In this document: positions 1-56,108 of the stretch, in pieces
Layout of the letters: the number at the start of each line of letters is the position of its first letter
Numbering within the stretch: the first letter of the stretch is position 1
DNA from: Pseudonocardia sp. KRD291
Lineage (GTDB): Bacteria; Actinomycetota; Actinomycetes; Mycobacteriales; Pseudonocardiaceae
Length of the DNA: 56,108 nt
Assembly (NCBI RefSeq): GCF_019263595.1
Contig: NZ_JADQDD010000005.1
Span: 1 to 56,108, forward strand
Direction: 5' to 3'
The notes under the pieces: generated by a model
Seen by the model: the letters and a program-made list of their open reading frames with translations, nothing else
Told to the model about the DNA's origin: nothing
The model's database searches: none
Program-made: the position numbers and the translations under genes

Positions 1-177
1 GGGGGGATTCCCGCGGCGAGCGACCCGCGGGTCCCGCGCCCGCCCGTCGAACCGGACCCGTCACTGTTCGGCTTCGCCCGGCGCACCCGCAGCCGCCGCG
101 GATCACGGCTGTTCACCCTGTTCTTCGTGCTGGTCTTCGCCGTGATCGTGATCCAGACCGTGGTGTCGATCGTCTGA
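1..177 (+). CDS. C-terminal end of a membrane protein (5' truncated)
   Basis: An open frame runs in from the window edge and stops with TGA at 175-177. The 58 visible residues are Pro/Arg-rich, then a basic stretch (RRTRSRRGSR) leads into one hydrophobic segment, LFTLFFVLVFAVIVIQTVV, ending two residues before the stop. A positively charged stretch followed by a terminal helix suggests a C-terminal membrane anchor with almost nothing beyond it. The protein family cannot be identified from this fragment. It reads in the same direction as the fusion gene that follows after 238 bp. Confidence 0.6.
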   Translation, partial: GGIPAASDPRVPRPPVEPDPSLFGFARRTRSRRGSRLFTLFFVLVFAVIVIQTVVSIV

Positions 178-415
178 CCGGGTACGACCGCTCGCCCGCT
201 CGTCCGGACCAACGTCGCACCGCACGGCGCCGTCCTTCCACGTGTGTCGGAGGCGCCGACTACCCTGAGGGCCACTACCGGCTCGTCGCCGGGGCCCGTC
301 AACCGCCGATCCAGCGTCGCCGAACCACACCCGGCGACCCCGGCCCGGTACGAGGAGGTGAGCCGCCATCGGTTCCCCCGCGAGCTCGCAGGTTTCCGCG
401 CCCACGTCGCACCGG

Positions 416-2458
416 GTGTCGTCGGTGCTGGCGATCCCGGCGTTCCGCCGGCTGTGGACGGTCACCGCGATCACCTCCACCGGCGAGTGGCTCTCGGTCC
501 TGGCGATGACGTCGCTGGCGACCCACCTCGCCGCCGGCGCCGGGTACACGGCGCAGAGCTTCGCGCTCGGCGGCACGGTGGCGGCCAAGCTGCTGCCGTC
601 GCTGCTGTTCGGGCCGCTGGCCGGTGCGCTGGCCGACCGGTTCGACCGGCGCAAGCTGATGGCCACCTGCGACACGCTGAAGTTCCTGCTGCTGTTCTCG
701 ATCCCGATCGTCGGGTCCCTGTGGTGGCTGCTCGCGGCCACGTTCCTGATCGAGCTGTGCGCGATGTTCTGGATCCCGGCCAAGGACGCGGCGGTGCCGA
801 ACCTGCTGCGCCGCCCGGACCAGATGGAGACGGCCGCCCAGCTCGGGCTCGTCGTCACCTACGGCGTCGCCGTGGCCGGCGGAGCCGGACTGTTCGCGCT
901 GGTCACGAAGTTCGCCCCGCTGGTGGACGCGACGACGCCGACGACCGCGGTCTACCTGGCGCTGTTCGTGAACTCGTTCGCGTTCCTGTTCTCCGCGCTG
1001 ATGGTGTGGTTCCGGATCCCGGAGCTCTCCGGGCGCCCGAACAAGGCGGACCGGGCCGCGAAGCCGCCGTCGCTGGCGTTCATGCTCCGCGACGGCTTCA
1101 CGTTCGTCGCGACCACGCCGCTGATCCGCGGCCTGGTGATCGGCATCATCGGCGCGTTCACCGCGGGCGGCGCCGTGATCGCGACGGCGAAGCTCTACTC
1201 GTCGAGCCTGGGCGGCGGCGACGCGGCCTACTCGATCCTGTTCGTGGGCGTGTTCGGCGGTCTCGCGCTCGGGATGGCGGTCGGGCCGCGCCTGGCCCAG
1301 CGGCTGCCGCACAACCGCCTGTTCGGCACCGCGATCGTCGGTGCCGGGCTGTCGCTGGTGGTGGTCGCGCTCGCCGTGCACCTGTTCATGGCGATCGTCG
1401 CGGTGATGTTCGTCGGCGGCTTCGCCGGCGTCGCGTTCCTGACCGGTCTGACGATCATCGGCACCCAGGTCGCGGACGAGGTCCGCGGCCGGGTCAACGC
1501 GTTCGTGCAGTCGCTGGTGCGGGTGGTGCTGCTCGGCGCGATGTCGCTGGTGCCGATCGTGGTCGGCGTGGTCGCGACCCGCACGGTCACCATCGACGGC
1601 ACCCCGTACCTGGTCGACGGCACCCGGTTCGTCCTGGCCGGAGCCGGCATCGTCGCCGCGGTCGTCGGCACGTTCGCCTACCGGCAGATGGACGACCGCC
1701 GCCTCGAGCCGCTGCTCACCGATCTGGTTGCCGCGCTGCGCCACGGTGAGCGCCGCACCGGCTCCGGCGTGCTGATCGCGGTCGAGGGCGCCACCCCGGC
1801 CGAGACCTCGCGCCAGGCCGAGCTCCTCGCGGCGTCGCTGCGCGAGCGCGGGCACCGCGTGGTGGAGCCGGACGACGAGGGCGACGAGGCACGGTGGAGC
1901 GCCGCGACCCGCGAGGCAGACCTGGCCGGCGCGCGCGCCAAGGCCCTGGCCGCGGCCGCGGTCCGGGCCGACCTGGTGGAGCGCGTGATCCGCCCGGCGC
2001 TGGAGTCCGGCGCCGTGGTGGTGATGGACCGGTTCATGGCCAGCCCGCTGGCCCAGTTCGGGGTGGCCGCCGAGCAGATGGGCGCCGCGCCCGACGACGG
2101 CGAGCTGGAGAACCTCGGCAAGTGGGCCTCGGGCCGGCTGCGTCCGGACATGTCGGTGCTGCTCGACCGGGCGCCGGACGCCGCCGGTGGCGCCGCCGCC
2201 CCGGTCGCCGGGGCCGAGCACGCCCGGGTGCAGAAGCTGCTGGCCAGGATGGTCGCGGTGGAACCGCACCGGCACGTCGTGATCGACGCCGACGGCACCG
2301 AGGACGACGTCGCCGAACGCGTGCGCGACGGCGTGTTCCCGCTGGTTCCGGCCCCCGGTGCCGCGGCTGCCGACGCCGGGACCGTCTCCACGTCGACGAC
2401 CGCCACCGGCCCGATCCCGGCGGTCACCGACGACGGCCCCCCGCCGGCCCGATCCTGA
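416..2458 (+). CDS. MFS transporter fused to thymidylate-kinase-like domain
   Basis: Residues 1-430 form a 12-helix major facilitator module, with the typical opening AFRRLW and the loop motif GALADRFDRRK after the second helix. Residues 445-640 resemble thymidylate kinase (dTMP to dTDP). Fusions of this kind next to holB are known in Actinobacteria. The kinase P-loop is degenerate: where Tmk has GxxGxGKS/T, residues 455-467 read VEGATPAETSRQ, with no lysine, while the DRFMASPLAQFG motif near 536 is kept. The domain may therefore be catalytically dead. The start is uncertain. GTG 416 is the first canonical codon but has no ribosome site. A strong AGGAGG at 353-358 sits 9 bases before an in-frame ATC at 368, which would add 16 residues. 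It is followed by holB after 10 bp, probably in one operon. Confidence 0.85.
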   Translation: MSSVLAIPAFRRLWTVTAITSTGEWLSVLAMTSLATHLAAGAGYTAQSFALGGTVAAKLLPSLLFGPLAGALADRFDRRKLMATCDTLKFLLLFSIPIVGSLWWLLAATFLIELCAMFWIPAKDAAVPNLLRRPDQMETAAQLGLVVTYGVAVAGGAGLFALVTKFAPLVDATTPTTAVYLALFVNSFAFLFSALMVWFRIPELSGRPNKADRAAKPPSLAFMLRDGFTFVATTPLIRGLVIGIIGAFTAGGAVIATAKLYSSSLGGGDAAYSILFVGVFGGLALGMAVGPRLAQRLPHNRLFGTAIVGAGLSLVVVALAVHLFMAIVAVMFVGGFAGVAFLTGLTIIGTQVADEVRGRVNAFVQSLVRVVLLGAMSLVPIVVGVVATRTVTIDGTPYLVDGTRFVLAGAGIVAAVVGTFAYRQMDDRRLEPLLTDLVAALRHGERRTGSGVLIAVEGATPAETSRQAELLAASLRERGHRVVEPDDEGDEARWSAATREADLAGARAKALAAAAVRADLVERVIRPALESGAVVVMDRFMASPLAQFGVAAEQMGAAPDDGELENLGKWASGRLRPDMSVLLDRAPDAAGGAAAPVAGAEHARVQKLLARMVAVEPHRHVVIDADGTEDDVAERVRDGVFPLVPAPGAAAADAGTVSTSTTATGPIPAVTDDGPPPARS

Positions 2459-2468
2459 GCCCGCGCCG

Positions 2469-3620
2469 ATGAGTGTCTGGGACGACGTCGTCGGCCAGCC
2501 CGCGGTCGTCGCCGAGCTCGGCGACGCCGCGTCGGACCCCGCGTCGATGACGCACGCGTGGCTGTTCACCGGCCCGCCCGGCTCCGGGCGCTCGAACGCC
2601 GCGCGCGCGTTCGCAGCGGCCCTGGAGTGTCCCGACCAGGGCTGCGGGCAGTGCGCGTCGTGCCGCACGATCCTGTCCGGCACGCACGCCGACGTCCGCG
2701 AGATCGTGCCCGAGGGCCTGTCCATCTCGGTCGCCGAGATGCGCAGCCTGGTCCAGCTCGCCGCCCGCAGGCCGGCCACCGCGCCCTGGCAGATCGTGAT
2801 CATCGCCGACGCCGACCGGCTCACCGAGGGCGCATCGAACGCCCTGCTCAAGGCCGTGGAGGAGCCGGCGCCGGAGACGGTGTTCCTGCTCTGCGCGCCG
2901 TCGGACCACCCCGACGACGTGCCGGTGACGATCCGCTCCCGCTGCCGCCTGGTGCACCTGCGCAGCCCGTCCGCCGGTGCCGTGGCCGGCGTGCTGCGCG
3001 ACCGCGACGGCATCGACCCCGACCAGGCGCAGTGGGCCGCCTCGGTGTCCGGTGGCCATGTCGGACGGGCCCGGCGCCTGGCCCGCGACCCCCAGGCGAG
3101 GTCGCGCCGCGAGTCGATCCTGGCGGTGCCGACCCAGCTGCACCGCCTCGGCGACGCGTTCTTCCACGCCGAGTCCCTGATCCGCTCCGCCGAGACCGAG
3201 GCGAACGACCTGCGCGAGCAGCGCGACGAGACCGAACGCGAGGAGCTCTCCGTCGCGATGGGCGGGGGCGGCACCGGCAAGGGCGTCGCGGGCGCGGCGC
3301 GAGCCGCCAAGGCCGCCGAGCGCGATCTGGAGAAGCGCCAGAAGTCCCGCGCCACCAGGACCCAGCGCGACGCACTGGACCGCGCCCTGGTCGACCTGGC
3401 GGGCTTCTACCGGGACACCCTGATCGCGGCGACCGGTGCCGACGTGGCGCTCACCAACCCCGACCGCGAGCACGAGATCCGGATCGCCGCCGCCGAGTGG
3501 AGGTCCGAGTCCGCGCTGCGCCGGCTGGAGGCGGTGCTGGCCTGCCGGGACGCTCTGGAGCAGAACGTGAAGCCCCGGATCGCGGTCGAGGCCATGATGA
3601 CCGCCCTGCACCGTGGATGA
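2469..3620 (+). CDS. holB: DNA polymerase III subunit delta prime
   Basis: A 383-residue clamp-loader AAA+ protein. The nucleotide-binding loop is GPPGSGRS (residues 35-42), with Arg in place of Lys; delta prime subunits are commonly non-hydrolysing, so this fits. A zinc-binding set of four cysteines follows at 54, 59, 62 and 65, as in clamp-loader subunits. The NALLKAVEEP box (DnaX/HolB signature) and the SRC arginine-finger motif in TIRSRCRLV are intact. The C-terminal third is a helical collar domain with a charged, Gly-rich insertion around residues 255-300. ATG 2469 starts 10 bp after the MFS-Tmk stop. It acts in the cytoplasm in the DnaX complex that loads the beta clamp at the replication fork. 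Confidence 0.95.
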   Translation: MSVWDDVVGQPAVVAELGDAASDPASMTHAWLFTGPPGSGRSNAARAFAAALECPDQGCGQCASCRTILSGTHADVREIVPEGLSISVAEMRSLVQLAARRPATAPWQIVIIADADRLTEGASNALLKAVEEPAPETVFLLCAPSDHPDDVPVTIRSRCRLVHLRSPSAGAVAGVLRDRDGIDPDQAQWAASVSGGHVGRARRLARDPQARSRRESILAVPTQLHRLGDAFFHAESLIRSAETEANDLREQRDETEREELSVAMGGGGTGKGVAGAARAAKAAERDLEKRQKSRATRTQRDALDRALVDLAGFYRDTLIAATGADVALTNPDREHEIRIAAAEWRSESALRRLEAVLACRDALEQNVKPRIAVEAMMTALHRG

Positions 3621-3629
3621 CACTGCAGC

Positions 3630-4145
3630 GTGGATGACTGTCCCCTGATCCTCACCGCGCTCCTCGACGAGCCGGCCCGGCAGCACTTCGACGACCTGCG
3701 CCGCCGCCACTTCCCGGCCGGGCGCAACCACATCGACGCCCACCTCACCCTGTTCCACCACCTCCCCGGCGATCACGAGTCCGAGATCTCCCACACGGTG
3801 TCCGACGCCGTGCGCCGCCCGGCCCCGACGGCGCGGGTGACCGGCGTGCGCCTGCTCGGCCGGGGCGTCGCGTTCACCCTCGCCTGCCCCGAGCTCGCCA
3901 CGCTCCGCCGCGACCTGGCGCGCGCCTGGGACCCCTGGTTGACCGGTCAGGACCGGGGCAAGGACGACCTGCACGTGACGGTGCAGAACAAGGTCGACCC
4001 GTCCGAGGCCCGCGCCCTGCACGACGGTCTCGCCTCCGGCTTCGAGCCCTACGACGTGCCGGTGACCGGCCTGGCCCTCTGGCACTACCGGGGCGGTCCC
4101 TGGTCACCCGGCCCCCGCCACCACTTCGACGACGTCCGCTCCTGA
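3630..4145 (+). CDS. 2'-5' RNA ligase / 2H phosphoesterase family protein
   Basis: A 171-residue protein with the paired H-x-T/S motifs of the 2H phosphoesterase superfamily: HLT at residues 38-40 and HVT at 115-117. Members hydrolyse or form 2',5' or cyclic phosphodiester bonds in RNA or small nucleotides; the actual substrate cannot be told from sequence. GTG 3630 lies 10 bp after the holB stop, so it is likely the last gene of the fusion-holB transcript. The short sequence CGTGGATGAC occurs twice, across the holB stop and across this start. A hairpin at 4167-4192 closes the unit. Confidence 0.82.
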   Translation: MDDCPLILTALLDEPARQHFDDLRRRHFPAGRNHIDAHLTLFHHLPGDHESEISHTVSDAVRRPAPTARVTGVRLLGRGVAFTLACPELATLRRDLARAWDPWLTGQDRGKDDLHVTVQNKVDPSEARALHDGLASGFEPYDVPVTGLALWHYRGGPWSPGPRHHFDDVRS

Positions 4146-4166
4146 GTTCGCACCCCTCCCATCCAT

Positions 4167-4192
4167 CCGCACCTCCTGCAGCAGGTGCGGAC
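4167..4192 (+). terminator. Hairpin terminator after the holB operon
   Basis: TCCGCACCT (4167-4175) pairs perfectly with AGGTGCGGA (4184-4192) around CCTGCAGC. There is no T-tract, as is usual for GC-rich actinobacterial terminators. It lies 21 bp after the phosphoesterase stop and upstream of the tRNA gene. Confidence 0.55.
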
Positions 4193-4275
4193 GGACGGAA
4201 GCTGTGCGGCTGCGGACCCACCCCGGGGTGACGGGTGGACGACGGGCGGCCGGTACACTTCCGACCGCAGTACCC

Positions 4276-4349
4276 GCCGCCTTAGCTCAGTCGGTTAGAG
4301 CGACGCACTCGTAATGCGTAGGTCGGGAGTTCGACTCTCCCAGGCGGCT
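4276..4349 (+). tRNA. tRNA-Thr, anticodon CGT
   Basis: A complete 74-base cloverleaf. The acceptor stem is GCCGCCT/AGGCGGC with discriminator T, and the D arm is GCTC...GAGC with GG in the loop. The anticodon stem is ACGCA/TGCGT around loop CTCGTAA, giving anticodon CGT. The T arm is GGGAG-TTCGACT-CTCCC. CCA is not encoded. Its 3' part, from the anticodon loop onward, is repeated at 36046-36088, which marks this gene as the likely integration target of the island to its right. Confidence 0.95.
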
Positions 4350-4500
4350 CTCCAGGTCGGAGGCCCATTGAGGGTCCCTGGCCGCCCCTCAGGAGCCGGT
4401 TCGTGGCCTCCCGGTCGTCTTGGCGTCAGGTGATGGCCTCCGCGAAGCGCCCCGGCCCCGTCGGCAGGCCTCGATCTCCTGGCTCCCGAGCGGCTCCGCG
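4307..4500 (+). repeat. Left copy of tRNA-derived direct repeat (attL-like)
   Basis: Positions 4307-4450 match 36046-36189 at 142 of 144 positions with no gap (mismatches at 4313/36052 and 4359/36098). Similarity then continues, weaker and with small indels, to about 4500/36240, through shared words such as TCGATCTCCTGGCTCC. The left copy contains the 3' half of the intact tRNA-Thr. A near-identical core with diverging flanks is what a tRNA-targeted integrative element leaves behind, though 144 bp is long for a crossover core. Confidence 0.85.
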
Positions 4501-5034
4501 CGCGTGGAGTCCGCTCGCAGGCGGAGGCATCCGCGTAATCCACGGAATCCTGCGCGGCGCGTGCCACCGAGTGATCCGCTTGGGCTTGATCGTTGCAGTC
4601 CCTCGATCGAGCCGCCCTCGGTACCGAGGCCGAGCCTGTCGATCGCGGAAGGAGCCGCGCGCGTCACCTGATCTGGCTCGCAATGACCACTGGCGCGCTG
4701 ATGTCCTCGCCGGCGGGTAGCCCGATCGAGTGATACGGCTTCAGTCGAGCTTGACCACAAGTAGAGCGTCGAAGCCTGTCCATCCGCACGTCGACGACGT
4801 CTCGGCCGCTCCTGTCGCAAACCGCCTAGCTGCACATACGGATAGTTCTCGTCATACTGACCTTGTCTGGCGAGTGACTGTCGTCCCACCATAAACGGTC
4901 ATCGATGACTGCAAATAGGGAACGAGTCGGCGGCAACCAGCGCGCATCCTGCGCAGTCTGGTGCTCGTTGAGGTCTTTCGACACACCGCGGACGACAAGT
5001 CCGGTCCAGGGGGCACCTCGAGGAGGAGGACGGT
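4501..5034. other. Gene-free left end of the island
   Basis: About 530 bp with no credible gene. Short frames on both strands lack start context and family features. Base composition is clearly less GC-rich from about 4680 to 4960, unlike both neighbours. The stretch just before 5035 must hold the promoter of the LuxR gene; an A/T-rich patch (CCATAAACGG near 4890 and GCAAATAGGG near 4912) is the only visible candidate. Remnants of an integrase or att flank may lie here, but none can be recognised. Confidence 0.5.
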
Positions 5035-6288
5035 ATGGGTGAAAGTACGACCCGGGTGGCGTTCATGCGCCGCTGTGACTCCGGCACTCAGTGGCGGGTT
5101 CGAGGGCGCCGAATGCCCCGGCCGCAGGAGGGCCAGGTCATCGACCTGCTGCTCGCCTCGCGCCGGCTGCTCGACCCGGGCACACTGCCCCATCCCGAGC
5201 ACGTCGTCGACCACCCGTCGGCCCGTGTCGTCCTGAAGGCGATCTGGGCGTCGGCCATGGCCACCCTCACGACTGGAACGAACAGCGTCTCGCCGGACCT
5301 CGTGCAGGTGCTGCAGGCGGTCAAGGAGCTCGACGAGAGACTCCTGCTCGACCAGATCGCCAGCCAGGACCGGGCACTGCAACGAGTGCGTGCCGCATTG
5401 GCGATGCTCGGCGAGACGAAGAGCTGCAGCACGCTGCTCGACACGGCGGCGACCACGGCCTGCAGTCTCGGCTTCGACCGCTCGATCGTCTCCCGGGTCG
5501 CGGACTCGCTCTGGATCCCGGAGCGGGTGCACGTGGACAAGGACGAGATGTGGGCGCGGGAGATCCTGGCCGTCGGGCGGAGCACTCCGCAGCAACTCAA
5601 CGGGTCGATCGTCGAGACGGAGATGGTCCGTCGGCGTACCTCGATCCTGGTCGACCAGGTACAGGACCGTCCCGGTGTGCACAAGGAGATCGCCGAGGCG
5701 TCGATGTCACGCAGCTACGCCGCGGCTCCGATCGTGGTGCACGGCGTGGTCGCCGGATTCGTCCACGTCGACTGCTACTACCAGCAGCGCAACGTGGACC
5801 AGCTCGACCGCCAGATCCTCACGATGTTCACCGAGGGCCTGGGGCAGGCGCTGACCCGCACGATGGTGCTCGACGAGCTCGGCACCATCCGCCGCGACGT
5901 CGACGAACTGTCCCGGCGTCTCGCCGCCGTGCGCGACGAGGGGGACTCGCGCGTGCTGTGGGGGCACGAGGACGACGTCGACGAGGCGCCCGGCGACATC
6001 CGGCGGTCGCGTCCGTCCGGTGGTGTCGACCACTTCCTCCGCTCGGCCCCGGTGGACCCGACATTGACCCGGCGCGAGGTCGAGGTGCTGCGACTGATGG
6101 CCGCGGGCGACACCAACTCCCGGATCGCAAGCCGCCTGGTGATCTCCGAGGGCACGGTGAAGTCCCACGTCAAGCACATCCTGCGCAAGCTTGGTGTGGC
6201 GAATCGGGCCGAGGCCGTATCGCACTGGCTGCGCAGTCGCCACGACGTGCAGCGAGAGCGCGTCCAGGCCGGCGACGGACGTCGCTGA
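5035..6288 (+). CDS. GAF-LuxR transcriptional regulator
   Basis: A 417-residue protein. The N-terminal 100 residues are unassigned, roughly 110-290 resemble a GAF sensor domain (with the SYAAAPIVVHGVVAGFVHV strand pair typical of the fold), and 345-405 is a LuxR/FixJ helix-turn-helix, LTRREVEVLRLMAAG through GTVKSHVKHILRKLGV. No receiver domain or phospho-Asp is visible, so it probably responds to a bound ligand rather than a kinase. ATG 5035 has GGAGGAGGA 5 bp upstream. It is the first gene of the island and lies directly before the mce operon, making it the obvious candidate regulator of uptake and catabolism. Target sites are unknown. Confidence 0.85.
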   Translation: MGESTTRVAFMRRCDSGTQWRVRGRRMPRPQEGQVIDLLLASRRLLDPGTLPHPEHVVDHPSARVVLKAIWASAMATLTTGTNSVSPDLVQVLQAVKELDERLLLDQIASQDRALQRVRAALAMLGETKSCSTLLDTAATTACSLGFDRSIVSRVADSLWIPERVHVDKDEMWAREILAVGRSTPQQLNGSIVETEMVRRRTSILVDQVQDRPGVHKEIAEASMSRSYAAAPIVVHGVVAGFVHVDCYYQQRNVDQLDRQILTMFTEGLGQALTRTMVLDELGTIRRDVDELSRRLAAVRDEGDSRVLWGHEDDVDEAPGDIRRSRPSGGVDHFLRSAPVDPTLTRREVEVLRLMAAGDTNSRIASRLVISEGTVKSHVKHILRKLGVANRAEAVSHWLRSRHDVQRERVQAGDGRR

Positions 6289-6293
6289 GAGCG

Positions 6294-6899
6294 ATGCCGA
6301 CCACGTCCGCGTCCGTGCCGGAACCGGTGCGGGCCTACCTCGACGAGCTCGACCGAGCCTCGGCAGGCCTGCCCCGCGACCAGCGCCAGGATCTACGAGC
6401 CCGGGTCTGGGCGGAGGTCGCCGAGGCAGCCGGCAGCGATCCGGCACCGGAGCGGATCGACGAGGCCCTGCGCCGGCTCGGCCCGCCCTCCGCGCTCGCC
6501 GGCACGGGGGGCCACGCCCTGCGTGACCCCCTCGTGGTCCACCTGCTCGGCTGCTCCCTGCTGACCTTCGGGATCGGCGGGGTGGCCGGGCTGGTCCGGG
6601 TGTGGCGCTCCCCCTCCTGGCCTCGTGTCGACGCGCTCGTCGCCACGCTCATGGTGGTGGTCGCGGGCGCCGTACTCCCGATGCTGGCTCCCGTGCACCC
6701 GATCGCCGGTGCGCTGCTCGGCGGGCTCGGAGTGGGCTCGTTACTCGCTGCGTGTGTGCTGGGAGGCCGGATGCTCATGGCCCGCCGCCGCGCCCGTCGG
6801 GCTCGCCGGACCTCCCCCGACGCAGATGCCGCTCCGCATACCCCCCGAGGGGGAGGCGGAACCGCCCCCAGCGGGAGGTGTGAGGACTCCTCTCGCTGA
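6294..6899 (+). CDS. HAAS-type integral membrane protein
   Basis: A 201-residue protein. Residues 1-65 look like a HAAS (DUF1700-like) helical domain: VRAYLDELDRASAGLPRDQRQ, then RIDEALRRLGPPSAL. Three hydrophobic helices follow (about 75-95, 105-125 and 130-150), then a basic RRRARRARR stretch and a disordered tail. HAAS proteins often accompany small transcription factors. Here the gene starts 6 bp after the LuxR stop with no space for a promoter, so it is co-transcribed and may tether or modulate that regulator. The role is inferred from position. Confidence 0.7.
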   Translation: MPTTSASVPEPVRAYLDELDRASAGLPRDQRQDLRARVWAEVAEAAGSDPAPERIDEALRRLGPPSALAGTGGHALRDPLVVHLLGCSLLTFGIGGVAGLVRVWRSPSWPRVDALVATLMVVVAGAVLPMLAPVHPIAGALLGGLGVGSLLAACVLGGRMLMARRRARRARRTSPDADAAPHTPRGGGGTAPSGRCEDSSR

Positions 6900-6979
6900 C
6901 GAGACTCACAGTTCGGTGGAGGTCTAGTGATCGCCGCCACCCGACCTCGATACGCGCCGGTCGACTCGAAGGAGAGTGG

Positions 6980-7852
6980 ATGAGCACGCCTGGGACGCTC
7001 GCCCAGCAGCCCGACAGGACGGCCGAAGTACCCCGCCGGTCGGCTAAGGGCTCCGGTACGCCGGGTCTGCTGAAGAAGATCGCCGACCCGTTCGTCACGG
7101 CCGGCGAGATGTGGCAGCTGATGGTCAAGGTGTTCGCCCTGGCCATCCGCAAGCCGGTCGGTTTCTGGGGAGACACCCGGGACCAGTGCTTCGACATCCT
7201 GAAGCTGACCTGGCTGCCGATGTCGCTGGCCGCGTTCGGGTTCGGGTTCGGGGCGCCGGGCCTCACCGGTGGCGCGATCTTCTACACCTTCGGCATCCCG
7301 TACCGCCTCGGCGCGTTCTTCGAGTTCGCGTCGGTCCGTGAGTTCGCTCCGTTCATCAACGGCATGGTCGTGGCCGGCGTCGTCGGGACGGCGATCACCG
7401 CCGACCTGGGAGCCCGCCGCATCCGGGACGAGATCGACGCCATGGAGGTCCTCGGCGTCGACCCGATCCGGACACTCGTCCTCCCGCGGGTGCTGGCCTG
7501 CACGATCATGACCGCGGTCCTGGACATCCTGGCTCTGGTCGTCGGTCTGGTCAGCGGCTACGTGGCCGCCGGCCCCATCTTCGACGCCAGCTACGCCGGC
7601 TACTACGGCTCGCTGTTCGATCTGCTCAACACGGTCGACATGTGGGGCAGCGTCGCGAAGTGCGCCCTCTACGGCCTGATCATCGGCGTCGTCTGCAGCT
7701 ACGTCGGGCTCAACGCCAAGGGCGGCCCGATCGGCGTCGGCAAGGCGGTCAACCAGGCGGTCGTCATCTCGTTCGCCGGGGTCTGGGTCATCAACTTCGT
7801 GTTCACGCTGACGATGCTCGGCCTGAACCCCCAGATGAGCGTCTACAAGTGA
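6980..7852 (+). CDS. yrbEA: MlaE/YrbE permease A of mce system
   Basis: A 290-residue ABC permease of the MlaE family with about five membrane helices after a roughly 50-residue cytoplasmic N-terminus. The family motif DEIDAMEVLGVDPI, which contacts the ATPase, is present near residue 152. It forms the inner-membrane channel with its partner at 7869 and delivers lipid from the MCE proteins to the cell. ATG 6980 is preceded by GAAGGAG. It is the first gene of the transport operon, separated by 80 bp from the HAAS gene, so a promoter may lie in 6900-6979. The letter A is assigned from gene order. Confidence 0.93.
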   Translation: MSTPGTLAQQPDRTAEVPRRSAKGSGTPGLLKKIADPFVTAGEMWQLMVKVFALAIRKPVGFWGDTRDQCFDILKLTWLPMSLAAFGFGFGAPGLTGGAIFYTFGIPYRLGAFFEFASVREFAPFINGMVVAGVVGTAITADLGARRIRDEIDAMEVLGVDPIRTLVLPRVLACTIMTAVLDILALVVGLVSGYVAAGPIFDASYAGYYGSLFDLLNTVDMWGSVAKCALYGLIIGVVCSYVGLNAKGGPIGVGKAVNQAVVISFAGVWVINFVFTLTMLGLNPQMSVYK

Positions 7853-7868
7853 GGGAGGTGCGGACGCC

Positions 7869-8753
7869 ATGACGATGCTCGACGACCGGGGTTCGGCACA
7901 GAACCCCGAGGACCCGGAGGAGCTCCGCGCTCCCGAGAAGCAGGGCGTCGACATCAGCTTCGGTTCGATCACCGGAAAGCTGAAGAGCGGCCTCACCGAG
8001 GCCGGCGACATCGGCCGCTTCACCGCCGACACCGTGCGGGACTTCCCCGACATGTTCCGGCGCTACGTGCCGGAGGTCTTCCGCCAGGCCGGCATTCTGA
8101 TCTTCAGTTCCGCCCTGATCATCTGGTTCATGATGTTCATCATGGGCGGGCAGTGCGGCTTGGAGGCCAGCTACACGCTCAAGCAGATCGGCGCCCCGCT
8201 CTACTCGTCGGTCTTCGACGCCTACTGCGGCCTGCGCGAGCTGTCGGTCTACATGTGGGGCTGGATCCTGGCCGCGAAGGTCGGCTGCGGCTACGTCGCG
8301 GAGATCGGTTCGATGCGGATCTCCGACGAGGTCGACGCCATGGAGGTCATGGGCATCAAGTCCAAGTCCTACCTGGTGGGGACACGGATCGCGGCCACGG
8401 TGATCGCGGTGCCGTTCATGTACGCGGTCGGCCTGGCCATCCTCTACTGCGCGATGTACCTGGTCACGGTCGTGAACCTGGGCGGCGTCTCGCCCGGTGG
8501 GTTCCTCTACCTGTTCTGGCTGTATCAGAGTCCGTACGACTCGATCGCGGTGATGACCAAGATCATGGTCGAGTCGATCGTGATCGTCGGTGTGGGTCTG
8601 TACTACGGCTACAACGCCAGCGGAGGCCCCGTCGGCGTGGGCCGCGCGACCGCCAAATCCATGATCATCAATCTCGTGCTGATCTCGGTCATCGGGACCA
8701 TCGGCACACTGGCCTTCTGGGGGCTCGAGACGAACTCTCCGATCGCCAACTGA
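7869..8753 (+). CDS. yrbEB: MlaE/YrbE permease B of mce system
   Basis: A 294-residue second MlaE-family permease, starting 16 bp after the first with GGGAGGTG upstream. The coupling motif DEVDAMEVMGIKSKSYL sits near residue 157, and the helices match the family. The N-terminal 75 residues are hydrophilic and longer than in a minimal MlaE. Paired YrbEA/YrbEB permeases are the norm for actinobacterial mce loci, whereas the proteobacterial Mla system uses one. A 342-bp gap follows before the ATPase gene. Confidence 0.93.
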   Translation: MTMLDDRGSAQNPEDPEELRAPEKQGVDISFGSITGKLKSGLTEAGDIGRFTADTVRDFPDMFRRYVPEVFRQAGILIFSSALIIWFMMFIMGGQCGLEASYTLKQIGAPLYSSVFDAYCGLRELSVYMWGWILAAKVGCGYVAEIGSMRISDEVDAMEVMGIKSKSYLVGTRIAATVIAVPFMYAVGLAILYCAMYLVTVVNLGGVSPGGFLYLFWLYQSPYDSIAVMTKIMVESIVIVGVGLYYGYNASGGPVGVGRATAKSMIINLVLISVIGTIGTLAFWGLETNSPIAN

Positions 8754-9095
8754 CGCCGGTCCGGCTCGCCGTCCCAGGGCGGACCGGACCTCCCCAAGGG
8801 CACCGCTACCGCGGCCCCCTGGATACCCGCCACGACGTTCCGGACGACTCCGAGCCGGACTCAGCTCTCCCGTTCGGCGCACGCTCCCCGCTCGCGCCGG
8901 ACGAACCGGGCGCACGTTCCCCGCCACCGCCCGGTCGCTCGACACCGGCGACGCTCCCCGCATCCCGCCGGTGCGTTCTCCCGGACCAGATGCGTCCACC
9001 CCACCCGGGCCCGGCTCCCCACGGGACGGCCCACCACCGCAGTGACCGTGTGCCGACGAAGGTCGGAACACGGCCGGTCGTCCCCAGGAGGATCA
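8754..9095. other. 342-bp gap inside the mce operon
   Basis: No credible gene lies here. The sequence is Pro/Arg-codon-like and GC-rich on both strands without a supported start. Every other junction in the operon overlaps or is at most 16 bp, so this gap is exceptional. It may contain an internal promoter for the ATPase and mceA-F, or the remains of a lost gene. Confidence 0.6.
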
Positions 9096-9980
9096 GTGAC
9101 CTCACCTCAGTACACGGGCTCGGATACCGAGTACCCCACCCAGGAGATTCCCAACCCGGTCGGCGGCGCGCAGCCCGCCCGCGGACCCGGCTGGTCGACC
9201 GAGACCCGGGAGTTCCGGCACGGGACCGACCCGATCCTGCAGGTGGAGGGGCTGGCCAAATCGTTCGGCAGCGCCGAGATTCTCAAGGACATCAATTTCA
9301 ACTTCCAGCACGACGCGATCACCACTGTGCTGGGGCCCTCCGGTACCGGAAAGTCGGTGCTGATCAAGCATCTCGTCGGCCTGCTGGCTCCCGACCGCGG
9401 CGCCGTCTACGTCGGCGGCGTCGACATCTGGTCGATGAGCGAGAACCAGCGTTACGACATGCGGACCCGCTTCGGCGTCTGCTGGCAGGACGGTGCGCTG
9501 TTCGGCTCGATGAACCTCTACGACAACGTCGCCTTCCCGCTGCGCAAGCACACGCGCAAGTCCGAGAAAGAGGTCGAGAAGACGGTCATGACCGCTCTCG
9601 ACGAGGTCGGTCTGGCGAAGGCGGCGCACAAGGCGCCGAACGAGGTCTCCGGCGGTATGAAGAAGCGGGCCGGGTTCGCCCGAGCGCTGGTGATGAACCC
9701 GGACATCGTGCTGTTCGACGAGCCGGACTCCGGCCTCGACCCGGTCCGCACCAGCCTGCTGTGCGACATCATCATGGACGTCCACAACCAGCACGGCGGG
9801 ACCTATCTGCTGGTCACGCACGACATCAAGACCGCTCGCAAGGTCAGCGACTACGTCGGCCTGATCTGGAAGGGCGAGGTGGTCCACTACGGGCCGGCGC
9901 ACGAGGCCTTCGAGCACCAGGACCCGTTCGTCAAGCAGTTCCTGGCAGGTCAGTCCGCCGGCCCGCTCGGGATGGACTGA
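9096..9980 (+). CDS. MlaF-type ABC ATPase of mce system
   Basis: A 294-residue ABC ATPase. All motifs are intact: Walker A GPSGTGKS (80-87), Q-loop in FGVCWQDGALFGSM, signature VSGGMKKR, Walker B VLFDEPDSGLD and the H-loop VTHD. The FxQxGALF-like Q-loop is typical of MlaF/Mkl proteins that power MCE transport. GTG 9096 is chosen over an upstream frame opening because AGGAGG sits 5 bp before it and the first 45 residues are disordered. In mycobacteria the Mkl ATPase is encoded away from mce operons; here it is built into the cluster, 4 bp ahead of mceA. Confidence 0.92.
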   Translation: MTSPQYTGSDTEYPTQEIPNPVGGAQPARGPGWSTETREFRHGTDPILQVEGLAKSFGSAEILKDINFNFQHDAITTVLGPSGTGKSVLIKHLVGLLAPDRGAVYVGGVDIWSMSENQRYDMRTRFGVCWQDGALFGSMNLYDNVAFPLRKHTRKSEKEVEKTVMTALDEVGLAKAAHKAPNEVSGGMKKRAGFARALVMNPDIVLFDEPDSGLDPVRTSLLCDIIMDVHNQHGGTYLLVTHDIKTARKVSDYVGLIWKGEVVHYGPAHEAFEHQDPFVKQFLAGQSAGPLGMD

Positions 9981-9984
9981 GCCG

Positions 9985-11271
9985 ATGAGCGGACTGTTGA
10001 GCAAGCTGGCCGCCGGTGTGGTGGCACTGCTCGCCGTCGGAGGCGTCCTCGTCGCCGCCACCGGCGCCAACGAGCCGTACACGGTCAGCGCCGTGTTGCC
10101 GGCCGGCAACCCGAACCTGATCCCCGACGCCCCGATCTACGTGGACGGATTCGAGGCCGGGACGATCGAGTCGATCCGGCCCGAGCAGGGGCACGCCGTC
10201 GTCGAGATCTCGATCGACGACGACCTGGCCCCGTTGCACGCCGGCGCCTTCCTGCACGTCCAGTGGAAGGCCGTCGTCGGTGAGCGCCTTCTGTTCGTCG
10301 AGGACGGACCGAAGGACTACGCCGAGATCCCCAGCGGCGGCATGGTCCAAGGTGACTTCCCGAAGCCGACCGAGGTCGCCGACGTTCTCGCCGCACTCGA
10401 CCAGCCGACGCGTGAGCGGCTGAGCAGCCTGGTGGGCACCCTGCAGAACACCGTCACCGGTCACGAGCAGGATCTGAACGCGACCGTGCAGACCGCGGGC
10501 CCGGCACTGGCTGCGGTCGGTTCGGTGCTGCGTGGCATCGGTACCGACGGTCCGGCCATCAAGAACCTGGTGACCGACCTCAACGGCACCGTCGACACCC
10601 TGGCCAAGCGTCAGCAGGATGTCGGCGCGGTGATCGACGAGCTGTCGACCAGCGCGCGGGCCACCGCCGGCCAGCGCGAGCAGCTCCGCGCCGCCCTGGC
10701 CAAGCTGCCTCCGACCCTGAAGACGGCCCAGGGCACTCTGGGCAAGGTCCCCGGCGTCACCGACGAGGCGTTGCCGCTGCTGGAGGACCTGCGCCCGGCC
10801 ACCGAGAAGCTCCCCGGGGTCTCCGAGCAGCTGGCCCCGTTGCTGCAGGACCTTCGGCCACTGGTTGCCGACCTCAAGCCGACCCTCGAGGCGGCCTCGA
10901 CGCTGCTGGACCGCACGCCGGGCCTGCTCGACTCCTCGAACCGCTCGCTGCCGGGTCTGGCCGAGCTCGCCGGCGGCTACGCCCCGGTGCTGGAGACGCT
11001 GCGGCCCTACACCCCCGAGGTCACCGGGTTCCTCACCACGTGGGGCTCGGCCGGCCAGAACTACGACGCGAACGGCCGCTACATGCGCATCTTCGCCCAG
11101 GCCGGCACCACCACGCCGACCGTCTACCCGCCGGGGTTGACGCCGCCCGGGATCGTGCGCGAGACCGCGCCCGCGCCCGGTCAGGCTGCCGACACCTCCG
11201 GTAACGGCGGATCCGCGGAGACGCCGCTCCTGCCGCAGCTCGGTGACGCCAGCGGGGAGGGCCCGCGATGA
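9985..11271 (+). CDS. mceA: MCE family protein, first of six (MceA position)
   Basis: A 428-residue MCE protein. An N-terminal signal-anchor helix (residues 5-27) is followed by the MCE domain (about 32-110), beginning with YTVSAVLPAGNPNLIPDAPI and including the usual VDGFEAGTI strand. A long helical region with Leu-Pro repeats follows (KLPPTL, KLPGVS). Six such subunits assemble as a hexameric ring with a helical barrel that carries lipids across the envelope. The C-terminus is Pro/Gly-rich and disordered. It overlaps the next gene by ATGA (11268-11271). Confidence 0.9.
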   Translation: MSGLLSKLAAGVVALLAVGGVLVAATGANEPYTVSAVLPAGNPNLIPDAPIYVDGFEAGTIESIRPEQGHAVVEISIDDDLAPLHAGAFLHVQWKAVVGERLLFVEDGPKDYAEIPSGGMVQGDFPKPTEVADVLAALDQPTRERLSSLVGTLQNTVTGHEQDLNATVQTAGPALAAVGSVLRGIGTDGPAIKNLVTDLNGTVDTLAKRQQDVGAVIDELSTSARATAGQREQLRAALAKLPPTLKTAQGTLGKVPGVTDEALPLLEDLRPATEKLPGVSEQLAPLLQDLRPLVADLKPTLEAASTLLDRTPGLLDSSNRSLPGLAELAGGYAPVLETLRPYTPEVTGFLTTWGSAGQNYDANGRYMRIFAQAGTTTPTVYPPGLTPPGIVRETAPAPGQAADTSGNGGSAETPLLPQLGDASGEGPR

Positions 11272-12656
11272 CGCTCGGATTCTCCCGCTGGCGGGTACTT
11301 ACCGTCGGCATCGTCGCGCTCGTCGCGGCGACCGGCGCCGCGGCGGGGATCGGCAACGCAGAGAACGGCCGGATCGTGATCGCCGAGTTCGCCGACGTGA
11401 GTCCGATCCTTTCCGGGCAGCAGGTCAAGATCGACGGAGTCACGGTCGGCGAGGTCGGCGAGCCGCAGTTCCTGCCGGATCGCAAGGTCGCCCAGGTGCC
11501 ACTGAGGGTGGACGCCCGTGCGCTTCCGATCCACTCGGATGCGACCGCCCGGGTCGCACCGGTGAGCCTGCTCGGCGAGCGGTTTATCAGCCTGACGACC
11601 GGAACACCGGCATCGCCCGAGTTGCCGCGTGACGCCGTCCTCGGAGTCGAGCGGACCGGTCAGGACGCCGACCTGCAGAACATCCTCGACACCCTGGACG
11701 ACCCGACGGCAGGCGCGCTGGCCGCGCTCGTCACCACCCTCGGACAGGGCACCGCGAACAACGGTGACAACATCCAGAAGACGCTCGCCGCGCTGGGCCC
11801 GGCGATGACCGACACCAACAAGCTGGTGTCGGTACTGTCCGACCAGAACGAGCTGCTCGGCCGGGTCGTCAACCAGGTCGAGCCGGTCACCGGTGCGCTG
11901 GCCGTCGACCAGGGCAAGCGTCTCGACGGCCTGGTCGGGTCGACGACTTCGCTGCTGAACACCACGGCCGCCCGGGACGCACAACTGCGCGGCACGCTGC
12001 AGGAGCTTCCCGGCACCCTCGCCGCAGCCCGGGCCACTCTCGGGGAGCTGACCGGTACTGCCCGGTCCACGGCGGTGACGCTGGGCAACCTGCGCCCGAC
12101 GACCGACAACCTGGTGGCGATCAGCCAGGAGCTGCAGCGCTTCGCCGACTCCGCCGACCCGGCGCTGGCCTCGGCCGACCCGGTGCTGGACCGGGCGAGC
12201 GAGTTGCTCGACCAGGCTCAGCCGGTTGCGGCCGAGCTGAAGGCGGCCGGCCCCGACCTGCAACGCACGGTCGACGGCGCCGAGCCGATCGTCAAGGACC
12301 TGAACGGGAACCTGGGCAACGTCCTGGGGTTCATCCGCAACTGGGCGCTGACCACGAACGAGAAGGACGGCCTGTCGCACTACTTCCGGGCCAGCTACGT
12401 GGCCAACCCGGACGCGGTGAGCGGCTTCGTACCCGGCGGTCTCCCGGACCTGGCGCCCGCGCCCGGGCCGGACCCCAGCCCGAACCCACAGGTCAATGAG
12501 CCCGCACCGAGCCAACCGGGCCCGGGTACGGCGGCCCAGCCGGGCCAGGACTCGAACACCCTGCTGGCGCCTCAGCCCACGCCCGAGAGCAGCGCCACAG
12601 GGCTCACGCCCGAGCAGGAGCAGGGCGCCGTCGGAACCCTTCTGGGAGGCCAGTGA
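11268..12656 (+). CDS. mceB: MCE family protein, second of six (MceB position)
   Basis: A 462-residue protein. The N-terminal helix is at about 9-28, and the MCE domain from about 35 includes GQQVKIDGVTVGEVG and the downstream strand GERFISLTTG. A long helical shaft follows, rich in LPGTLAAARATL-type repeats, then a roughly 70-residue Pro/Gln/Ala tail. It is translationally coupled to its neighbours on both sides (ATGA 11268-11271; TGATG 12654-12658). The letter is assigned by order only, since MCE paralogues diverge strongly. Confidence 0.9.
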   Translation: MTLGFSRWRVLTVGIVALVAATGAAAGIGNAENGRIVIAEFADVSPILSGQQVKIDGVTVGEVGEPQFLPDRKVAQVPLRVDARALPIHSDATARVAPVSLLGERFISLTTGTPASPELPRDAVLGVERTGQDADLQNILDTLDDPTAGALAALVTTLGQGTANNGDNIQKTLAALGPAMTDTNKLVSVLSDQNELLGRVVNQVEPVTGALAVDQGKRLDGLVGSTTSLLNTTAARDAQLRGTLQELPGTLAAARATLGELTGTARSTAVTLGNLRPTTDNLVAISQELQRFADSADPALASADPVLDRASELLDQAQPVAAELKAAGPDLQRTVDGAEPIVKDLNGNLGNVLGFIRNWALTTNEKDGLSHYFRASYVANPDAVSGFVPGGLPDLAPAPGPDPSPNPQVNEPAPSQPGPGTAAQPGQDSNTLLAPQPTPESSATGLTPEQEQGAVGTLLGGQ

Positions 12657-14014
12657 TGGCGAGTGCCAAGCCCAAGCGCGGAGCGCGCTTCCGGTCCGGA
12701 CTGATCGGGGTCCTGATCTTCGTCGGAGCCGGCTTCTTCCTCTACGTCGCACTCAACGCGCAGAAGGGGCTTCCCTTCGCGCAGCACGAGTACCGCAACG
12801 CCGCCGTGTCCGACACCGGTGACCTGGCTATCGGCAACGACGTCCGGATCGGTCAGATCCGGGTCGGTCGGGTGGACGACATCACGCTGGTGGAGGGAGT
12901 CCCGCAGGTCCGGATGCAGCTCGATGACGGCGACACCAAGGTCTACCGGGACGGCTCGGCCGCGGTGACCGGACGGTCCGGACTGGGCCAGCAGTACCTC
13001 GACCTCGACTCCGGCACGGCCGGAGCAGGCGAGTTGGGGGAGGACGAGACGCTCCCGGAGCAGCGCTCCAGGGGCGCCGTGCAGCTGCTGGACCTGGCCA
13101 AGGTCTTCGACCCGGCCACCCAGGACGCGACGCGGTCCTCACTGCAGCAGCTGGGCAACGGCGCCGCCGGCCACGGCCAGGATCTGCAGGATGTGGCGAA
13201 GGCCGGTCCGGGGATCCTGCCTGACCTGGGCACCACCGCCCGGTCGCTGACGACGAACGACGGTCGCGACCTCACCTCGATGCTCACCTCGCTGGAGAGC
13301 CTGTCCTCGCGGTTCGAAGGCCGCGAGCAGGAGATCTCCTCGCTGGTGGGGCAGCTCGACACCACGTTCGCCGCGATCAACGCGGACAGGGGCCAGGCTC
13401 TCGGCGGCACGCTGGACATCGCGCCTGAGGCGCTACCCAACACCCGCAAGGCGTTGGAGGACCTGCAGCAGCCATTGGCGTCGACGACCTCGGCGATGAC
13501 CCAGCTGCAGACCGGTGCGCGCTCGCTCGGCGACGCGACGCCGGACCTGCGGGGCGTGCTCGTCGAGGGCCCGCAGCCGCTGGACAAGCTGCCCGGCGTC
13601 TCGGAAACCGCAGAGCCCGCGCTGGGTTCGTTGACCCCGGCGATCGCGGATGCCCGGCCGGTGGCACCGAAGGTGACCCAGGCCGTCGACTTCGCGAACG
13701 TCCCGCTGCAGGTGCTGGCGCCCTACTCGCCGGAGATCTCGCAGTGGTTCACCAGCGCGAGCTCTGCCCTCTCCGACGGCGACGCCGCCGGACACCACCT
13801 CCGGTTCACCTTGCTGCCGAGGGTGGAGAGCTTCTCCGGTGCGGCCGGTCTCGAGGACCCGCTCCGCACCGGTGATGCCTACCCGGCCCCGGGTGAGACG
13901 CCCGGTCAGGCGTCGCAGGGCATCCTCCCGGTCCCCGGTGAGTCCAACGCCCGTCCGGAGGAACAGCCCGACGCCGGGAACAGCGCCGCCGGCGGATTGC
14001 TCGGAGGCAACTGA
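12656..14014 (+). CDS. mceC: MCE family protein, third of six (MceC position)
   Basis: A 452-residue MCE protein: basic N-terminus, one anchor helix (about 13-34), an MCE domain containing GNDVRIGQIRVGRVDDI, then a helical shaft and a short disordered tail with GGLLGG near the end. ATG 12656 overlaps the previous stop. A GTG at 12653 would add one residue and is equally coupled. It ends in a TGATG overlap with the next gene. Together with its five siblings it should form a heterohexamer, one copy of each. Confidence 0.9.
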   Translation: MASAKPKRGARFRSGLIGVLIFVGAGFFLYVALNAQKGLPFAQHEYRNAAVSDTGDLAIGNDVRIGQIRVGRVDDITLVEGVPQVRMQLDDGDTKVYRDGSAAVTGRSGLGQQYLDLDSGTAGAGELGEDETLPEQRSRGAVQLLDLAKVFDPATQDATRSSLQQLGNGAAGHGQDLQDVAKAGPGILPDLGTTARSLTTNDGRDLTSMLTSLESLSSRFEGREQEISSLVGQLDTTFAAINADRGQALGGTLDIAPEALPNTRKALEDLQQPLASTTSAMTQLQTGARSLGDATPDLRGVLVEGPQPLDKLPGVSETAEPALGSLTPAIADARPVAPKVTQAVDFANVPLQVLAPYSPEISQWFTSASSALSDGDAAGHHLRFTLLPRVESFSGAAGLEDPLRTGDAYPAPGETPGQASQGILPVPGESNARPEEQPDAGNSAAGGLLGGN

Positions 14015-15360
14015 TGACTGACGCAGTCAGCACCCAGAAGGTTCACAAGCCGGTCGGCCGGCGACGCCTCCCGCTGTGGGTGGCCGCGCTGGCGGTGATC
14101 GGGCTGATGGTCGTGGCCCTCGTGGCCGGGCTGTTCAAGCCCCAGCTGAACACCGTTCTCGCGAAACTGACCGGGTCGGAGACCCGGGAGATTCACTTCG
14201 AGGCGAACCAGTTCCTCTTCGAGGACGTCAGCAAGGTCAAGGTCGCCGGGGTCAACTCCGGCGTCGTGGATTCGGTACGGCCGGCCGACGACGGCGGGGC
14301 GATCGTGACCGTCGTCGTCGACGACAACGTGGTGGGCACCGTCGGCGACCAGCCCTCGGCGCGGCTGCGCCCCACCACGCTGCTGTCCGGACTGTTCTAC
14401 ATCGAGCTCGTCCCGGGAGGGGACCGGACCGCGGAGTGGACCCAGCAGATCCCGCTGGACCGCACGCGGCTGCCCACCGAGGTCGACGACGTCGTCGAGC
14501 GGCTGCAGCCGGACGCCTTGGCCGGAGCCCGGACCACGGTCACCCAGTTCGACGAGACGCTGGGCAACGCGGGAGGCAACGACGCGCTGCACGATCTGCT
14601 GGCCGCCGCGCCGGGGACCCTCGGCCCGGGCGCCGGGGTGATCGAGGCCGCCCGCGGCACCAACCCGGAGACGGACCTGACGGCCGTCGTCAAGGGACTG
14701 CAGTCGACCACCGCGACGCTCAACCGGGAGCCGGGTCAGCTGGACGGGACCGTGGCGAACCTGCAGGACACCACGCAGGTGCTCGCCGAGACCTCCGGCC
14801 CCATGGCCGAGACGATCGGCAAGCTCCCCGGCGTACTGGACACCACCGACGCCGGCCTGAAGCGGTTGAACGTCAGCCTGGACAAGGTACGGGAGACCGC
14901 CGGCCCGGCGCGTCCTTCGGTGCAGGAGCTCGACACGCTCCTCGGCCGGATCGAGCCGGTGCTGGCCGACGCCCGCCCTCTGGTCGCCGACCTGCGCTCC
15001 GCGCTGGCCGACACGCGGCCGTTGGTCGAGGGCCTGATCCCGGCGAGTGAGGGCGCCACCCGCGTCCTCGACGACCTGCCGGCTCCGCTGCAACGACTCA
15101 ACGGGCCGGTACTGGACTCGCTGAACACGCCGTTCGTCGGGCAGGGGCCGTTCGCCGCGGTCGACAACAAGGGCGTTCCGCTCAAGGACGAGCTCGGCCA
15201 CATGTTCAGCGGTCTGAACAAGGCAGGCGCCTACGTCGACCCGAACGGGCACGCGGTCGCGTTCCACCCCGGACCGGGCCTCGGCACGATCCCGGCGGCG
15301 GGCAACGTGAGCCTCGAGAACATGTACCAGCAGCTCTTCTACGGGACGGGTGGCCGGTGA
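14014..15360 (+). CDS. mceD: MCE family protein, fourth of six (MceD position)
   Basis: A 448-residue MCE protein with an N-terminal helix (about 17-41), then an MCE domain with VKVAGVNSGVVDSVRPADDG and a helical region carrying LPGVLDTTDAGL and LRSALADTRPLV repeats. Unlike its neighbours it lacks a long Pro-rich tail and ends with a compact region after the shaft, similar to shorter MCE subunits that finish close to the barrel. Start and stop both overlap adjacent genes by one base. Confidence 0.9.
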   Translation: MTDAVSTQKVHKPVGRRRLPLWVAALAVIGLMVVALVAGLFKPQLNTVLAKLTGSETREIHFEANQFLFEDVSKVKVAGVNSGVVDSVRPADDGGAIVTVVVDDNVVGTVGDQPSARLRPTTLLSGLFYIELVPGGDRTAEWTQQIPLDRTRLPTEVDDVVERLQPDALAGARTTVTQFDETLGNAGGNDALHDLLAAAPGTLGPGAGVIEAARGTNPETDLTAVVKGLQSTTATLNREPGQLDGTVANLQDTTQVLAETSGPMAETIGKLPGVLDTTDAGLKRLNVSLDKVRETAGPARPSVQELDTLLGRIEPVLADARPLVADLRSALADTRPLVEGLIPASEGATRVLDDLPAPLQRLNGPVLDSLNTPFVGQGPFAAVDNKGVPLKDELGHMFSGLNKAGAYVDPNGHAVAFHPGPGLGTIPAAGNVSLENMYQQLFYGTGGR

Positions 15361-16673
15361 TGTCCGAGTCGCAGTCGACAGCAACAGCGGAGTCGGCAGG
15401 GTCGGAGCAGCCCGGTGGGCTCGGTGCCCGCCTGCGTAGCGGCTTCGACCGTATCCGCAACGAGCCCGGGCTGGGCCGAAACGTCATCGCCCTCCTCGTG
15501 GTGATGACGCTCGGCCTGGTCTGCGGTGGGTACATCCTGTCGCAGCAGCGGTTCGTTCCTCCGTGGGCGAACGAGACCATGGTCTACGCGACCTTCTCGG
15601 AGACGCCTGCGCTCGCGCCCGGCCGTGGCCAGGAGGTCCGGATGTCCGGAGTCCCGGTCGGCGACATCCGCTCCTCGGAGCTGTCGCCGCAGGGGCAGGC
15701 GCTGGTGCTGCTGGCCATCGACCGCGGCGCGTACGACGGCCCGGTCTACGACAACGCGACCGTGGTGCTCCGGCCGAAGAGCCCGCTGAACGAGATGTAC
15801 GTCGAGATGGACCCGGGCACGGCGGCCGGAGCGCCGCTAGAGGAGTACGGCGTTCTACCGGTGGCCAACGCGAAGCCGCCGGTCCAGATCGACGCGGCGC
15901 TGGCGCACCTGGACGAGAACGCCCTCTCCGCCGTGCAGAGCCTCCTCGAGGCGTCCGACGTCGCTCTGGCCAAGGCGCCGCAGGACCTGCCGGCCGGCGT
16001 CCGAGCCACCACCGAGGTCGTCAACCGTCTCAAGCCGGTCGTCGACCAGCTCGACCGGCGCCGGGACAACCTCGCCCGGCTGGTCACCTCGATCGGGCAG
16101 CTGTCCGGCGCGGTCGGCGGCGACGAGAAGCGACTCACCGCCCTGGCGAACTCGCTGTCGACGACGCTGAAGACGGTATCGGCGCAGAGCGACGCGCTGA
16201 GGTCGAGCCTGAACCAGCTGCCCGGAGTGGTGGACAACCTGGGTGCCGCCACCGGGAGTGTCCAGCAGCTCTCCGACCAGCTGGACCCGACCTTGGACAA
16301 CGTCAAGGCCGCGTCCGAGCAGCTGCCCTCGGCGCTGGACCGGCTCAACGACACGGTCGACACGCTCGACACCACGATCGACAAGGCGCGCCCGGTGGCG
16401 CAGAAGCTGAAGCCGGTCGCGGCCGACCTGCGGCCGTTCGTGAACGACCTCAACGGGACGCTGCCGGATCTCGAGTCGATCTCCGGCCGGCTCGATCCGG
16501 TCACCGCGGGCCTGGAGCAGTACCTGCCGGACCTCAACGCTTTCGTCTACCAGACGTCGTCGGTGACCAGCCTGCGTGACGCCAACGGCGGCATCCTGCG
16601 CGGCCTGTTGCAGGTCGGCCCGACCGTCATCCCCGCTCCCGGAGCCGACGAGCTCACCCCGACACCCCGTTAG
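15360..16673 (+). CDS. mceE: MCE family protein, fifth of six (MceE position)
   Basis: A 437-residue MCE protein. About 40 hydrophilic cytoplasmic residues precede the anchor helix NVIALLVVMTLGLVCGGYIL. The MCE domain contains GQEVRMSGVPVGDIRSSEL and the strand NEMYVEMDPG. In mycobacteria the MceE member is usually a lipoprotein; here the Cys in GLVCGG lacks a proper lipobox (Leu-Val before it, no small residue at -1) and the N-terminus is too long, so it is more likely a simple anchored subunit. ATG 15360 overlaps the previous stop. Confidence 0.88.
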   Translation: MSESQSTATAESAGSEQPGGLGARLRSGFDRIRNEPGLGRNVIALLVVMTLGLVCGGYILSQQRFVPPWANETMVYATFSETPALAPGRGQEVRMSGVPVGDIRSSELSPQGQALVLLAIDRGAYDGPVYDNATVVLRPKSPLNEMYVEMDPGTAAGAPLEEYGVLPVANAKPPVQIDAALAHLDENALSAVQSLLEASDVALAKAPQDLPAGVRATTEVVNRLKPVVDQLDRRRDNLARLVTSIGQLSGAVGGDEKRLTALANSLSTTLKTVSAQSDALRSSLNQLPGVVDNLGAATGSVQQLSDQLDPTLDNVKAASEQLPSALDRLNDTVDTLDTTIDKARPVAQKLKPVAADLRPFVNDLNGTLPDLESISGRLDPVTAGLEQYLPDLNAFVYQTSSVTSLRDANGGILRGLLQVGPTVIPAPGADELTPTPR

Positions 16674-16686
16674 GAGGTGACCCACG

Positions 16687-18150
16687 ATGAAGATCCCCCA
16701 TTCCGCGCTCCCGGCGATCAGGACGACGATCCTGCTCGTCTTCACCGCGGCGTCGGCGTTCGTGTTCCTGTTCTTCTGGACCTCCGTGGGCGGCTACGTC
16801 CCGGGCTACACCCAGGACGAGTACCGGTCCACGTTCCAGGTTGACCAGGTCAACAACCTGGTCCCGCAGTCGGACGTGACCCTCAACGGTGTCAAGGTCG
16901 GCAAGGTCCTGACCATCGAGCCCACCCCCCAGGGGCGGGCCGAGGTCGTCATGAACCTGACCGACGAGAACGCGGTCCCGCTGCACCAGGGCGTCACCGG
17001 TCAGATCAACTCGAAGACCCTCGTCGAGGAGACCTACGTGTCCCTCGTCGACGGACGAGGCGCCGAGGTTCCGGCCGACTCGCGACTGCCCGACGGCGCC
17101 GTGGCGTCACCGGTACTGCTCGACGACCTGATCCGGACCCTTCCGGAGGACCGACGGGTCGCGTTGGCCTCGACGCTGCAGTCCCTGGGGTCGGCCACGA
17201 AGGACACCCAGGCCGGAGTGTCCGGGGCACTGCAGGGCCTCGGGGATCTGGGACGGCAGGGCGGCACCGCGCTCGACGCTCTGGCCGGCCAGTCGAAGGA
17301 CCTGGAGCTGCTCTCGACGAACACCGCCGCGGTGCTCGCCGCGTTGGACGTGCAGCGCGGTCGGATCGCCGACCTGGTGTCCGACGCCAACGCGGTCACC
17401 GAGGTCACCGCCGGTAACCGCACCGACCTGGAGAACACGATCCGGGAGCTGCCGCCGACCCTGGCTGCGGCGAACGACGCCAGCGACGACCTGTCCCGGC
17501 TCGCCGGTGGGCTCGCCCCGGTGGCGGCCAACCTGGACCGGGCCGCGCCGTCGCTGAACGCGGCGCTGAACGAGCTGCCCGCGACCACGGCGGATCTGCG
17601 CGGACTGCTGCCTGCTCTGGACCAGACCCTGGACAAGGCCCCACCGACGCTGGACCGCGTCCCGGTGTTCTCGCAGGACCTGCAGGACCTGCTGCCCAAC
17701 GCGGACGCGGCGCTCAACCAGCTCAACCCGATGTTGGAGTACCTGAAGCCCTACGGCGGGGACCTCAACCAGTTCTTCACCAGCTTCGGCTGGACGGTCT
17801 CCCGCGGAGACGCCAACGGCACCCTGCTCCGCGTCATGCCGGTGTTCCACGCCCAGTCGTTCAAGGGCAACCCGGTCCCGCTGAACGACGTCCCGCTGCT
17901 GGACGACAACAACCCCTACCCCCGGCCGGGGACCCAGGACGACCCGGCCGACGACGCGCCTCCGCCGGTCGTGGCCGACCCCGGCCCGGCAGACCGGCGC
18001 CCGGCGCCGGGCCCCGCACCGACCGCGGGGGCGCCGGCACCGGCCCCCGAGGCCGGACCGTCGTCGAGTGCGCCCACCTCGGACGCACCGTCCTCCGAGG
18101 AGCAGCCCTCGGGTGGCCTGCTCTCCGGGCTGACCTCGGGAGGCCGATGA
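16687..18150 (+). CDS. mceF: MCE family protein, sixth of six (MceF position)
   Basis: A 487-residue MCE protein and the longest of the set. The anchor helix is at about 9-32, and the MCE domain contains DVTLNGVKVGKVLTI and the strand VEETYVSLVDG. A helical shaft and a long Pro/Ala/Ser tail (about 405-487) follow. Its ribosome site, GGAGGTGA 9 bp before ATG 16687, is the best Shine-Dalgarno in the operon and marks the only non-overlapping junction among the MCE genes. It overlaps the RND gene by four bases, tying that transporter to the MCE complex. Confidence 0.9.
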   Translation: MKIPHSALPAIRTTILLVFTAASAFVFLFFWTSVGGYVPGYTQDEYRSTFQVDQVNNLVPQSDVTLNGVKVGKVLTIEPTPQGRAEVVMNLTDENAVPLHQGVTGQINSKTLVEETYVSLVDGRGAEVPADSRLPDGAVASPVLLDDLIRTLPEDRRVALASTLQSLGSATKDTQAGVSGALQGLGDLGRQGGTALDALAGQSKDLELLSTNTAAVLAALDVQRGRIADLVSDANAVTEVTAGNRTDLENTIRELPPTLAAANDASDDLSRLAGGLAPVAANLDRAAPSLNAALNELPATTADLRGLLPALDQTLDKAPPTLDRVPVFSQDLQDLLPNADAALNQLNPMLEYLKPYGGDLNQFFTSFGWTVSRGDANGTLLRVMPVFHAQSFKGNPVPLNDVPLLDDNNPYPRPGTQDDPADDAPPPVVADPGPADRRPAPGPAPTAGAPAPAPEAGPSSSAPTSDAPSSEEQPSGGLLSGLTSGGR

Positions 18151-20549
18151 CCGTGTCGACGATCCGCCGGATGTTCTCGCGACTCCGGCCGACCTCCGAA
18201 GGGCGTGGTGTCGCATCAGCGGCGTCGCGCCCTTCGGGGCGTCGCGCCGCGGGCCTGGTGGCCGTGATCCTGGTCGTCGCGTTCGGGGTGGGCGGGATCG
18301 CCCAGATCCGGGTGGAGACCGGGGTGGAGTCGTTCCTGCCCTCGTCGGACCCCTCGGTGCAGCGCTTCGAGCAGCTCGCGGAGTCCTTCGGCGGTGATCC
18401 GATCGTCGTGCTCCTGCGTTCCGACGAGCGCTCCGGGCTGCTCGACCGCGAGGTCCTGCCTCAGGTGCTCGGGCTCGAGGGCACGCTGTCGCAGTTGCCC
18501 GACGTGGCGGGCGTCTACGGGCCCGCCACCACCCTCAACCAGCTCGCCGGGCAGTCGCAGAAGCTGCTCGCCGAGCTGACCGGGCGTCGTGACGGACTCC
18601 GCACGCTCGCGGTGAACCAGTCCCGCGCGGCCGGTGAGGGTCCTGCGGCCCAGGCCTCGGCAGGCGACCGGGCCGTAGCCGGGTTCGACGCACGCTACGG
18701 CCCGCTGATCGTGCAGGGACTGCCGGTCGGGTTGCCGACGCTGCGCAACCAGCGCTTCATCGACAACTCGATCTACAACTCCTCCGGTGAGCCGCGTCCG
18801 CAGTGGCGTTACGTCGTCCCGGACGACCGGTCGCTGGCAGTGCTGGTACGTCCCCGGGAGGGGCTGTCGCAGGCGTCGACCGAGGAGCTGGTCACCTCGG
18901 TGCGCGACACCGTGGCAGAGGCCGGGCTGCCGACGTCCTCGACGACCGTCTCCGGCGTCCCCGCGATCACCGCCGCGCTCGGCGCCTCGGTGGACCGGGA
19001 GGCGCCGGTGATCGGAGCGATCGCGATCGGTGCGATCGGGCTGTGCTTGTTCCTCGTGCCCTGGACCCGCCGACGCCGGCGGCTGATCCCGCTCGCGGTC
19101 ACCCTGTCCGCGACCGCGCTGACTCTGTCGGTGCTGGGCTGGGCCGGGTGGCCGGTCTCGCTCGGCGTGGTGGCGTTCCTACCGGTGCTGGTCGGGCTCG
19201 GAAGTTACTACCCGACCTACTTCGCCCGCGGAGCCCGTCCGCGCACGGTCCTGGTGGTCGCGATCGGCACAGCCGCCGGTTTCGGCACGCTGGCGCTGTC
19301 GCCGCTGCCGTTCGTGCGCGACCTCGGGCTGACCCTGGCGATCGGTGTCGCGCTGGCCGTGGCACTCGGCTGGGTGGTCTACCGGCCGGGCGGGCTCGCC
19401 GGCCCGGACCCGGTTCCTGAGGAGCCGCCGCTGCTGCCGTCGGCCCCGGTGCGGTCGCCGCGGCGCAGGCTCGTCCTGGCCGCCGGGGCAGCGCTGGTCG
19501 CACTGGCCGGATGGGCGACGTTGCCGTTCCTGCCCCTGCAGACCAGCGTCGACGAGCTCAGCGCCGGCCTGCCCGCGGTGGCCGACGCCGACCAGGTCGA
19601 GCGGGTCATGGGCTCCGGTGGCGAGCTGTCGGTCGTGATCCGCGCCGACGACCCGGCGGCGACCGTGCTCACCCCGCAGGCCTGGGAGTGGATGACCCGG
19701 GCCCAGGAGACGATCGTGCGCGGCCACGGCGACGAGGCTCGTCCGGCGCTGTCCGCGCCGGCGCTGCTGTCGTTCCTCGGGCCCACCCCGACCCCCGATC
19801 AGATCCAGGCCGGGGTGCGGCTACTGCCGCCGTACCTGACCGGCGCGGTTCTGCGCAGCGACGGCCGGGAGTCGGTGCTCTCGTTCGGCGTCCGCCTCGA
19901 CGACCTGGACCGGCTGCGGACCCTGACCACGGCGATCACCGCCGAGCTGCCGCCGGCCCCGCCCGGGTACACCACGGAGCTCTCCGGTCTACCGGCCGTG
20001 GCCGTGCAGGGTTACGACCTGGTCTCGGACGACCGATATCTGGCAGGCACGGCCGGCCTGGTCGCCGCCGGGATCGTGCTGTTCGCCGGCCTGAGCCGAC
20101 GGACTGCATCTGCGAGCCGCGGGGCAGGCCGCGGCGACGCCGCCCGCGCGGTGTGCGCGGCGGCGCTGGCCACCGGCGCCGAGCTGTTCCTGCTGTGGGT
20201 CACGGGCACCCCGTTGAACCCGCTGACGGTCGCACTCGGCTCGCTCACCGCGGCCGTGGGCTGCGAGTTCACGATCATGACGTGTGATGCGGCGCGCGGT
20301 CGCGACCCCCGGCTGCGCACCGCGGTGACCCTCGCTGCGCTGACCTCGGGCGCGGGATTCGCCGTACTGGCGGTCTCGCAGCTCGCCCTGATCCGCGAGT
20401 TCGGTCTGCTTCTCGCACTGTCGGTGGTGCTGTCCTACGGCGCCGCGCGGTTCGTCGTGCTGGTCTCCCCGCCCGCCGTGACGCCGCCGGTCGACGACCG
20501 GCTGGACGAGCGCACCGCGGACGATTCCCCCCTCGTTGGAGTGATGTGA
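18147..20549 (+). CDS. RND/MMPL-family transporter in mce operon
   Basis: An 800-residue protein with RND symmetry. One helix near 35-55 is followed by an extracytoplasmic loop with the GVESFLPSSDP signature, a block of five helices (about 290-415), a second lone helix near 435-455, another loop starting TSVDELSAGLP, and a last five-helix block (about 635-775). This matches MMPL and HpnN-like lipid exporters rather than drug efflux AcrB. ATG 18147 overlaps the mceF stop by 4 bp, so co-expression is certain on sequence grounds. Its job in the complex (energising lipid movement by proton flow, or returning lipids) is inference. Confidence 0.85.
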   Translation: MTVSTIRRMFSRLRPTSEGRGVASAASRPSGRRAAGLVAVILVVAFGVGGIAQIRVETGVESFLPSSDPSVQRFEQLAESFGGDPIVVLLRSDERSGLLDREVLPQVLGLEGTLSQLPDVAGVYGPATTLNQLAGQSQKLLAELTGRRDGLRTLAVNQSRAAGEGPAAQASAGDRAVAGFDARYGPLIVQGLPVGLPTLRNQRFIDNSIYNSSGEPRPQWRYVVPDDRSLAVLVRPREGLSQASTEELVTSVRDTVAEAGLPTSSTTVSGVPAITAALGASVDREAPVIGAIAIGAIGLCLFLVPWTRRRRRLIPLAVTLSATALTLSVLGWAGWPVSLGVVAFLPVLVGLGSYYPTYFARGARPRTVLVVAIGTAAGFGTLALSPLPFVRDLGLTLAIGVALAVALGWVVYRPGGLAGPDPVPEEPPLLPSAPVRSPRRRLVLAAGAALVALAGWATLPFLPLQTSVDELSAGLPAVADADQVERVMGSGGELSVVIRADDPAATVLTPQAWEWMTRAQETIVRGHGDEARPALSAPALLSFLGPTPTPDQIQAGVRLLPPYLTGAVLRSDGRESVLSFGVRLDDLDRLRTLTTAITAELPPAPPGYTTELSGLPAVAVQGYDLVSDDRYLAGTAGLVAAGIVLFAGLSRRTASASRGAGRGDAARAVCAAALATGAELFLLWVTGTPLNPLTVALGSLTAAVGCEFTIMTCDAARGRDPRLRTAVTLAALTSGAGFAVLAVSQLALIREFGLLLALSVVLSYGAARFVVLVSPPAVTPPVDDRLDERTADDSPLVGVM

Positions 20550-21685
20550 TGTCGTCGATCAAAGCCGCCCTCGGTCGCACCCTGGGAAGGGCGGTCCACG
20601 CCGTCCGCCACCCGCGGGTCCCGCGCGCCTGGCCCGGCCGGGTCACGGCCGCCGTCGTCGCGCTGGCCGTGCTGGCCGGAGCGGCCGGCGGGGTCTGGTG
20701 GTGGAACCAGCGGGTTCCGGACGGGGCCGCCCTGGCGGTCGGCGACCGTGTGGTCACCGTCGCCGATCTCGACGAGCGGGTGCAGACCCTGCGCGCGCTC
20801 TACGGAGTGCAGCCGCCCACCGAGGACCCGGCGAAGCTGGAAGCGTTCCGGCGTGACGCCGCCAAGGCCGTCGCGGTGAGCATGGTGCTCGAGGACCGGG
20901 CCACCGAGATGGGTGTCGGGGTGGCGGACGCCAAGGTGCGCGCCACCCTCGACCAGTACGTCGCCCAGCAGCTCGGACCGGGCCCGGCCGCGCGCAAGGA
21001 GTTCACCACGGTGCTCGGCAACGTGGGCACCTCCGAGGACAAGGTGCTCGCCGAGATCCGCCAGCAGATGGCGATCGGCGACATGTTCAAGAAAGTCACC
21101 GACGACGTCACGACCACCGACGACGACCTGCGCGCGGCGTTTCCGCAGTACGCCGAGCGCCTCGGCGCGCCCGAGACCCGGGACCTGCGCAACATCGTTC
21201 TGACCAACCAGGCGGCCGCGGACAAGGTCGCCGCTCAGCTGCGCGCGGGTGGTGACTTCGCCCAGGTCGCCCGCACCACGAGCGTGGACAACGCGACCCG
21301 CGACTCCGGCGGGGCGCTCGGGAAGCTCAGCTCCCAGCAGCTGCAGCCGGCCTACGCCCAGGCCGCGTTCTCGGCCCCGCAGGGCGGCATCTACGGCCCG
21401 GTGCAGAACCAGTTCGGCTGGAACGTGGGCCAGGTCGGCGCCGTGACCCCGGGCGTCCCGGCGAACTTCGACCAGGTCAAGGACAAGCTGCGCCAGCTCG
21501 TGGACTTCGACCGGCGGCTCGCGGTGTGGAGTGAATGGATGCGTACCTCGTTGGCCGACGGCGACGTCCGTTACGCCGACGACTACCGCCCGGCCGACCC
21601 GGACAGCGCCCCCACCGGGGCCGGACCCGGCCTGCCCGGCGGCAGTGCGACCCCGTCGGTCCCGCCGGCCGGCGGCGGCGGATGA
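20549..21685 (+). CDS. SurA/parvulin-like peptidyl-prolyl isomerase
   Basis: A 378-residue protein with an N-terminal signal-anchor (about 32-53, ending GGVWWWNQR). Residues 60-190 form a SurA_N-like helical chaperone domain, and 205-310 is a parvulin (PpiC) rotamase domain with the conserved strand ETRDLRNIVL, the loop SGGALGKLS and QFGWNVGQV. A Pro/Gly-rich tail closes it. It would act outside the membrane as a folding helper, probably for MCE or RND subunits. ATG 20549 overlaps the RND stop; GTG 20546 is an alternative one codon upstream. Confidence 0.85.
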   Translation: MSSIKAALGRTLGRAVHAVRHPRVPRAWPGRVTAAVVALAVLAGAAGGVWWWNQRVPDGAALAVGDRVVTVADLDERVQTLRALYGVQPPTEDPAKLEAFRRDAAKAVAVSMVLEDRATEMGVGVADAKVRATLDQYVAQQLGPGPAARKEFTTVLGNVGTSEDKVLAEIRQQMAIGDMFKKVTDDVTTTDDDLRAAFPQYAERLGAPETRDLRNIVLTNQAAADKVAAQLRAGGDFAQVARTTSVDNATRDSGGALGKLSSQQLQPAYAQAAFSAPQGGIYGPVQNQFGWNVGQVGAVTPGVPANFDQVKDKLRQLVDFDRRLAVWSEWMRTSLADGDVRYADDYRPADPDSAPTGAGPGLPGGSATPSVPPAGGGG

Positions 21686-21894
21686 GCGTCGTCCTGGTCT
21701 TCGCCGGGCTGGCTGCCGTGCTGGTCGTGATGGGGGAGCTGGGCCGGCGCCACGCGGCGAGTCTCGGTCTCGTGCCGGGCATGCCCGACGAGCACCAGGA
21801 GCACCGGATCACTGTCATCCGTCGCGGCGCCATCGTGTGCCTGGCGGTCGGTGTGGTGTTCGCGCTGCTCGCGGTGGCCGCGCCGTTCATCTGA
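21682..21894 (+). CDS. Small two-helix membrane protein, last gene of mce operon
   Basis: A 70-residue protein with two hydrophobic helices (about 2-18 and 48-69) joined by a short hydrophilic loop (GRRHAASLGLVPGMPDEHQEHR). No family is recognised. ATG 21682 overlaps the isomerase stop, and a strong hairpin terminator follows 20 bp after the stop, so this is the true end of the operon. It may be a small subunit or assembly factor of the transporter; that is a guess from position. Confidence 0.75.
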   Translation: MSVVLVFAGLAAVLVVMGELGRRHAASLGLVPGMPDEHQEHRITVIRRGAIVCLAVGVVFALLAVAAPFI

Positions 21895-21914
21895 GGCACA
21901 TCTCGCGCCCACTC

Positions 21915-21943
21915 ACGGGCCCGGCACCTGGTGCCGGGCCCGT
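21915..21943. terminator. Strong bidirectional terminator between mce operon and facing genes
   Basis: ACGGGCCCGGCACC (21915-21928) and its exact reverse complement at 21930-21943 form a near-perfect hairpin around one central base. CGTTTGCGT follows on the plus side. It separates the mce operon from the convergent lipoprotein gene ending at 21959 and could serve both directions. Confidence 0.85.
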
Positions 21944-21958
21944 CGTTTGCGTGAGGGC

Positions 21959-22483
21959 TCAGGGGCGGACGCCGGACGGGCGCACCGGGTCGCCGTTCGG
22001 GGAGACCAGCATCCAGGTGCCACCGAACTCGACGGTCCCCTGGCCGGCGGTCGAGCCGGGTGCCGTGTCGCCGACGAAGCGGTGCAGCTGCCGACCGGCG
22101 TAGGTCACCTGCTCGCCGCCGGCGGCGGACGGCACGGTGCCGATCACGTCGGTGCGCAGCGCGTTCAGCGTGCCCTGTGCCGCGGCCGGGACGCCGTCGG
22201 CGGCGTAGAGGGGCCAGCGTTGTGCACACGGGCCACTACAGGCGGGTGCGGCGGTACCCACGCCGTCGGGCACGAGAGCGTAGAGGGCGCGGCCCTGGCC
22301 ATCGGCCAGGACGAGCCCGGCCGTCGACCGGGTGACGGCCAGCGTGGTGTCGGCGCCGGAGGCGGTGAACGCCGGCTGCGTGGTGGCCGGTCGGTCCGTC
22401 GAACAGCCGGACAGCAGGCCCAACGCGGCGACGAGCGCGGCCGGGAGCCGCAGAGCGGCGGGCATCGTGCAGGGAGCGGGCAT
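21959..22483 (-). CDS. Secreted-repeat lipoprotein (COG4315-like)
   Basis: A 174-residue lipoprotein. Its signal sequence ends in the lipobox LLSGC. The mature part carries two repeats of the type seen in COG4315 proteins: GLVLADGQGRALYAL followed by CSGPCAQRWPLY, and VTYAGRQLHRFVGD. A paired-Cys CSGPC and a W-P-L motif are conserved in that family, whose function is unknown; some members sit near redox or heme genes. ATG 22483 (GAGAGGA upstream) gives a slightly long signal peptide; ATG 22465 is an alternative. It shares the strand of, and lies 53 bp after, the ATPase gene at 22537. Confidence 0.75.
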   Translation of the reverse strand: MPAPCTMPAALRLPAALVAALGLLSGCSTDRPATTQPAFTASGADTTLAVTRSTAGLVLADGQGRALYALVPDGVGTAAPACSGPCAQRWPLYAADGVPAAAQGTLNALRTDVIGTVPSAAGGEQVTYAGRQLHRFVGDTAPGSTAGQGTVEFGGTWMLVSPNGDPVRPSGVRP

Positions 22484-22536
22484 GGGGTCCTCTCGGGCGG
22501 TGCGGGGCAGGTCGTCGAAGTGGTCGGCGCCGGGAG

Positions 22537-23475
22537 TCAGCGCAGCAGGAGGATCAGGACCCAGGTGGTGACCAGGGCGACCGCGGCGACCGCGAACACG
22601 ATCGCTCTCGTGTCGATCTCGAACACCCGCCGCCGGTCGCCGTCGGTCCCGAGTGCGGCCTCGGCGTCGGAGAGGCGGGGTGGGCCCATGAAGTCCGAGA
22701 GCCGGAACCGCCGGTCGAACTCGTCGCCGGTCTCCACCCCGCGTAGCAGCTCCGCGGCCGGGCCGGTGGCCACGATGCGACCGTTGCACAGCACGGCCAG
22801 GGTGTCGCCGAGGGTGCGCGCCAGGGCGACGTCGTGAGTGGTGACGAGCATGGTGGCGCCGGTGCGTTCGTGTTGTTCGCGCAGCGCCGCGATCACCCGC
22901 GGGGTGTGCGCGGCGTCCAGGCTGGTCTCGATCTCGTCGAGCACCACCAGCGGCGCCTCTACGGCCAGGGCGCGGGCGAGCGCCAAGCGCTTGCGGGCGT
23001 GCGCGGGCAGCTCGGACGGCATTGCGGTGGGTCGGTCGTCGAGGCGCATCTCGCGCAGACGCCGCATGATCAACGCTTCCTGGTCGGACTTCGGTATCCC
23101 GCGCTCGCCCAGGCCGTAGCCGACGTTGTCGTAGGCCGAGAGCGAGGCGAACAGGGAGGCGTCGAACAGGGACGAGCCGCCGAGCAGCACGCTCATCCCA
23201 CGCCGGATCCGGCGCAGCCCGGGCTCACCGGCGGTCCACACGTCGTCGTCGCCGACGCTGATCCGTCCCGCGTTCGGGGGGAACAGGCCGGCGAGGTGGC
23301 GGACCAGCGTCGTCTTCCCGGATCCGGACGGCCCCATCAGGACGGTGATGGCGCCCGGCTCGAGCCGCAGGCCGAGCCGGAGCAGGATCGGGGTGTCGTC
23401 CAGAACCGTGGTGACCCCGCTGAACTCGACCGCGGGCCCCACGGTCGGGCCCCGTCCGGGGGGTGCTGCGGGCAT
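22537..23475 (-). CDS. Degenerate MlaF-like ABC ATPase with C-terminal membrane helix
   Basis: A 312-residue protein with overall MlaF/ABC ATPase layout. Walker A GPSGSGKT (48-55) is intact and the H-loop TTHDVA is present. Two catalytic motifs are altered: the Q-loop reads MSVLLGGSSLFDASL, without Gln, and the signature LSGGQ is replaced by ELPAHARKR. Walker B is VVLDEIETSLD. An extra C-terminal segment ends in a membrane helix (AIVFAVAAVALVTTWVLILLL). Conserved ATP binding with a broken signature suggests slow hydrolysis or a regulatory, asymmetric partner for the intact ATPase at 9096. ATG 23475 is preceded by AGGAGAGG. Confidence 0.8.
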   Translation of the reverse strand: MPAAPPGRGPTVGPAVEFSGVTTVLDDTPILLRLGLRLEPGAITVLMGPSGSGKTTLVRHLAGLFPPNAGRISVGDDDVWTAGEPGLRRIRRGMSVLLGGSSLFDASLFASLSAYDNVGYGLGERGIPKSDQEALIMRRLREMRLDDRPTAMPSELPAHARKRLALARALAVEAPLVVLDEIETSLDAAHTPRVIAALREQHERTGATMLVTTHDVALARTLGDTLAVLCNGRIVATGPAAELLRGVETGDEFDRRFRLSDFMGPPRLSDAEAALGTDGDRRRVFEIDTRAIVFAVAAVALVTTWVLILLLR

Positions 23476-23543
23476 CGGCGACCTCTCCTGCCCCGCGTGT
23501 GCGGCGGGGAGGTGTCAGTACAGCGTTCGCCGATGCCTCCGGT

Positions 23544-23559
23544 CCCCTTCCGGAAGGGG
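23544..23559. promoter_or_regulatory. 16-bp perfect palindrome between divergent genes
   Basis: CCCCTTCCGGAAGGGG is its own reverse complement. It sits in the 151-bp region between the degenerate ATPase (reading left) and the membrane protein gene at 23627 (reading right), where a shared operator would be expected. No regulator is assigned. Confidence 0.5.
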
Positions 23560-23626
23560 GATCTCCGTGCCCCCTCCGGACGGTTCCCGGGTCCCGCGGG
23601 CCCTGTGCGCGCCTAGCCTTCGCCGC

Positions 23627-24094
23627 ATGACCGAGCTCGAAGCCTCCCCCGGCACTGCGGCGGATCGGCGGGGCGGACCACCCTGGTCGATCCTCGTCTC
23701 CGGTGTCGCCTGGGTGCTGACCGCGGTCGCGCTGGTCGTCGCGTGGACGTCGACCGGTGTCGAGAGCACTGCAGACGAGGACACGCTCGGCACCGTCCGT
23801 AGCCAGGTGGGAGACGCCGCCGCCGACGCCTCCTCGACGTCGGACGGCCCGGTGACCCCGAGCGTGCTGCTCGTCGTCGCCGTGGTGCTCGTCGCATTGG
23901 CGGTCGCGCTTGCGGCCGGACAGCGCTGGAGCCGTTACCCGGCGGTGCTCGCCGGCGTTGTGTCGGTGGTACTGCTCGCCCTGACCGGGCGTTGGGAGAC
24001 CGTGCCCACGATGGTGCTGCTGGTGGTCGGGACGATCCCGCTGCTGTTGCCCGGTGCGCAGCGCTACCTGCGGTCGCGAGGAGGTACTGCGTGA
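23627..24094 (+). CDS. Small integral membrane protein
   Basis: A 155-residue protein. About 20 hydrophilic residues precede a helix (24-41), then an Asp/Ser-rich extracytoplasmic loop (about 42-78), then three further helices (80-96, 105-120 and 126-143) and a short basic end. No family is recognised. A TAGCCT hexamer ends 7 bp before ATG 23627 with no ribosome site between, suggesting a leaderless transcript. It overlaps the next gene by GTGA, so the two probably form a pair. The position between mce and catabolic genes suggests, but does not prove, a link with transport. Confidence 0.7.
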   Translation: MTELEASPGTAADRRGGPPWSILVSGVAWVLTAVALVVAWTSTGVESTADEDTLGTVRSQVGDAAADASSTSDGPVTPSVLLVVAVVLVALAVALAAGQRWSRYPAVLAGVVSVVLLALTGRWETVPTMVLLVVGTIPLLLPGAQRYLRSRGGTA

Positions 24095-24480
24095 ACGTCC
24101 CCGGTTTCGACTGGTTTTCCGACCGAGTGGACTGGGTCAACCTGGTCCGCGGCGCGTCGATCTGCTTCAGCGTGATGGTGGTCGGCGGCCTGGCCGCGCC
24201 ACTGGGCGCGCGGGTCCCGGTCGTGGGGCCGGCATGGCTGATCCTGACCGCCGTCCTGGCGTTCGTCGTCGCCGGGTACAGGATCGGTGACGCGCCGGAC
24301 CCACGGGTGCAGGGGGCGGGCGCCGCGGTCGCCGGGTACTTGCTGGTGCTACCGCTGACAGTGTTGGCCACCGGCGCGCTCGACCCACAACAGCTCGTGC
24401 TGACGCTCCTCACCGCGATCGTGATGGGCGGACTCGCCGGACACCTGGCCGGGCGCAGCCGGGAACGCCGCGCGGCCTGA
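24091..24480 (+). CDS. Small integral membrane protein
   Basis: A 129-residue protein with about three to four hydrophobic helices (24-40, 46-64, 76-92 and 98-116) and an Arg-rich C-terminus. No recognised family. GTG 24091 overlaps the previous stop and has GAGGAGG 6 bp upstream. It is followed by a 102-bp region carrying tandem direct repeats and then the acyl-CoA synthetase. Confidence 0.7.
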   Translation: MNVPGFDWFSDRVDWVNLVRGASICFSVMVVGGLAAPLGARVPVVGPAWLILTAVLAFVVAGYRIGDAPDPRVQGAGAAVAGYLLVLPLTVLATGALDPQQLVLTLLTAIVMGGLAGHLAGRSRERRAA

Positions 24481-24521
24481 GCCGCGGGTCCGTTGGGGGC
24501 AGGGAACCACCCCTGCGGAGC

Positions 24522-24567
24522 GATGTCGGGGCCGGTCGACCTCACGACGATGTCTGGGTCGGTCGAC
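24522..24567 (+). promoter_or_regulatory. Tandem direct repeats upstream of acyl-CoA synthetase
   Basis: GATGTCGGGGCCGGTCGAC (24522-24540) and GATGTCTGGGTCGGTCGAC (24549-24567) differ at two of 19 positions and are spaced 27 bp apart, start to start. They lie 15-60 bp ahead of GTG 24583 and could be paired binding sites for an activator. The first copy overlaps a GGAGCGATGT word also found before the SCP2 gene. Confidence 0.45.
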
Positions 24568-24582
24568 GTCGAAGGAGAATCC

Positions 24583-26133
24583 GTGTTCCCAGGAACCCAC
24601 GCGCGCACGCACCCGGACAAGCCGGCCGTGATCGCCCCCGAGTCGGGGCGCACCCTGACCTACGCCGAGCTCGACGACCGGTCGCGCCGGCTGGCCCACG
24701 TGTTGCACGAGGCCGGACTGCGCCGCGGCGATCACATCGCGTTCCTCTCCGACAACGCCCCCGAGGTGTTCGAGGTCTACTGGGCCGCGCTGCGCTCGGG
24801 GCTCTACGTCACGGGGGTCAACCACCACCTCTCCGCCGACGAGGCGACCTACATCCTCGGCGACTGCGGGGCCCGGGCGCTGGTCGCCTCGGCAGCGGTC
24901 GCCGAGCTGGCGGAGGCCGTGTCCTCGCAGGTACCGGCGGTGGACAGGCGGCTCGCCTTCGGCGGCGCGGTGACGGGGTTCGACGACTACGACGCGGTCC
25001 TGGGCGCCGCCCCGGACGGCCCGTTGCCCGACGAGCCGCGCGGTGCCGACATGCTGTACTCCTCCGGCACCACCGGACGTCCCAAGGGGATCAAGCCGGC
25101 CCTGCCGGACCGGCAGGTGGACGAGCCCGGAGACCTTTACACCGCGGTGTTCGGCCCGATGTACGCCTTCGGTGACGACACCGTCTACTACTCCCCGGCG
25201 CCGGTCTACCACGCGGCGCCGCTGCGGTTCGGCGGGATCGTCCACGCCCTCGGCGGCACCGTGGTGATGCCGCAGCGCTTCGACGCGGAGGCCGCGCTGT
25301 CGGCGATCGGGACCTACGGCGTCACGCACAGCCAGTGGGTGCCGACCATGTTCGTGCGGATGCTCAAGCTCCCGGACGAGATCCGGGAGAAGGCGGACGT
25401 GTCGTCGCTGCGGGTCGCGATCCACGCCGCCGCGCCGTGCCCCGTGGACGTGAAGCAGAAGATGATCGACTGGTGGGGCCCGATCCTGAACGAGTACTAC
25501 TCGTCGACCGAGGGCAACGGCGTCACGCTGATCGACTCGGCGCAGTGGCTCAACCGGCCCGGATCGGTCGGAAAGGCGGGTCTCGGCGTCATCCACATCT
25601 GCGACGACGACGGTACGGACCTGCCGGCCGGCGAGGTCGGCACCGTCTACTTCGAACGCGAGAACGTCGCGTTCGAGTACCACAACGATCCGGAGAAGAC
25701 CCGCGAGGGACAGCACCCGGGGCACGAGAACTGGTCCACCACCGGCGACGTCGGCTACCTCGACGACCAAGGCTACCTGTTCCTCACCGACCGCAAGGCT
25801 TTCATGATCATCTCTGGTGGGGTGAACATCTACCCGCAGGAGGTCGAGGACTGCCTGGCCCTGCATCCGAAGGTCTTCGACGTCGCCGTCATCGGCGTCC
25901 CGGATCCGGAGATGGGCGAGCAGGTCAAGGCCGTCGTACAGCCGACCGACGGTGTCCTGGACGGCCCGGAGCTGGCCGACGAACTGCTCGCGTTCGTCCG
26001 CGAGCGGATCGCGCACTACAAGGCCCCCCGCAGCGTGGACTTCGTGGAGACGCTCCCGCGCACTGCCACCGGCAAGCTCGTCAAGCACGAGCTGCGGCGT
26101 CGCTACCGCGAGCCCTCGACCGCCCTCGGTTGA
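24583..26133 (+). CDS. Acyl-CoA synthetase (AMP-forming, FadD-type)
   Basis: A 516-residue adenylate-forming enzyme. It carries the phosphate loop YSSGTTGRPKG near residue 158, the adenine motif EYYSSTEGNG, the hinge region TGDVGYLDDQGYLFLTDRK and the C-terminal catalytic lysine motif PRTATGKLVK. It activates a carboxylic acid to its acyl-AMP and then acyl-CoA. GTG 24583 is chosen for its GAAGGAG site 7 bp upstream and because homologous proteins begin near FPGTHARTHPDKPAV; upstream in-frame codons lack such sites. It opens the catabolic block and would activate the acid made by the P450-ADH-ALDH steps. Confidence 0.9.
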   Translation: MFPGTHARTHPDKPAVIAPESGRTLTYAELDDRSRRLAHVLHEAGLRRGDHIAFLSDNAPEVFEVYWAALRSGLYVTGVNHHLSADEATYILGDCGARALVASAAVAELAEAVSSQVPAVDRRLAFGGAVTGFDDYDAVLGAAPDGPLPDEPRGADMLYSSGTTGRPKGIKPALPDRQVDEPGDLYTAVFGPMYAFGDDTVYYSPAPVYHAAPLRFGGIVHALGGTVVMPQRFDAEAALSAIGTYGVTHSQWVPTMFVRMLKLPDEIREKADVSSLRVAIHAAAPCPVDVKQKMIDWWGPILNEYYSSTEGNGVTLIDSAQWLNRPGSVGKAGLGVIHICDDDGTDLPAGEVGTVYFERENVAFEYHNDPEKTREGQHPGHENWSTTGDVGYLDDQGYLFLTDRKAFMIISGGVNIYPQEVEDCLALHPKVFDVAVIGVPDPEMGEQVKAVVQPTDGVLDGPELADELLAFVRERIAHYKAPRSVDFVETLPRTATGKLVKHELRRRYREPSTALG

Positions 26134-26280
26134 GCTCCGAGCGCCCCTACGGCAGCCATTGGTGAGACGGATACACCCCCCGGGAGCGATGTGGGCCACC
26201 CCACCGGCCCGCGATCCTTCGTCACGTCGCAGAACCGCACGCCGGCTCCGCCGCGTGCCCCACTTCTTCAGGAGATTCAC

Positions 26281-26685
26281 ATGGCCTACTTCGCCGACAG
26301 CAACGAGGTCGACAAGTACATCGGCGGGGTATTCCGCGCCGCCAACGACCACGCCGAATCCGGTCCGAAGATGCGTGCCGCCGGCCTGAACCTGCGCGTG
26401 CTCTACACCGACCCGGACACCGAGATGTGGGTCAAGATGCACGAGCCGGCGATGGAGGTCCACACCGGAGCCGACGACGACAAGGCCGACATCACGCTGA
26501 TGATGCGCGCCGACACCGGCGACAAGTTCTGGCGCGGCGACTACAACCTCGCCGTCGGCCTGGCCAAGGGCGAGGTCAAGGCAAAGGGCCCGGTCAACAA
26601 GATCCTGAAGCTGGTCCCGCTGACCAAGCCGCTGTTCCCGATGTACCGCGACCTGGTCGCGGACAAGGACGCGCAGAGCGCCTGA
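26281..26685 (+). CDS. SCP2 sterol-binding domain protein
   Basis: A 134-residue protein that consists of one SCP2-like lipid-binding fold. It shows the alternating strands LRVLYTDPDTEMWVKM and ADITLMMRADTGDKFWRGDYN, the GxVKAKGPVNKILKLVPLTK segment and a short helical end. Such proteins bind sterols or fatty acyl chains in a hydrophobic tunnel. AGGAGAT precedes ATG 26281. It lies between the CoA ligase and the alcohol dehydrogenase, so it may shuttle the hydrophobic intermediate in the cytoplasm. A 147-bp upstream region probably holds its own promoter. Confidence 0.82.
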   Translation: MAYFADSNEVDKYIGGVFRAANDHAESGPKMRAAGLNLRVLYTDPDTEMWVKMHEPAMEVHTGADDDKADITLMMRADTGDKFWRGDYNLAVGLAKGEVKAKGPVNKILKLVPLTKPLFPMYRDLVADKDAQSA

Positions 26686-26718
26686 CGGCCGGACCAGTAG
26701 AGAAGGAGGTCGCCGACG

Positions 26719-27774
26719 ATGGCGACGATGAAGGCGGTCGTGCTTCGCGAGCCGCACAAGATCGAGGTCATGGACGTTCCGAAGCCGGAGATCACCGATC
26801 CCGGTGACGTCCTGATGCGGGTCGACCTCACCGCGATCTGCGGGACCGACCTGCACCCGTTCGAGGGCCGGATCGTGATCGAGGACGACGTGATCCTCGG
26901 TCACGAGTTCCTCGGCACGATCGAGGCCGTCGGCTCCGGCGTCAACCTGGTCTCCGAGGGAGACCGGGCGGTCGCCTCCTGCGTCGTGAGCTGCGGTTCC
27001 TGCTACACCTGCCGCCGCAACCGGCCCGGTCAGTGCCTCGGCACGATGATCTTCGGTCTGGGGCTGACGTTCGGCAGCCTGTCCGGCGGTCAGGCCGAGT
27101 ACGTGATCGTGCCGAACGCCGACCGCACCCTGCGCAAGCTGCCCGAGGCAGGCAAGGGCACCGACGAGGACAAGCTCTTCGTCGGCGACATCATGGCGAC
27201 CGGCTACGAGGCCGTCCGGAAGTTCATCCAGCCCGGCGACACCGTCGCGGTGGTCGGGGCCGGCCCCGTCGGTCTGTGCGCCGCGATGGCCGCGAACGTG
27301 CTCGGCGCCTCGCAGACGATCGTCGTGGACAAGGTCGGTGTCCGACTCAAGGAGGCTGAGGCGATCGGCGCGATCCCGGTGAACGCGACCGAGACCGACC
27401 CGGCCGAGGCCGTGCAGGATCTCACCGACTGGCGCGGCGCCGACGTCGTCATCGACGCCGTCGGGCATCCGTCGGCGCTGCTGTCGGCCTGCTCGCTGGT
27501 GCGCTCCGGCGGTGCGATCTCGATCCCCGGCGTCTACACCGAGGACTCCATCGAGCTGCCGTTCGGCGACCTCTACCTCAAGGGCGTCACCATCGCCCAG
27601 GGCGTCGCGAACATCACCAACTACATGGACGAGACGCTGGCCCTGATCGGAGCGGGCAAGCTCGACCCCAGCCGGTTCATCTCGCACCGGATGCCGATGA
27701 CCGAGGCCGCCGAGGCCTACCGGATGTTTCACGAGCACGAGGCCACCAAGATCGTCCTGGACCCCACCGCATGA
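26719..27774 (+). CDS. Zinc-dependent alcohol dehydrogenase
   Basis: A 351-residue medium-chain dehydrogenase. Catalytic zinc ligands are in ICGTDLH and GHEFLG. The structural zinc site is the four-Cys set within CVVSCGSCYTCRRNRPGQC. The NAD(P)-binding loop VVGAGPVGLCA follows in the second half. It would oxidise the primary alcohol made by the P450 to the aldehyde. AAGGAGG is 8 bp ahead of ATG 26719. The stop overlaps the aldehyde dehydrogenase start (ATGA at 27771), so consecutive steps are coupled at translation. Confidence 0.9.
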   Translation: MATMKAVVLREPHKIEVMDVPKPEITDPGDVLMRVDLTAICGTDLHPFEGRIVIEDDVILGHEFLGTIEAVGSGVNLVSEGDRAVASCVVSCGSCYTCRRNRPGQCLGTMIFGLGLTFGSLSGGQAEYVIVPNADRTLRKLPEAGKGTDEDKLFVGDIMATGYEAVRKFIQPGDTVAVVGAGPVGLCAAMAANVLGASQTIVVDKVGVRLKEAEAIGAIPVNATETDPAEAVQDLTDWRGADVVIDAVGHPSALLSACSLVRSGGAISIPGVYTEDSIELPFGDLYLKGVTIAQGVANITNYMDETLALIGAGKLDPSRFISHRMPMTEAAEAYRMFHEHEATKIVLDPTA

Positions 27775-29294
27775 CGGCCGGGACGACCGTCCGCCACTTC
27801 CCAATGCTGATCGGCGGGAAGGCGGTCGACGGCGAGAACGTCCTGGAGATCCGGGACCCGCAGAACGACGAGCTGGTCGCCACCGCGGCGTCCGGCGGCG
27901 CCTCCGCGATCGACGCCGCCGTGGACGCGGCACGGGCCTCCTTCGACGACGGCGGATGGTCCCGGGCCACGCCCGCGCACCGCTCGCAGGTGCTGCACGC
28001 CATCGCCGACAAGCTGGGCGAGCAGATCGAGGAACTGGTCGAGCTGGAGATCATGGCCAACGGCGCCACGGTGCGTCAGGCCACCGGATTCCACGTCGGC
28101 TACGCGGCGCCGCACCTGGCGTACTTCGCCGACCTCGCGGCCCGCTACGAGTTCGAGACGCCGATGCCGCGGGCCAGTTTCCCGGTGCTCGGGCAGTCGA
28201 CGATGCGCCGTGAGCCGATCGGCGTGGTCGGAGCGATCGCGCCGTGGAACTTCCCCCTGCTGCTGGCGCTGTGGAAGTTCGCCCCGGCACTGGCCGTGGG
28301 CAACTCCGTGGTGCTCAAGCCGGATGAGAAGACGCCGCTGACCTCGCTGGAGTTCGGGCGGATCGCCGAGGAGTGCGGCCTGCCGCCGGGCGTGTTCAAC
28401 GTCGTCCCGGGCCCCGGGCCGGACGCCGGGGCGCGCCTGGCCTCGCACCCGGGTGTCGGGAAGATCGGGTTCACCGGGTCCACCGACATCGGCCGCGAGA
28501 TCATGCGCCTGGCCTCGGGCACGGTGAAGGCGGTGACCCTGGAGCTCGGCGGCAAGTCGCCTGCCCTGGTCCTCGACGACGCCGACATCGACCTCGCGGT
28601 GGACGGCGTGCTCTACGGCTCGATGCTCTACTCCGGACAGATCTGCGAGTCGATGACCCGCCTGCTGCTGCCGGACTCGATCCACGACGAGTTCGTGGAG
28701 CGGCTCCTCGAGCGGGCCTCGACGATCCAGCTCGGCGACACCCGGGACTGGGACACGGACATGGGTCCCGTCGTATCGGCCCGCCAGCATTCTCGGATCC
28801 TCGACTACATCGAGTCCGGTAAGGCAGAGGGCGCCACTCTTGCCCTCGGCGGCAGGGTCCCCCAGGGCGAACGGTTCGAGCGCGGTCACTGGATCGAGCC
28901 GACGATCTTCACCGGCGTGTCCAACGACATGCGGATCGCCCGCGAGGAGATCTTCGGGCCGGTGCTGTCGGTGATCCGCTACGGCAGCGAGCCAGAGGGC
29001 GTGGCACTGGCCAACGACACCGAGTACGGACTCGCGTCCTCGGTGTGGAGCACGGACAACTCGCGTGCCCTGGAGGTGGCGGAGAAGATCCAGGCCGGAT
29101 CGGTCTGGATCAACGACTCGCACCAGATCAACTGTGAGGTGCCGTTCGGCGGCTACAAGCAGAGTGGGGTGGGCCGCGAGCTCGGGCCCCACGCACTCGA
29201 CCCGTTCACCGAGGTGAAGAACGTGCACCTCGACCTGTCGAACCGCCGCGACGCGCGTCCGTACGACGTACTGCTCAGCCACGCGGACGACTGA
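27771..29294 (+). CDS. Aldehyde dehydrogenase family protein
   Basis: A 507-residue NAD(P)-dependent aldehyde dehydrogenase. The general-base Glu lies in VTLELGGKSP, the nucleophilic Cys in SGQICESMTR, and the cofactor loop in GFTGSTDIGREI. APWNFPLLLALWKFAPAL is also typical. It would convert the aldehyde to the acid consumed by the CoA ligase at 24583. It shares an overlapping start with the alcohol dehydrogenase and is followed by a 13-bp-stem terminator. Confidence 0.92.
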   Translation: MTAGTTVRHFPMLIGGKAVDGENVLEIRDPQNDELVATAASGGASAIDAAVDAARASFDDGGWSRATPAHRSQVLHAIADKLGEQIEELVELEIMANGATVRQATGFHVGYAAPHLAYFADLAARYEFETPMPRASFPVLGQSTMRREPIGVVGAIAPWNFPLLLALWKFAPALAVGNSVVLKPDEKTPLTSLEFGRIAEECGLPPGVFNVVPGPGPDAGARLASHPGVGKIGFTGSTDIGREIMRLASGTVKAVTLELGGKSPALVLDDADIDLAVDGVLYGSMLYSGQICESMTRLLLPDSIHDEFVERLLERASTIQLGDTRDWDTDMGPVVSARQHSRILDYIESGKAEGATLALGGRVPQGERFERGHWIEPTIFTGVSNDMRIAREEIFGPVLSVIRYGSEPEGVALANDTEYGLASSVWSTDNSRALEVAEKIQAGSVWINDSHQINCEVPFGGYKQSGVGRELGPHALDPFTEVKNVHLDLSNRRDARPYDVLLSHADD

Positions 29295-29305
29295 GCTCCC
29301 GTAGC

Positions 29306-29344
29306 GCGCCGGCCCGGAGGAGACGCCCTCGTCCGGGCCGGCGC
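29306..29344 (+). terminator. Terminator after aldehyde dehydrogenase
   Basis: GCGCCGGCCCGGA (29306-29318) pairs exactly with TCCGGGCCGGCGC (29332-29344) across a 13-base loop, directly after the stop at 29294. There is no T-run. Confidence 0.75.
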
Positions 29345-29375
29345 ATCTCAACAGACGGATGACGGCCCGTCGGCC

Positions 29376-29463
29376 TCTCTCCCGATGGGGAGAGACGGAC
29401 TCCCTCCGCGGAGGATGTCCGGCGCCGCGGTCCCCGACACACTTCCCTGTGACGGTGCGTCAC
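29376..29463 (+). promoter_or_regulatory. Two inverted repeats upstream of the P450 gene
   Basis: TCTCTCCC-GATG-GGGAGAGA (29376-29395) and GTGACG-GTG-CGTCAC (29449-29463) are perfect inverted repeats in the 236-bp region before the P450. Between them lies CTCCGCGGAG (29405-29414 area) with a GGATGT word like those before the FadD and SCP2 genes. Either could be an operator for the P450-ferredoxin unit. Confidence 0.5.
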
Positions 29464-29530
29464 CGATACACGACCCGCTCCGGCCCGCCCGGCGGCGCAG
29501 GACCGATCACCGGTCTACCCAGGAGGATGC

Positions 29531-30865
29531 ATGACCGCGACCGACTTCGACCTCGAGATGCAGGCCGACCCCGACGAGATCGTGATGATCCCGGCGACCG
29601 CGGAGCGCAAGCCCGACCACTACCCGGTCGACGTCGCCAGCAAGGTGTTCTGGGCCCAGACCTCCGAGGAGCGGGAGAAGACCTTCGAGGTGCTCCGCCG
29701 GGAGCAGCCGGTGTCCTGGCAGCGCCCCGTCGACGACGCGGTCACTCCCGACCCCGACGACCCTGGTTTCTGGGCCGTCGTCAAGCACTCCGACATCGTG
29801 AAGGTCAGCCGGGACAACGACACGTTCATCTCCGGCCAGGGCGTGCTGTTCGACCTGCTGCCGCCGATCTTCCTGGAGCTGACCCAGTCGTTCCTGGCGA
29901 TGGACAATCCGAAGCACGACCGGCTGCGCAAGCTGGTGGCCTCGGCGTTCACTCCCAAGCAGGTCAAGCTGATCGAGGAGAAGATCCGGACCGCCGCCCG
30001 TGAGATCGTCGACGGGTTCGCCTCCGAGCCCTCCGGTGAGATCGAGTTCGTGGAGCGCTGTGCCGAGCAGCTGCCCACCCGGATCTTCTGCGACATCATG
30101 GGCGTTCCGGAACACCTTCGGCTGTCCACGGCCCGCAACGCCGCGGACATCGTGGCGTGGGCCGACCCCGAGACCCTCGCCGGCCGTCTGGCGGACGAGG
30201 TCCAGATCGAGGCCGCGACGAACCTGCACGACATCGCAGCCGAGCTGATCGAGGCGAAGAGGGCCGAGCCGGCCAACGATCTGATCACCGCGCTGATCAA
30301 CGCCGAGGTCGACGGCCAGGCGCTGGACGACTTCGAGATCGGCGCCTTCTTCGTCCTGATGGCGGTGGCCGGAACCGACACCACCAAGCACACCTCCAGC
30401 CTGACCGTTCGGGCCATGACCCATTTCCCGGAGCAGCGGCAGTGGCTGATGGAGGACTTCGACGGACGGATCAACAACGCCATCGAGGAGTTCATCCGCT
30501 TCGCCAGTCCGGTCATGACGTTCCGCCGGACAGCGGTCGCGGAGACCGAGATCGGTGGCCAGACGATCATCCCCGGTGACAAGGTCGTGCTGCTCTACCC
30601 GTCCGGCTGCATGGACTCCGAGGTCTTCGACGAGCCGCACAAGTTCGACCTGTCCCGGGAGAACGCCCGTGACCACGTCGGATTCGGCGGTGGTGGGGTG
30701 CACTTCTGTCTGGGCAACCAACTTGCCAAGTCGATGCTGCGGGCCCTGTTCCGTGAGCTGCTCACCCGCATTCCCGAGTTCGAGGCCGGCGAGCCCGAGC
30801 TGCTCGGCACCAACTTCATGCGAGGCGTCAAGCGCATGCCGTTCCGATTCGTCCCGGAGAAGTGA
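29531..30865 (+). CDS. Cytochrome P450 (CYP124/125/142-like)
   Basis: A 444-residue bacterial P450. The oxygen-activating I-helix motif is VAGTDTT near residue 280, the K-helix ExxR is EEFIR, and the heme loop is FGGGGVHFCLGN with the thiolate Cys near 393. The heme loop and the C-terminal FMRGVKRMPFRF resemble the CYP124/CYP125/CYP142 group, which hydroxylates terminal methyl groups of branched lipids and sterol side chains; that placement is from memory of motifs, not a tree. AGGAGG lies 5 bp before ATG 29531. Ferredoxin follows 2 bp after the stop. Confidence 0.9.
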   Translation: MTATDFDLEMQADPDEIVMIPATAERKPDHYPVDVASKVFWAQTSEEREKTFEVLRREQPVSWQRPVDDAVTPDPDDPGFWAVVKHSDIVKVSRDNDTFISGQGVLFDLLPPIFLELTQSFLAMDNPKHDRLRKLVASAFTPKQVKLIEEKIRTAAREIVDGFASEPSGEIEFVERCAEQLPTRIFCDIMGVPEHLRLSTARNAADIVAWADPETLAGRLADEVQIEAATNLHDIAAELIEAKRAEPANDLITALINAEVDGQALDDFEIGAFFVLMAVAGTDTTKHTSSLTVRAMTHFPEQRQWLMEDFDGRINNAIEEFIRFASPVMTFRRTAVAETEIGGQTIIPGDKVVLLYPSGCMDSEVFDEPHKFDLSRENARDHVGFGGGGVHFCLGNQLAKSMLRALFRELLTRIPEFEAGEPELLGTNFMRGVKRMPFRFVPEK

Positions 30866-30867
30866 TC

Positions 30868-31068
30868 ATGAGTCTTCAGGTCGTACTGGACCAGGACAAG
30901 TGCAGCGGTCTCGGGCTGTGTGAGGCCGAGGCGCCGGAGATCTTCGAGGTGCGCGAGGACGGATCGCTCGCGGTGCTGGACGAAACCCCGGCAGACGAGC
31001 ACCGAATGGCTTGCGAGGCCGCTGTCGCCGCCTGCCCGACCGAAGCCCTGAGGCTCATCGAGAGTTGA
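30868..31068 (+). CDS. 3Fe-4S ferredoxin, P450 partner
   Basis: A 66-residue ferredoxin. Cluster ligands are visible as CSGLGLC (C-x5-C) near the N-terminus and Cys-Pro in AACPTEAL near the end, with the middle Cys of a 4Fe site absent, as in 3Fe-4S P450 ferredoxins. ATG 30868 has GGAGA 8 bp upstream inside the P450 end; GTG 30862 is an alternative overlapping start. It passes single electrons from the reductase at 31157 to the P450. A hairpin follows the stop, so the reductase may be expressed at a lower level. Confidence 0.88.
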   Translation: MSLQVVLDQDKCSGLGLCEAEAPEIFEVREDGSLAVLDETPADEHRMACEAAVAACPTEALRLIES

Positions 31069-31093
31069 CCGCGGCTCCCCACGCGGTCCCACC

Positions 31094-31127
31094 GCCCCGG
31101 TCTCCGGCCCCCGACGGAGACCGGGGC
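31094..31127 (+). terminator. Hairpin between ferredoxin and ferredoxin reductase
   Basis: GCCCCGGTCTCCG (31094-31106) pairs exactly with CGGAGACCGGGGC (31115-31127) around eight bases, followed by CTCGTCTTG. It could stop or attenuate transcription between the two electron-transfer genes. Confidence 0.7.
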
Positions 31128-31156
31128 GCTCGTCTTGCAGAAAGGAGGGCCCCGCG

Positions 31157-32374
31157 ATGACCGTGGACCATCTCGTCGTCGTCGGTGCTTCGCTGGCCGG
31201 GATCCGGGCTGTCGAGTCGGCACGCAAAGCCGGTCACACCGGGCGGATCACGCTCGTCGGCGCGGAGGAGCACCTGCCCTACGACCGGCCACCCCTGTCC
31301 AAGGCGTTCCTGGAGGCGTCCGAGGAAGCGCCGGCCGACCCTCGTTTCCGTACCGAGGAACACCTGCGCGACGAGCTGGGAGTCGAGCTGCGCCTCGGCG
31401 CCCCCGCCACCGGGTTGGATCCGAAGGCCCGCCTGATCGCTCTGGACGACACCGAGATCGGCTATGACGCGCTGGTGGCGACGACGGGAGGGACGGCGCG
31501 CCGGCTTCCCGGCACCGACGGGATCGCCGGAGTACACACGTTGCGGACCTGGGACGACGCCGTCGCCGTCCGCTCGGCGTTGGACGCGGGTGCGCGCACC
31601 GTTGTGATCGGGGCCGGATTCATCGGCTCCGAAGTCGCCAGCGCAGCCCGTAAGCGCGGCCTGCCGGCCACCGTCGTCGAGTCGCTCCCCGTGCCGCTGG
31701 TCCGGTCCGTGGGTGAAGACATGGGACATGCCTGCGCGTATCTGCACAGAGCGCACGGGACCGACCTGTTCTGCGGGGCCACCGTGCTGTCTCTCGAGCA
31801 GGTCGACGGTCGGGTGACCGGCGTACGGCTGGGCGACAGGAGCACGGTTCCGGCCGATCTGGTCGTCGTCGGGATCGGGGTGGACCCGAGCACCGGGTGG
31901 TTGGAGGGATCCGGGCTCGAGGTGCACGAACGCGACCACGGCGTGGTCGCCGACGCGACATTGCGCTGCGCGGACGGGGTGTACGCCGCCGGCGACGTGG
32001 TGCATTTCCCGAACAAGCTGTTCGACGGGGAGATGATGCGCCTCGAGCACTGGACGACGGCCGCCGAGCAGGGAGCCCTCGCCGCTCGCAATGCGCTGGA
32101 CCCGGACCACGCCACCGAACTCGGCACGGTCCCCTACTTCTGGTCGGACTGGTACGGAAGCCGCATCCAGTTCGTCGGTCGTCCGCAGGCCGACGAGATC
32201 CGAGTGATCAGCGCCGAGACCGGCGACGCGCGGTTCCTCGCCCTGTACCGGAGGGCGGACCGGCTCGTCGGCACGATCACCATCGACCGGCCGACCCAGA
32301 TCATGAAGTACAAGCGACTGATCGCGACGCGGGCGAGCTGGGCCGAAGCGCTGGAGTTCGCAGGGGTCGGCTGA
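31157..32374 (+). CDS. FAD-dependent ferredoxin reductase
   Basis: A 405-residue flavoprotein of the putidaredoxin/rubredoxin reductase type. It has an N-terminal FAD loop VVVGASLAGIRA, the LPYDRPPLSK motif, a second dinucleotide loop VVIGAGFIGSEVA for NADH, and VYAAGDVVHFPN for the flavin. The C-terminal domain begins near WSDWYGSRIQFVG. AAAGGAGG precedes ATG 31157. It completes the three-component P450 system with the genes at 29531 and 30868. Confidence 0.92.
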   Translation: MTVDHLVVVGASLAGIRAVESARKAGHTGRITLVGAEEHLPYDRPPLSKAFLEASEEAPADPRFRTEEHLRDELGVELRLGAPATGLDPKARLIALDDTEIGYDALVATTGGTARRLPGTDGIAGVHTLRTWDDAVAVRSALDAGARTVVIGAGFIGSEVASAARKRGLPATVVESLPVPLVRSVGEDMGHACAYLHRAHGTDLFCGATVLSLEQVDGRVTGVRLGDRSTVPADLVVVGIGVDPSTGWLEGSGLEVHERDHGVVADATLRCADGVYAAGDVVHFPNKLFDGEMMRLEHWTTAAEQGALAARNALDPDHATELGTVPYFWSDWYGSRIQFVGRPQADEIRVISAETGDARFLALYRRADRLVGTITIDRPTQIMKYKRLIATRASWAEALEFAGVG

Positions 32375-32475
32375 TCAGCCCGGCCGGCCCGTCGATCCGG
32401 CCAGATTTGTCGTGATCCGCCCGGGGCGACGACCGCGCTCGGCGCGATGCGGTCGACCGCCCCGACGGAGTCGGT

Positions 32476-33312
32476 TCAGGACGGGTCGACGAAGAAGTCG
32501 AGCTCCGGGTCGGGCCCGCCGCCGTACGCGGAGAAGTCGGTGACACCCGCCTCGCTCAGCACATCGACGTCGATGAAGGTCTCGCCCGTCCGGCCGGCGG
32601 GTAGCTCCAGCACCGCGAGCGCAGCGTCCGCCATGATCTCGGGCGACCGTGCGCGGGATGCCGCGTCCCCGCCGCCCAGCAGGTTGACCACGGCAGCGGT
32701 GGCGATCGTGGTCTGCGGCCACAGGCAGTTCGCGGCGATGCCGTCCTCCGCGAACTCGGCCGCCCAGCCGAGCGTCAGCAGGGTCATGCCGTACTTCGAC
32801 AGCATGTACGCCGGAAATCTGCCGAGCCAGTGCGGTGCGAGGTTGATGGGCGGTGAGAGCGTGAGTACGCGGGCGCGATCGGAGGCGCGCAGGTGTGGCA
32901 GTGCGCTGGTGGTGAGAAGGAACGTTCCGCGCGAGTTGATCTGTTGCATCAGGTCGTAGCGCTTCGGGGTCAGCTCGGAGGAACCCGCGAGGTTGAGGGC
33001 GCTGGCGTTGTTCAGCACGACGTCGATGCCACCGAAGCGATCAGCGGCGGCATTCACCGCTCGCTCGACGTCTTCCGGGTTCCGCACGTCCCCGACGACC
33101 GCCAGCCCCTTACCTCCGACCTCCTCGATCTGCTGGACGGCGGTGTGCACCGTGCCCGGCAATCGCGGATCCGGCTCGTCGGTCTTGGCGAACACCGCGA
33201 TGTTCGCACCTCGCCGGGCAGCGGCCAATGCGACTGCCAGGCCGATGCCGCGGCTGCCTCCTGACATGAGGATCGTTCGTCCGGTCAGTACATCGGTCGA
33301 GGTGTCGTTCAC
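32476..33312 (-). CDS. HSDL2-like short-chain dehydrogenase
   Basis: A 278-residue SDR. The cofactor loop is GGSRGIGL, the motif NNASALNL follows at about 100-107, and the active-site pair is in PAYMLSKYG (Tyr near 167, Lys near 171). The segment FAKTDEPDPRLPGTVHTA and the block LTLSPPINLAPHW are characteristic of the HSDL2 (hydroxysteroid dehydrogenase-like 2) group, associated with peroxisomal or lipid metabolism. It may oxidise a hydroxyacyl intermediate. It is downstream of the tetR gene on the same strand, and an operator copy lies 40 bp before its start. Confidence 0.85.
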   Translation of the reverse strand: MNDTSTDVLTGRTILMSGGSRGIGLAVALAAARRGANIAVFAKTDEPDPRLPGTVHTAVQQIEEVGGKGLAVVGDVRNPEDVERAVNAAADRFGGIDVVLNNASALNLAGSSELTPKRYDLMQQINSRGTFLLTTSALPHLRASDRARVLTLSPPINLAPHWLGRFPAYMLSKYGMTLLTLGWAAEFAEDGIAANCLWPQTTIATAAVVNLLGGGDAASRARSPEIMADAALAVLELPAGRTGETFIDVDVLSEAGVTDFSAYGGGPDPELDFFVDPS

Positions 33313-33351
33313 AGGAAACTCCGTTTCGCCGCGGTCGTCACACCAAGTTAG

Positions 33352-33367
33352 CAGTCAAGCCTGACTG
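33352..33367. promoter_or_regulatory. TetR operator copy 1: CAGTCA-N4-TGACTG
   Basis: A perfect inverted repeat CAGTCA-AGCC-TGACTG that overlaps the stop codon of the tetR gene and lies 40 bp before the SDR start. The same half-sites with the same 4-base spacing recur at 35341-35356 before the acyl-CoA dehydrogenase. Confidence 0.8.
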
Positions 33368-34020
33368 TTTTTCGACCGGTCTCCGGTCTCGACGCCGAGT
33401 CGCTCACGGGCCATCCGCCGCCACATCGGCAGGTGTGGGTCGGATACCGGATCTCTGTGGCTCAACGTGTAGGTGATCGCTACGCCCCGCATGCTGGTGA
33501 ACAGCAGCTCGCGCGTCTCGGGGAACGCCGGGTGGCTGCTGTGCACGGGGCCGAACATCGTCGCGACGACGTGCTCGATGGCGGTGCCCAGGCGCTGTTC
33601 TTCGGGCTGCAGGCTGCGGCGAATCTCGTCGTTCGTGCGAGCCACCGTCCAGAGTTCCATCGCCGCCCAGAAGTAGGGCTGCCGGAAGGTCTCCCAGAGA
33701 AGCTCTGTCGCGCGGTCGACCCGTTCGACACCGTGCGTGCGCCCGTAGCTCGACTGGGTGACCCACTGCTCCATCTCGGCGATCCGCTCGCCTGCGAGAT
33801 GCTGTGAGGCGGCCACGAGCACTGCCTCCCGGGACGGGAAGTGATGGAGGAGCCGACCACGTGAGACGCCGGCTCGTTCCTGGATGGTCACGGTGGTGGT
33901 CCCCGCGTAGCCGGACTCGACCAGAAGCTCCACGGCGGCATTCAGGATCAGTGCGCGGCTGCTCGCACTCCGTTCGCCCTGCGTCCGTCGAGCGAGGGGT
34001 CCGTTCGGAGCAGCGGCCAT
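33355..34020 (-). CDS. TetR/AcrR-family repressor
   Basis: A 221-residue regulator. The N-terminal helix-turn-helix region (about 20-65) reads SRALILNAAVELLVESGYAGTTT, then RAGVSRGRLLHHFPSREAVL; the rest is a helical ligand-binding domain with several Trp/Phe (ETFRQPYFWAAMELW) suited to a hydrophobic acyl ligand. It sits between the acyl-CoA dehydrogenase and SDR genes, each preceded by a CAGTCA-N4-TGACTG site, so it most likely represses both and responds to a pathway acyl-CoA or sterol. ATG 34020 gives a short disordered head. Confidence 0.88.
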   Translation of the reverse strand: MAAAPNGPLARRTQGERSASSRALILNAAVELLVESGYAGTTTVTIQERAGVSRGRLLHHFPSREAVLVAASQHLAGERIAEMEQWVTQSSYGRTHGVERVDRATELLWETFRQPYFWAAMELWTVARTNDEIRRSLQPEEQRLGTAIEHVVATMFGPVHSSHPAFPETRELLFTSMRGVAITYTLSHRDPVSDPHLPMWRRMARERLGVETGDRSKNSQA

Positions 34021-34065
34021 GCGGACAACGATATCCGCGTCGTCGGTACGAAGTCGGGCCGCTGT

Positions 34066-35304
34066 TCAGCCGGTGACGTCGCGGCCGATCAGTGTGCGGG
34101 CGACGATCCACTGCTGAAGCTCGTTCGCGCCCTCGAAGATCTCCAAGATCTTGGCGTCTCGGAACATCTCCTCCAGCCGCACCGACTCTCCGCTCTCGGA
34201 GACTCGGCGGGCGAAGCCGAGTGCCCCGTGAATCTGGATCGCCTCACGGACCAGGTCGTTGGCCAACTTCGTGCCGTAGGCCTTGGCCATCGCGGCCTCC
34301 GGCTCTGCCGAGCGGTCGCCGCGATCGAGGAGGGTGGCTGCCTTCTGGTAGAGCGTGCGCGCGCACTCGATCTCGGTGGCGCGCTGCGCCATCGTGAACT
34401 GCCAGTGCTGCATCGCGCCGAGTGGTCCTCCGAACACCTGGCGTGTTCGCAGGCGTTCGACGGCCAGGTCGAGCGCGGCCTGGGCGACGCCGACACCGGC
34501 TGCGCCGATCCCGATCCGGCCGCGCACGAGCGCGGACAGTGCGACGCCGAGCCCCGCTCCCGGCTGCCCGAGCAGATTCGACCGGGGGACGTGTACGTTC
34601 TCGAAGACGATGTCGGCGGTGATCTGGCCACGGTGGCCCATCTTCAGATCCGGTGTCCCGATCCGCACGCCGGGCGACGACAGGTCGACCAGCAGCATGT
34701 GCGCGCGGTCGCTGTCGGCTCCGGCCCGGACCAGTACCGAGACCCAACCCGCGACGACGCTGTTGGTGATCCAGCGCTTGCGACCGTTGACGACGAAGCC
34801 GTCGGGGGCCTCCTCGGCGACGGTCTGCATCCGCTCGGCGGTGAGGTCGGAGCTGGTCTCCGGCTCGGTCGTGGCGAACGAGAACGCGACCCGGCCGGAG
34901 GTGAGCTCGGGGATCAACCGCGCACGCAGGTCCTCACTGGCGAACGCGAGCGTCTGCGGGACCAGGATGCACTGACCATCGAAGACTCCGGCCATCGACG
35001 AAGAGTGATAGGCGATCTCCTCGGTGACCGTGCACGTGCCGAGCATGGGGAACTCGAGCCCCCGGCCGAAGTCCGATCCGAACGGGACGGCGAACAGTCC
35101 CTCGTCGGCCAGACCGCGGAACGCGTCCCAGGGAAAGGAGTCAGCAGACTCCTCGCGCGAACCGATCTCGCGGGCGAACGGGACCAGGCGCTTCTCGACG
35201 GCTGCGCGAGCCTCGCTGCGCAGTGCGACGGTTTCCTCCGGCAGCCAGACGTCGTGGGTCATCCGGTCCTGGGTCCGGGGGACGGTCGAGTCGATGGTCG
35301 TCAA
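34066..35304 (-). CDS. Acyl-CoA dehydrogenase
   Basis: A 412-residue flavoenzyme with the three ACAD domains. FAD/substrate motifs SFATTEPETSSDL and RKRWITNSVVAGW are in the middle, and the C-terminal helical domain carries QIHGALGFAR and FRDAKILEIFEGANELQQ, in which Glu of the IFEGAN motif is the usual catalytic base. It introduces the alpha-beta double bond in an acyl-CoA. It heads the leftward unit ACAD-TetR-SDR (46 bp, then 42 bp spacings) behind operator copy 2. Confidence 0.92.
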   Translation of the reverse strand: MTTIDSTVPRTQDRMTHDVWLPEETVALRSEARAAVEKRLVPFAREIGSREESADSFPWDAFRGLADEGLFAVPFGSDFGRGLEFPMLGTCTVTEEIAYHSSSMAGVFDGQCILVPQTLAFASEDLRARLIPELTSGRVAFSFATTEPETSSDLTAERMQTVAEEAPDGFVVNGRKRWITNSVVAGWVSVLVRAGADSDRAHMLLVDLSSPGVRIGTPDLKMGHRGQITADIVFENVHVPRSNLLGQPGAGLGVALSALVRGRIGIGAAGVGVAQAALDLAVERLRTRQVFGGPLGAMQHWQFTMAQRATEIECARTLYQKAATLLDRGDRSAEPEAAMAKAYGTKLANDLVREAIQIHGALGFARRVSESGESVRLEEMFRDAKILEIFEGANELQQWIVARTLIGRDVTG

Positions 35305-35340
35305 CGGGCACGCTCCTCGTCGGTGAGATCTGCACAGTAC

Positions 35341-35356
35341 CAGTCACAACTGACTG
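35341..35356. promoter_or_regulatory. TetR operator copy 2: CAGTCA-N4-TGACTG
   Basis: A perfect inverted repeat CAGTCA-CAAC-TGACTG, 37 bp before the acyl-CoA dehydrogenase start and in promoter position. It matches copy 1 at all 12 half-site bases. Confidence 0.82.
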
Positions 35357-35736
35357 TTTGTGAAGCGGAAGGTGCCCGTTGACTGCGAGGCGAGTCGTGT
35401 CGCGACCGACCGAACCGCAGCGCCGCGGGCTTTGGCCCGGGTGTCTCGCGAGTCGTGACGGGCGTGAATCAGCTACTCGAAAGGCCCGCTCATGGCCGCG
35501 TGGCCGAGACCTCTGTGGAACGCCTCCGGCGTGGCCTGTCGGCCCGGTGGCTTCGCACGGCCGGTCTCACGGTCAAGGGCGCTGTGCGTCGCCTCCGGCG
35601 ACAGCCCTTCGGGCTGCCCGTGGACCGCGAGCCTCGCCGGCCGTGCGGGGACGCCTTGCGGCGGCGGGGTACAGCGTCCCGCCACCCACAAGGGGTACCC
35701 GGGCCGACACAGGCCCGACGTCATCGGGAGGCCAGC
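35357..35736. other. 380-bp region without a clear gene
   Basis: Open frames on both strands here are Arg/Pro-rich artefacts of GC content. Short inverted words such as CGCCTCCGGCG and AGCCCTTCGGGCT give hairpin potential near 35595-35625. Nothing else can be supported; the stretch is next to the island end. Confidence 0.4.
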
Positions 35737-36060
35737 ATGAGCACCAGCCAGAAGACCAGCACCGACAGGGGCCAGGACATCGAGCGCAACGACGGGTTGT
35801 CGTCGGTGATGAGCGTGGGGGTCCGGGTGGCGGGGCGAGTGCCGACCCGGGTGGATCTGCGGTTCGCTGGGACTGCGGAGCAGCAGATCGGGTTGAGCCT
35901 GGGGACGGTGCTCGCTCTTGCGCCGACGTTCGTGGCCTCCTTCGTGGCCTCCACTGCAGGCGCACGGTGGTCTCTCCTGTGCACGGTGGTCCGCGTGACG
36001 TGCACGGATGGACTCCGCGGGCACGGTACTTCCGGTGACGGAAATACTCGTGATGCGTAG
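35737..36060 (+). CDS. Hypothetical protein ending in the tRNA fragment
   Basis: ATG 35737 has GGGAGG 7 bp upstream and opens a 107-residue frame with no recognised family. The first 30 residues are hydrophilic (SQKTSTDRGQDIERN); residues 45-85 are more hydrophobic (QQIGLSLGTVLALAPTFVAS). The stop TAG falls within the tRNA-Thr fragment at 36058-36060, so the reading frame runs across the repeat boundary at 36046. This suggests a truncated gene, cut when the repeat junction formed. It may also be no gene at all. Confidence 0.3.
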   Translation: MSTSQKTSTDRGQDIERNDGLSSVMSVGVRVAGRVPTRVDLRFAGTAEQQIGLSLGTVLALAPTFVASFVASTAGARWSLLCTVVRVTCTDGLRGHGTSGDGNTRDA

Positions 36061-36240
36061 GTCGGGAGTTCGACTCTCCCAGGCGGCTCTCCAGGTCAGA
36101 GGCCCATTGAGGGTCCCTGGCCGCCCCTCAGGAGCCGGTTCGTGGCCTCCCGGTCGTCTTGGCGTCAGGTGATGGCCTCCGCGAAGCGCTCCCGCCCACG
36201 TCGGCGGGGATCGATCTCCTGGCTCCGGAGCAAACTCCGC
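36046..36240 (+). repeat. Right copy of tRNA-derived repeat (attR-like), tRNA-Thr 3' fragment
   Basis: Positions 36046-36088 are the 3' 43 bases of tRNA-Thr(CGT), from the anticodon loop to the discriminator, with one change at 36052. The following 100 bp copy the downstream flank of the intact tRNA; a weaker match runs to about 36240. The 5' half of the tRNA is absent, so it is non-functional. It marks the right boundary of the 31.7-kb island. Confidence 0.85.
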
Positions 36241-36336
36241 TGCTGCGGGATCGCCTTCCGCGTACTCGCACGGACACCCGCCTGACCGGGTCCCGGCGGG
36301 TCGACCAGGCGGCTGGAAACCCGCCCACCGGGCGCC

Positions 36337-36528
36337 TCACCCGCGACTGGTGAAACGCCGCAAGCGCAGGCTGTTGCCGACCACGAACACCGAGCTGAAT
36401 GCCATCGCCGCCCCGGCGATCATGGGGTTCAGCAGCCCCAGCGCTGCCAGGGGTAGGGCGGCGACGTTGTAGGCGAAGGCCCAGAACAGGTTGACCTTGA
36501 TCGTCGCCGGTGTGCGCCGGGACAGCCG
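36337..36528 (-). pseudogene. C-terminal remnant of a copper/heavy-metal P1B-type ATPase
   Basis: About 63 codons encode the last two membrane helices of a CopA-like ATPase: the segment [13 protein letters not shown], then [17 protein letters not shown] and [12 protein letters not shown] before the stop. Homology begins abruptly near 36528; sequence upstream on that strand is unrelated and there is no start codon. The remaining roughly 650 residues are missing. It lies 100 bp outside the right repeat, so an insertion or deletion at the island edge probably removed the rest. Confidence 0.8.
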
Positions 36529-36593
36529 GCACCAAGGAGCTGCTGGACGGGGTCGGTGCAGGGCTGACCGGCGAGCTTTGGTCGGGTTTGCCG

Positions 36594-37508
36594 TCAGGGC
36601 GCGGTCAGCGTCCGCTCCAGGTCGTCCAGGACGAGGTTGGCGCCGGTCGGGCCGATGGCCAGCATCCAACTGTCGTCGGGCACCTCGAAGGCCCGGCCGG
36701 CCCGGACGGCGGATAGCGAGCGCCACAGTGGTGACGCGGAGAGCTTCGGCACGTTTCCGTAGGTCGTGGCGTAGACGACGTCGGCGTCGGCCTGCCCGAT
36801 CTGCTCCGGCCCGATCTCGACGAAGGCCTTGGGCGCGCTGCGCACGATCTCCGGGCGGGCGAACCCGGTGTCGGTCAGCACCGAGCCGACGAATGAGCGG
36901 GGGCCGTACAGCCGCAGGTCCTCCGGGGTCTGCCGGATCACGCTGACCGTTGTCTGCGCGGCGTTCACCCGGCGGCCGAGCTCAGATGTACGGGTCTGAT
37001 ACGCGGTGAGCAGGCGCTGCGCCTGCGGCGCCCGACCCAGCGCGTCCGCATAGAGGCGCAGGTTGTCCTTCCACGCGTCGCCGGTGCGCTCGGAGAGCAC
37101 GGTCGGCGCGATCGCCTGCAGCTGCGGGTAGATCCGCTCGTGGCGCAGCTTGCTGGATAAGATCAAGTCCGGCTGCAGGGTGGCGATCGCCTCCAGGTCC
37201 GGGTCCTGGATCGTGCCGACGGTCTTGATCGCCCCCGGCACCACCTTGCCCTGCAGGAACGAGGGCAGCTCCTCGGACACCGACGCGCGGGTCGACCCGA
37301 CCGGGGTGACACCGAGCGAGACGGCGGCGTCGAGCTCCTGGGTGTCCAGCACCACAACGCGACTCGGCTGAGCGGACACCGTGCTGACGCCCATGGCGTG
37401 TGCGACCGGGCGTCCGTCCGCGGGGGCGCTGGAATCGGAGGCACCGCAGCCGGTGATGAGCAGGGCGACGGCGCCGAGGGCCGCGACCGTTCGGGCGACA
37501 ACAGACAC
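36594..37508 (-). CDS. Iron-siderophore ABC transporter substrate-binding lipoprotein
   Basis: A 304-residue periplasmic-type binding protein. A signal peptide ends in the lipobox LLITGC. It has the FecB/TroA fold with [21 protein letters not shown], the [20 protein letters not shown] segment and a C-terminal AKAF...[11 protein letters not shown] lobe. GTG 37508 is chosen because it gives a normal signal peptide; an upstream ATG would add 12 polar residues. An IdeR/DtxR-like box lies 31 bp upstream, fitting iron repression. No permease or ATPase gene is adjacent, so it must work with a transporter elsewhere. Confidence 0.87.
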
Positions 37509-37538
37509 GGCGTGGAGTAGACCAAGAGCCGGTAAAGA

Positions 37539-37553
37539 AGGCAAGGCTGACCT
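37539..37553 (-). promoter_or_regulatory. IdeR/DtxR-like iron box
   Basis: Read on the minus strand, AGGTCAGCCTTGCCT matches the core AGGTTAGGCTAACCT of the known IdeR/DtxR box at 11 of 15 positions, including both AGGT and CCT ends. It lies 31-45 bp before the GTG of the siderophore-binding gene, as expected for iron-dependent repression. Confidence 0.6.
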
Positions 37554-37571
37554 TCTCCAGCGCCGCTGCGG

Positions 37572-38234
37572 TCAGGTCTCGACGGCGTGCAGCACGTCGG
37601 CGGGCTCGGTACGCGAGGTGTAGTCGGGATGTACGTCGATCCAGCGGATCGTGCCGTCGGGGTCGAGCAGGACGACCGTGGGCATCGGCAGTGCGGCCGT
37701 GCCGTCGGCGTTGACCTCGGTGAGGTCGAGGCCGAGCCCGCGCTGGGCGTCGCGTACCTCGGCGCTCGGCACCGTGACGACCCCGAGCGCGGTCGCGACC
37801 TGGTTGCCGGGGTCGGACAGGACGGTGTACGTGAGTTCGTCGGCCTGGGCCGTGGTCAGGGACCCGTCGGGTCGCTGCGGGCTGACCGCCAGCAGGGCGA
37901 TGCCGCGGCGGTCGAGCTCGCCGACGAGCTGCTCCTGGTAGGTGCGCAGGGTGAGGTTGCAGTACGGGCACCAGGCGCCGCGGTAGAACACCACGACCGC
38001 TGGCCGGCCCGCGGCGGCGGCGGACAGGCTCGTCGCCCGGCCGTCCGTGTCGAGCAGCTCCGCGTCCGGCATCGGCGAGCCGGGCCGTCGCACACCCGCC
38101 GGGACGCCCCCCGCTCGAAGGCCGGCCTGTTCGGTGGCGAACGCGGCGGCGGCGTCGGCCGGCAGGCGCGAGGCCGGACCCGACCGCGCCATCGTCTCGA
38201 TCCGGTCGGCGATCGTCTCGTGCGCGGTGGTCAT
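37572..38234 (-). CDS. AhpC/TSA-family peroxiredoxin-like protein
   Basis: A 220-residue thioredoxin-fold protein. An N-terminal helical segment is followed by the redox motif RGAWCPYCNLTLR (C-x2-C, with Trp before), then VSPQRPDG and a cis-Pro-like strand ALPMPTVVLLDPDG. The CxxC form is typical of AhpC/TSA 'redoxin' enzymes that reduce peroxides with a thiol partner. ATG 38234 has GGAG 7 bp upstream; a further ATG 38246 is possible. It diverges from a tetR gene across a perfect inverted repeat and is probably repressed by that protein. Confidence 0.85.
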   Translation of the reverse strand: MTTAHETIADRIETMARSGPASRLPADAAAAFATEQAGLRAGGVPAGVRRPGSPMPDAELLDTDGRATSLSAAAAGRPAVVVFYRGAWCPYCNLTLRTYQEQLVGELDRRGIALLAVSPQRPDGSLTTAQADELTYTVLSDPGNQVATALGVVTVPSAEVRDAQRGLGLDLTEVNADGTAALPMPTVVLLDPDGTIRWIDVHPDYTSRTEPADVLHAVET

Positions 38235-38291
38235 GGCTCGCTCCATGGGGTGTGCGTATTTTTCTGGATGGATCGAGCCATTTTCTACCGC

Positions 38292-38323
38292 ACCTGTTCT
38301 GGATCGGCAACTCCAGAACAGGT
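38292..38323. promoter_or_regulatory. Perfect 12-bp inverted repeat operator
   Basis: ACCTGTTCTGGA (38292-38303) and TCCAGAACAGGT (38312-38323) are exact inverted copies separated by eight bases. The site lies in the 100-bp region between the divergent peroxiredoxin and tetR genes and ends 11 bp before the tetR start, ideal for autoregulation and control of both. Confidence 0.85.
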
Positions 38324-38334
38324 AAGATCGTGCT

Positions 38335-38970
38335 GTGGACACCGGCACCGCAGGAGGGCTCCCCCGCCTGACCCGCAAGGGCCGGGCCACGCGGGAGCGG
38401 ATCGTCGCCGTCGCGGCCGGTCTGATGTTCGAACGCGGGGTCGCCGTGACGAGCATCGACGACGTCCGGTCGGCGGCCGAGGTGAGCAGTTCGCAGCTCT
38501 ACCACTACTTCGACGGCAAGCGGGAGCTCGTCCGCGCCGTGATCGCCCACCAGACCGAGGCGGTCCTCGCGGCACAGCAGCCGCAGCTCAGCCGCCTCGA
38601 CAGCATCGAGGGACTGCAGACCTGGCGCGATCTCGTGCTCGGCGTGCAGGCGGGGCGCAACGGCGCAGGCGGGTGTCCGATCGGGTCCCTGGCCGCCGAG
38701 CTCGCCGAGATCGACCCGGAGGCCCGGCTGGATCTCGCCGACGGCCTGGGCCGCTGGGCCGGCGCGATCCGGGACGGTCTGGCCGCCATGCGCGCCCGCG
38801 GCGACCTGGACGAGTCGGCCGACCCGGACCGGCTCGCGATGGTGACACTGGCCGCGTTGCAGGGCGGGCTGTTGCTGGCCCAGGTGCACCGGGACACCGC
38901 GCCTCTTCAGGCCGCCCTGGACGCGGCGATCGCGCACATCCGGTCCTTCGAGGTCGCGGTCGCCGGGTAG
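38335..38970 (+). CDS. TetR-family transcriptional regulator
   Basis: A 211-residue protein with a TetR helix-turn-helix (about 15-60): ATRERIVAVAAGLMFERGVA, then VSSSQLYHYFDGKRELV. The ligand domain contains a single Cys in GAGGCPIGSLAAELAE, a segment common to TetR subfamily members of the YcdC/C_13 type. GTG 38335 directly follows the inverted repeat. It most likely represses itself and the divergent peroxiredoxin; the Cys could sense oxidants or thiol-reactive compounds, which is inference. Confidence 0.88.
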   Translation: MDTGTAGGLPRLTRKGRATRERIVAVAAGLMFERGVAVTSIDDVRSAAEVSSSQLYHYFDGKRELVRAVIAHQTEAVLAAQQPQLSRLDSIEGLQTWRDLVLGVQAGRNGAGGCPIGSLAAELAEIDPEARLDLADGLGRWAGAIRDGLAAMRARGDLDESADPDRLAMVTLAALQGGLLLAQVHRDTAPLQAALDAAIAHIRSFEVAVAG

Positions 38971-39046
38971 CGGCCGGTCCGCCGCTACCCCGGAGTGGAG
39001 TCGACCGTGGTCGTCATGGGTGGTGCGTGGGTGCTGCGGCGTCGGC

Positions 39047-39235
39047 TCAGCCGGAGGCTCTCTTGAGGAACACGACGATGTCCGTGGGGGCCGCTCCGAC
39101 ACTCGGCTGGACGGTGCCCACGACCTCCCATCCCTGACCACCCAGATCGTTCAGTTCGCTTTCGATCTTGGAGTAGTCGAACCCCTTCCACCCCAGTGCG
39201 TAGTTCAACACCTTGTGCTCGAACGTGGCGGCCAC
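39047..39235 (-). CDS. Small DUF4177-like protein
   Basis: A 62-residue protein with the DUF4177 pattern: an initial strand FEHKVLNY, then ELNDLGGQGWEVVGTV, and a final strand DIVVFLKR. These short beta-alpha-beta proteins are widespread and of unknown function. ATG 39235 is the natural start. It is transcribed towards the tetR gene, 76 bp from its end. Confidence 0.78.
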   Translation of the reverse strand: MAATFEHKVLNYALGWKGFDYSKIESELNDLGGQGWEVVGTVQPSVGAAPTDIVVFLKRASG

Positions 39236-39382
39236 GCTGTGTCCTTCCCTCGACGTCGTGGCGGTACGACCGGAGCGTCTCCGGGAGTTCCGGTCCCACC
39301 GTGAGGTCAGTGGACACCGTGCCGTGGCGGCATGGTCAAGAGCAGCGGCCCCGGCTCATCCGCGGACCGCTCCGGGCGTCGA

Positions 39383-39869
39383 CTACCCCGGCAGCGCACC
39401 GCTGCGCTTCAGGGCCTCGTCGACGAGCTGGGCCAGTCGCTGGTGGCCCTGGTCGTTGAGGATCTCGCCGTCCGGCGCGATGCCGCCCTGGTCGCTGCCG
39501 TTGAACCAGCGTTCGGCCAGCGGGTCGACGAACGGGAGCCGGGCCCCGGTGGCGGCGTCGCGGATGGCGTCCCGGACGGCGAGCATCCGGGGCGGTGCGT
39601 CGCCGCCGAGCCACATCGGGCCGATCACCGCGATCCTCGCCTGCGGGAGCCGGGCCCGGAGCACCCGGCTGCGCGGGCGCCGCCGGCGCGGCGGGCGCCG
39701 CAGCGCCCGGCTGGGCGGGTGCGGCCGGCGGGGCGGGTGCCGGCGGGGCGTCCGCGGCGGTCGACGAGCCCCCGTTCAGGACCCCCGTCGTCAGGATCGC
39801 CGTGGTCAGAACCGCGAGGAGAAGTACGGCGAGCAGGGCGGTGACGACGACCGCCGGCAGTTTGCGCAC
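39383..39869 (-). pseudogene. SGNH/GDSL hydrolase with internal deletion and frameshift
   Basis: From GTG 39869 a signal-anchor (VVVTALLAVLLLAVLTTAIL) and an Ala/Pro-rich linker are readable in one frame to about 39665. From there a different frame encodes only the C-terminal half of an SGNH hydrolase: LRARLPQARIAVIGPMW, the block LPFVDPLAERWF, and the Asp-x-x-His region near LNDQGHQRLAQ. The GDS nucleophile block and the Gly and Asn blocks are gone. A deletion of several hundred bases joined the linker to the C-terminal part out of frame, so no active enzyme can be made. Confidence 0.75.
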
Positions 39870-40030
39870 GCCCGGACCTCTCCGTTGTGGACCTCGGACC
39901 CGGCAAGTGCAGCCGAGCCGATCGAGGCTGTCAACCACGCCTACGCCGAGGGATGGGCCCGGAGAGCGACATGGGTCACACTGGAGCCGGGAGCCACACC
40001 CCCGTCGACCTGGGAACGAGGGAGTTCACC

Positions 40031-41650
40031 GTGTCCGACACGCAGAAGGCCGATCTCGACGCCGTCGTCATCGGCGCCGGATTCGCCGGCATCTACATGC
40101 TGCACAAGCTCCGCGACGAGCTGGGGCTGACCGTCCGGGTCTTCGACAAGGCCGGAGGGGTCGGCGGCACCTGGTACTGGAACCGGTACCCGGGCGCGAT
40201 GTCGGACACCGAGAGCTTCGTCTACCGGTACTCCTTCGACCAGACGATGCTCCAGGAGTGGGACTGGGAGACCCGCTACCTCGACCAGCCCGAGATCCTG
40301 GCCTACCTGCAGGCCGTGGTGGAGCGACACGACCTCGCGAAGGACATCCAGCTCGAGACCGGGATCGACGCCACGGTCTTCGACGACGCCCGCGGCATCT
40401 GGACCGTCACCACCGACGACGGCGCGACGATCACCGCCCGCTACGTCGTCACCGCGCTCGGGCTGCTGTCGCGGACCAACTTCCCCGACATCCCCGGCCG
40501 CGACAGCTTCGAGGGCACCCTGGTCCACACCGGCGCCTGGCCCGCGGACCTCACCACCGACGGCAAGCGGGTCGGTGTGATCGGGACCGGCTCGACCGGC
40601 TGCCAGGTCATCTGCGCCGTCTCGAAGACCGCCCAGCACCTCACGGTGTTCCAGCGGTCGGCGCAGTACAGCGTCCCGTCCGGCAACGGGCCGGTGAGCG
40701 CGGAGTACGTGGACGGCTGCCGGGCCGACTACGACCGGATCTGGGGGCAGGTCAAGGACTCGGCGGTCGGGTTCGGGTTCACCGAGAGCGACGTCCCGGC
40801 GATGAGCGTGTCCGCCGACGAGCGCCGGCGCGTGTTCCAGGAGAACTGGGACATCGGCAACGGCTTCCGGTTCATGTTCGGCACGTTCTCCGACATCGCC
40901 ACCGACGAGGACGCGAACAGGGCGGCGTCCGACTTCATCCGGTCCAAGATCGAGGAGGTCGTCGACGACCCGGAGACCGCCCGCAAGCTCATGCCGAGCG
41001 ATCTCTACGCCAAGCGGCCACTGTGCAACACGGACTACTACGAGACCTACAACCGGGACAACGTCACCCTGGTCAGCATCAAGGAGAACCCGATCACGGA
41101 GATCACCCCGAACGGGGTGCTCACCTCCGACGGCGTCGAGCACGAGCTCGACATCCTGGTCCTCGCCACCGGGTTCGACGCGGTCGACGGCCAGTACACG
41201 CGGATGGACCTGCGCGGACGTGGGGGCGAGACGATCCAGCAGCACTGGAAGGACGGGCCGACCAGCTATCTCGGGGTGGCGACGTCGGGCTTCCCGAACC
41301 TGTTCATGATCCTCGGCCCGAACGGCCCGTTCTCCAACATCCCGCCGGCCATCGAGATCCAGGTCGAGATGGTCGCCGACCTGATCCGGACGGCGGAGGA
41401 GGGCGGGAGCGCGGCCGTCGAGGCCACCGGCGACGCCGAGGACGACTGGACCGCGACCTGCCGGGAGATCGCGGACATGACGCTGTTCCCGAAGGCCGAC
41501 TCCTGGATCTTCGGCGCGAACGTCCCGGGCAAGAAGAATGCGGTCATGTTCTACATGGCCGGGCTCGGGAACTACCGGCAGAAGCTCGTCGACGTGGCTG
41601 CCGCCGGCTACGACGGGTTCGACCTGCGCGGAGCCCCGGCCCCGGCCTGA
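40031..41650 (+). CDS. Flavin-containing (Baeyer-Villiger) monooxygenase
   Basis: A 540-residue class B flavoprotein monooxygenase. It has an FAD loop VIGAGFAG (13-20), the Baeyer-Villiger fingerprint FEGTLVHTGAWP near 160-171 (pattern FxGxxxHTxxWP) and an NADPH loop GVIGTGSTG. GTWYWNRYPGA is also typical. It inserts oxygen next to a ketone, making esters or lactones with NADPH and O2; cyclic or steroid ketones are common substrates. GTG 40031 is preferred for its GAGGGAG site; longer in-frame starts exist at 39971. The 3' end overlaps the facing P-type ATPase gene by 43 bp. Confidence 0.9.
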   Translation: MSDTQKADLDAVVIGAGFAGIYMLHKLRDELGLTVRVFDKAGGVGGTWYWNRYPGAMSDTESFVYRYSFDQTMLQEWDWETRYLDQPEILAYLQAVVERHDLAKDIQLETGIDATVFDDARGIWTVTTDDGATITARYVVTALGLLSRTNFPDIPGRDSFEGTLVHTGAWPADLTTDGKRVGVIGTGSTGCQVICAVSKTAQHLTVFQRSAQYSVPSGNGPVSAEYVDGCRADYDRIWGQVKDSAVGFGFTESDVPAMSVSADERRRVFQENWDIGNGFRFMFGTFSDIATDEDANRAASDFIRSKIEEVVDDPETARKLMPSDLYAKRPLCNTDYYETYNRDNVTLVSIKENPITEITPNGVLTSDGVEHELDILVLATGFDAVDGQYTRMDLRGRGGETIQQHWKDGPTSYLGVATSGFPNLFMILGPNGPFSNIPPAIEIQVEMVADLIRTAEEGGSAAVEATGDAEDDWTATCREIADMTLFPKADSWIFGANVPGKKNAVMFYMAGLGNYRQKLVDVAAAGYDGFDLRGAPAPA

Positions 41651-44253
41651 CGTCCCGCGCCCGGCCACTTGGCGATCTCGATCCACGACACCGCCACGAT
41701 CGGGACCAGGACCACCACGAGCCACTGCGTCCCGCTCAACGGCACCAGACGCAGCGCCTCCCGCAGGAACGGGACGAACATGATCAGCGCGATGGACACC
41801 GCCGTCACCACCGTCCAGGCCGGGAGGAAGCGGTTGGACCACCACCCGATCCCGGCCAGGGGCGTGCGCTCCGAGCGCATCACCCACGCCAGGGCCAGGT
41901 AGCCGACCATCCACGCCAGGAACGCCAGGGTCTGGGCGGTCGCGGTCGTCTCGCCCGACCAGGACGCCACCAGGTAGATCCCGCCGACGGCGACGAACAG
42001 CGACACCCCGCCGGCGACCAGCGAGCGCACCAGAGACCGGTCCAGGAAGCGGTCCCGCGGGTTCCGGGGAGGCCGGTCCATGGTGTCGCGTTCGGCGGGC
42101 TCGGCGGCGAACGTGGCGCTGCCGGCGATGTCCATGAACATCTCCATCACCACGATCTGGATCGGGGCGAACGGGATCGGCAGCCCCACGAGCACCCCGA
42201 CGACGGTCGTCGCGATCAGACCGGCCTTGCACGCCAGGTAGTACTTCACGCCCTTGCGCAGGTTGTCGTAGAGGGTGCGCCCCTCCCGCAGGGCGCGGGT
42301 GATGGTGGCGAAGTTGTCGTCGGCCAGCACCAGGTCGGCGGAGTCGCGGGCGACGTCGGTGCCGGACGCCCCCATCGCGATGCCGACGTCGGCGCGCGCC
42401 AGTGCGGGGGCGTCGTTGATCCCGTCGCCGGTCACCGCGACGACCTCGCCGCGCCCCTGCAGGGCCTCCACCAGCCGGATCTTGTGCTCCGGCGCGACAC
42501 GCGCGAACAGCGACGTGCCGGCCACGGCGTCGTCGAGCGCGGTGTCGTCGAGGCGGTCGAGGTCGCGGCCGGTGAGCAGCGGGCCGTCGCCGTCGAGGCC
42601 GATCTGCCCGGCGATCGCGCGGGCGCAGGCCGGATGGTCGCCGGTGACCATGACGACCCGGATCCCGGCCCGACGCGCCGCAGCCATCGCCTCGGGCACC
42701 TCGGGGCGGGGCGGGTCGGCGAGCCCGACCAGGCCGGTGAACGTCAGGTGGGACTCGGCGTCGTCCACGGACCCGGGGACCGTGGCCAGGACCCGGGTCG
42801 CCACGGCGATGACCCGCAGACCCTCGCCAGCCATCCGTTCGGCCTGCGCGGCGAGCGCGGCCCGGTCGTCCGCGGTGAGGGCCCGGTAGCCGCCGCGTGC
42901 GGTGCAGCGCCCCAGCAGCGCCTCCGGCGCACCCTTGGTCACCAGCAGGAACCGGCCGTCGTCCCGGCTGTGGACGACCGTCATGGACTCGCGGTGCGCG
43001 TCGAACGCGAATCGGGCCACCACGTCACCCGGAACGCCGCCGGGGGTGCCCGGCAGCAGGTCCCGGTCGCGGGCGGCCTCCAGGAACGCGACGTCGGTCG
43101 GGTCGCCGGACCACTCGCGGCCCTCGGCGGTCGCGTCGTGACAGGCCGCACCGAGCGCGAGCAGGCGGTCCTCGGGTACGGCGTCGGCGGCCAGCGAGGC
43201 CACCGCCATCCGGTTCTCGGTCAGCGTGCCGGTCTTGTCGGTCGCGATCACCGTGACCGTGCCCAGGGCCTCCGCGGCGCGCAGCCGTCGCACCAGCCCG
43301 TTGCGCCGGGACAGGCGGTAGGCGCCCAGCCCGAGGACCAGGCTGATGATGATCGGCAGTTCCTCCGGGACGGTCGCGAACGCCATCGTCAGCCCGGTCA
43401 GGACCATCTCCCGCCACGGCTGCCCGCCGAGGATCCCGATCAGCGGCACCAGGACGCTGAACCCGATCGCCACGAACGCCAGCACCCGCGACAGGTCGCG
43501 CATCGCCTGCTGCAGCGCCGTCCGCGGCGGCTTGGCCTCCAGCACCAGACCGGTGATCCGGCCCAGCTCGGTGGCCATCCCGGTCGCGACGACGACGCCG
43601 CGGGCCCGGCCGGCGGCCACGGTCGTCCCGGCGAAGGCCACGTTGCTCCGCTCGGCCAGCGGTGTCTCGGCGGGGAGCACGTCGTCGGCGTCCTTGCCGA
43701 CGGCCACCGACTCCCCGGTCAGTGCGGACTCGTCGACCCGCAGCCCCCACGTCCCGACGAGCCGGACGTCGGCGGGCACCCGGGCACCGGCCCGCAGCGG
43801 GACCACGTCGCCGGGGACCAGGTCCTCGGTCGGGACCTGCCCGAGGCGGCCGTCGCGCAGGACCCGGGCGGTCGGCGCGGTCAGCGTCCCCAGCGCGGCG
43901 ATCACGGTCTTCGCGCGGTACTCGGCGAACACCTCGACCAGCACGACCGCCGAGATGATGACGACGATGGCGATCGTGTCCTCGAGCCGGCCCCACACGC
44001 TGTAGAGCACGGCGACGGCCAGCAGGAGCAGCATCATCGGCTCGGTGATCTCGTCCGCGAGCACGGTGCGGAACGTGACCTGCCTCGGCGTCCGGAAGCG
44101 GTTCGGGCCGGTCGCCGCCAGCCGGTCCGCGGCCTCGGAGCCGGTCAGCCCGCGGGCCGTGTCGGTGTGCAGCTCCGTCACGGCGTCGTCGGCGGTCCCG
44201 GCGTGTGCCCGGGCCGGTCCCGGGTCGGGCGCGAGCAGCTCGGCGTCGCTCAC
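41608..44253 (-). CDS. Cation-transporting P-type ATPase (P2-like)
   Basis: An 881-residue P-type ATPase. Motifs in order: ESALTGES (actuator, near 170), the membrane motif PEELP (in place of PEGLP of calcium pumps), phosphorylation site DKTGTLT (near 338), TKGAPEALL, and TGDGINDAPAL (near 607). The N-terminal cation-ATPase domain has LTGSEAADRLAATGPN. No heavy-metal CPC motif is present, so calcium, magnesium or another hard cation is likely. GTG 44253 is preferred because the protein then starts like the family. The stop lies inside the end of the convergent monooxygenase gene. Confidence 0.9.
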   Translation of the reverse strand: MSDAELLAPDPGPARAHAGTADDAVTELHTDTARGLTGSEAADRLAATGPNRFRTPRQVTFRTVLADEITEPMMLLLLAVAVLYSVWGRLEDTIAIVVIISAVVLVEVFAEYRAKTVIAALGTLTAPTARVLRDGRLGQVPTEDLVPGDVVPLRAGARVPADVRLVGTWGLRVDESALTGESVAVGKDADDVLPAETPLAERSNVAFAGTTVAAGRARGVVVATGMATELGRITGLVLEAKPPRTALQQAMRDLSRVLAFVAIGFSVLVPLIGILGGQPWREMVLTGLTMAFATVPEELPIIISLVLGLGAYRLSRRNGLVRRLRAAEALGTVTVIATDKTGTLTENRMAVASLAADAVPEDRLLALGAACHDATAEGREWSGDPTDVAFLEAARDRDLLPGTPGGVPGDVVARFAFDAHRESMTVVHSRDDGRFLLVTKGAPEALLGRCTARGGYRALTADDRAALAAQAERMAGEGLRVIAVATRVLATVPGSVDDAESHLTFTGLVGLADPPRPEVPEAMAAARRAGIRVVMVTGDHPACARAIAGQIGLDGDGPLLTGRDLDRLDDTALDDAVAGTSLFARVAPEHKIRLVEALQGRGEVVAVTGDGINDAPALARADVGIAMGASGTDVARDSADLVLADDNFATITRALREGRTLYDNLRKGVKYYLACKAGLIATTVVGVLVGLPIPFAPIQIVVMEMFMDIAGSATFAAEPAERDTMDRPPRNPRDRFLDRSLVRSLVAGGVSLFVAVGGIYLVASWSGETTATAQTLAFLAWMVGYLALAWVMRSERTPLAGIGWWSNRFLPAWTVVTAVSIALIMFVPFLREALRLVPLSGTQWLVVVLVPIVAVSWIEIAKWPGAGRQAGAGAPRRSNPS

Positions 44254-44296
44254 CGCGGGCCGCCGGGACGCGGTCGTGGAGCGCCGGACGGGCGCA

Positions 44297-44884
44297 TCAG
44301 TCGCCGGTCTCGGAGTCCGGCGGCAGGTCGGGGGCGACGCCCTCGGCCCGGTAGACCGACGCGGTGAAGCGCTCGAGCGCGCGACGGGACCGGTCCAGCA
44401 GGTGGGCGGCGTCCTTGGCCCGCTCGTCCGGGAAGAAGTCCCGCACCGCGATCTTGTCGAGCCACGAGGTGAGCCGGTCCTGGACCTGCTCGTTCTCCTC
44501 CAGCTCGGCGAAGGTGAAGTTGAGCTTCGCCGTCTCACGGTCCAGCTCGGAGATCAGCGCCAGCCCGCGCTCGTGGAACTCGGCGTACTCCTTGGCCCGC
44601 TCGCCCCGGAACCGGGCGACGATCTCGGCGTCGCCCTGGTCCTCGACGGCCCGGACGCACAGGGCGTGCGCAGTACCCTCGTGCTCGCGCACGTAGGCGG
44701 CGAGGGCGCGGAAGAACTCGACGTTGCCGTCCGTGCCGGGAAGCACCCAGGCCCCGTTCTGCAGGCCGACCGCACCGGCGGCCTTGGCCCGGCGCCACAG
44801 CGTCACCCGCGGGCTGGACGGCGCGGCGGGGAGCTGGGCCAGTAGCAGGACCCAGCCGGGAGCGTCATCGCCGTCGTCGGACAC
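44297..44884 (-). CDS. ChrB-domain chromate resistance protein
   Basis: A 195-residue protein resembling the N-terminal domain of ChrB: GWVLLLAQLPAAPSSPRVTLWRRAKAAGAVGLQNGAWVLP, then FRALAAYVREHEG and a long helical segment with RFRGERAKEYAEFHER. ChrB regulates or assists chromate efflux by ChrA, but no chrA lies nearby. Only the N-terminal domain is present; the C-terminal rhodanese-like part of full ChrB is absent. It reads into the P-type ATPase gene 44 bp away, suggesting a joint transcript. GTG 44884 is the start. Confidence 0.8.
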   Translation of the reverse strand: MSDDGDDAPGWVLLLAQLPAAPSSPRVTLWRRAKAAGAVGLQNGAWVLPGTDGNVEFFRALAAYVREHEGTAHALCVRAVEDQGDAEIVARFRGERAKEYAEFHERGLALISELDRETAKLNFTFAELEENEQVQDRLTSWLDKIAVRDFFPDERAKDAAHLLDRSRRALERFTASVYRAEGVAPDLPPDSETGD

Positions 44885-44972
44885 GGTGACCGACGTTACG
44901 GAGCCACCTGTGCCCGGTGCAACACGTGTTGACCGATTCGTCGATCACGGATCGGCACGGCACCCTGGTCGC

Positions 44973-45938
44973 ATGGTCCACACCGACGTCGCCCGCCTCG
45001 GCCTCGGCCTGGCCGCGGTGGCCCGCCCCGCCTACATCACCTCCGGCCGCGCCGCCGACCTCGGCGACGCCCGGGGGGTCGACCAGCTCCGCGACCGGAC
45101 CCACGCGCTCCTCGACGCCGCGTACGCCCACGGCATCCGCTACGTCGACGTCGCCCGTTCCTACGGCCGGGCCGAGGAGTTCCTGGCCGGCTGGCTCGAC
45201 GCCCGTCCCGACGTCGGTGACGTGGGGGTCGGCTCGAAGTGGGGCTACCGCTACGTGGGCGACTGGCGTGTCGACGCCGAGGTGCACGAGGTCAAGGACC
45301 ACTCCCGCACCGCGTTCACCGAGCAGTCCGCGCAGAGCCTGGACCTGCTCGGTGACCGGCTCGGGATCTACCACGTGCACTCGGCCACCCTGGAGACCGG
45401 CGTGCTCGACGACGCCGGCGTGCACCGGGCGATGGCCGGCCTGCGCGAGCGCGGCATCCGGCTCGGCATCTCCACGTCCGGCCCGCGCCAGCCCGAGACG
45501 ATCCGCCGGGCCCTGGACGTCCGGGTCGACGGCGAACCGCTGTTCACCTCGTTCCAGTCCACCTGGAACCTGCTCGAGCCCTCGGCCGGTCCGGCATTGG
45601 CCGAAGCGGCCGACGCCGGCGCCCGGGTGATCATCAAGGAGGCGTTCGCGAACGGCCGTCTGGCGCCCGGGGGCCGGGACGGTACGGCGGCGGTACGCGC
45701 GGCGGCCGGGCTGGCGCAGGAGCTCGACCTCCCGATCGACCATCTGGCCGTGGCCGCCGCGCTCGCCCGGCCGTGGGCGGGGCACGTGCTGCTCGGGCCG
45801 GTGGACACGGCGCAGCTGGCGAGCAACGTCGGCGCCGTCGGCGTCGTCCTCCCGGACGGGGTCGGCGCCGAGCTGGACGCGTCGCGCGGGACCGCGGAGC
45901 AGTACTGGGCCACCCGATCGGGTCGTCCCTGGTCCTGA
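44973..45938 (+). CDS. Aldo/keto reductase
   Basis: A 321-residue TIM-barrel oxidoreductase. The catalytic Asp and Tyr are in YVDVARSYGRAEEF, Lys in VGSKWGYRY and His in IYHVHSATL, so the Asp-Tyr-Lys-His tetrad is complete. The loop IIKEAFANGRL near the end contacts NADP(H). ATG 44973 is the natural start; it diverges from the ChrB gene with 88 bp between. It probably reduces aldehydes; substrate unknown. Confidence 0.88.
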   Translation: MVHTDVARLGLGLAAVARPAYITSGRAADLGDARGVDQLRDRTHALLDAAYAHGIRYVDVARSYGRAEEFLAGWLDARPDVGDVGVGSKWGYRYVGDWRVDAEVHEVKDHSRTAFTEQSAQSLDLLGDRLGIYHVHSATLETGVLDDAGVHRAMAGLRERGIRLGISTSGPRQPETIRRALDVRVDGEPLFTSFQSTWNLLEPSAGPALAEAADAGARVIIKEAFANGRLAPGGRDGTAAVRAAAGLAQELDLPIDHLAVAAALARPWAGHVLLGPVDTAQLASNVGAVGVVLPDGVGAELDASRGTAEQYWATRSGRPWS

Positions 45939-46085
45939 GCCGTCCACCGTGGCCGGCCTGGCGTGACGTGTTGCGGCGCAGCTCGTTTACCCTCACGTCA
46001 CCCCACGGACGGCCGACCGACACCCACCACCACCGCTGAGGTTCACCGGGGCGGTCGATCGGCCGGACTGCGAAGGAGCCCGGAG

Positions 46086-46877
46086 ATGACCGTTGGACGC
46101 CACATGGCCTGGACGGCCGACGAGGACCCGGCGACCCGGCAGATCGCGAGGGTCGAGGCCGACCCGGTCGCGGCTCCCGCGCCGGAGCCCGCCGCGCCGC
46201 ACCTGACGCTCGTCCGCGGCACCACCGTGCTGAGGGTCGCACTCGGTGTCGCCGCCGTCCTGGTGATCGCCCACTTCGCCGCCCTGGCGATCGGCCACGG
46301 CCGGCCCGGGTTCGAGATCCCGCAGGCGATCCGGCTCGGCGGCGAGCTGAACATCGCGACCTGGTTCAGCTCCGCCCTGCACCTGGTCAACGCCGGGCTG
46401 CTCGCACTGGTCGCCGCGAACTCGGTGCGCCGCGAACGCGTGCGGTGGATCGTGCTCGCCCTGGCCGTGCTCGTGGTCTCGATGGACGAGGTGTCGGCCA
46501 ACCACGAGCAGGTCGGCTACATCCTGCACACCACGCTCGGGACCAGCGGGTTCCTCACCTACGCCTGGATCATCCCGGCGACCGTGCTGGTCGCGGTCGT
46601 CGCGCTGTGGTGCGGTCCGATGGTGCTGCGCCGCCCGGGCGGACGACTGGTCGCGCTCGCCGCGCTGATCTTCGTCGGTGGCGCGGTCGGGGTGGAGGCG
46701 ATCGAGGGGTGGTGGTTCGACGAGACCGGCAGGGCCGACGACCTCGTCTACCTGGTCCTCGGTGGTCTGGAGGAGGCGATGGAGATGCTCGGGCTGATCG
46801 TCGCGATGGCCGGGCTGCTCCGGATGGCAGGCGGCAGCGGCCTGCGCCTGGCCGGGACGTTCACCGACCGCTCCTGA
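46086..46877 (+). CDS. Six-helix membrane protein with conserved acidic/His motif
   Basis: A 263-residue protein. A 40-residue disordered head precedes about six hydrophobic helices. The notable motif VVSMDEVSANHEQVG sits in or next to the third helix, and GGLEEAMEMLGLIVAM lies in the last. Buried Asp-Glu...His-Glu and Glu-Glu...Glu residues in a membrane suggest a metal site or an intramembrane hydrolase-like centre, but I cannot name the family. GAAGGAG lies 6 bp before ATG 46086. It follows the reductase by 147 bp on the same strand. Confidence 0.75.
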   Translation: MTVGRHMAWTADEDPATRQIARVEADPVAAPAPEPAAPHLTLVRGTTVLRVALGVAAVLVIAHFAALAIGHGRPGFEIPQAIRLGGELNIATWFSSALHLVNAGLLALVAANSVRRERVRWIVLALAVLVVSMDEVSANHEQVGYILHTTLGTSGFLTYAWIIPATVLVAVVALWCGPMVLRRPGGRLVALAALIFVGGAVGVEAIEGWWFDETGRADDLVYLVLGGLEEAMEMLGLIVAMAGLLRMAGGSGLRLAGTFTDRS

Positions 46878-46984
46878 CGGCGGCTCAGGATCCCTGCTTT
46901 CTGGGATGGGCTCCTCCCGGCTCGTCCGGCACCGTTCTCCCGAGGCCGAGAAGGCCGATCCGACCTGCGGAGACGAGGAGAACG

Positions 46985-47347
46985 ATGACCGACCACATCG
47001 GCCCGGCCTGGATCCTGTCCGGGATCGCGAACACCCCTGGGGTGTTGGAACTGAGCGACGGGCGGCTGTCGTTCACCGGCGACGACGGCGTCGTGTTCGA
47101 CGAGCCGCTCGAGGCCGTCACCGGGGTGAAGTTCCCCTGGTACCAGTTCTCCGGCGGGTTCACGGCCACGATCGCAGGCACCCGTCACCGCATCTCGCTG
47201 ACCCGCCCGAACGGCGCTCCCGATCCGTCGGGCCCGGACCTCGCCTCCGCGACCGGGTCGATCGGCGACGTGGCGTCCGGCCGGCGCGAGGGCAAGACCT
47301 GGCGGTCCCTGCTGGTCGAGGGTGCCGGCGCGCCGCGCCCGTCCTGA
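46985..47347 (+). CDS. Small hypothetical protein, possible PH-like fold
   Basis: A 120-residue soluble protein. The central part alternates strands (GVLELSDGRLSFTGDDG, EAVTGVKFPWYQFSGGF, ATIAGTRHRISLTRPNG), reminiscent of a PH/GRAM-like barrel, followed by a short Gly/Arg-rich end. No family is recognised. GACGAGGAG precedes ATG 46985. It stands 107 bp after the membrane protein gene and ends 40 bp before a palindromic repeat. Confidence 0.65.
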   Translation: MTDHIGPAWILSGIANTPGVLELSDGRLSFTGDDGVVFDEPLEAVTGVKFPWYQFSGGFTATIAGTRHRISLTRPNGAPDPSGPDLASATGSIGDVASGRREGKTWRSLLVEGAGAPRPS

Positions 47348-47387
47348 GAAGGGCCGCGTCGCGTGTCTCCCGGCCGCGCACGGCGAG

Positions 47388-47451
47388 TGATCGATCTGTG
47401 TGGGTCGATCGGTGCCACGGGTGGCACCGGATCCACCACACAGATCGATCA
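47388..47451. repeat. Nested palindromic repeat, copy 1
   Basis: TGATCGATCTGTGTGG (47388-47403) pairs with its exact inverse at 47436-47451. Inside lies a second stem, GGTGCCAC/GTGGCACC, around GG. A copy with the same internal sequence occurs at 47827-47890 in direct orientation. It can fold as one long hairpin with an inner hairpin, like a REP element or a compact terminator behind the 46985 gene. Confidence 0.8.
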
Positions 47452-47476
47452 TGAACGGCGAGGTGGAACCGTCACG

Positions 47477-47749
47477 TCAGGAGGGCGTCGTCACGGTGGT
47501 CGTGGCGATCGCGGCGAGCTCCGCTGCGGCGTCCGTCCGGCCGACCGGCTCGGCCTGCGCGTTCACGACCGTCGTCTCGTCTCTCGTGGATACGTAGTTC
47601 CGGCCGGTCCACCGGACTCCGCGGAGCGCACGGCGGGAGCTGGTCAGTTCCTCGACGTTCCCGGTCCCGTCGGCGTCGACCAGGGCCTTGAATCCCCGCG
47701 CCTGCGACTGGCTGACCGGCAAGGCGCCGGACGAGTGTCGCCGTGTCAC
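47477..47749 (-). CDS. Small hypothetical protein between two palindromic repeats
   Basis: A 90-residue frame starting at GTG 47749, basic at the N-terminus, with GVRWTGRNYVSTRDETTVVN in the middle and an Ala/Thr-rich end. No family is recognised and the ribosome site is weak. It is the only frame of note between the two repeat copies, so the pair could have mobilised or duplicated around it. It may not be a real gene. Confidence 0.35.
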   Translation of the reverse strand: MTRRHSSGALPVSQSQARGFKALVDADGTGNVEELTSSRRALRGVRWTGRNYVSTRDETTVVNAQAEPVGRTDAAAELAAIATTTVTTPS

Positions 47750-47826
47750 GGTCGCGTGCCTTCGTCTGAGCTTTGCCGGAACCGGAACACCCGCGGCGCT
47801 GCCTCACGGTCGCTCCCACGGGGCAG

Positions 47827-47890
47827 TGATCGATCTGTGTGGGTCGATCGGTGCCACGGGTGGCACCGGACCCACCACACGGATCGATCA
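47827..47890. repeat. Nested palindromic repeat, copy 2
   Basis: Same structure as 47388-47451: outer arms 47827-47842 and 47875-47890 (one arm base changed, A to G at 47881) and the inner GGTGCCAC/GTGGCACC stem. Start-to-start distance to copy 1 is 439 bp. The two copies differ at only a few positions over 64 bp. Confidence 0.8.
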
Positions 47891-47921
47891 TGGATGGCGA
47901 GGACCCCGGCGCGGTCGGCGC

Positions 47922-48395
47922 TCAGCTCGGGGGGAGCCCGATCGTCCAGCCGGTGACGTCACGCAGCGCGATCTGCCAGCAGGCCGGCTCCTGGTAGGCG
48001 GGTACCGCGTTGTGCACCGGGGCGACGAGCGCGTCGGTGAAGTAGACCCAGTGGATGTCCTTCATCGGGATGTCCCGGCCGGGGGCGTCGTCGTTGCGCT
48101 CCTCGGCCATCTGCTCGAACATCGCCGCCATCGCCTGTGCGGACTCGTTGTGCGGATCGTCGCTGGTCAGATCCCGCAACTGGTCGCTGAGACGGCGCAG
48201 CCAGGTGGTCGGGTGCACGGCGTTGCCGAACACGATCCCGGCCGAGGTGGCCACCGTCAGCGGGACGCTATTGCCCTCGTCGCGGTAGGCGATCGAGAGC
48301 ACCGACTGCAGGTAGCTCGGCGCGCTCAGCTCCGGGATCGTGACGACGCGTTGCGCGTCGGTCATGCCTGCCGGGCCGTCCGCATTCACTGACAT
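47922..48395 (-). CDS. Conserved-looking hypothetical protein
   Basis: A 157-residue soluble protein. The N-terminal part has SYLQSVLSIAYRDEGNSVPLTVATSAGIVFGNAV, a strand-rich block; a helical middle (RRLSDQLRDLT, AMAAMFEQMAEE) follows, then DIHWVYFTDALVAPVH and a final strand pair. The layout recalls the gas-vesicle accessory protein GvpU (strands around a G-x-x-V/I core), but this is weak and no gvp genes are nearby. ATG 48395 is used; an internal ATG 10 codons later is possible. Confidence 0.6.
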   Translation of the reverse strand: MSVNADGPAGMTDAQRVVTIPELSAPSYLQSVLSIAYRDEGNSVPLTVATSAGIVFGNAVHPTTWLRRLSDQLRDLTSDDPHNESAQAMAAMFEQMAEERNDDAPGRDIPMKDIHWVYFTDALVAPVHNAVPAYQEPACWQIALRDVTGWTIGLPPS

Positions 48396-48473
48396 GCACT
48401 CACGGTAGCCACCGGTTCACCCGGTCGATACCGCCACTTGTCGGCCCGACGAGAACGGCCGGACGGGAACGAG

Positions 48474-49430
48474 TCAGAGCAGTGCCGGCCAGGTGAGCGC
48501 GGCTCCGCCCCAGGTCGCCCCGCCCCCGAAGGCCGAGAGCACGACCCGTTCCCCGGCGTGCAGCGTGCCCGCCGCCGCGGCCTGTGACAACGCCAGCGGG
48601 ATCGACGCGGCGGCCGTGTTCCCGACGTGCTCGAGGTTGCTCACCACCCGCTCGCGCGGCAGGCCGAGGCGGTCCGCGACGGCGTCCAGGATCCGCTGGT
48701 TGGCCTGGTGCCCGACGAACCGGTCGACGTCGTCGACGCCCCAGCCGACCCGGTCCATGACGGTCCGGGCGCACTCGGACATCTTGGCCACCGCCTGCCG
48801 GTAGACGGCCTGGCCCTGCATCGTGAACGGGGTCGCGGCGTCCTGCACGAGGATCAGGTCCTCGCCGTCACCGTCGCTGCCCAGGTCCAGGGCCAGCACC
48901 TCGCCCGCCTCCCCGGGGTCGCCCGCGCGCAGCACGACCGCCCCGGCCCCGTCGCCGAACAGGAACGCGGTGGACCGGTCCTCCGGGTCGATGAGTGTGG
49001 AGAACGTGTCCGCCCCGATCAGCAGCACCGACCCGGCCTGCCCGGAGGTGAGCATCGCGCTCGCGGTGGCCAGCCCGTAGAGGAAGCCCGAGCACACGGC
49101 GTTGAGGTCGAACGCGGGCACCGTGCCGAGCCCGATCCGGGTCGCCACGGCCGGCGCCGTCGCCGGGCACGGGTGGTCCGGCGTGCTCGTGGCCACGATG
49201 ACCATGTCCACCGCCGAGACCCCGGCCGACTTGAGGGCCTGCGTCCCGGCCTCGACGGCCAGGTCGGACGTGGCCGTCCCGCCGTCGACGACATGACGGG
49301 ACCCGATCCCGCTACGGGTGCGGATCCACTCGTCGGTGGTGTCGAGGCGTGCGGCGAGGTCGTGGTTGGTCACGATCTCCGGTGGGAGGCAGTGACCGAC
49401 CCCGGTGAGAACGGCCGCGCGAGAGAGCAT
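48474..49430 (-). CDS. fabH: Beta-ketoacyl-ACP synthase III
   Basis: A 318-residue KAS III. The catalytic triad is visible: Cys in NAVCSGFLYGL (near 113), His in VGHQANQRI and Asn in HVGNTAAASIP. TTDEWIRTRSGI at the N-terminus and the C-terminal LSAFGGGATWGGAAL are family hallmarks. It condenses acetyl- or branched acyl-CoA with malonyl-ACP to begin fatty-acid synthesis. No other fab genes are adjacent, so a dedicated role or a duplicate copy is possible. ATG 49430 is the start. Confidence 0.93.
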   Translation of the reverse strand: MLSRAAVLTGVGHCLPPEIVTNHDLAARLDTTDEWIRTRSGIGSRHVVDGGTATSDLAVEAGTQALKSAGVSAVDMVIVATSTPDHPCPATAPAVATRIGLGTVPAFDLNAVCSGFLYGLATASAMLTSGQAGSVLLIGADTFSTLIDPEDRSTAFLFGDGAGAVVLRAGDPGEAGEVLALDLGSDGDGEDLILVQDAATPFTMQGQAVYRQAVAKMSECARTVMDRVGWGVDDVDRFVGHQANQRILDAVADRLGLPRERVVSNLEHVGNTAAASIPLALSQAAAAGTLHAGERVVLSAFGGGATWGGAALTWPALL

Positions 49431-49502
49431 GGGCGGAACCCGCGTCCTGTCGTAGGTGTGACCCCACTGTAGTTCGCGAAGCGGGTTCCGCCCGGATCGA
49501 AC

Positions 49503-49994
49503 TCAGGATGTGACGAGTCGGGCACTCACCGTGGGCGGCGCCCGGAACAGGTCCAGCACCGGGCAGCGCGCGTCCACCTCGGCGAGCAGCCGGACGTAGT
49601 CCTCGGCCGGTGCCGGTCCCTGCGGGTGGACCGCGATCCGGACGTCGTCGAGGCCGGGCCGGACCGTGCCCTCCAGCCCGAAGAACCCGCGCACGTCGAG
49701 CTCGCCCTCGACGTCCACCCGGACGTCGTCGAGCGGGATCCCGAGCACCGAGGCCTGGTAGCGGTAGGTCGCGATCTGTGAGGAGACGAGCGCGGCCAGC
49801 GCCAGCTCCACCGGGTTCAGCGAGCCGTCGAGGTGCGCCGGCTCGTCGGGTCCGGCGGGATCGCGCCGGACCCGGACGCCGCCGGCACCGGAGCCGGTGG
49901 CGTGGAAGGACAGCCGCGCGTTCTCCGCGTCCCGGTCGAGCTCGGACACGGCGGCGCCGAGCAGGGTGGACGGGTCGACGACGGGAGCGCTCAT
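49503..49994 (-). CDS. OsmC-family protein
   Basis: A 163-residue OsmC/Ohr-fold protein. The central helix LNPVELALAALVSSQIATYRYQA matches the family, but the position where peroxidatic Cys normally stands (A-C-x-x) is occupied by Leu-Val. The second Cys is kept in VDARCPVLDLF. It may therefore not act as a thiol peroxidase. It overlaps the preceding small gene by ATGA (49991-49994) and lies downstream of a SAM riboswitch and Cys-rich leader peptide, tying it to sulfur metabolism. Confidence 0.85.
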   Translation of the reverse strand: MSAPVVDPSTLLGAAVSELDRDAENARLSFHATGSGAGGVRVRRDPAGPDEPAHLDGSLNPVELALAALVSSQIATYRYQASVLGIPLDDVRVDVEGELDVRGFFGLEGTVRPGLDDVRIAVHPQGPAPAEDYVRLLAEVDARCPVLDLFRAPPTVSARLVTS

Positions 49995-50254
49995 CGGCCC
50001 GCCTCCGGCTGCTCGACGACGGTCAGGTGCGGCGTGCGGGCGAGCGCGCTGCGGGCCATCGCCAGCTCGTGCGCGACCTCGGCGGTGATCAGTTCGGCGT
50101 GCAGGCCACTGTCCTCCGGGGACCGGGTGGCCAGTGCGCGGTTCCGGGCGACGAGGGCCTCGAGGCCGTCGAGCAGCCGGTCGGCGACCGCCGACCGGCG
50201 CAGGGACCGGGACGGCGCGGGGACGCGCAGGGGTGTGGGGGCTGGTGTGGACAT
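49991..50254 (-). CDS. Small helical protein co-transcribed with osmC
   Basis: An 87-residue protein. After a Pro/Arg-rich head it is mostly helical (SAVADRLLDGLEALVARNRAL, LITAEVAHELAMARSALAR) with no Cys. No family is recognised. ATG 50254 lies 61 bp after the leader peptide stop. Its stop overlaps the osmC start, so the two are translationally coupled and probably work together. Confidence 0.65.
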   Translation of the reverse strand: MSTPAPTPLRVPAPSRSLRRSAVADRLLDGLEALVARNRALATRSPEDSGLHAELITAEVAHELAMARSALARTPHLTVVEQPEAGR

Positions 50255-50315
50255 GCGGATGCTCCGGGAGGTGCGAGGGGATCGGGACGCGTCGGCGGCC
50301 GTGGGCCGCGAGGCA

Positions 50316-50396
50316 TCACCGACAGAGCGCCGCCCCGGTCCGGCAGAGGTCGACATGCCGGCGCCTGCACCAGATCGACTTCGACCACGCCGACAC
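50316..50396 (-). CDS. Cys-containing putative leader peptide
   Basis: A 26-residue frame from GTG 50396 with three Cys. Its C-terminal half, RRHVDLCRTGAALCR, matches the RRHVDLxRxxxALCR-type leader peptides found before sulfur-assimilation genes in Actinobacteria (pattern recalled, not searched). It lies between the riboswitch and the first structural gene on the same strand. Ribosome pausing at its Cys codons could report cysteine supply to the osmC transcript. Confidence 0.7.
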   Translation of the reverse strand: MSAWSKSIWCRRRHVDLCRTGAALCR

Positions 50397-50429
50397 CGCG
50401 AGGATGTCGTTCGCCGGGGTCTGCACGTC

Positions 50430-50518
50430 GGTCTCCCATCGTTCCCGGCGGTAGCACCCACGTATGCGGGTTGCTGCGGCGTCGTCGAGCCGGGTCTCTC
50501 GGCCGCTCAGGATGGATC
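50430..50518 (-). ncRNA. SAM-I (S-box) riboswitch
   Basis: On the minus strand a P1 helix (CCATC...GATGG) encloses GAGCGGCCGAGAGACCC, the GACGCCGCAGCAACC element and a P3 hairpin ACCC-gcatacgt-GGGT, followed by GCTACCGCCGGGAACGATGG. The conserved order GAG-GGC-GAGnGA...GACG..GCAACC...GGTGCTAnC..GGGAACGATG is that of S-box aptamers. It sits 34 bp ahead of the leader peptide and senses S-adenosylmethionine. A covariance-model search would confirm it. Confidence 0.75.
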
Positions 50519-50525
50519 GACGTCC

Positions 50526-50555
50526 AGCAAACCCGCCGGGGCGCGCGGGTGTCAA
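50526..50555 (-). promoter_or_regulatory. Promoter for riboswitch/osmC transcript
   Basis: Minus strand TTGACA (50550-50555) is followed after 17 bases by GTTTGCT (about 50527-50533). The predicted start would fall just before the riboswitch at 50518, which fits. The -10 is weak. Confidence 0.5.
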
Positions 50556-50795
50556 GGTGATGCGCGGCGGTCCGATCCATCCGATCGGCGGTCGACTTCT
50601 CCCCGCCGCCCGGAAGGATCCCGTCCCGGTGACGGCGGGCGACGCCGGCCACGATTGCGATCGTCTGTTCGTGGTGATCGGCCGGGTCGGCGCGTTAGTC
50701 TGCTGCCGTCTCGGCCGGACCGAGCTCCCCCCACGGTCCGCGACATCCCGGCTCGACGGTGTCCCCGCACCGGCCGGCCCCACCCCGGGAGAACC

Positions 50796-53060
50796 ATGAC
50801 CGTGTTGCACGGCGCCACGCCCGGCCGGCATCCGCCCGGCGCGGCGGCCGTGGCGGCGTTGCTGGCCGGTACCGCGGTCGCCGTGTTCGGGCTGGGCCTG
50901 CTCGCGGTCCAGGTCTCCGCGTCGCGGACCCCTCTGGCGGTCTGGTGGCCGGGGGCGGCCGCCGCGACGGCGGGGGTCGCGCTGGCCGCGTCCGGAGCCG
51001 GCCGTGGGAGCCCGCCCCCCGGGGCGCGCCGCGGCGTCCTGGTGGCCGCGACCCTGCTGGCCGTCGGTGTGGCCGGCGTCGCGTTGCGGCTGCTGGCCGG
51101 ACGCTCCGTGGAGGTCGCGCTCGGGTGGGCGCTGGGCGACGTCGTCCAGGCGGCGGCGGCCGGGTTGCTGCTGGCGGGGCGCCTGCGGCTGCGCGCCCCG
51201 TCGGATCTGGGACGCCTGTTGCTGGCGGCGCTGGTCGGTGCGCTCGGGGCCGGTGTCGTCATGACGCTGAGCGCGCAACCCCTGCCGGCCGAGGACCCGG
51301 GCCAGCTGTTCTGGTCGGCCACCGCCTCGCGGGCGGCGGCCGTCCTGTTGCTGGTGCCCCTGGTCATGCGCCTGCCGCGGCGGCGCCGGCCGTGCCGTCC
51401 GGCCGAGAGCGTCGGCCTGTCGGTGCTCGCGGTCGCGACGACCGTCGCGACGTTCGCACCCGGCCGGGCCTGGCCGCTGGCGTTCGTGCCGCTGGCCGTC
51501 CTGGTCGGCACCGGCCTGCGGCTCGGCCTGCGGGCCGTCGTGTGGCAGATGCCGGTGGTCGGGACCTTGGTCGCGTTCCTCACCCTGCACGGGACCGGCC
51601 CGTTCGCGGCCGCGGCGGGCTCGTCCCCGTACGCGCCGATCGCGCTGGTCCAGACGTTCGTCGTGGTGTGCGTGTTCGCGGTGCTCGTGGTGGCGACGAC
51701 GGTCGCCCAGCGCGACGCCGCGATGGGTGCGCTGGCCGACCGTCGCGAGTTCGACCGGGCCGTCCTGGAGACCGTCGACGCCGGCGTCCTGGCCTGCGAC
51801 GCCGACGGCGCGATCGTGCTGCGCAACGCCGCCCACCGCCGGGTCACCGGCGACGCCGACCCCGGACCGGTCGACCCGGACCCGCCGGCCGGGGCGGCGC
51901 TGCGGCGGGCGCTGGACGGTGAGGTCCTGACCGGGTTGCACCTGCAGGTCGGCCCCCGCGGCGGGCCGGCGCAGCACGTCGTGGCGCGGGCCGGGCCGAT
52001 CACGGCCGGCGACGGGCGCCTGCTCGGCGCCGTCGCGACGTTCACCGACGTCACGGCGGAGCGGGCCGTGCAGGAGCGGCTGCAGGCGGCCGTCACGTTC
52101 CACGACGCGGTGCTCTCGGCCAGCCCGGACATCATCTTCGTCGCCGACGCCGGCACGCACGCGATCCTCTGGGCGTCGCGCTCGGTCGAGACGATGCTCG
52201 GGTTCAGCCCGGAACAGGTGCTCGAGCTCGACCGTCACACCGGTCCCGGCCTGGTGCACCCGGACGACCGCGCCGCGCTGCACGCCGCGAACGACGCCGC
52301 GAGCCTCCTGCACGACGGCGACGTCCAGCCGCTGCGGGTGCGCGTGCGCGACGGGTCCGGGCGCTACCGCTGGCTCTCGCGGCGGGTCACGCCGTTCACC
52401 CGGGACGCGGGCGGGCGGGTCACTCAGCTGCTCGGGTTCTCCCGCGACGTCACCGACATCGTCGAGTCCGAGCGGCGGATGGAGCACGCCGCCACCCACG
52501 ACCCGCTGACCGGGCTGCTGAACCGGCGGGGTCTGGGCAACCGGCTGACCGAGGTGATCGCCCGCGCCGAGGCCGGGGCGCAGACCCCGGTGCTGTTCTG
52601 CGACCTGGACGGGTTCAAGTCCGTCAACGACGCCCACGGCCACGCCGCGGGTGACGCGCTCCTGGTGGTGACCGCGCAGCGGATCGCCGGGGCGTTGCGG
52701 GCGGGCGACACGCTGGCCCGCACCGGCGGCGACGAGTTCCTGGTGATGCTCGAGGCGCCACCGCGCGAGCCCGACGGCGCGCGCCCCGTCCGGGACCCGG
52801 CCGCGGAGGCGCTGCACCGGGCCCGCGGTGTCGCCCGCCGGATCGCGGAGTCGCTGGCCCGGCCGATGGACGTCCACGGCACCGTGCACGTCGTCACGGT
52901 GTCGATCGGGATCGCGCTGGCCCGGCGCGGCCTCGACGCCGCCGACGTGCTGCGCGACGCGGACACCGCGATGTACCGGGCCAAGTCGGCCGGGCGCAAC
53001 CGGCACCACGTCTACGAGGTCGCACCCCCGGGACGGGGAGGACCGTCCGGGCAGCGGTGA
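50796..53060 (+). CDS. Diguanylate cyclase with MASE1-like, PAS and GGDEF domains
   Basis: A 754-residue protein. Residues 15-300 form about eight hydrophobic helices like a MASE1 sensor. Two PAS-like domains follow: about 315-425 (ETVDAGVLACDADGAIVLRNA) and 430-560 (LSASPDIIFVADAGTHAILW). The cyclase domain starts at HDPLTGLLNRRGL. The active site is GGDEF (intact), preceded five residues earlier by RAGD, the RxxD inhibitory site. It makes cyclic di-GMP from two GTP and should show product inhibition. No EAL domain is attached. ATG 50796 is the first good start; it diverges from the riboswitch/osmC unit. Confidence 0.9.
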   Translation: MTVLHGATPGRHPPGAAAVAALLAGTAVAVFGLGLLAVQVSASRTPLAVWWPGAAAATAGVALAASGAGRGSPPPGARRGVLVAATLLAVGVAGVALRLLAGRSVEVALGWALGDVVQAAAAGLLLAGRLRLRAPSDLGRLLLAALVGALGAGVVMTLSAQPLPAEDPGQLFWSATASRAAAVLLLVPLVMRLPRRRRPCRPAESVGLSVLAVATTVATFAPGRAWPLAFVPLAVLVGTGLRLGLRAVVWQMPVVGTLVAFLTLHGTGPFAAAAGSSPYAPIALVQTFVVVCVFAVLVVATTVAQRDAAMGALADRREFDRAVLETVDAGVLACDADGAIVLRNAAHRRVTGDADPGPVDPDPPAGAALRRALDGEVLTGLHLQVGPRGGPAQHVVARAGPITAGDGRLLGAVATFTDVTAERAVQERLQAAVTFHDAVLSASPDIIFVADAGTHAILWASRSVETMLGFSPEQVLELDRHTGPGLVHPDDRAALHAANDAASLLHDGDVQPLRVRVRDGSGRYRWLSRRVTPFTRDAGGRVTQLLGFSRDVTDIVESERRMEHAATHDPLTGLLNRRGLGNRLTEVIARAEAGAQTPVLFCDLDGFKSVNDAHGHAAGDALLVVTAQRIAGALRAGDTLARTGGDEFLVMLEAPPREPDGARPVRDPAAEALHRARGVARRIAESLARPMDVHGTVHVVTVSIGIALARRGLDAADVLRDADTAMYRAKSAGRNRHHVYEVAPPGRGGPSGQR

Positions 53061-53067
53061 GCCGTGG

Positions 53068-53886
53068 TCACTCGGCGGCGGCGACCGTCGGTGGAGCCTC
53101 GACCGGTGCGCTCCGCTGCGCCGGGACGGCCACGGCGTCGGCGGGGGGCGCGGTGACGACGTCGAACAGGGCACCCACACGTCCGGGGCCGACGCCGTCG
53201 CAGTCCTCGCGCACCGTGCCCCGCGTCCCGGGGTGCCCGCGCAGCAGTGCGTGCACGGCGTCCGCGGTCCCGATCTGCCCGAAGTCGCCGCGGTAGTGGT
53301 AGGCCAGCAGCATCCCGCCGGGCCGCAGCCGCTCGAGCAGGCGGTCCAGGCCGACGCGCAGCGTCACCGGCTCCCAGTAGTAGAGGACGTCGGTGCAGAC
53401 GATCAGGTCGAAGGTGCCCTCGGGCATCGCCCCGGGCAGCGTCCGGGTCTCGAACGTGGCGGACGGGACCCGGTGGCGGGCGCGCGCCACGGCGGCGTCG
53501 CTGATGTCCACGCCGACCAGGTCGTCGGTGTGCCCGGCGAGGCGCTCGGACAGGTCGCCCTCGCCGCAGCCGACCTCGAGCACCCGCCCGAAGCGGCGCC
53601 CGGCCAGGGCCTCGACGACGCGGTCGTACTTCTGCTGCTCGTAGTCGTTCGCGTCGATCCCGTACGGGTTCGGACGGCGGTACAGACGGTCGTGGCAGCC
53701 CTTGCCCCATCCCGGCTGCCAGAGCCACGCCGTGCCCGCCCAGCGCGGGTCGGTGTCGGCGCGCCCAGCCCGGGCCAGCGCCCGCAGCGGGCCGGCCGCG
53801 GCGCGCACGGACCCGCTCAGCGCGCTCCGGACGACCCGCCGCGCGAGGTCGAGGGGCGAGGTGCGGTCCGGGGAGCCGGCAGCCAT
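53068..53886 (-). CDS. SAM-dependent methyltransferase (NodS-like)
   Basis: A 272-residue class I methyltransferase. SAM motif I is VLEVGCGEGDLSERL, motif II VGVDIS, and the post-I region FDLIVCTDVLYYWEP. The NodS/SAM family is suggested by YDRVVEALAGRRFGRVLEVGCGEG and the YYW motif. The N-terminal 60 residues are basic with a Trp-rich WAGTAWLWQPGWGKG segment. The substrate is unknown. ATG 53886 is the start; it converges with the cyclase gene, 7 bp apart. Confidence 0.8.
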   Translation of the reverse strand: MAAGSPDRTSPLDLARRVVRSALSGSVRAAAGPLRALARAGRADTDPRWAGTAWLWQPGWGKGCHDRLYRRPNPYGIDANDYEQQKYDRVVEALAGRRFGRVLEVGCGEGDLSERLAGHTDDLVGVDISDAAVARARHRVPSATFETRTLPGAMPEGTFDLIVCTDVLYYWEPVTLRVGLDRLLERLRPGGMLLAYHYRGDFGQIGTADAVHALLRGHPGTRGTVREDCDGVGPGRVGALFDVVTAPPADAVAVPAQRSAPVEAPPTVAAAE

Positions 53887-54012
53887 CGGATCTCCTGACG
53901 GGATGTGGTGGAACGGTCACCGACCGTTCGGGGTCATCCCGTCATCGCTTCGACCGCGTGATCTCGTTACCGGACCCGTCGGGGTCCACCCGGAAGAGGC
54001 GACGCCGCCGCG

Positions 54013-54570
54013 CTACTTGAGCCCGCGCGCGGCCTTCTCCTCGCCGATCCGCAGGACCTGGACCTGGTCACCGATCTGCAGGTAGTCGAAGTAGGCCTTC
54101 GCGTCGCCGTCGGGCACGTGGATGCAGCCGGCCGACGAGCGTGCCGGGTCGCCGCTGTGGAAGGCGATCCCGCCGTCCTGGAAGAACACCGACCACGGCA
54201 TGGGCGCGGGCGCCCCGTCGGGCAGCCGCGACTCCTGGCTCTTGTGGCCGGCCTCCTTGCGGTAGACCCGCAGCGAGTGCCCGATCGGGGTCTCCTGGCC
54301 GTTGCCGCCGGAGGAGATCTTGATCGGCCCGCGGATGATCTTGCCGTCCTGGAACAGCCAGGACCGCTGCGAGTCGAGGTCGACGCATGCCTTCGCCGTC
54401 GCCGTGCAGGGCGTGTCGGCGACGAGCGGCTCCGCGCGGTTCTTCTCCGCCGCGGGCGAGTCCGCGGCCGCCGAGCCGGCCAGCGCCACGCCGGCCGCCG
54501 CGACCAGGCTGAGCACGCCCGCGACCACACGTCGGGTGCGGCGTGTGCCTGCCTGCTGACTGCTGCTCAT
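54013..54570 (-). CDS. L,D-transpeptidase (YkuD domain)
   Basis: A 185-residue secreted enzyme. A twin-Arg-like basic start (RRTRRVV) leads into a signal peptide ending near AGSAAADS. The YkuD domain carries the catalytic motif FHSGDPARSSAGCIHV (H...S-x-G-C). It forms 3-3 cross-links in peptidoglycan or attaches proteins to it. There is no extra Ig-like or LysM domain, so it is a minimal form. ATG 54570 is the start. Confidence 0.87.
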   Translation of the reverse strand: MSSSQQAGTRRTRRVVAGVLSLVAAAGVALAGSAAADSPAAEKNRAEPLVADTPCTATAKACVDLDSQRSWLFQDGKIIRGPIKISSGGNGQETPIGHSLRVYRKEAGHKSQESRLPDGAPAPMPWSVFFQDGGIAFHSGDPARSSAGCIHVPDGDAKAYFDYLQIGDQVQVLRIGEEKAARGLK

Positions 54571-55036
54571 TCGTAGCGCTCCTCGCCGTTCGCGCCGACG
54601 CCCACCGGGGAGAAGTGGGCGGTCTCGGGGTCTCGTCCGTAGGACGTCCGGACCCCCCGCGGGGTTGCGTGGTGAAACTGATCAATTTTCCGCTCCGTGA
54701 CGACGTGTTGCCGTCGGTCACGGTCGATGCCGTCGATCAGTCTGCACCGTCGGTGGGCTGCGCCGTCCGGCGGGGGAGCCTGCGCCCGAATGCTCACGAT
54801 CGTGCGGTCGCCACCCACACGCGCGATGACCTGCGATCACTGCGTGTCGCCCCGGCAGGGACGGGTGGGGACATGGGCGACCCCGCCCGCACAGGCGGTG
54901 CACACGGTCAGCACACCGGCCGGACAGGGCCGGTCGGCATCGTCGGTGAGGTGATGGCGGCGGGTGCTCCCGCCGCCCCGACCACACGGGACCGGGCGTG
55001 CACCGGCCGGTCCGGTGCGTGAACCGGAGGATCGCC
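54571..55036. other. 466-bp region between divergent genes
   Basis: No credible gene. An AT-rich patch (GATCAATTTTCCG near 54680) is the only visible promoter candidate, for the L,D-transpeptidase or for the gene at 55037. Confidence 0.5.
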
Positions 55037-55522
55037 ATGACGTCCCGACTGCAGCAGCCCGTCGTCGACCGGCCCGCGAACGAGGTCCCGGAGTGGCCGG
55101 GCGCGACCGCCCCGGCCGGCCCGTCCGCGGACGGCCTCTACGACGCCGACGACACCACCTACTTCGGGCAGCCCGCCTACGCGGCCGCTCCGGCCTACGC
55201 CGAGGCGCAGGCCGCTCCGGCCTACGCCGCGGCGCGCGGGTACGAGCCGGGCCCCGTGCCCGGTCCGCTCCCCGAGGCTCCCGCCCGGAGGGCCCGGCGC
55301 TCGATCTCGGCGCGGCTCGCGGCGGCGATCGCCACCGCGGCGCTGGTGATCGGGATTGCGCTGTCCGCGCTCATCGGCGGGCTGACCGGTCCCGGTGGTG
55401 GCCCCGGCGGGACCCCGCCCGGCGCGGCGGCCACACAGGACGGGACGACCGGCGGCACCACCCCGGGCGGCGGGACGGGGACGACGCCGGGCGGCACCGG
55501 CGCGACCACCTCGGGGACCTGA
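55037..55522 (+). CDS. Single-pass membrane protein with low-complexity arms
   Basis: A 161-residue protein. The cytoplasmic part has repeated Ala-Tyr words (AYAAAPAYAEAQAAPAYAAA), then a basic RRARRSISAR stretch, one membrane helix (about 93-115) and a Gly/Thr-rich outer tail (TTGGTTPGGGTGTTPGG). No family is recognised. GGAGG is 8 bp before ATG 55037. Confidence 0.75.
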   Translation: MTSRLQQPVVDRPANEVPEWPGATAPAGPSADGLYDADDTTYFGQPAYAAAPAYAEAQAAPAYAAARGYEPGPVPGPLPEAPARRARRSISARLAAAIATAALVIGIALSALIGGLTGPGGGPGGTPPGAAATQDGTTGGTTPGGGTGTTPGGTGATTSGT

Positions 55523-55570
55523 CCCCGGGCCCCGGCGCGGGACCTCAGCGGGGGATCCCGGCGCGGGACC

Positions 55571-56104
55571 TCAGCCCGGGACCTCGGCCCGGGGAGTCCG
55601 GCGGCGGGCGCCCGGCCCGAGGGTGCTGCGGATCCGGTCGTCCGGCCCGATCCGGTGCCCGTGCTCGCACACCGTCTCCAGGTGCACCGCGCCCCCGCAG
55701 CCGGCGTGCTCGGGCACGACCGGCGGGACGCCGTCGGAGCGGTGCCGGTCGCCGAAGGCGAGCAGCGCCAGCAGCACCGGCCGCAGGTCCTGCCCGGCGG
55801 GGGTGAGCCGGTACTCCTTGCGGGTGCGGCGGCCCGGCTCCCGGTAGTCGACCGCGTGCACCATGCCGGCCGCGACCAGCCCGGCGAGCCGGCGGGTGAG
55901 CACGTTGCGGGCGATGCCCAGGTGCGTCACCAGGTCGTCGAAGCGGCGGATGCCGTGCAGCAGGTCGCGCACGACCAGCACCGTCCACGGGTCGCCGAGC
56001 ACGTCCATCGTCCGGGCGATCGAGCACGCGCCGCTGTCGAGCTCGCGCCACGGCGTCCCGACCGGCGTCTCGAACCCCGGTTCCTCCCGGACAGGCTCGG
56101 TCAT
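55571..56104 (-). CDS. HxlR-family transcriptional regulator
   Basis: A 177-residue protein with the HxlR pattern: a single Cys in SGACSIARTMDVLGDPWTVLVVRDLLHGIRRFDDL, followed by the recognition helix region ARNVLTRRLAGLVAAGMV and the wing YREPGRRTRKEYRLTPAG. HxlR proteins often sense aldehydes or oxidants through that Cys. The C-terminal part has Cys-Gly and Cys-Glu-His residues (HAGCGGAV, VCEHGHRIG) and may bind metal. ATG 56104 is the start; it lies at the window edge. Confidence 0.88.
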   Translation of the reverse strand: MTEPVREEPGFETPVGTPWRELDSGACSIARTMDVLGDPWTVLVVRDLLHGIRRFDDLVTHLGIARNVLTRRLAGLVAAGMVHAVDYREPGRRTRKEYRLTPAGQDLRPVLLALLAFGDRHRSDGVPPVVPEHAGCGGAVHLETVCEHGHRIGPDDRIRSTLGPGARRRTPRAEVPG

Positions 56105-56108
56105 GGCG

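Follow-up and report, generated by a model that had tools for sequence, protein, structure and literature searches.

A tRNA-Thr island of Pseudonocardia sp. KRD291 that carries an Mce importer beside a CYP268-type oxidation cassette

The stretch of DNA analysed here (the window) comprises 56,108 nucleotides of contig NZ_JADQDD010000005.1 of Pseudonocardia sp. KRD291. Positions 5035-35304 hold, in order, a LuxR/GAF regulator, an mce importer operon with an MMPL/HAE3 transporter and a PPIase, and a set of oxidation genes (Table 1). An earlier, sequence-only reading had described a complete island-borne system for importing and oxidising a hydrophobic substrate. Every part that it named is present, with the SCP2 carrier and the ferredoxin recognised through relatives, predicted fold or cysteine pattern. 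The MMPL/HAE3 transporter, a SurA-like PPIase, a degenerate ATPase, a lipoprotein and several small membrane proteins are present as well and had not been listed.

Table 1. Features of the island and its borders, in window coordinates
Feature	Position	Strand	Basis or remark
tRNA-Thr (CGT), insertion site	4276..4350	+	ARAGORN
Left direct repeat (tRNA-Thr 3' part and adjoining downstream DNA)	4307..4491	+	177/186 identical to right copy
LuxR/GAF regulator	5035..6288	+	GerE E 6e-21, GAF
YrbEA permease	6980..7852	+	PF02405 E 1.7e-54
YrbEB permease	7869..8753	+	PF02405 E 4.1e-48
MlaF/Mkl-type ATPase	9042..9980	+	Profile match, motifs intact
mceA	9985..11271	+	MlaD match over cut-off
mceB	11268..12656	+	MlaD match over cut-off
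mceC	12653..14014	+	MlaD match over cut-off
mceD	14014..15360	+	MlaD match over cut-off
mceE	15357..16673	+	MlaD match over cut-off
mceF	16687..18150	+	MlaD match over cut-off
MMPL/HAE3 RND transporter, 800 aa	18147..20549	+	PF03176 over cut-off
SurA-like PPIase	20546..21685	+	PF13145 and others over cut-off
Small membrane protein, 70 aa	21682..21894	+	Two hydrophobic stretches
Lipoprotein with secreted repeat	21959..22477	-	PF03640 E 1.8e-14
Second MlaF-like ATPase	22537..23475	-	Degenerate signature and Q-loop, C-terminal TM
Small membrane protein	23621..24094	+	Four hydrophobic stretches
Small membrane protein	24094..24480	+	Four hydrophobic stretches
Acyl-CoA synthetase	24493..26133	+	Nearest models PRK13390 and FadD4, both below cut-off
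SCP2 lipid carrier, 134 aa	26281..26685	+	Relatives' PF02036 matches, predicted fold
Zinc alcohol dehydrogenase	26719..27774	+	PF08240, PF00107
Aldehyde dehydrogenase	27771..29294	+	PF00171 E 5e-166
CYP268-type P450	29531..30865	+	PF00067; 51.1% to CYP268A2
Ferredoxin, 68 aa	30862..31068	+	Cysteine pattern; relatives adjoining other P450s
Ferredoxin reductase	31157..32374	+	PF07992, PF14759
HSDL2-like SDR	32476..33312	-	PRK08278 382.6 bits, cut-off 250
TetR regulator	33355..34020	-	PF00440 E 3e-13
Acyl-CoA dehydrogenase	34066..35304	-	PF00441, PF02770, PF02771
Right direct repeat	36046..36231	+	Brackets island with left copy

Two YrbE and six Mce proteins are encoded in one operon, as in actinobacterial Mce transporters, and each of the six Mce proteins has a single N-terminal TM segment. 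The EExDA loop that serves as a YrbE motif (PMC1810536) reads DEIDA and DEVDA here, with Asp in place of the first Glu. The ATPase of the operon retains Walker A, VSGG and FDEP; its top NCBIfam match is NF008809 MlaF, at a score below the cut-off of that model. The MMPL/HAE3 transporter, with 11 hydrophobic stretches, matches TIGR00921 at E 3e-35, also below the model cut-off. Downstream of the PPIase gene, the 70-aa membrane protein and the pair of small membrane proteins are all kept in the genomes G139, G050 and G042. The second ATPase was considered as a fixed mce partner and dropped from that role, a relative (49%) being found in G163 with no mce in view.

Among the oxidation genes, the SCP2 protein taken alone matches PF02036 weakly (E 8.7e-4, just under the Pfam cut-off); the same domain is found at E 0.01 or better in 24 of its 25 aligned relatives, and its predicted fold resembles SCP2 proteins of solved structure (best E 5e-7). 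The 68-aa product we take to be a ferredoxin from its cysteine pattern. The island encodes every step up to enoyl-CoA, and the scanned island ORFs include neither an enoyl-CoA hydratase nor a thiolase. The description "import and oxidise" is thus supported, while "complete" was too strong.

The word "island" turns out to be literally true: a 186-bp direct repeat, 95% identical between its copies, reproduces the 3' end of the tRNA-Thr gene on either side of the genes. The island, probably acquired horizontally, is inserted at this tRNA-Thr gene, of which an intact copy is present in all nine of the relatives compared. Its presence is patchy, and its sites differ among relatives. It is not set apart by GC content, a Pfam scan of six border ORFs gave no matches, and none of the 17 tyrosine integrase (PF00589) matches in the genome falls on the contig of the window. 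A FecB-like gene to the right of the island has a match in 15 of 17 other genomes and none in the remaining two; these matches are never close to holB in the 15 genomes, and the G202 copy is on a separate contig. Counterparts of the DNA to the right of about 41.65 kb of the window are separated from the tRNA by 9.3 kb (G139), 34 kb (G154) or 84 kb (G157). The right-flank match in G176 begins at about 39.4 kb of the window and lies 53 kb from the tRNA, that in G050 is inverted and 107 kb away, and in G162 the tRNA-side pieces start about 21 kb beyond the tRNA. These differing distances point to a variable region at the tRNA, of 9 to 84 kb in relatives as judged by match positions alone, with no clean empty site among them.

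What kind of P450 does the island encode? The closest solved structure is CYP268A2 of M. marinum (PDB 6bld), with which the island enzyme shares 209 of 409 residues (51.1%; E 2e-137). The best CYP125 entry, an "MRCA" construct, gives E 6e-91, and natural CYP125s give E 7e-66 or weaker. P450s with over 40% identity are placed in one family, and the subfamily rule is 55%. By sequence identity, then, the enzyme belongs to the CYP268 family, and probably to a subfamily other than that of CYP268A2. CYP268A2 oxidises branched or isoprenoid lipids, and the resemblance of the island P450 to it favours a substrate of this kind.

Relatives of the P450 were sought in 62 genomes of the genus. All four other congeners whose P450 reaches 78% identity or more (G139, G050, G154 and G202) carry the block from the LuxR gene to the reductase gene, so that gene order is kept across five genomes of the genus, most of whose flanks are non-homologous. 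G042, from another genus, carries the block with changes, and Protofrankia carries it rearranged. Homologues of the two halves that had been read as one system therefore do occur together elsewhere. In trees of the MMPL, MceF and P450 proteins the window groups with G139 and G202, and G042 comes next. The halves have diverged unequally in the distant carriers (transport and catabolic halves 49 and 73% in G042, 51 and 65% in Protofrankia). P450s that are 64-73% identical in G163, G194 and G200 (two) show no mce in the stretches read, that of G194 being on a short contig, and 6 of 10 MMPL-type operons found independently of the P450 show no P450.

In a family sample, 13 of 29 CYP268-like P450s have mce nearby, against none of 37 less similar P450s (Fisher 3e-6, nominal, with related rows; the 37 controls were hand-picked among the matches listed, and the flanks of island members were longer than those of controls). 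With mce restricted to within 10 kb the counts are 9/29 and 0/37 (3e-4, again nominal on related rows). CYP268-like P450s repeatedly adjoin differently built mce operons, including the second mce operon of the same genome, beside which lie a CYP268-like P450 and SCP2. Among the 80 named loci that contain CYP268-like P450s, only 4 have mce in their flank. On a tree for which 31 of these 80 were used, hand-picked with all four mce-bearing ones included, the linkage needs six changes, at least four of them on well-supported branches, where shuffles average 19.

In M. tuberculosis, mce4 lies in the same cluster as cyp125/cyp142. The mce4/KstR cluster resembles the island in joining an Mce importer to a terminal-methyl-oxidising P450 followed by CoA ligation; as far as the available sections of its description go, it differs in its sterol substrate, its CYP125/CYP142 enzymes and its unlinked ATPase (PMC6678751), whereas the island has a CYP268-type P450, a linked ATPase and the extra MMPL and PPIase genes. 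The mkl-linked actinomycete operons, in the part of the survey available, likewise combine two yrbE genes, six mce genes and a linked Mkl-type ATPase (PMC1810536). The second mce operon of this genome matches their published order, with the ATPase upstream, while in the island the ATPase gene sits between yrbEB and mceA, and the MMPL and PPIase genes follow mceF. The earlier statement that P450s lie away from known mce4 loci is not supported, and a single island with both mce and a similar P450 cassette has already been published. MmGI-1 of Mycobacterium massiliense (about 111 kb) holds both an mce operon (MMASJCM_0985-0992) and, in genes 1027-1033, a 134-aa lipid-class protein, FadD, a P450, a 3-alpha-hydroxysteroid dehydrogenase, an ALDH, a 63-aa protein and a ferredoxin reductase (PMC4263727). 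Compared by description, MmGI-1 pairs its mce operon with a FadD-P450-SDR-ALDH-63aa-reductase set similar to the cassette of the present island. MmGI-1, however, is much larger, has thiolases and enoyl-CoA hydratases, and separates its mce operon from the P450 cassette by about 38 kb; the sections of its description available to us name no MMPL or PPIase by mce and no tRNA border. Among the papers listed by literature searches, none was seen to connect CYP268 with mce, and the term mce is absent from those papers naming CYP268 that were checked for it.

Considering that the same gene set recurs in relatives, the importer and the enzymes probably work together. With modest confidence, and judging from sequence, we lean towards the view that the island equips its host to import an exogenous lipid of methyl-branched or isoprenoid type and to begin its oxidation. 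MceA-F would conduct the lipid through the envelope as far as the YrbEA/B permease; the MlaF-type ATPase would power this transport, with help from the SurA-like PPIase and the RND protein. Inside the cell, SCP2 would pass the lipid to the P450, which, with its own ferredoxin and reductase, would hydroxylate a terminal methyl; the alcohol and aldehyde dehydrogenases would then yield the acid, and the ligase its CoA ester. The acyl-CoA dehydrogenase would open beta-oxidation, leaving the rest to be completed by chromosomal enzymes, and the LuxR/GAF and TetR proteins would act as regulators.

Perhaps the island is instead a sterol system, combining Mce4-like import with side-chain oxidation while enzymes encoded elsewhere degrade the rings. 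SCP2, the HSDL2-like SDR and the kinship of the P450 with CYP124/CYP125 would suit such a system, and other parts of the genome contain two KshA_C matches above cut-off; the latter also undercut the earlier argument that, for want of ring genes, only a chain may be oxidised. The sterol explanation is set back by the nearest relatives of the P450, which are of CYP268 rather than CYP125 type, and by the TetR protein, whose score against the KstR model, 24.1 bits where 280 are required, leaves the locus without a recognisable KstR. Moreover, CYP268F2 was one of the M. neoaurum P450s that were expressed, and the available part of that report describes sterol activity, among 24 P450s, only for CYP125, CYP142 and CYP124 members (PMC13254585). 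From a list that had offered a sterol, an isoprenoid or a branched lipid, the last two are thus strengthened and the sterol, which we consider unlikely, is not favoured.

It is also conceivable that the mce and P450 operons are chance neighbours that have only their island in common and act on different substrates, as the existence of each without the other and the unequal divergence in G042 and Protofrankia might suggest. Synteny amid mostly non-homologous flanks, the 13/29 versus 0/37 contrast and the small number of tree changes beside differently built operons set this explanation back, and we regard it as improbable. Finally, the island might make or remodel a lipid and move it outward, for export or envelope building. 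MMPL proteins often export lipids, and the operon does contain an RND transporter and a PPIase. However, the ALDH, CoA ligase and acyl-CoA dehydrogenase follow a degradative order, and island scans revealed no synthase or acyltransferase. Mkl ATPases, in the available part of the survey, sit in an importer clade (PMC1810536), and outward movement seems very unlikely.

If uptake and oxidation of a branched or isoprenoid lipid is the role of the island, the pairing of importer and cassette offers a route to the substrates of mce importers: the P450 lends itself to purification and screening, and the substrate so identified would predict the cargo of the importer. A bolder proposal, which we put forward tentatively as possible rather than probable, is that the importer represents a distinct Mce class, which arose as the uptake half of exchangeable P450 cassettes and spreads by way of islands; if so, many mce loci could be read as substrate-specific import-and-oxidise units. 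The proposed class has its ATPase between yrbEB and mceA, RND and SurA-like partners and, often, a second ATPase. An RND transporter, a PPIase and a degenerate ATPase at mce also suggest hypotheses, open to testing, about envelope crossing by Mce systems of bacteria other than mycobacteria; as part of the distinct-class proposal, the degenerate, membrane-anchored second ATPase may form an asymmetric ATPase pair.

Sequence comparison indicates that the import-and-oxidise system on contig C445 (the window, in a genome of 6.57 Mb) is real, conserved and mobile, and that it was partly foreseen in print; its substrate and the coupling of import to oxidation are putative. The sequence-only reading had proposed a complete system of this kind for a hydrophobic substrate, and every gene that it listed proved to be present in its place. 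The whole marked set also falls between two direct-repeat copies, which agree in 177 of 186 columns when the window is compared with itself; the left copy consists of the 3' part of a tRNA-Thr gene and the sequence downstream of it. The region so bounded is a true genomic island, acquired yet not self-mobile by the integrase test, since C445 has no tyrosine integrase match (17 lie elsewhere in the genome).

Features of the island and its surroundings in the window
Feature	Position	Strand	Content
MFS transporter	416-2458		fused thymidylate-kinase-like domain; adjoins holB
tRNA-Thr	4276-4350
Direct repeat, left	4307-4491
Importer operon	6980-21894	+	yrbEA, yrbEB, MlaF-type ATPase, mceA-F, MMPL/HAE3 transporter, SurA-like PPIase, small membrane protein
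Lipoprotein and second ABC ATPase	21959-23475	-	ATPase at 22537-23475
Second block	24493-32374	+	acyl-CoA synthetase, SCP2, ADH, ALDH, P450, ferredoxin, reductase
Third block	32476-35304	-	SDR, TetR, acyl-CoA dehydrogenase
Direct repeat, right	36046-36231
Short direct repeat	47354-47902		~110 bases, 88%, enclosing an inverted repeat

The tRNA-Thr site near holB appears to be a hotspot for insertion. The tRNA gene is intact in all nine relatives searched, and four of these (G173 with two, G082, G176 and G154) have extra 3' fragments 5 to 148 kb downstream, known from match positions only, which would fit a repeatedly used insertion site. The closest of 17 relatives by HolB, G176 (91%), has no P450 match at E 1e-150; the island carriers G139, G050, G154 and G202 have HolB at 75-83%. 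No tRNA was found within the 40 kb read around each of these four island copies, and only G050 and G154 have flank DNA in common, in a comparison made without the left flank of G202.

A P450 match at E 1e-150 or better occurs in eight of 62 genomes of the genus, and in five of these, counting the window's own, it is at least 78% identical. The gene order LuxR, importer operon, ligase, SCP2, ADH, ALDH, P450, ferredoxin, reductase is the same in all five. The SDR and acyl-CoA dehydrogenase are variable: both occur in the window and G202, G139 has the dehydrogenase alone, and close relatives of either are absent from the G050 and G154 stretches. The G202 copy has additional genes between ALDH and P450, and no TetR or lipoprotein match; luciferase-like monooxygenases and an ecdysteroid-kinase-like protein lie within or beside it (locus L194, 5764-6807 and 9921-12112). 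In the remaining three genomes (G163, G194, and G200 with two P450s) the P450 is 64-73% identical and no mce genes were seen near it in the stretches read, that of G194 starting only 3.6 kb before the P450.

Beyond the genus, the block is also present in G042, where an insertion of about 5 kb separates ligase from SCP2 and LuxR is relocated; reductase, TetR, SDR and acyl-CoA dehydrogenase found no match in its visible stretch. The block of Protofrankia coriariae is rearranged, with no ADH match. Mean identities to the window (transport/catabolic genes) are 86/84% for G139, 84/83% for G050, 83/81% for G154, 76/80% for G202, but 49/73% for G042 and 51/65% for Protofrankia. The MMPL and MceF trees place G139 beside the window, followed by G202 and after it G042; the P450 tree likewise groups the window, G139 and G202, G042 being next (support 86), but the window branches first inside the group. 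The two halves, transport and catabolic, appear to travel together.

The importer has several peculiarities. Its MlaF-type ATPase gene sits between yrbEB and mceA, whereas in the mkl-linked mce operons, in the excerpted text of PMC1810536, the linked ATPase lies upstream. The widest gap within the operon, 288 bases, precedes this gene (with the start codon as chosen here), the loops of the two YrbE proteins have the sequences DEIDA and DEVDA, and the MMPL/HAE3 transporter has 800 aa. The second ATPase, also MlaF-like, keeps Walker A, has LPAH as its signature and lacks the Q-loop glutamine, a degeneracy common, small changes apart, to the window, G139, G050 and G042. The window's copy has a C-terminal TM segment, and those of G139 and G050 a similar hydrophobic tail. 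A search of 298 genomes from the order detects this second ATPase at E 1e-45 in three (seven candidates scored per genome); relatives 41-53% identical stand at other MMPL-type operons, and G163 has a 49% relative with no mce genes in view.

The P450 shares 51.1% identity over 409 residues with CYP268A2 of M. marinum, its scores against CYP124 and CYP125 being lower. CYP268A2 reportedly oxidises branched and isoprenoid compounds. Of the 24 P450s of M. neoaurum, only CYP125, CYP142 and CYP124 members are named as sterol-active in the excerpted text of PMC13254585, the expressed set including CYP268F2, which by implication would be inactive on sterols. The island genes are predicted to cover methyl to alcohol, aldehyde, acid, CoA ester and enoyl-CoA, and later steps would fall to chromosomal enzymes. 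The SCP2 assignment is supported by family membership in 24 of 25 relatives; the predicted fold (mean pLDDT 88) best matches UbiJ-SCP2, then eukaryotic SCP2 and alkylsulfatase SCP2-like domains. Elsewhere in the genome, two matches to KshA_C exceed the cut-off (C491:14117-14743 and C1:104325-104951), so the host may be able to attack steroid rings.

How general is the association? MmGI-1 of M. massiliense, as excerpted from PMC4263727, has a mce operon and a row of a 134-aa lipid-class protein, FadD, P450, SDR, ALDH, a 63-aa protein and ferredoxin reductase; we infer SCP2 for the 134-aa protein and a ferredoxin for the 63-aa one. As in the window, mce and a similar P450 cassette share one island, and this combination is therefore already published. 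The open-licence literature searched yielded neither the MMPL-PPIase operon type nor the tRNA-Thr site nor the repeated CYP268 linkage.

In a family sample of 150 genomes, 29 P450s among the matches listed reach at least 45% identity to the window's, and 13 of these have mce genes nearby, nine within 10 kb. Among 37 less similar P450s (34-44%) from the same listed matches, not one lies within about 10 kb of a YrbE or MceA-F match. A tree of 73 P450s, 22 of them mce-linked, requires six changes of the linkage label, at least four forced by starred branches. Only 4 of 80 named loci have mce in the flank, so linkage is not the rule for the P450 family overall.

Seen from the importer, the MMPL protein turns up at E 1e-60 in eight genomes out of 298 from the order, always adjoining mceF and in seven also the PPIase gene, the eighth being at a contig end. 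Operon regions of 16 to 44 kb, some partial, were compared for P450 and SCP2. Ten MMPL-type regions found without a P450 query have a P450 in four, only 24-32% identical to the window's, and an SCP2 match in five; ten second-type operons found by YrbE have them in five and ten, and six mce operons of other type in two and none. That this is a distinct Mce importer class, the uptake half of exchangeable P450 cassettes, is a rather doubtful proposal, made slightly less probable by the presence of a P450 in just four of those ten MMPL-type regions.

The genome has two mce operons, with 12 MlaD matches divided evenly between two contigs and four YrbE matches. The other operon, on contig C54 (locus L035), has an SCP2 gene and a CYP268-like P450 (51%) running divergently beside it, and several congeners have similar pairs; its region is 93-97% identical in YrbEA, YrbEB, ATPase and SCP2 to a Pseudonocardia MAG (L135), which makes Pseudonocardia the probable genus. 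In G174 (locus L213, 11987-17827), a sister MMPL-type mce region has, in place of the CYP268 cassette, ADH, a ribonucleotide-reductase-small-chain-like protein, an FAD reductase and a P450.
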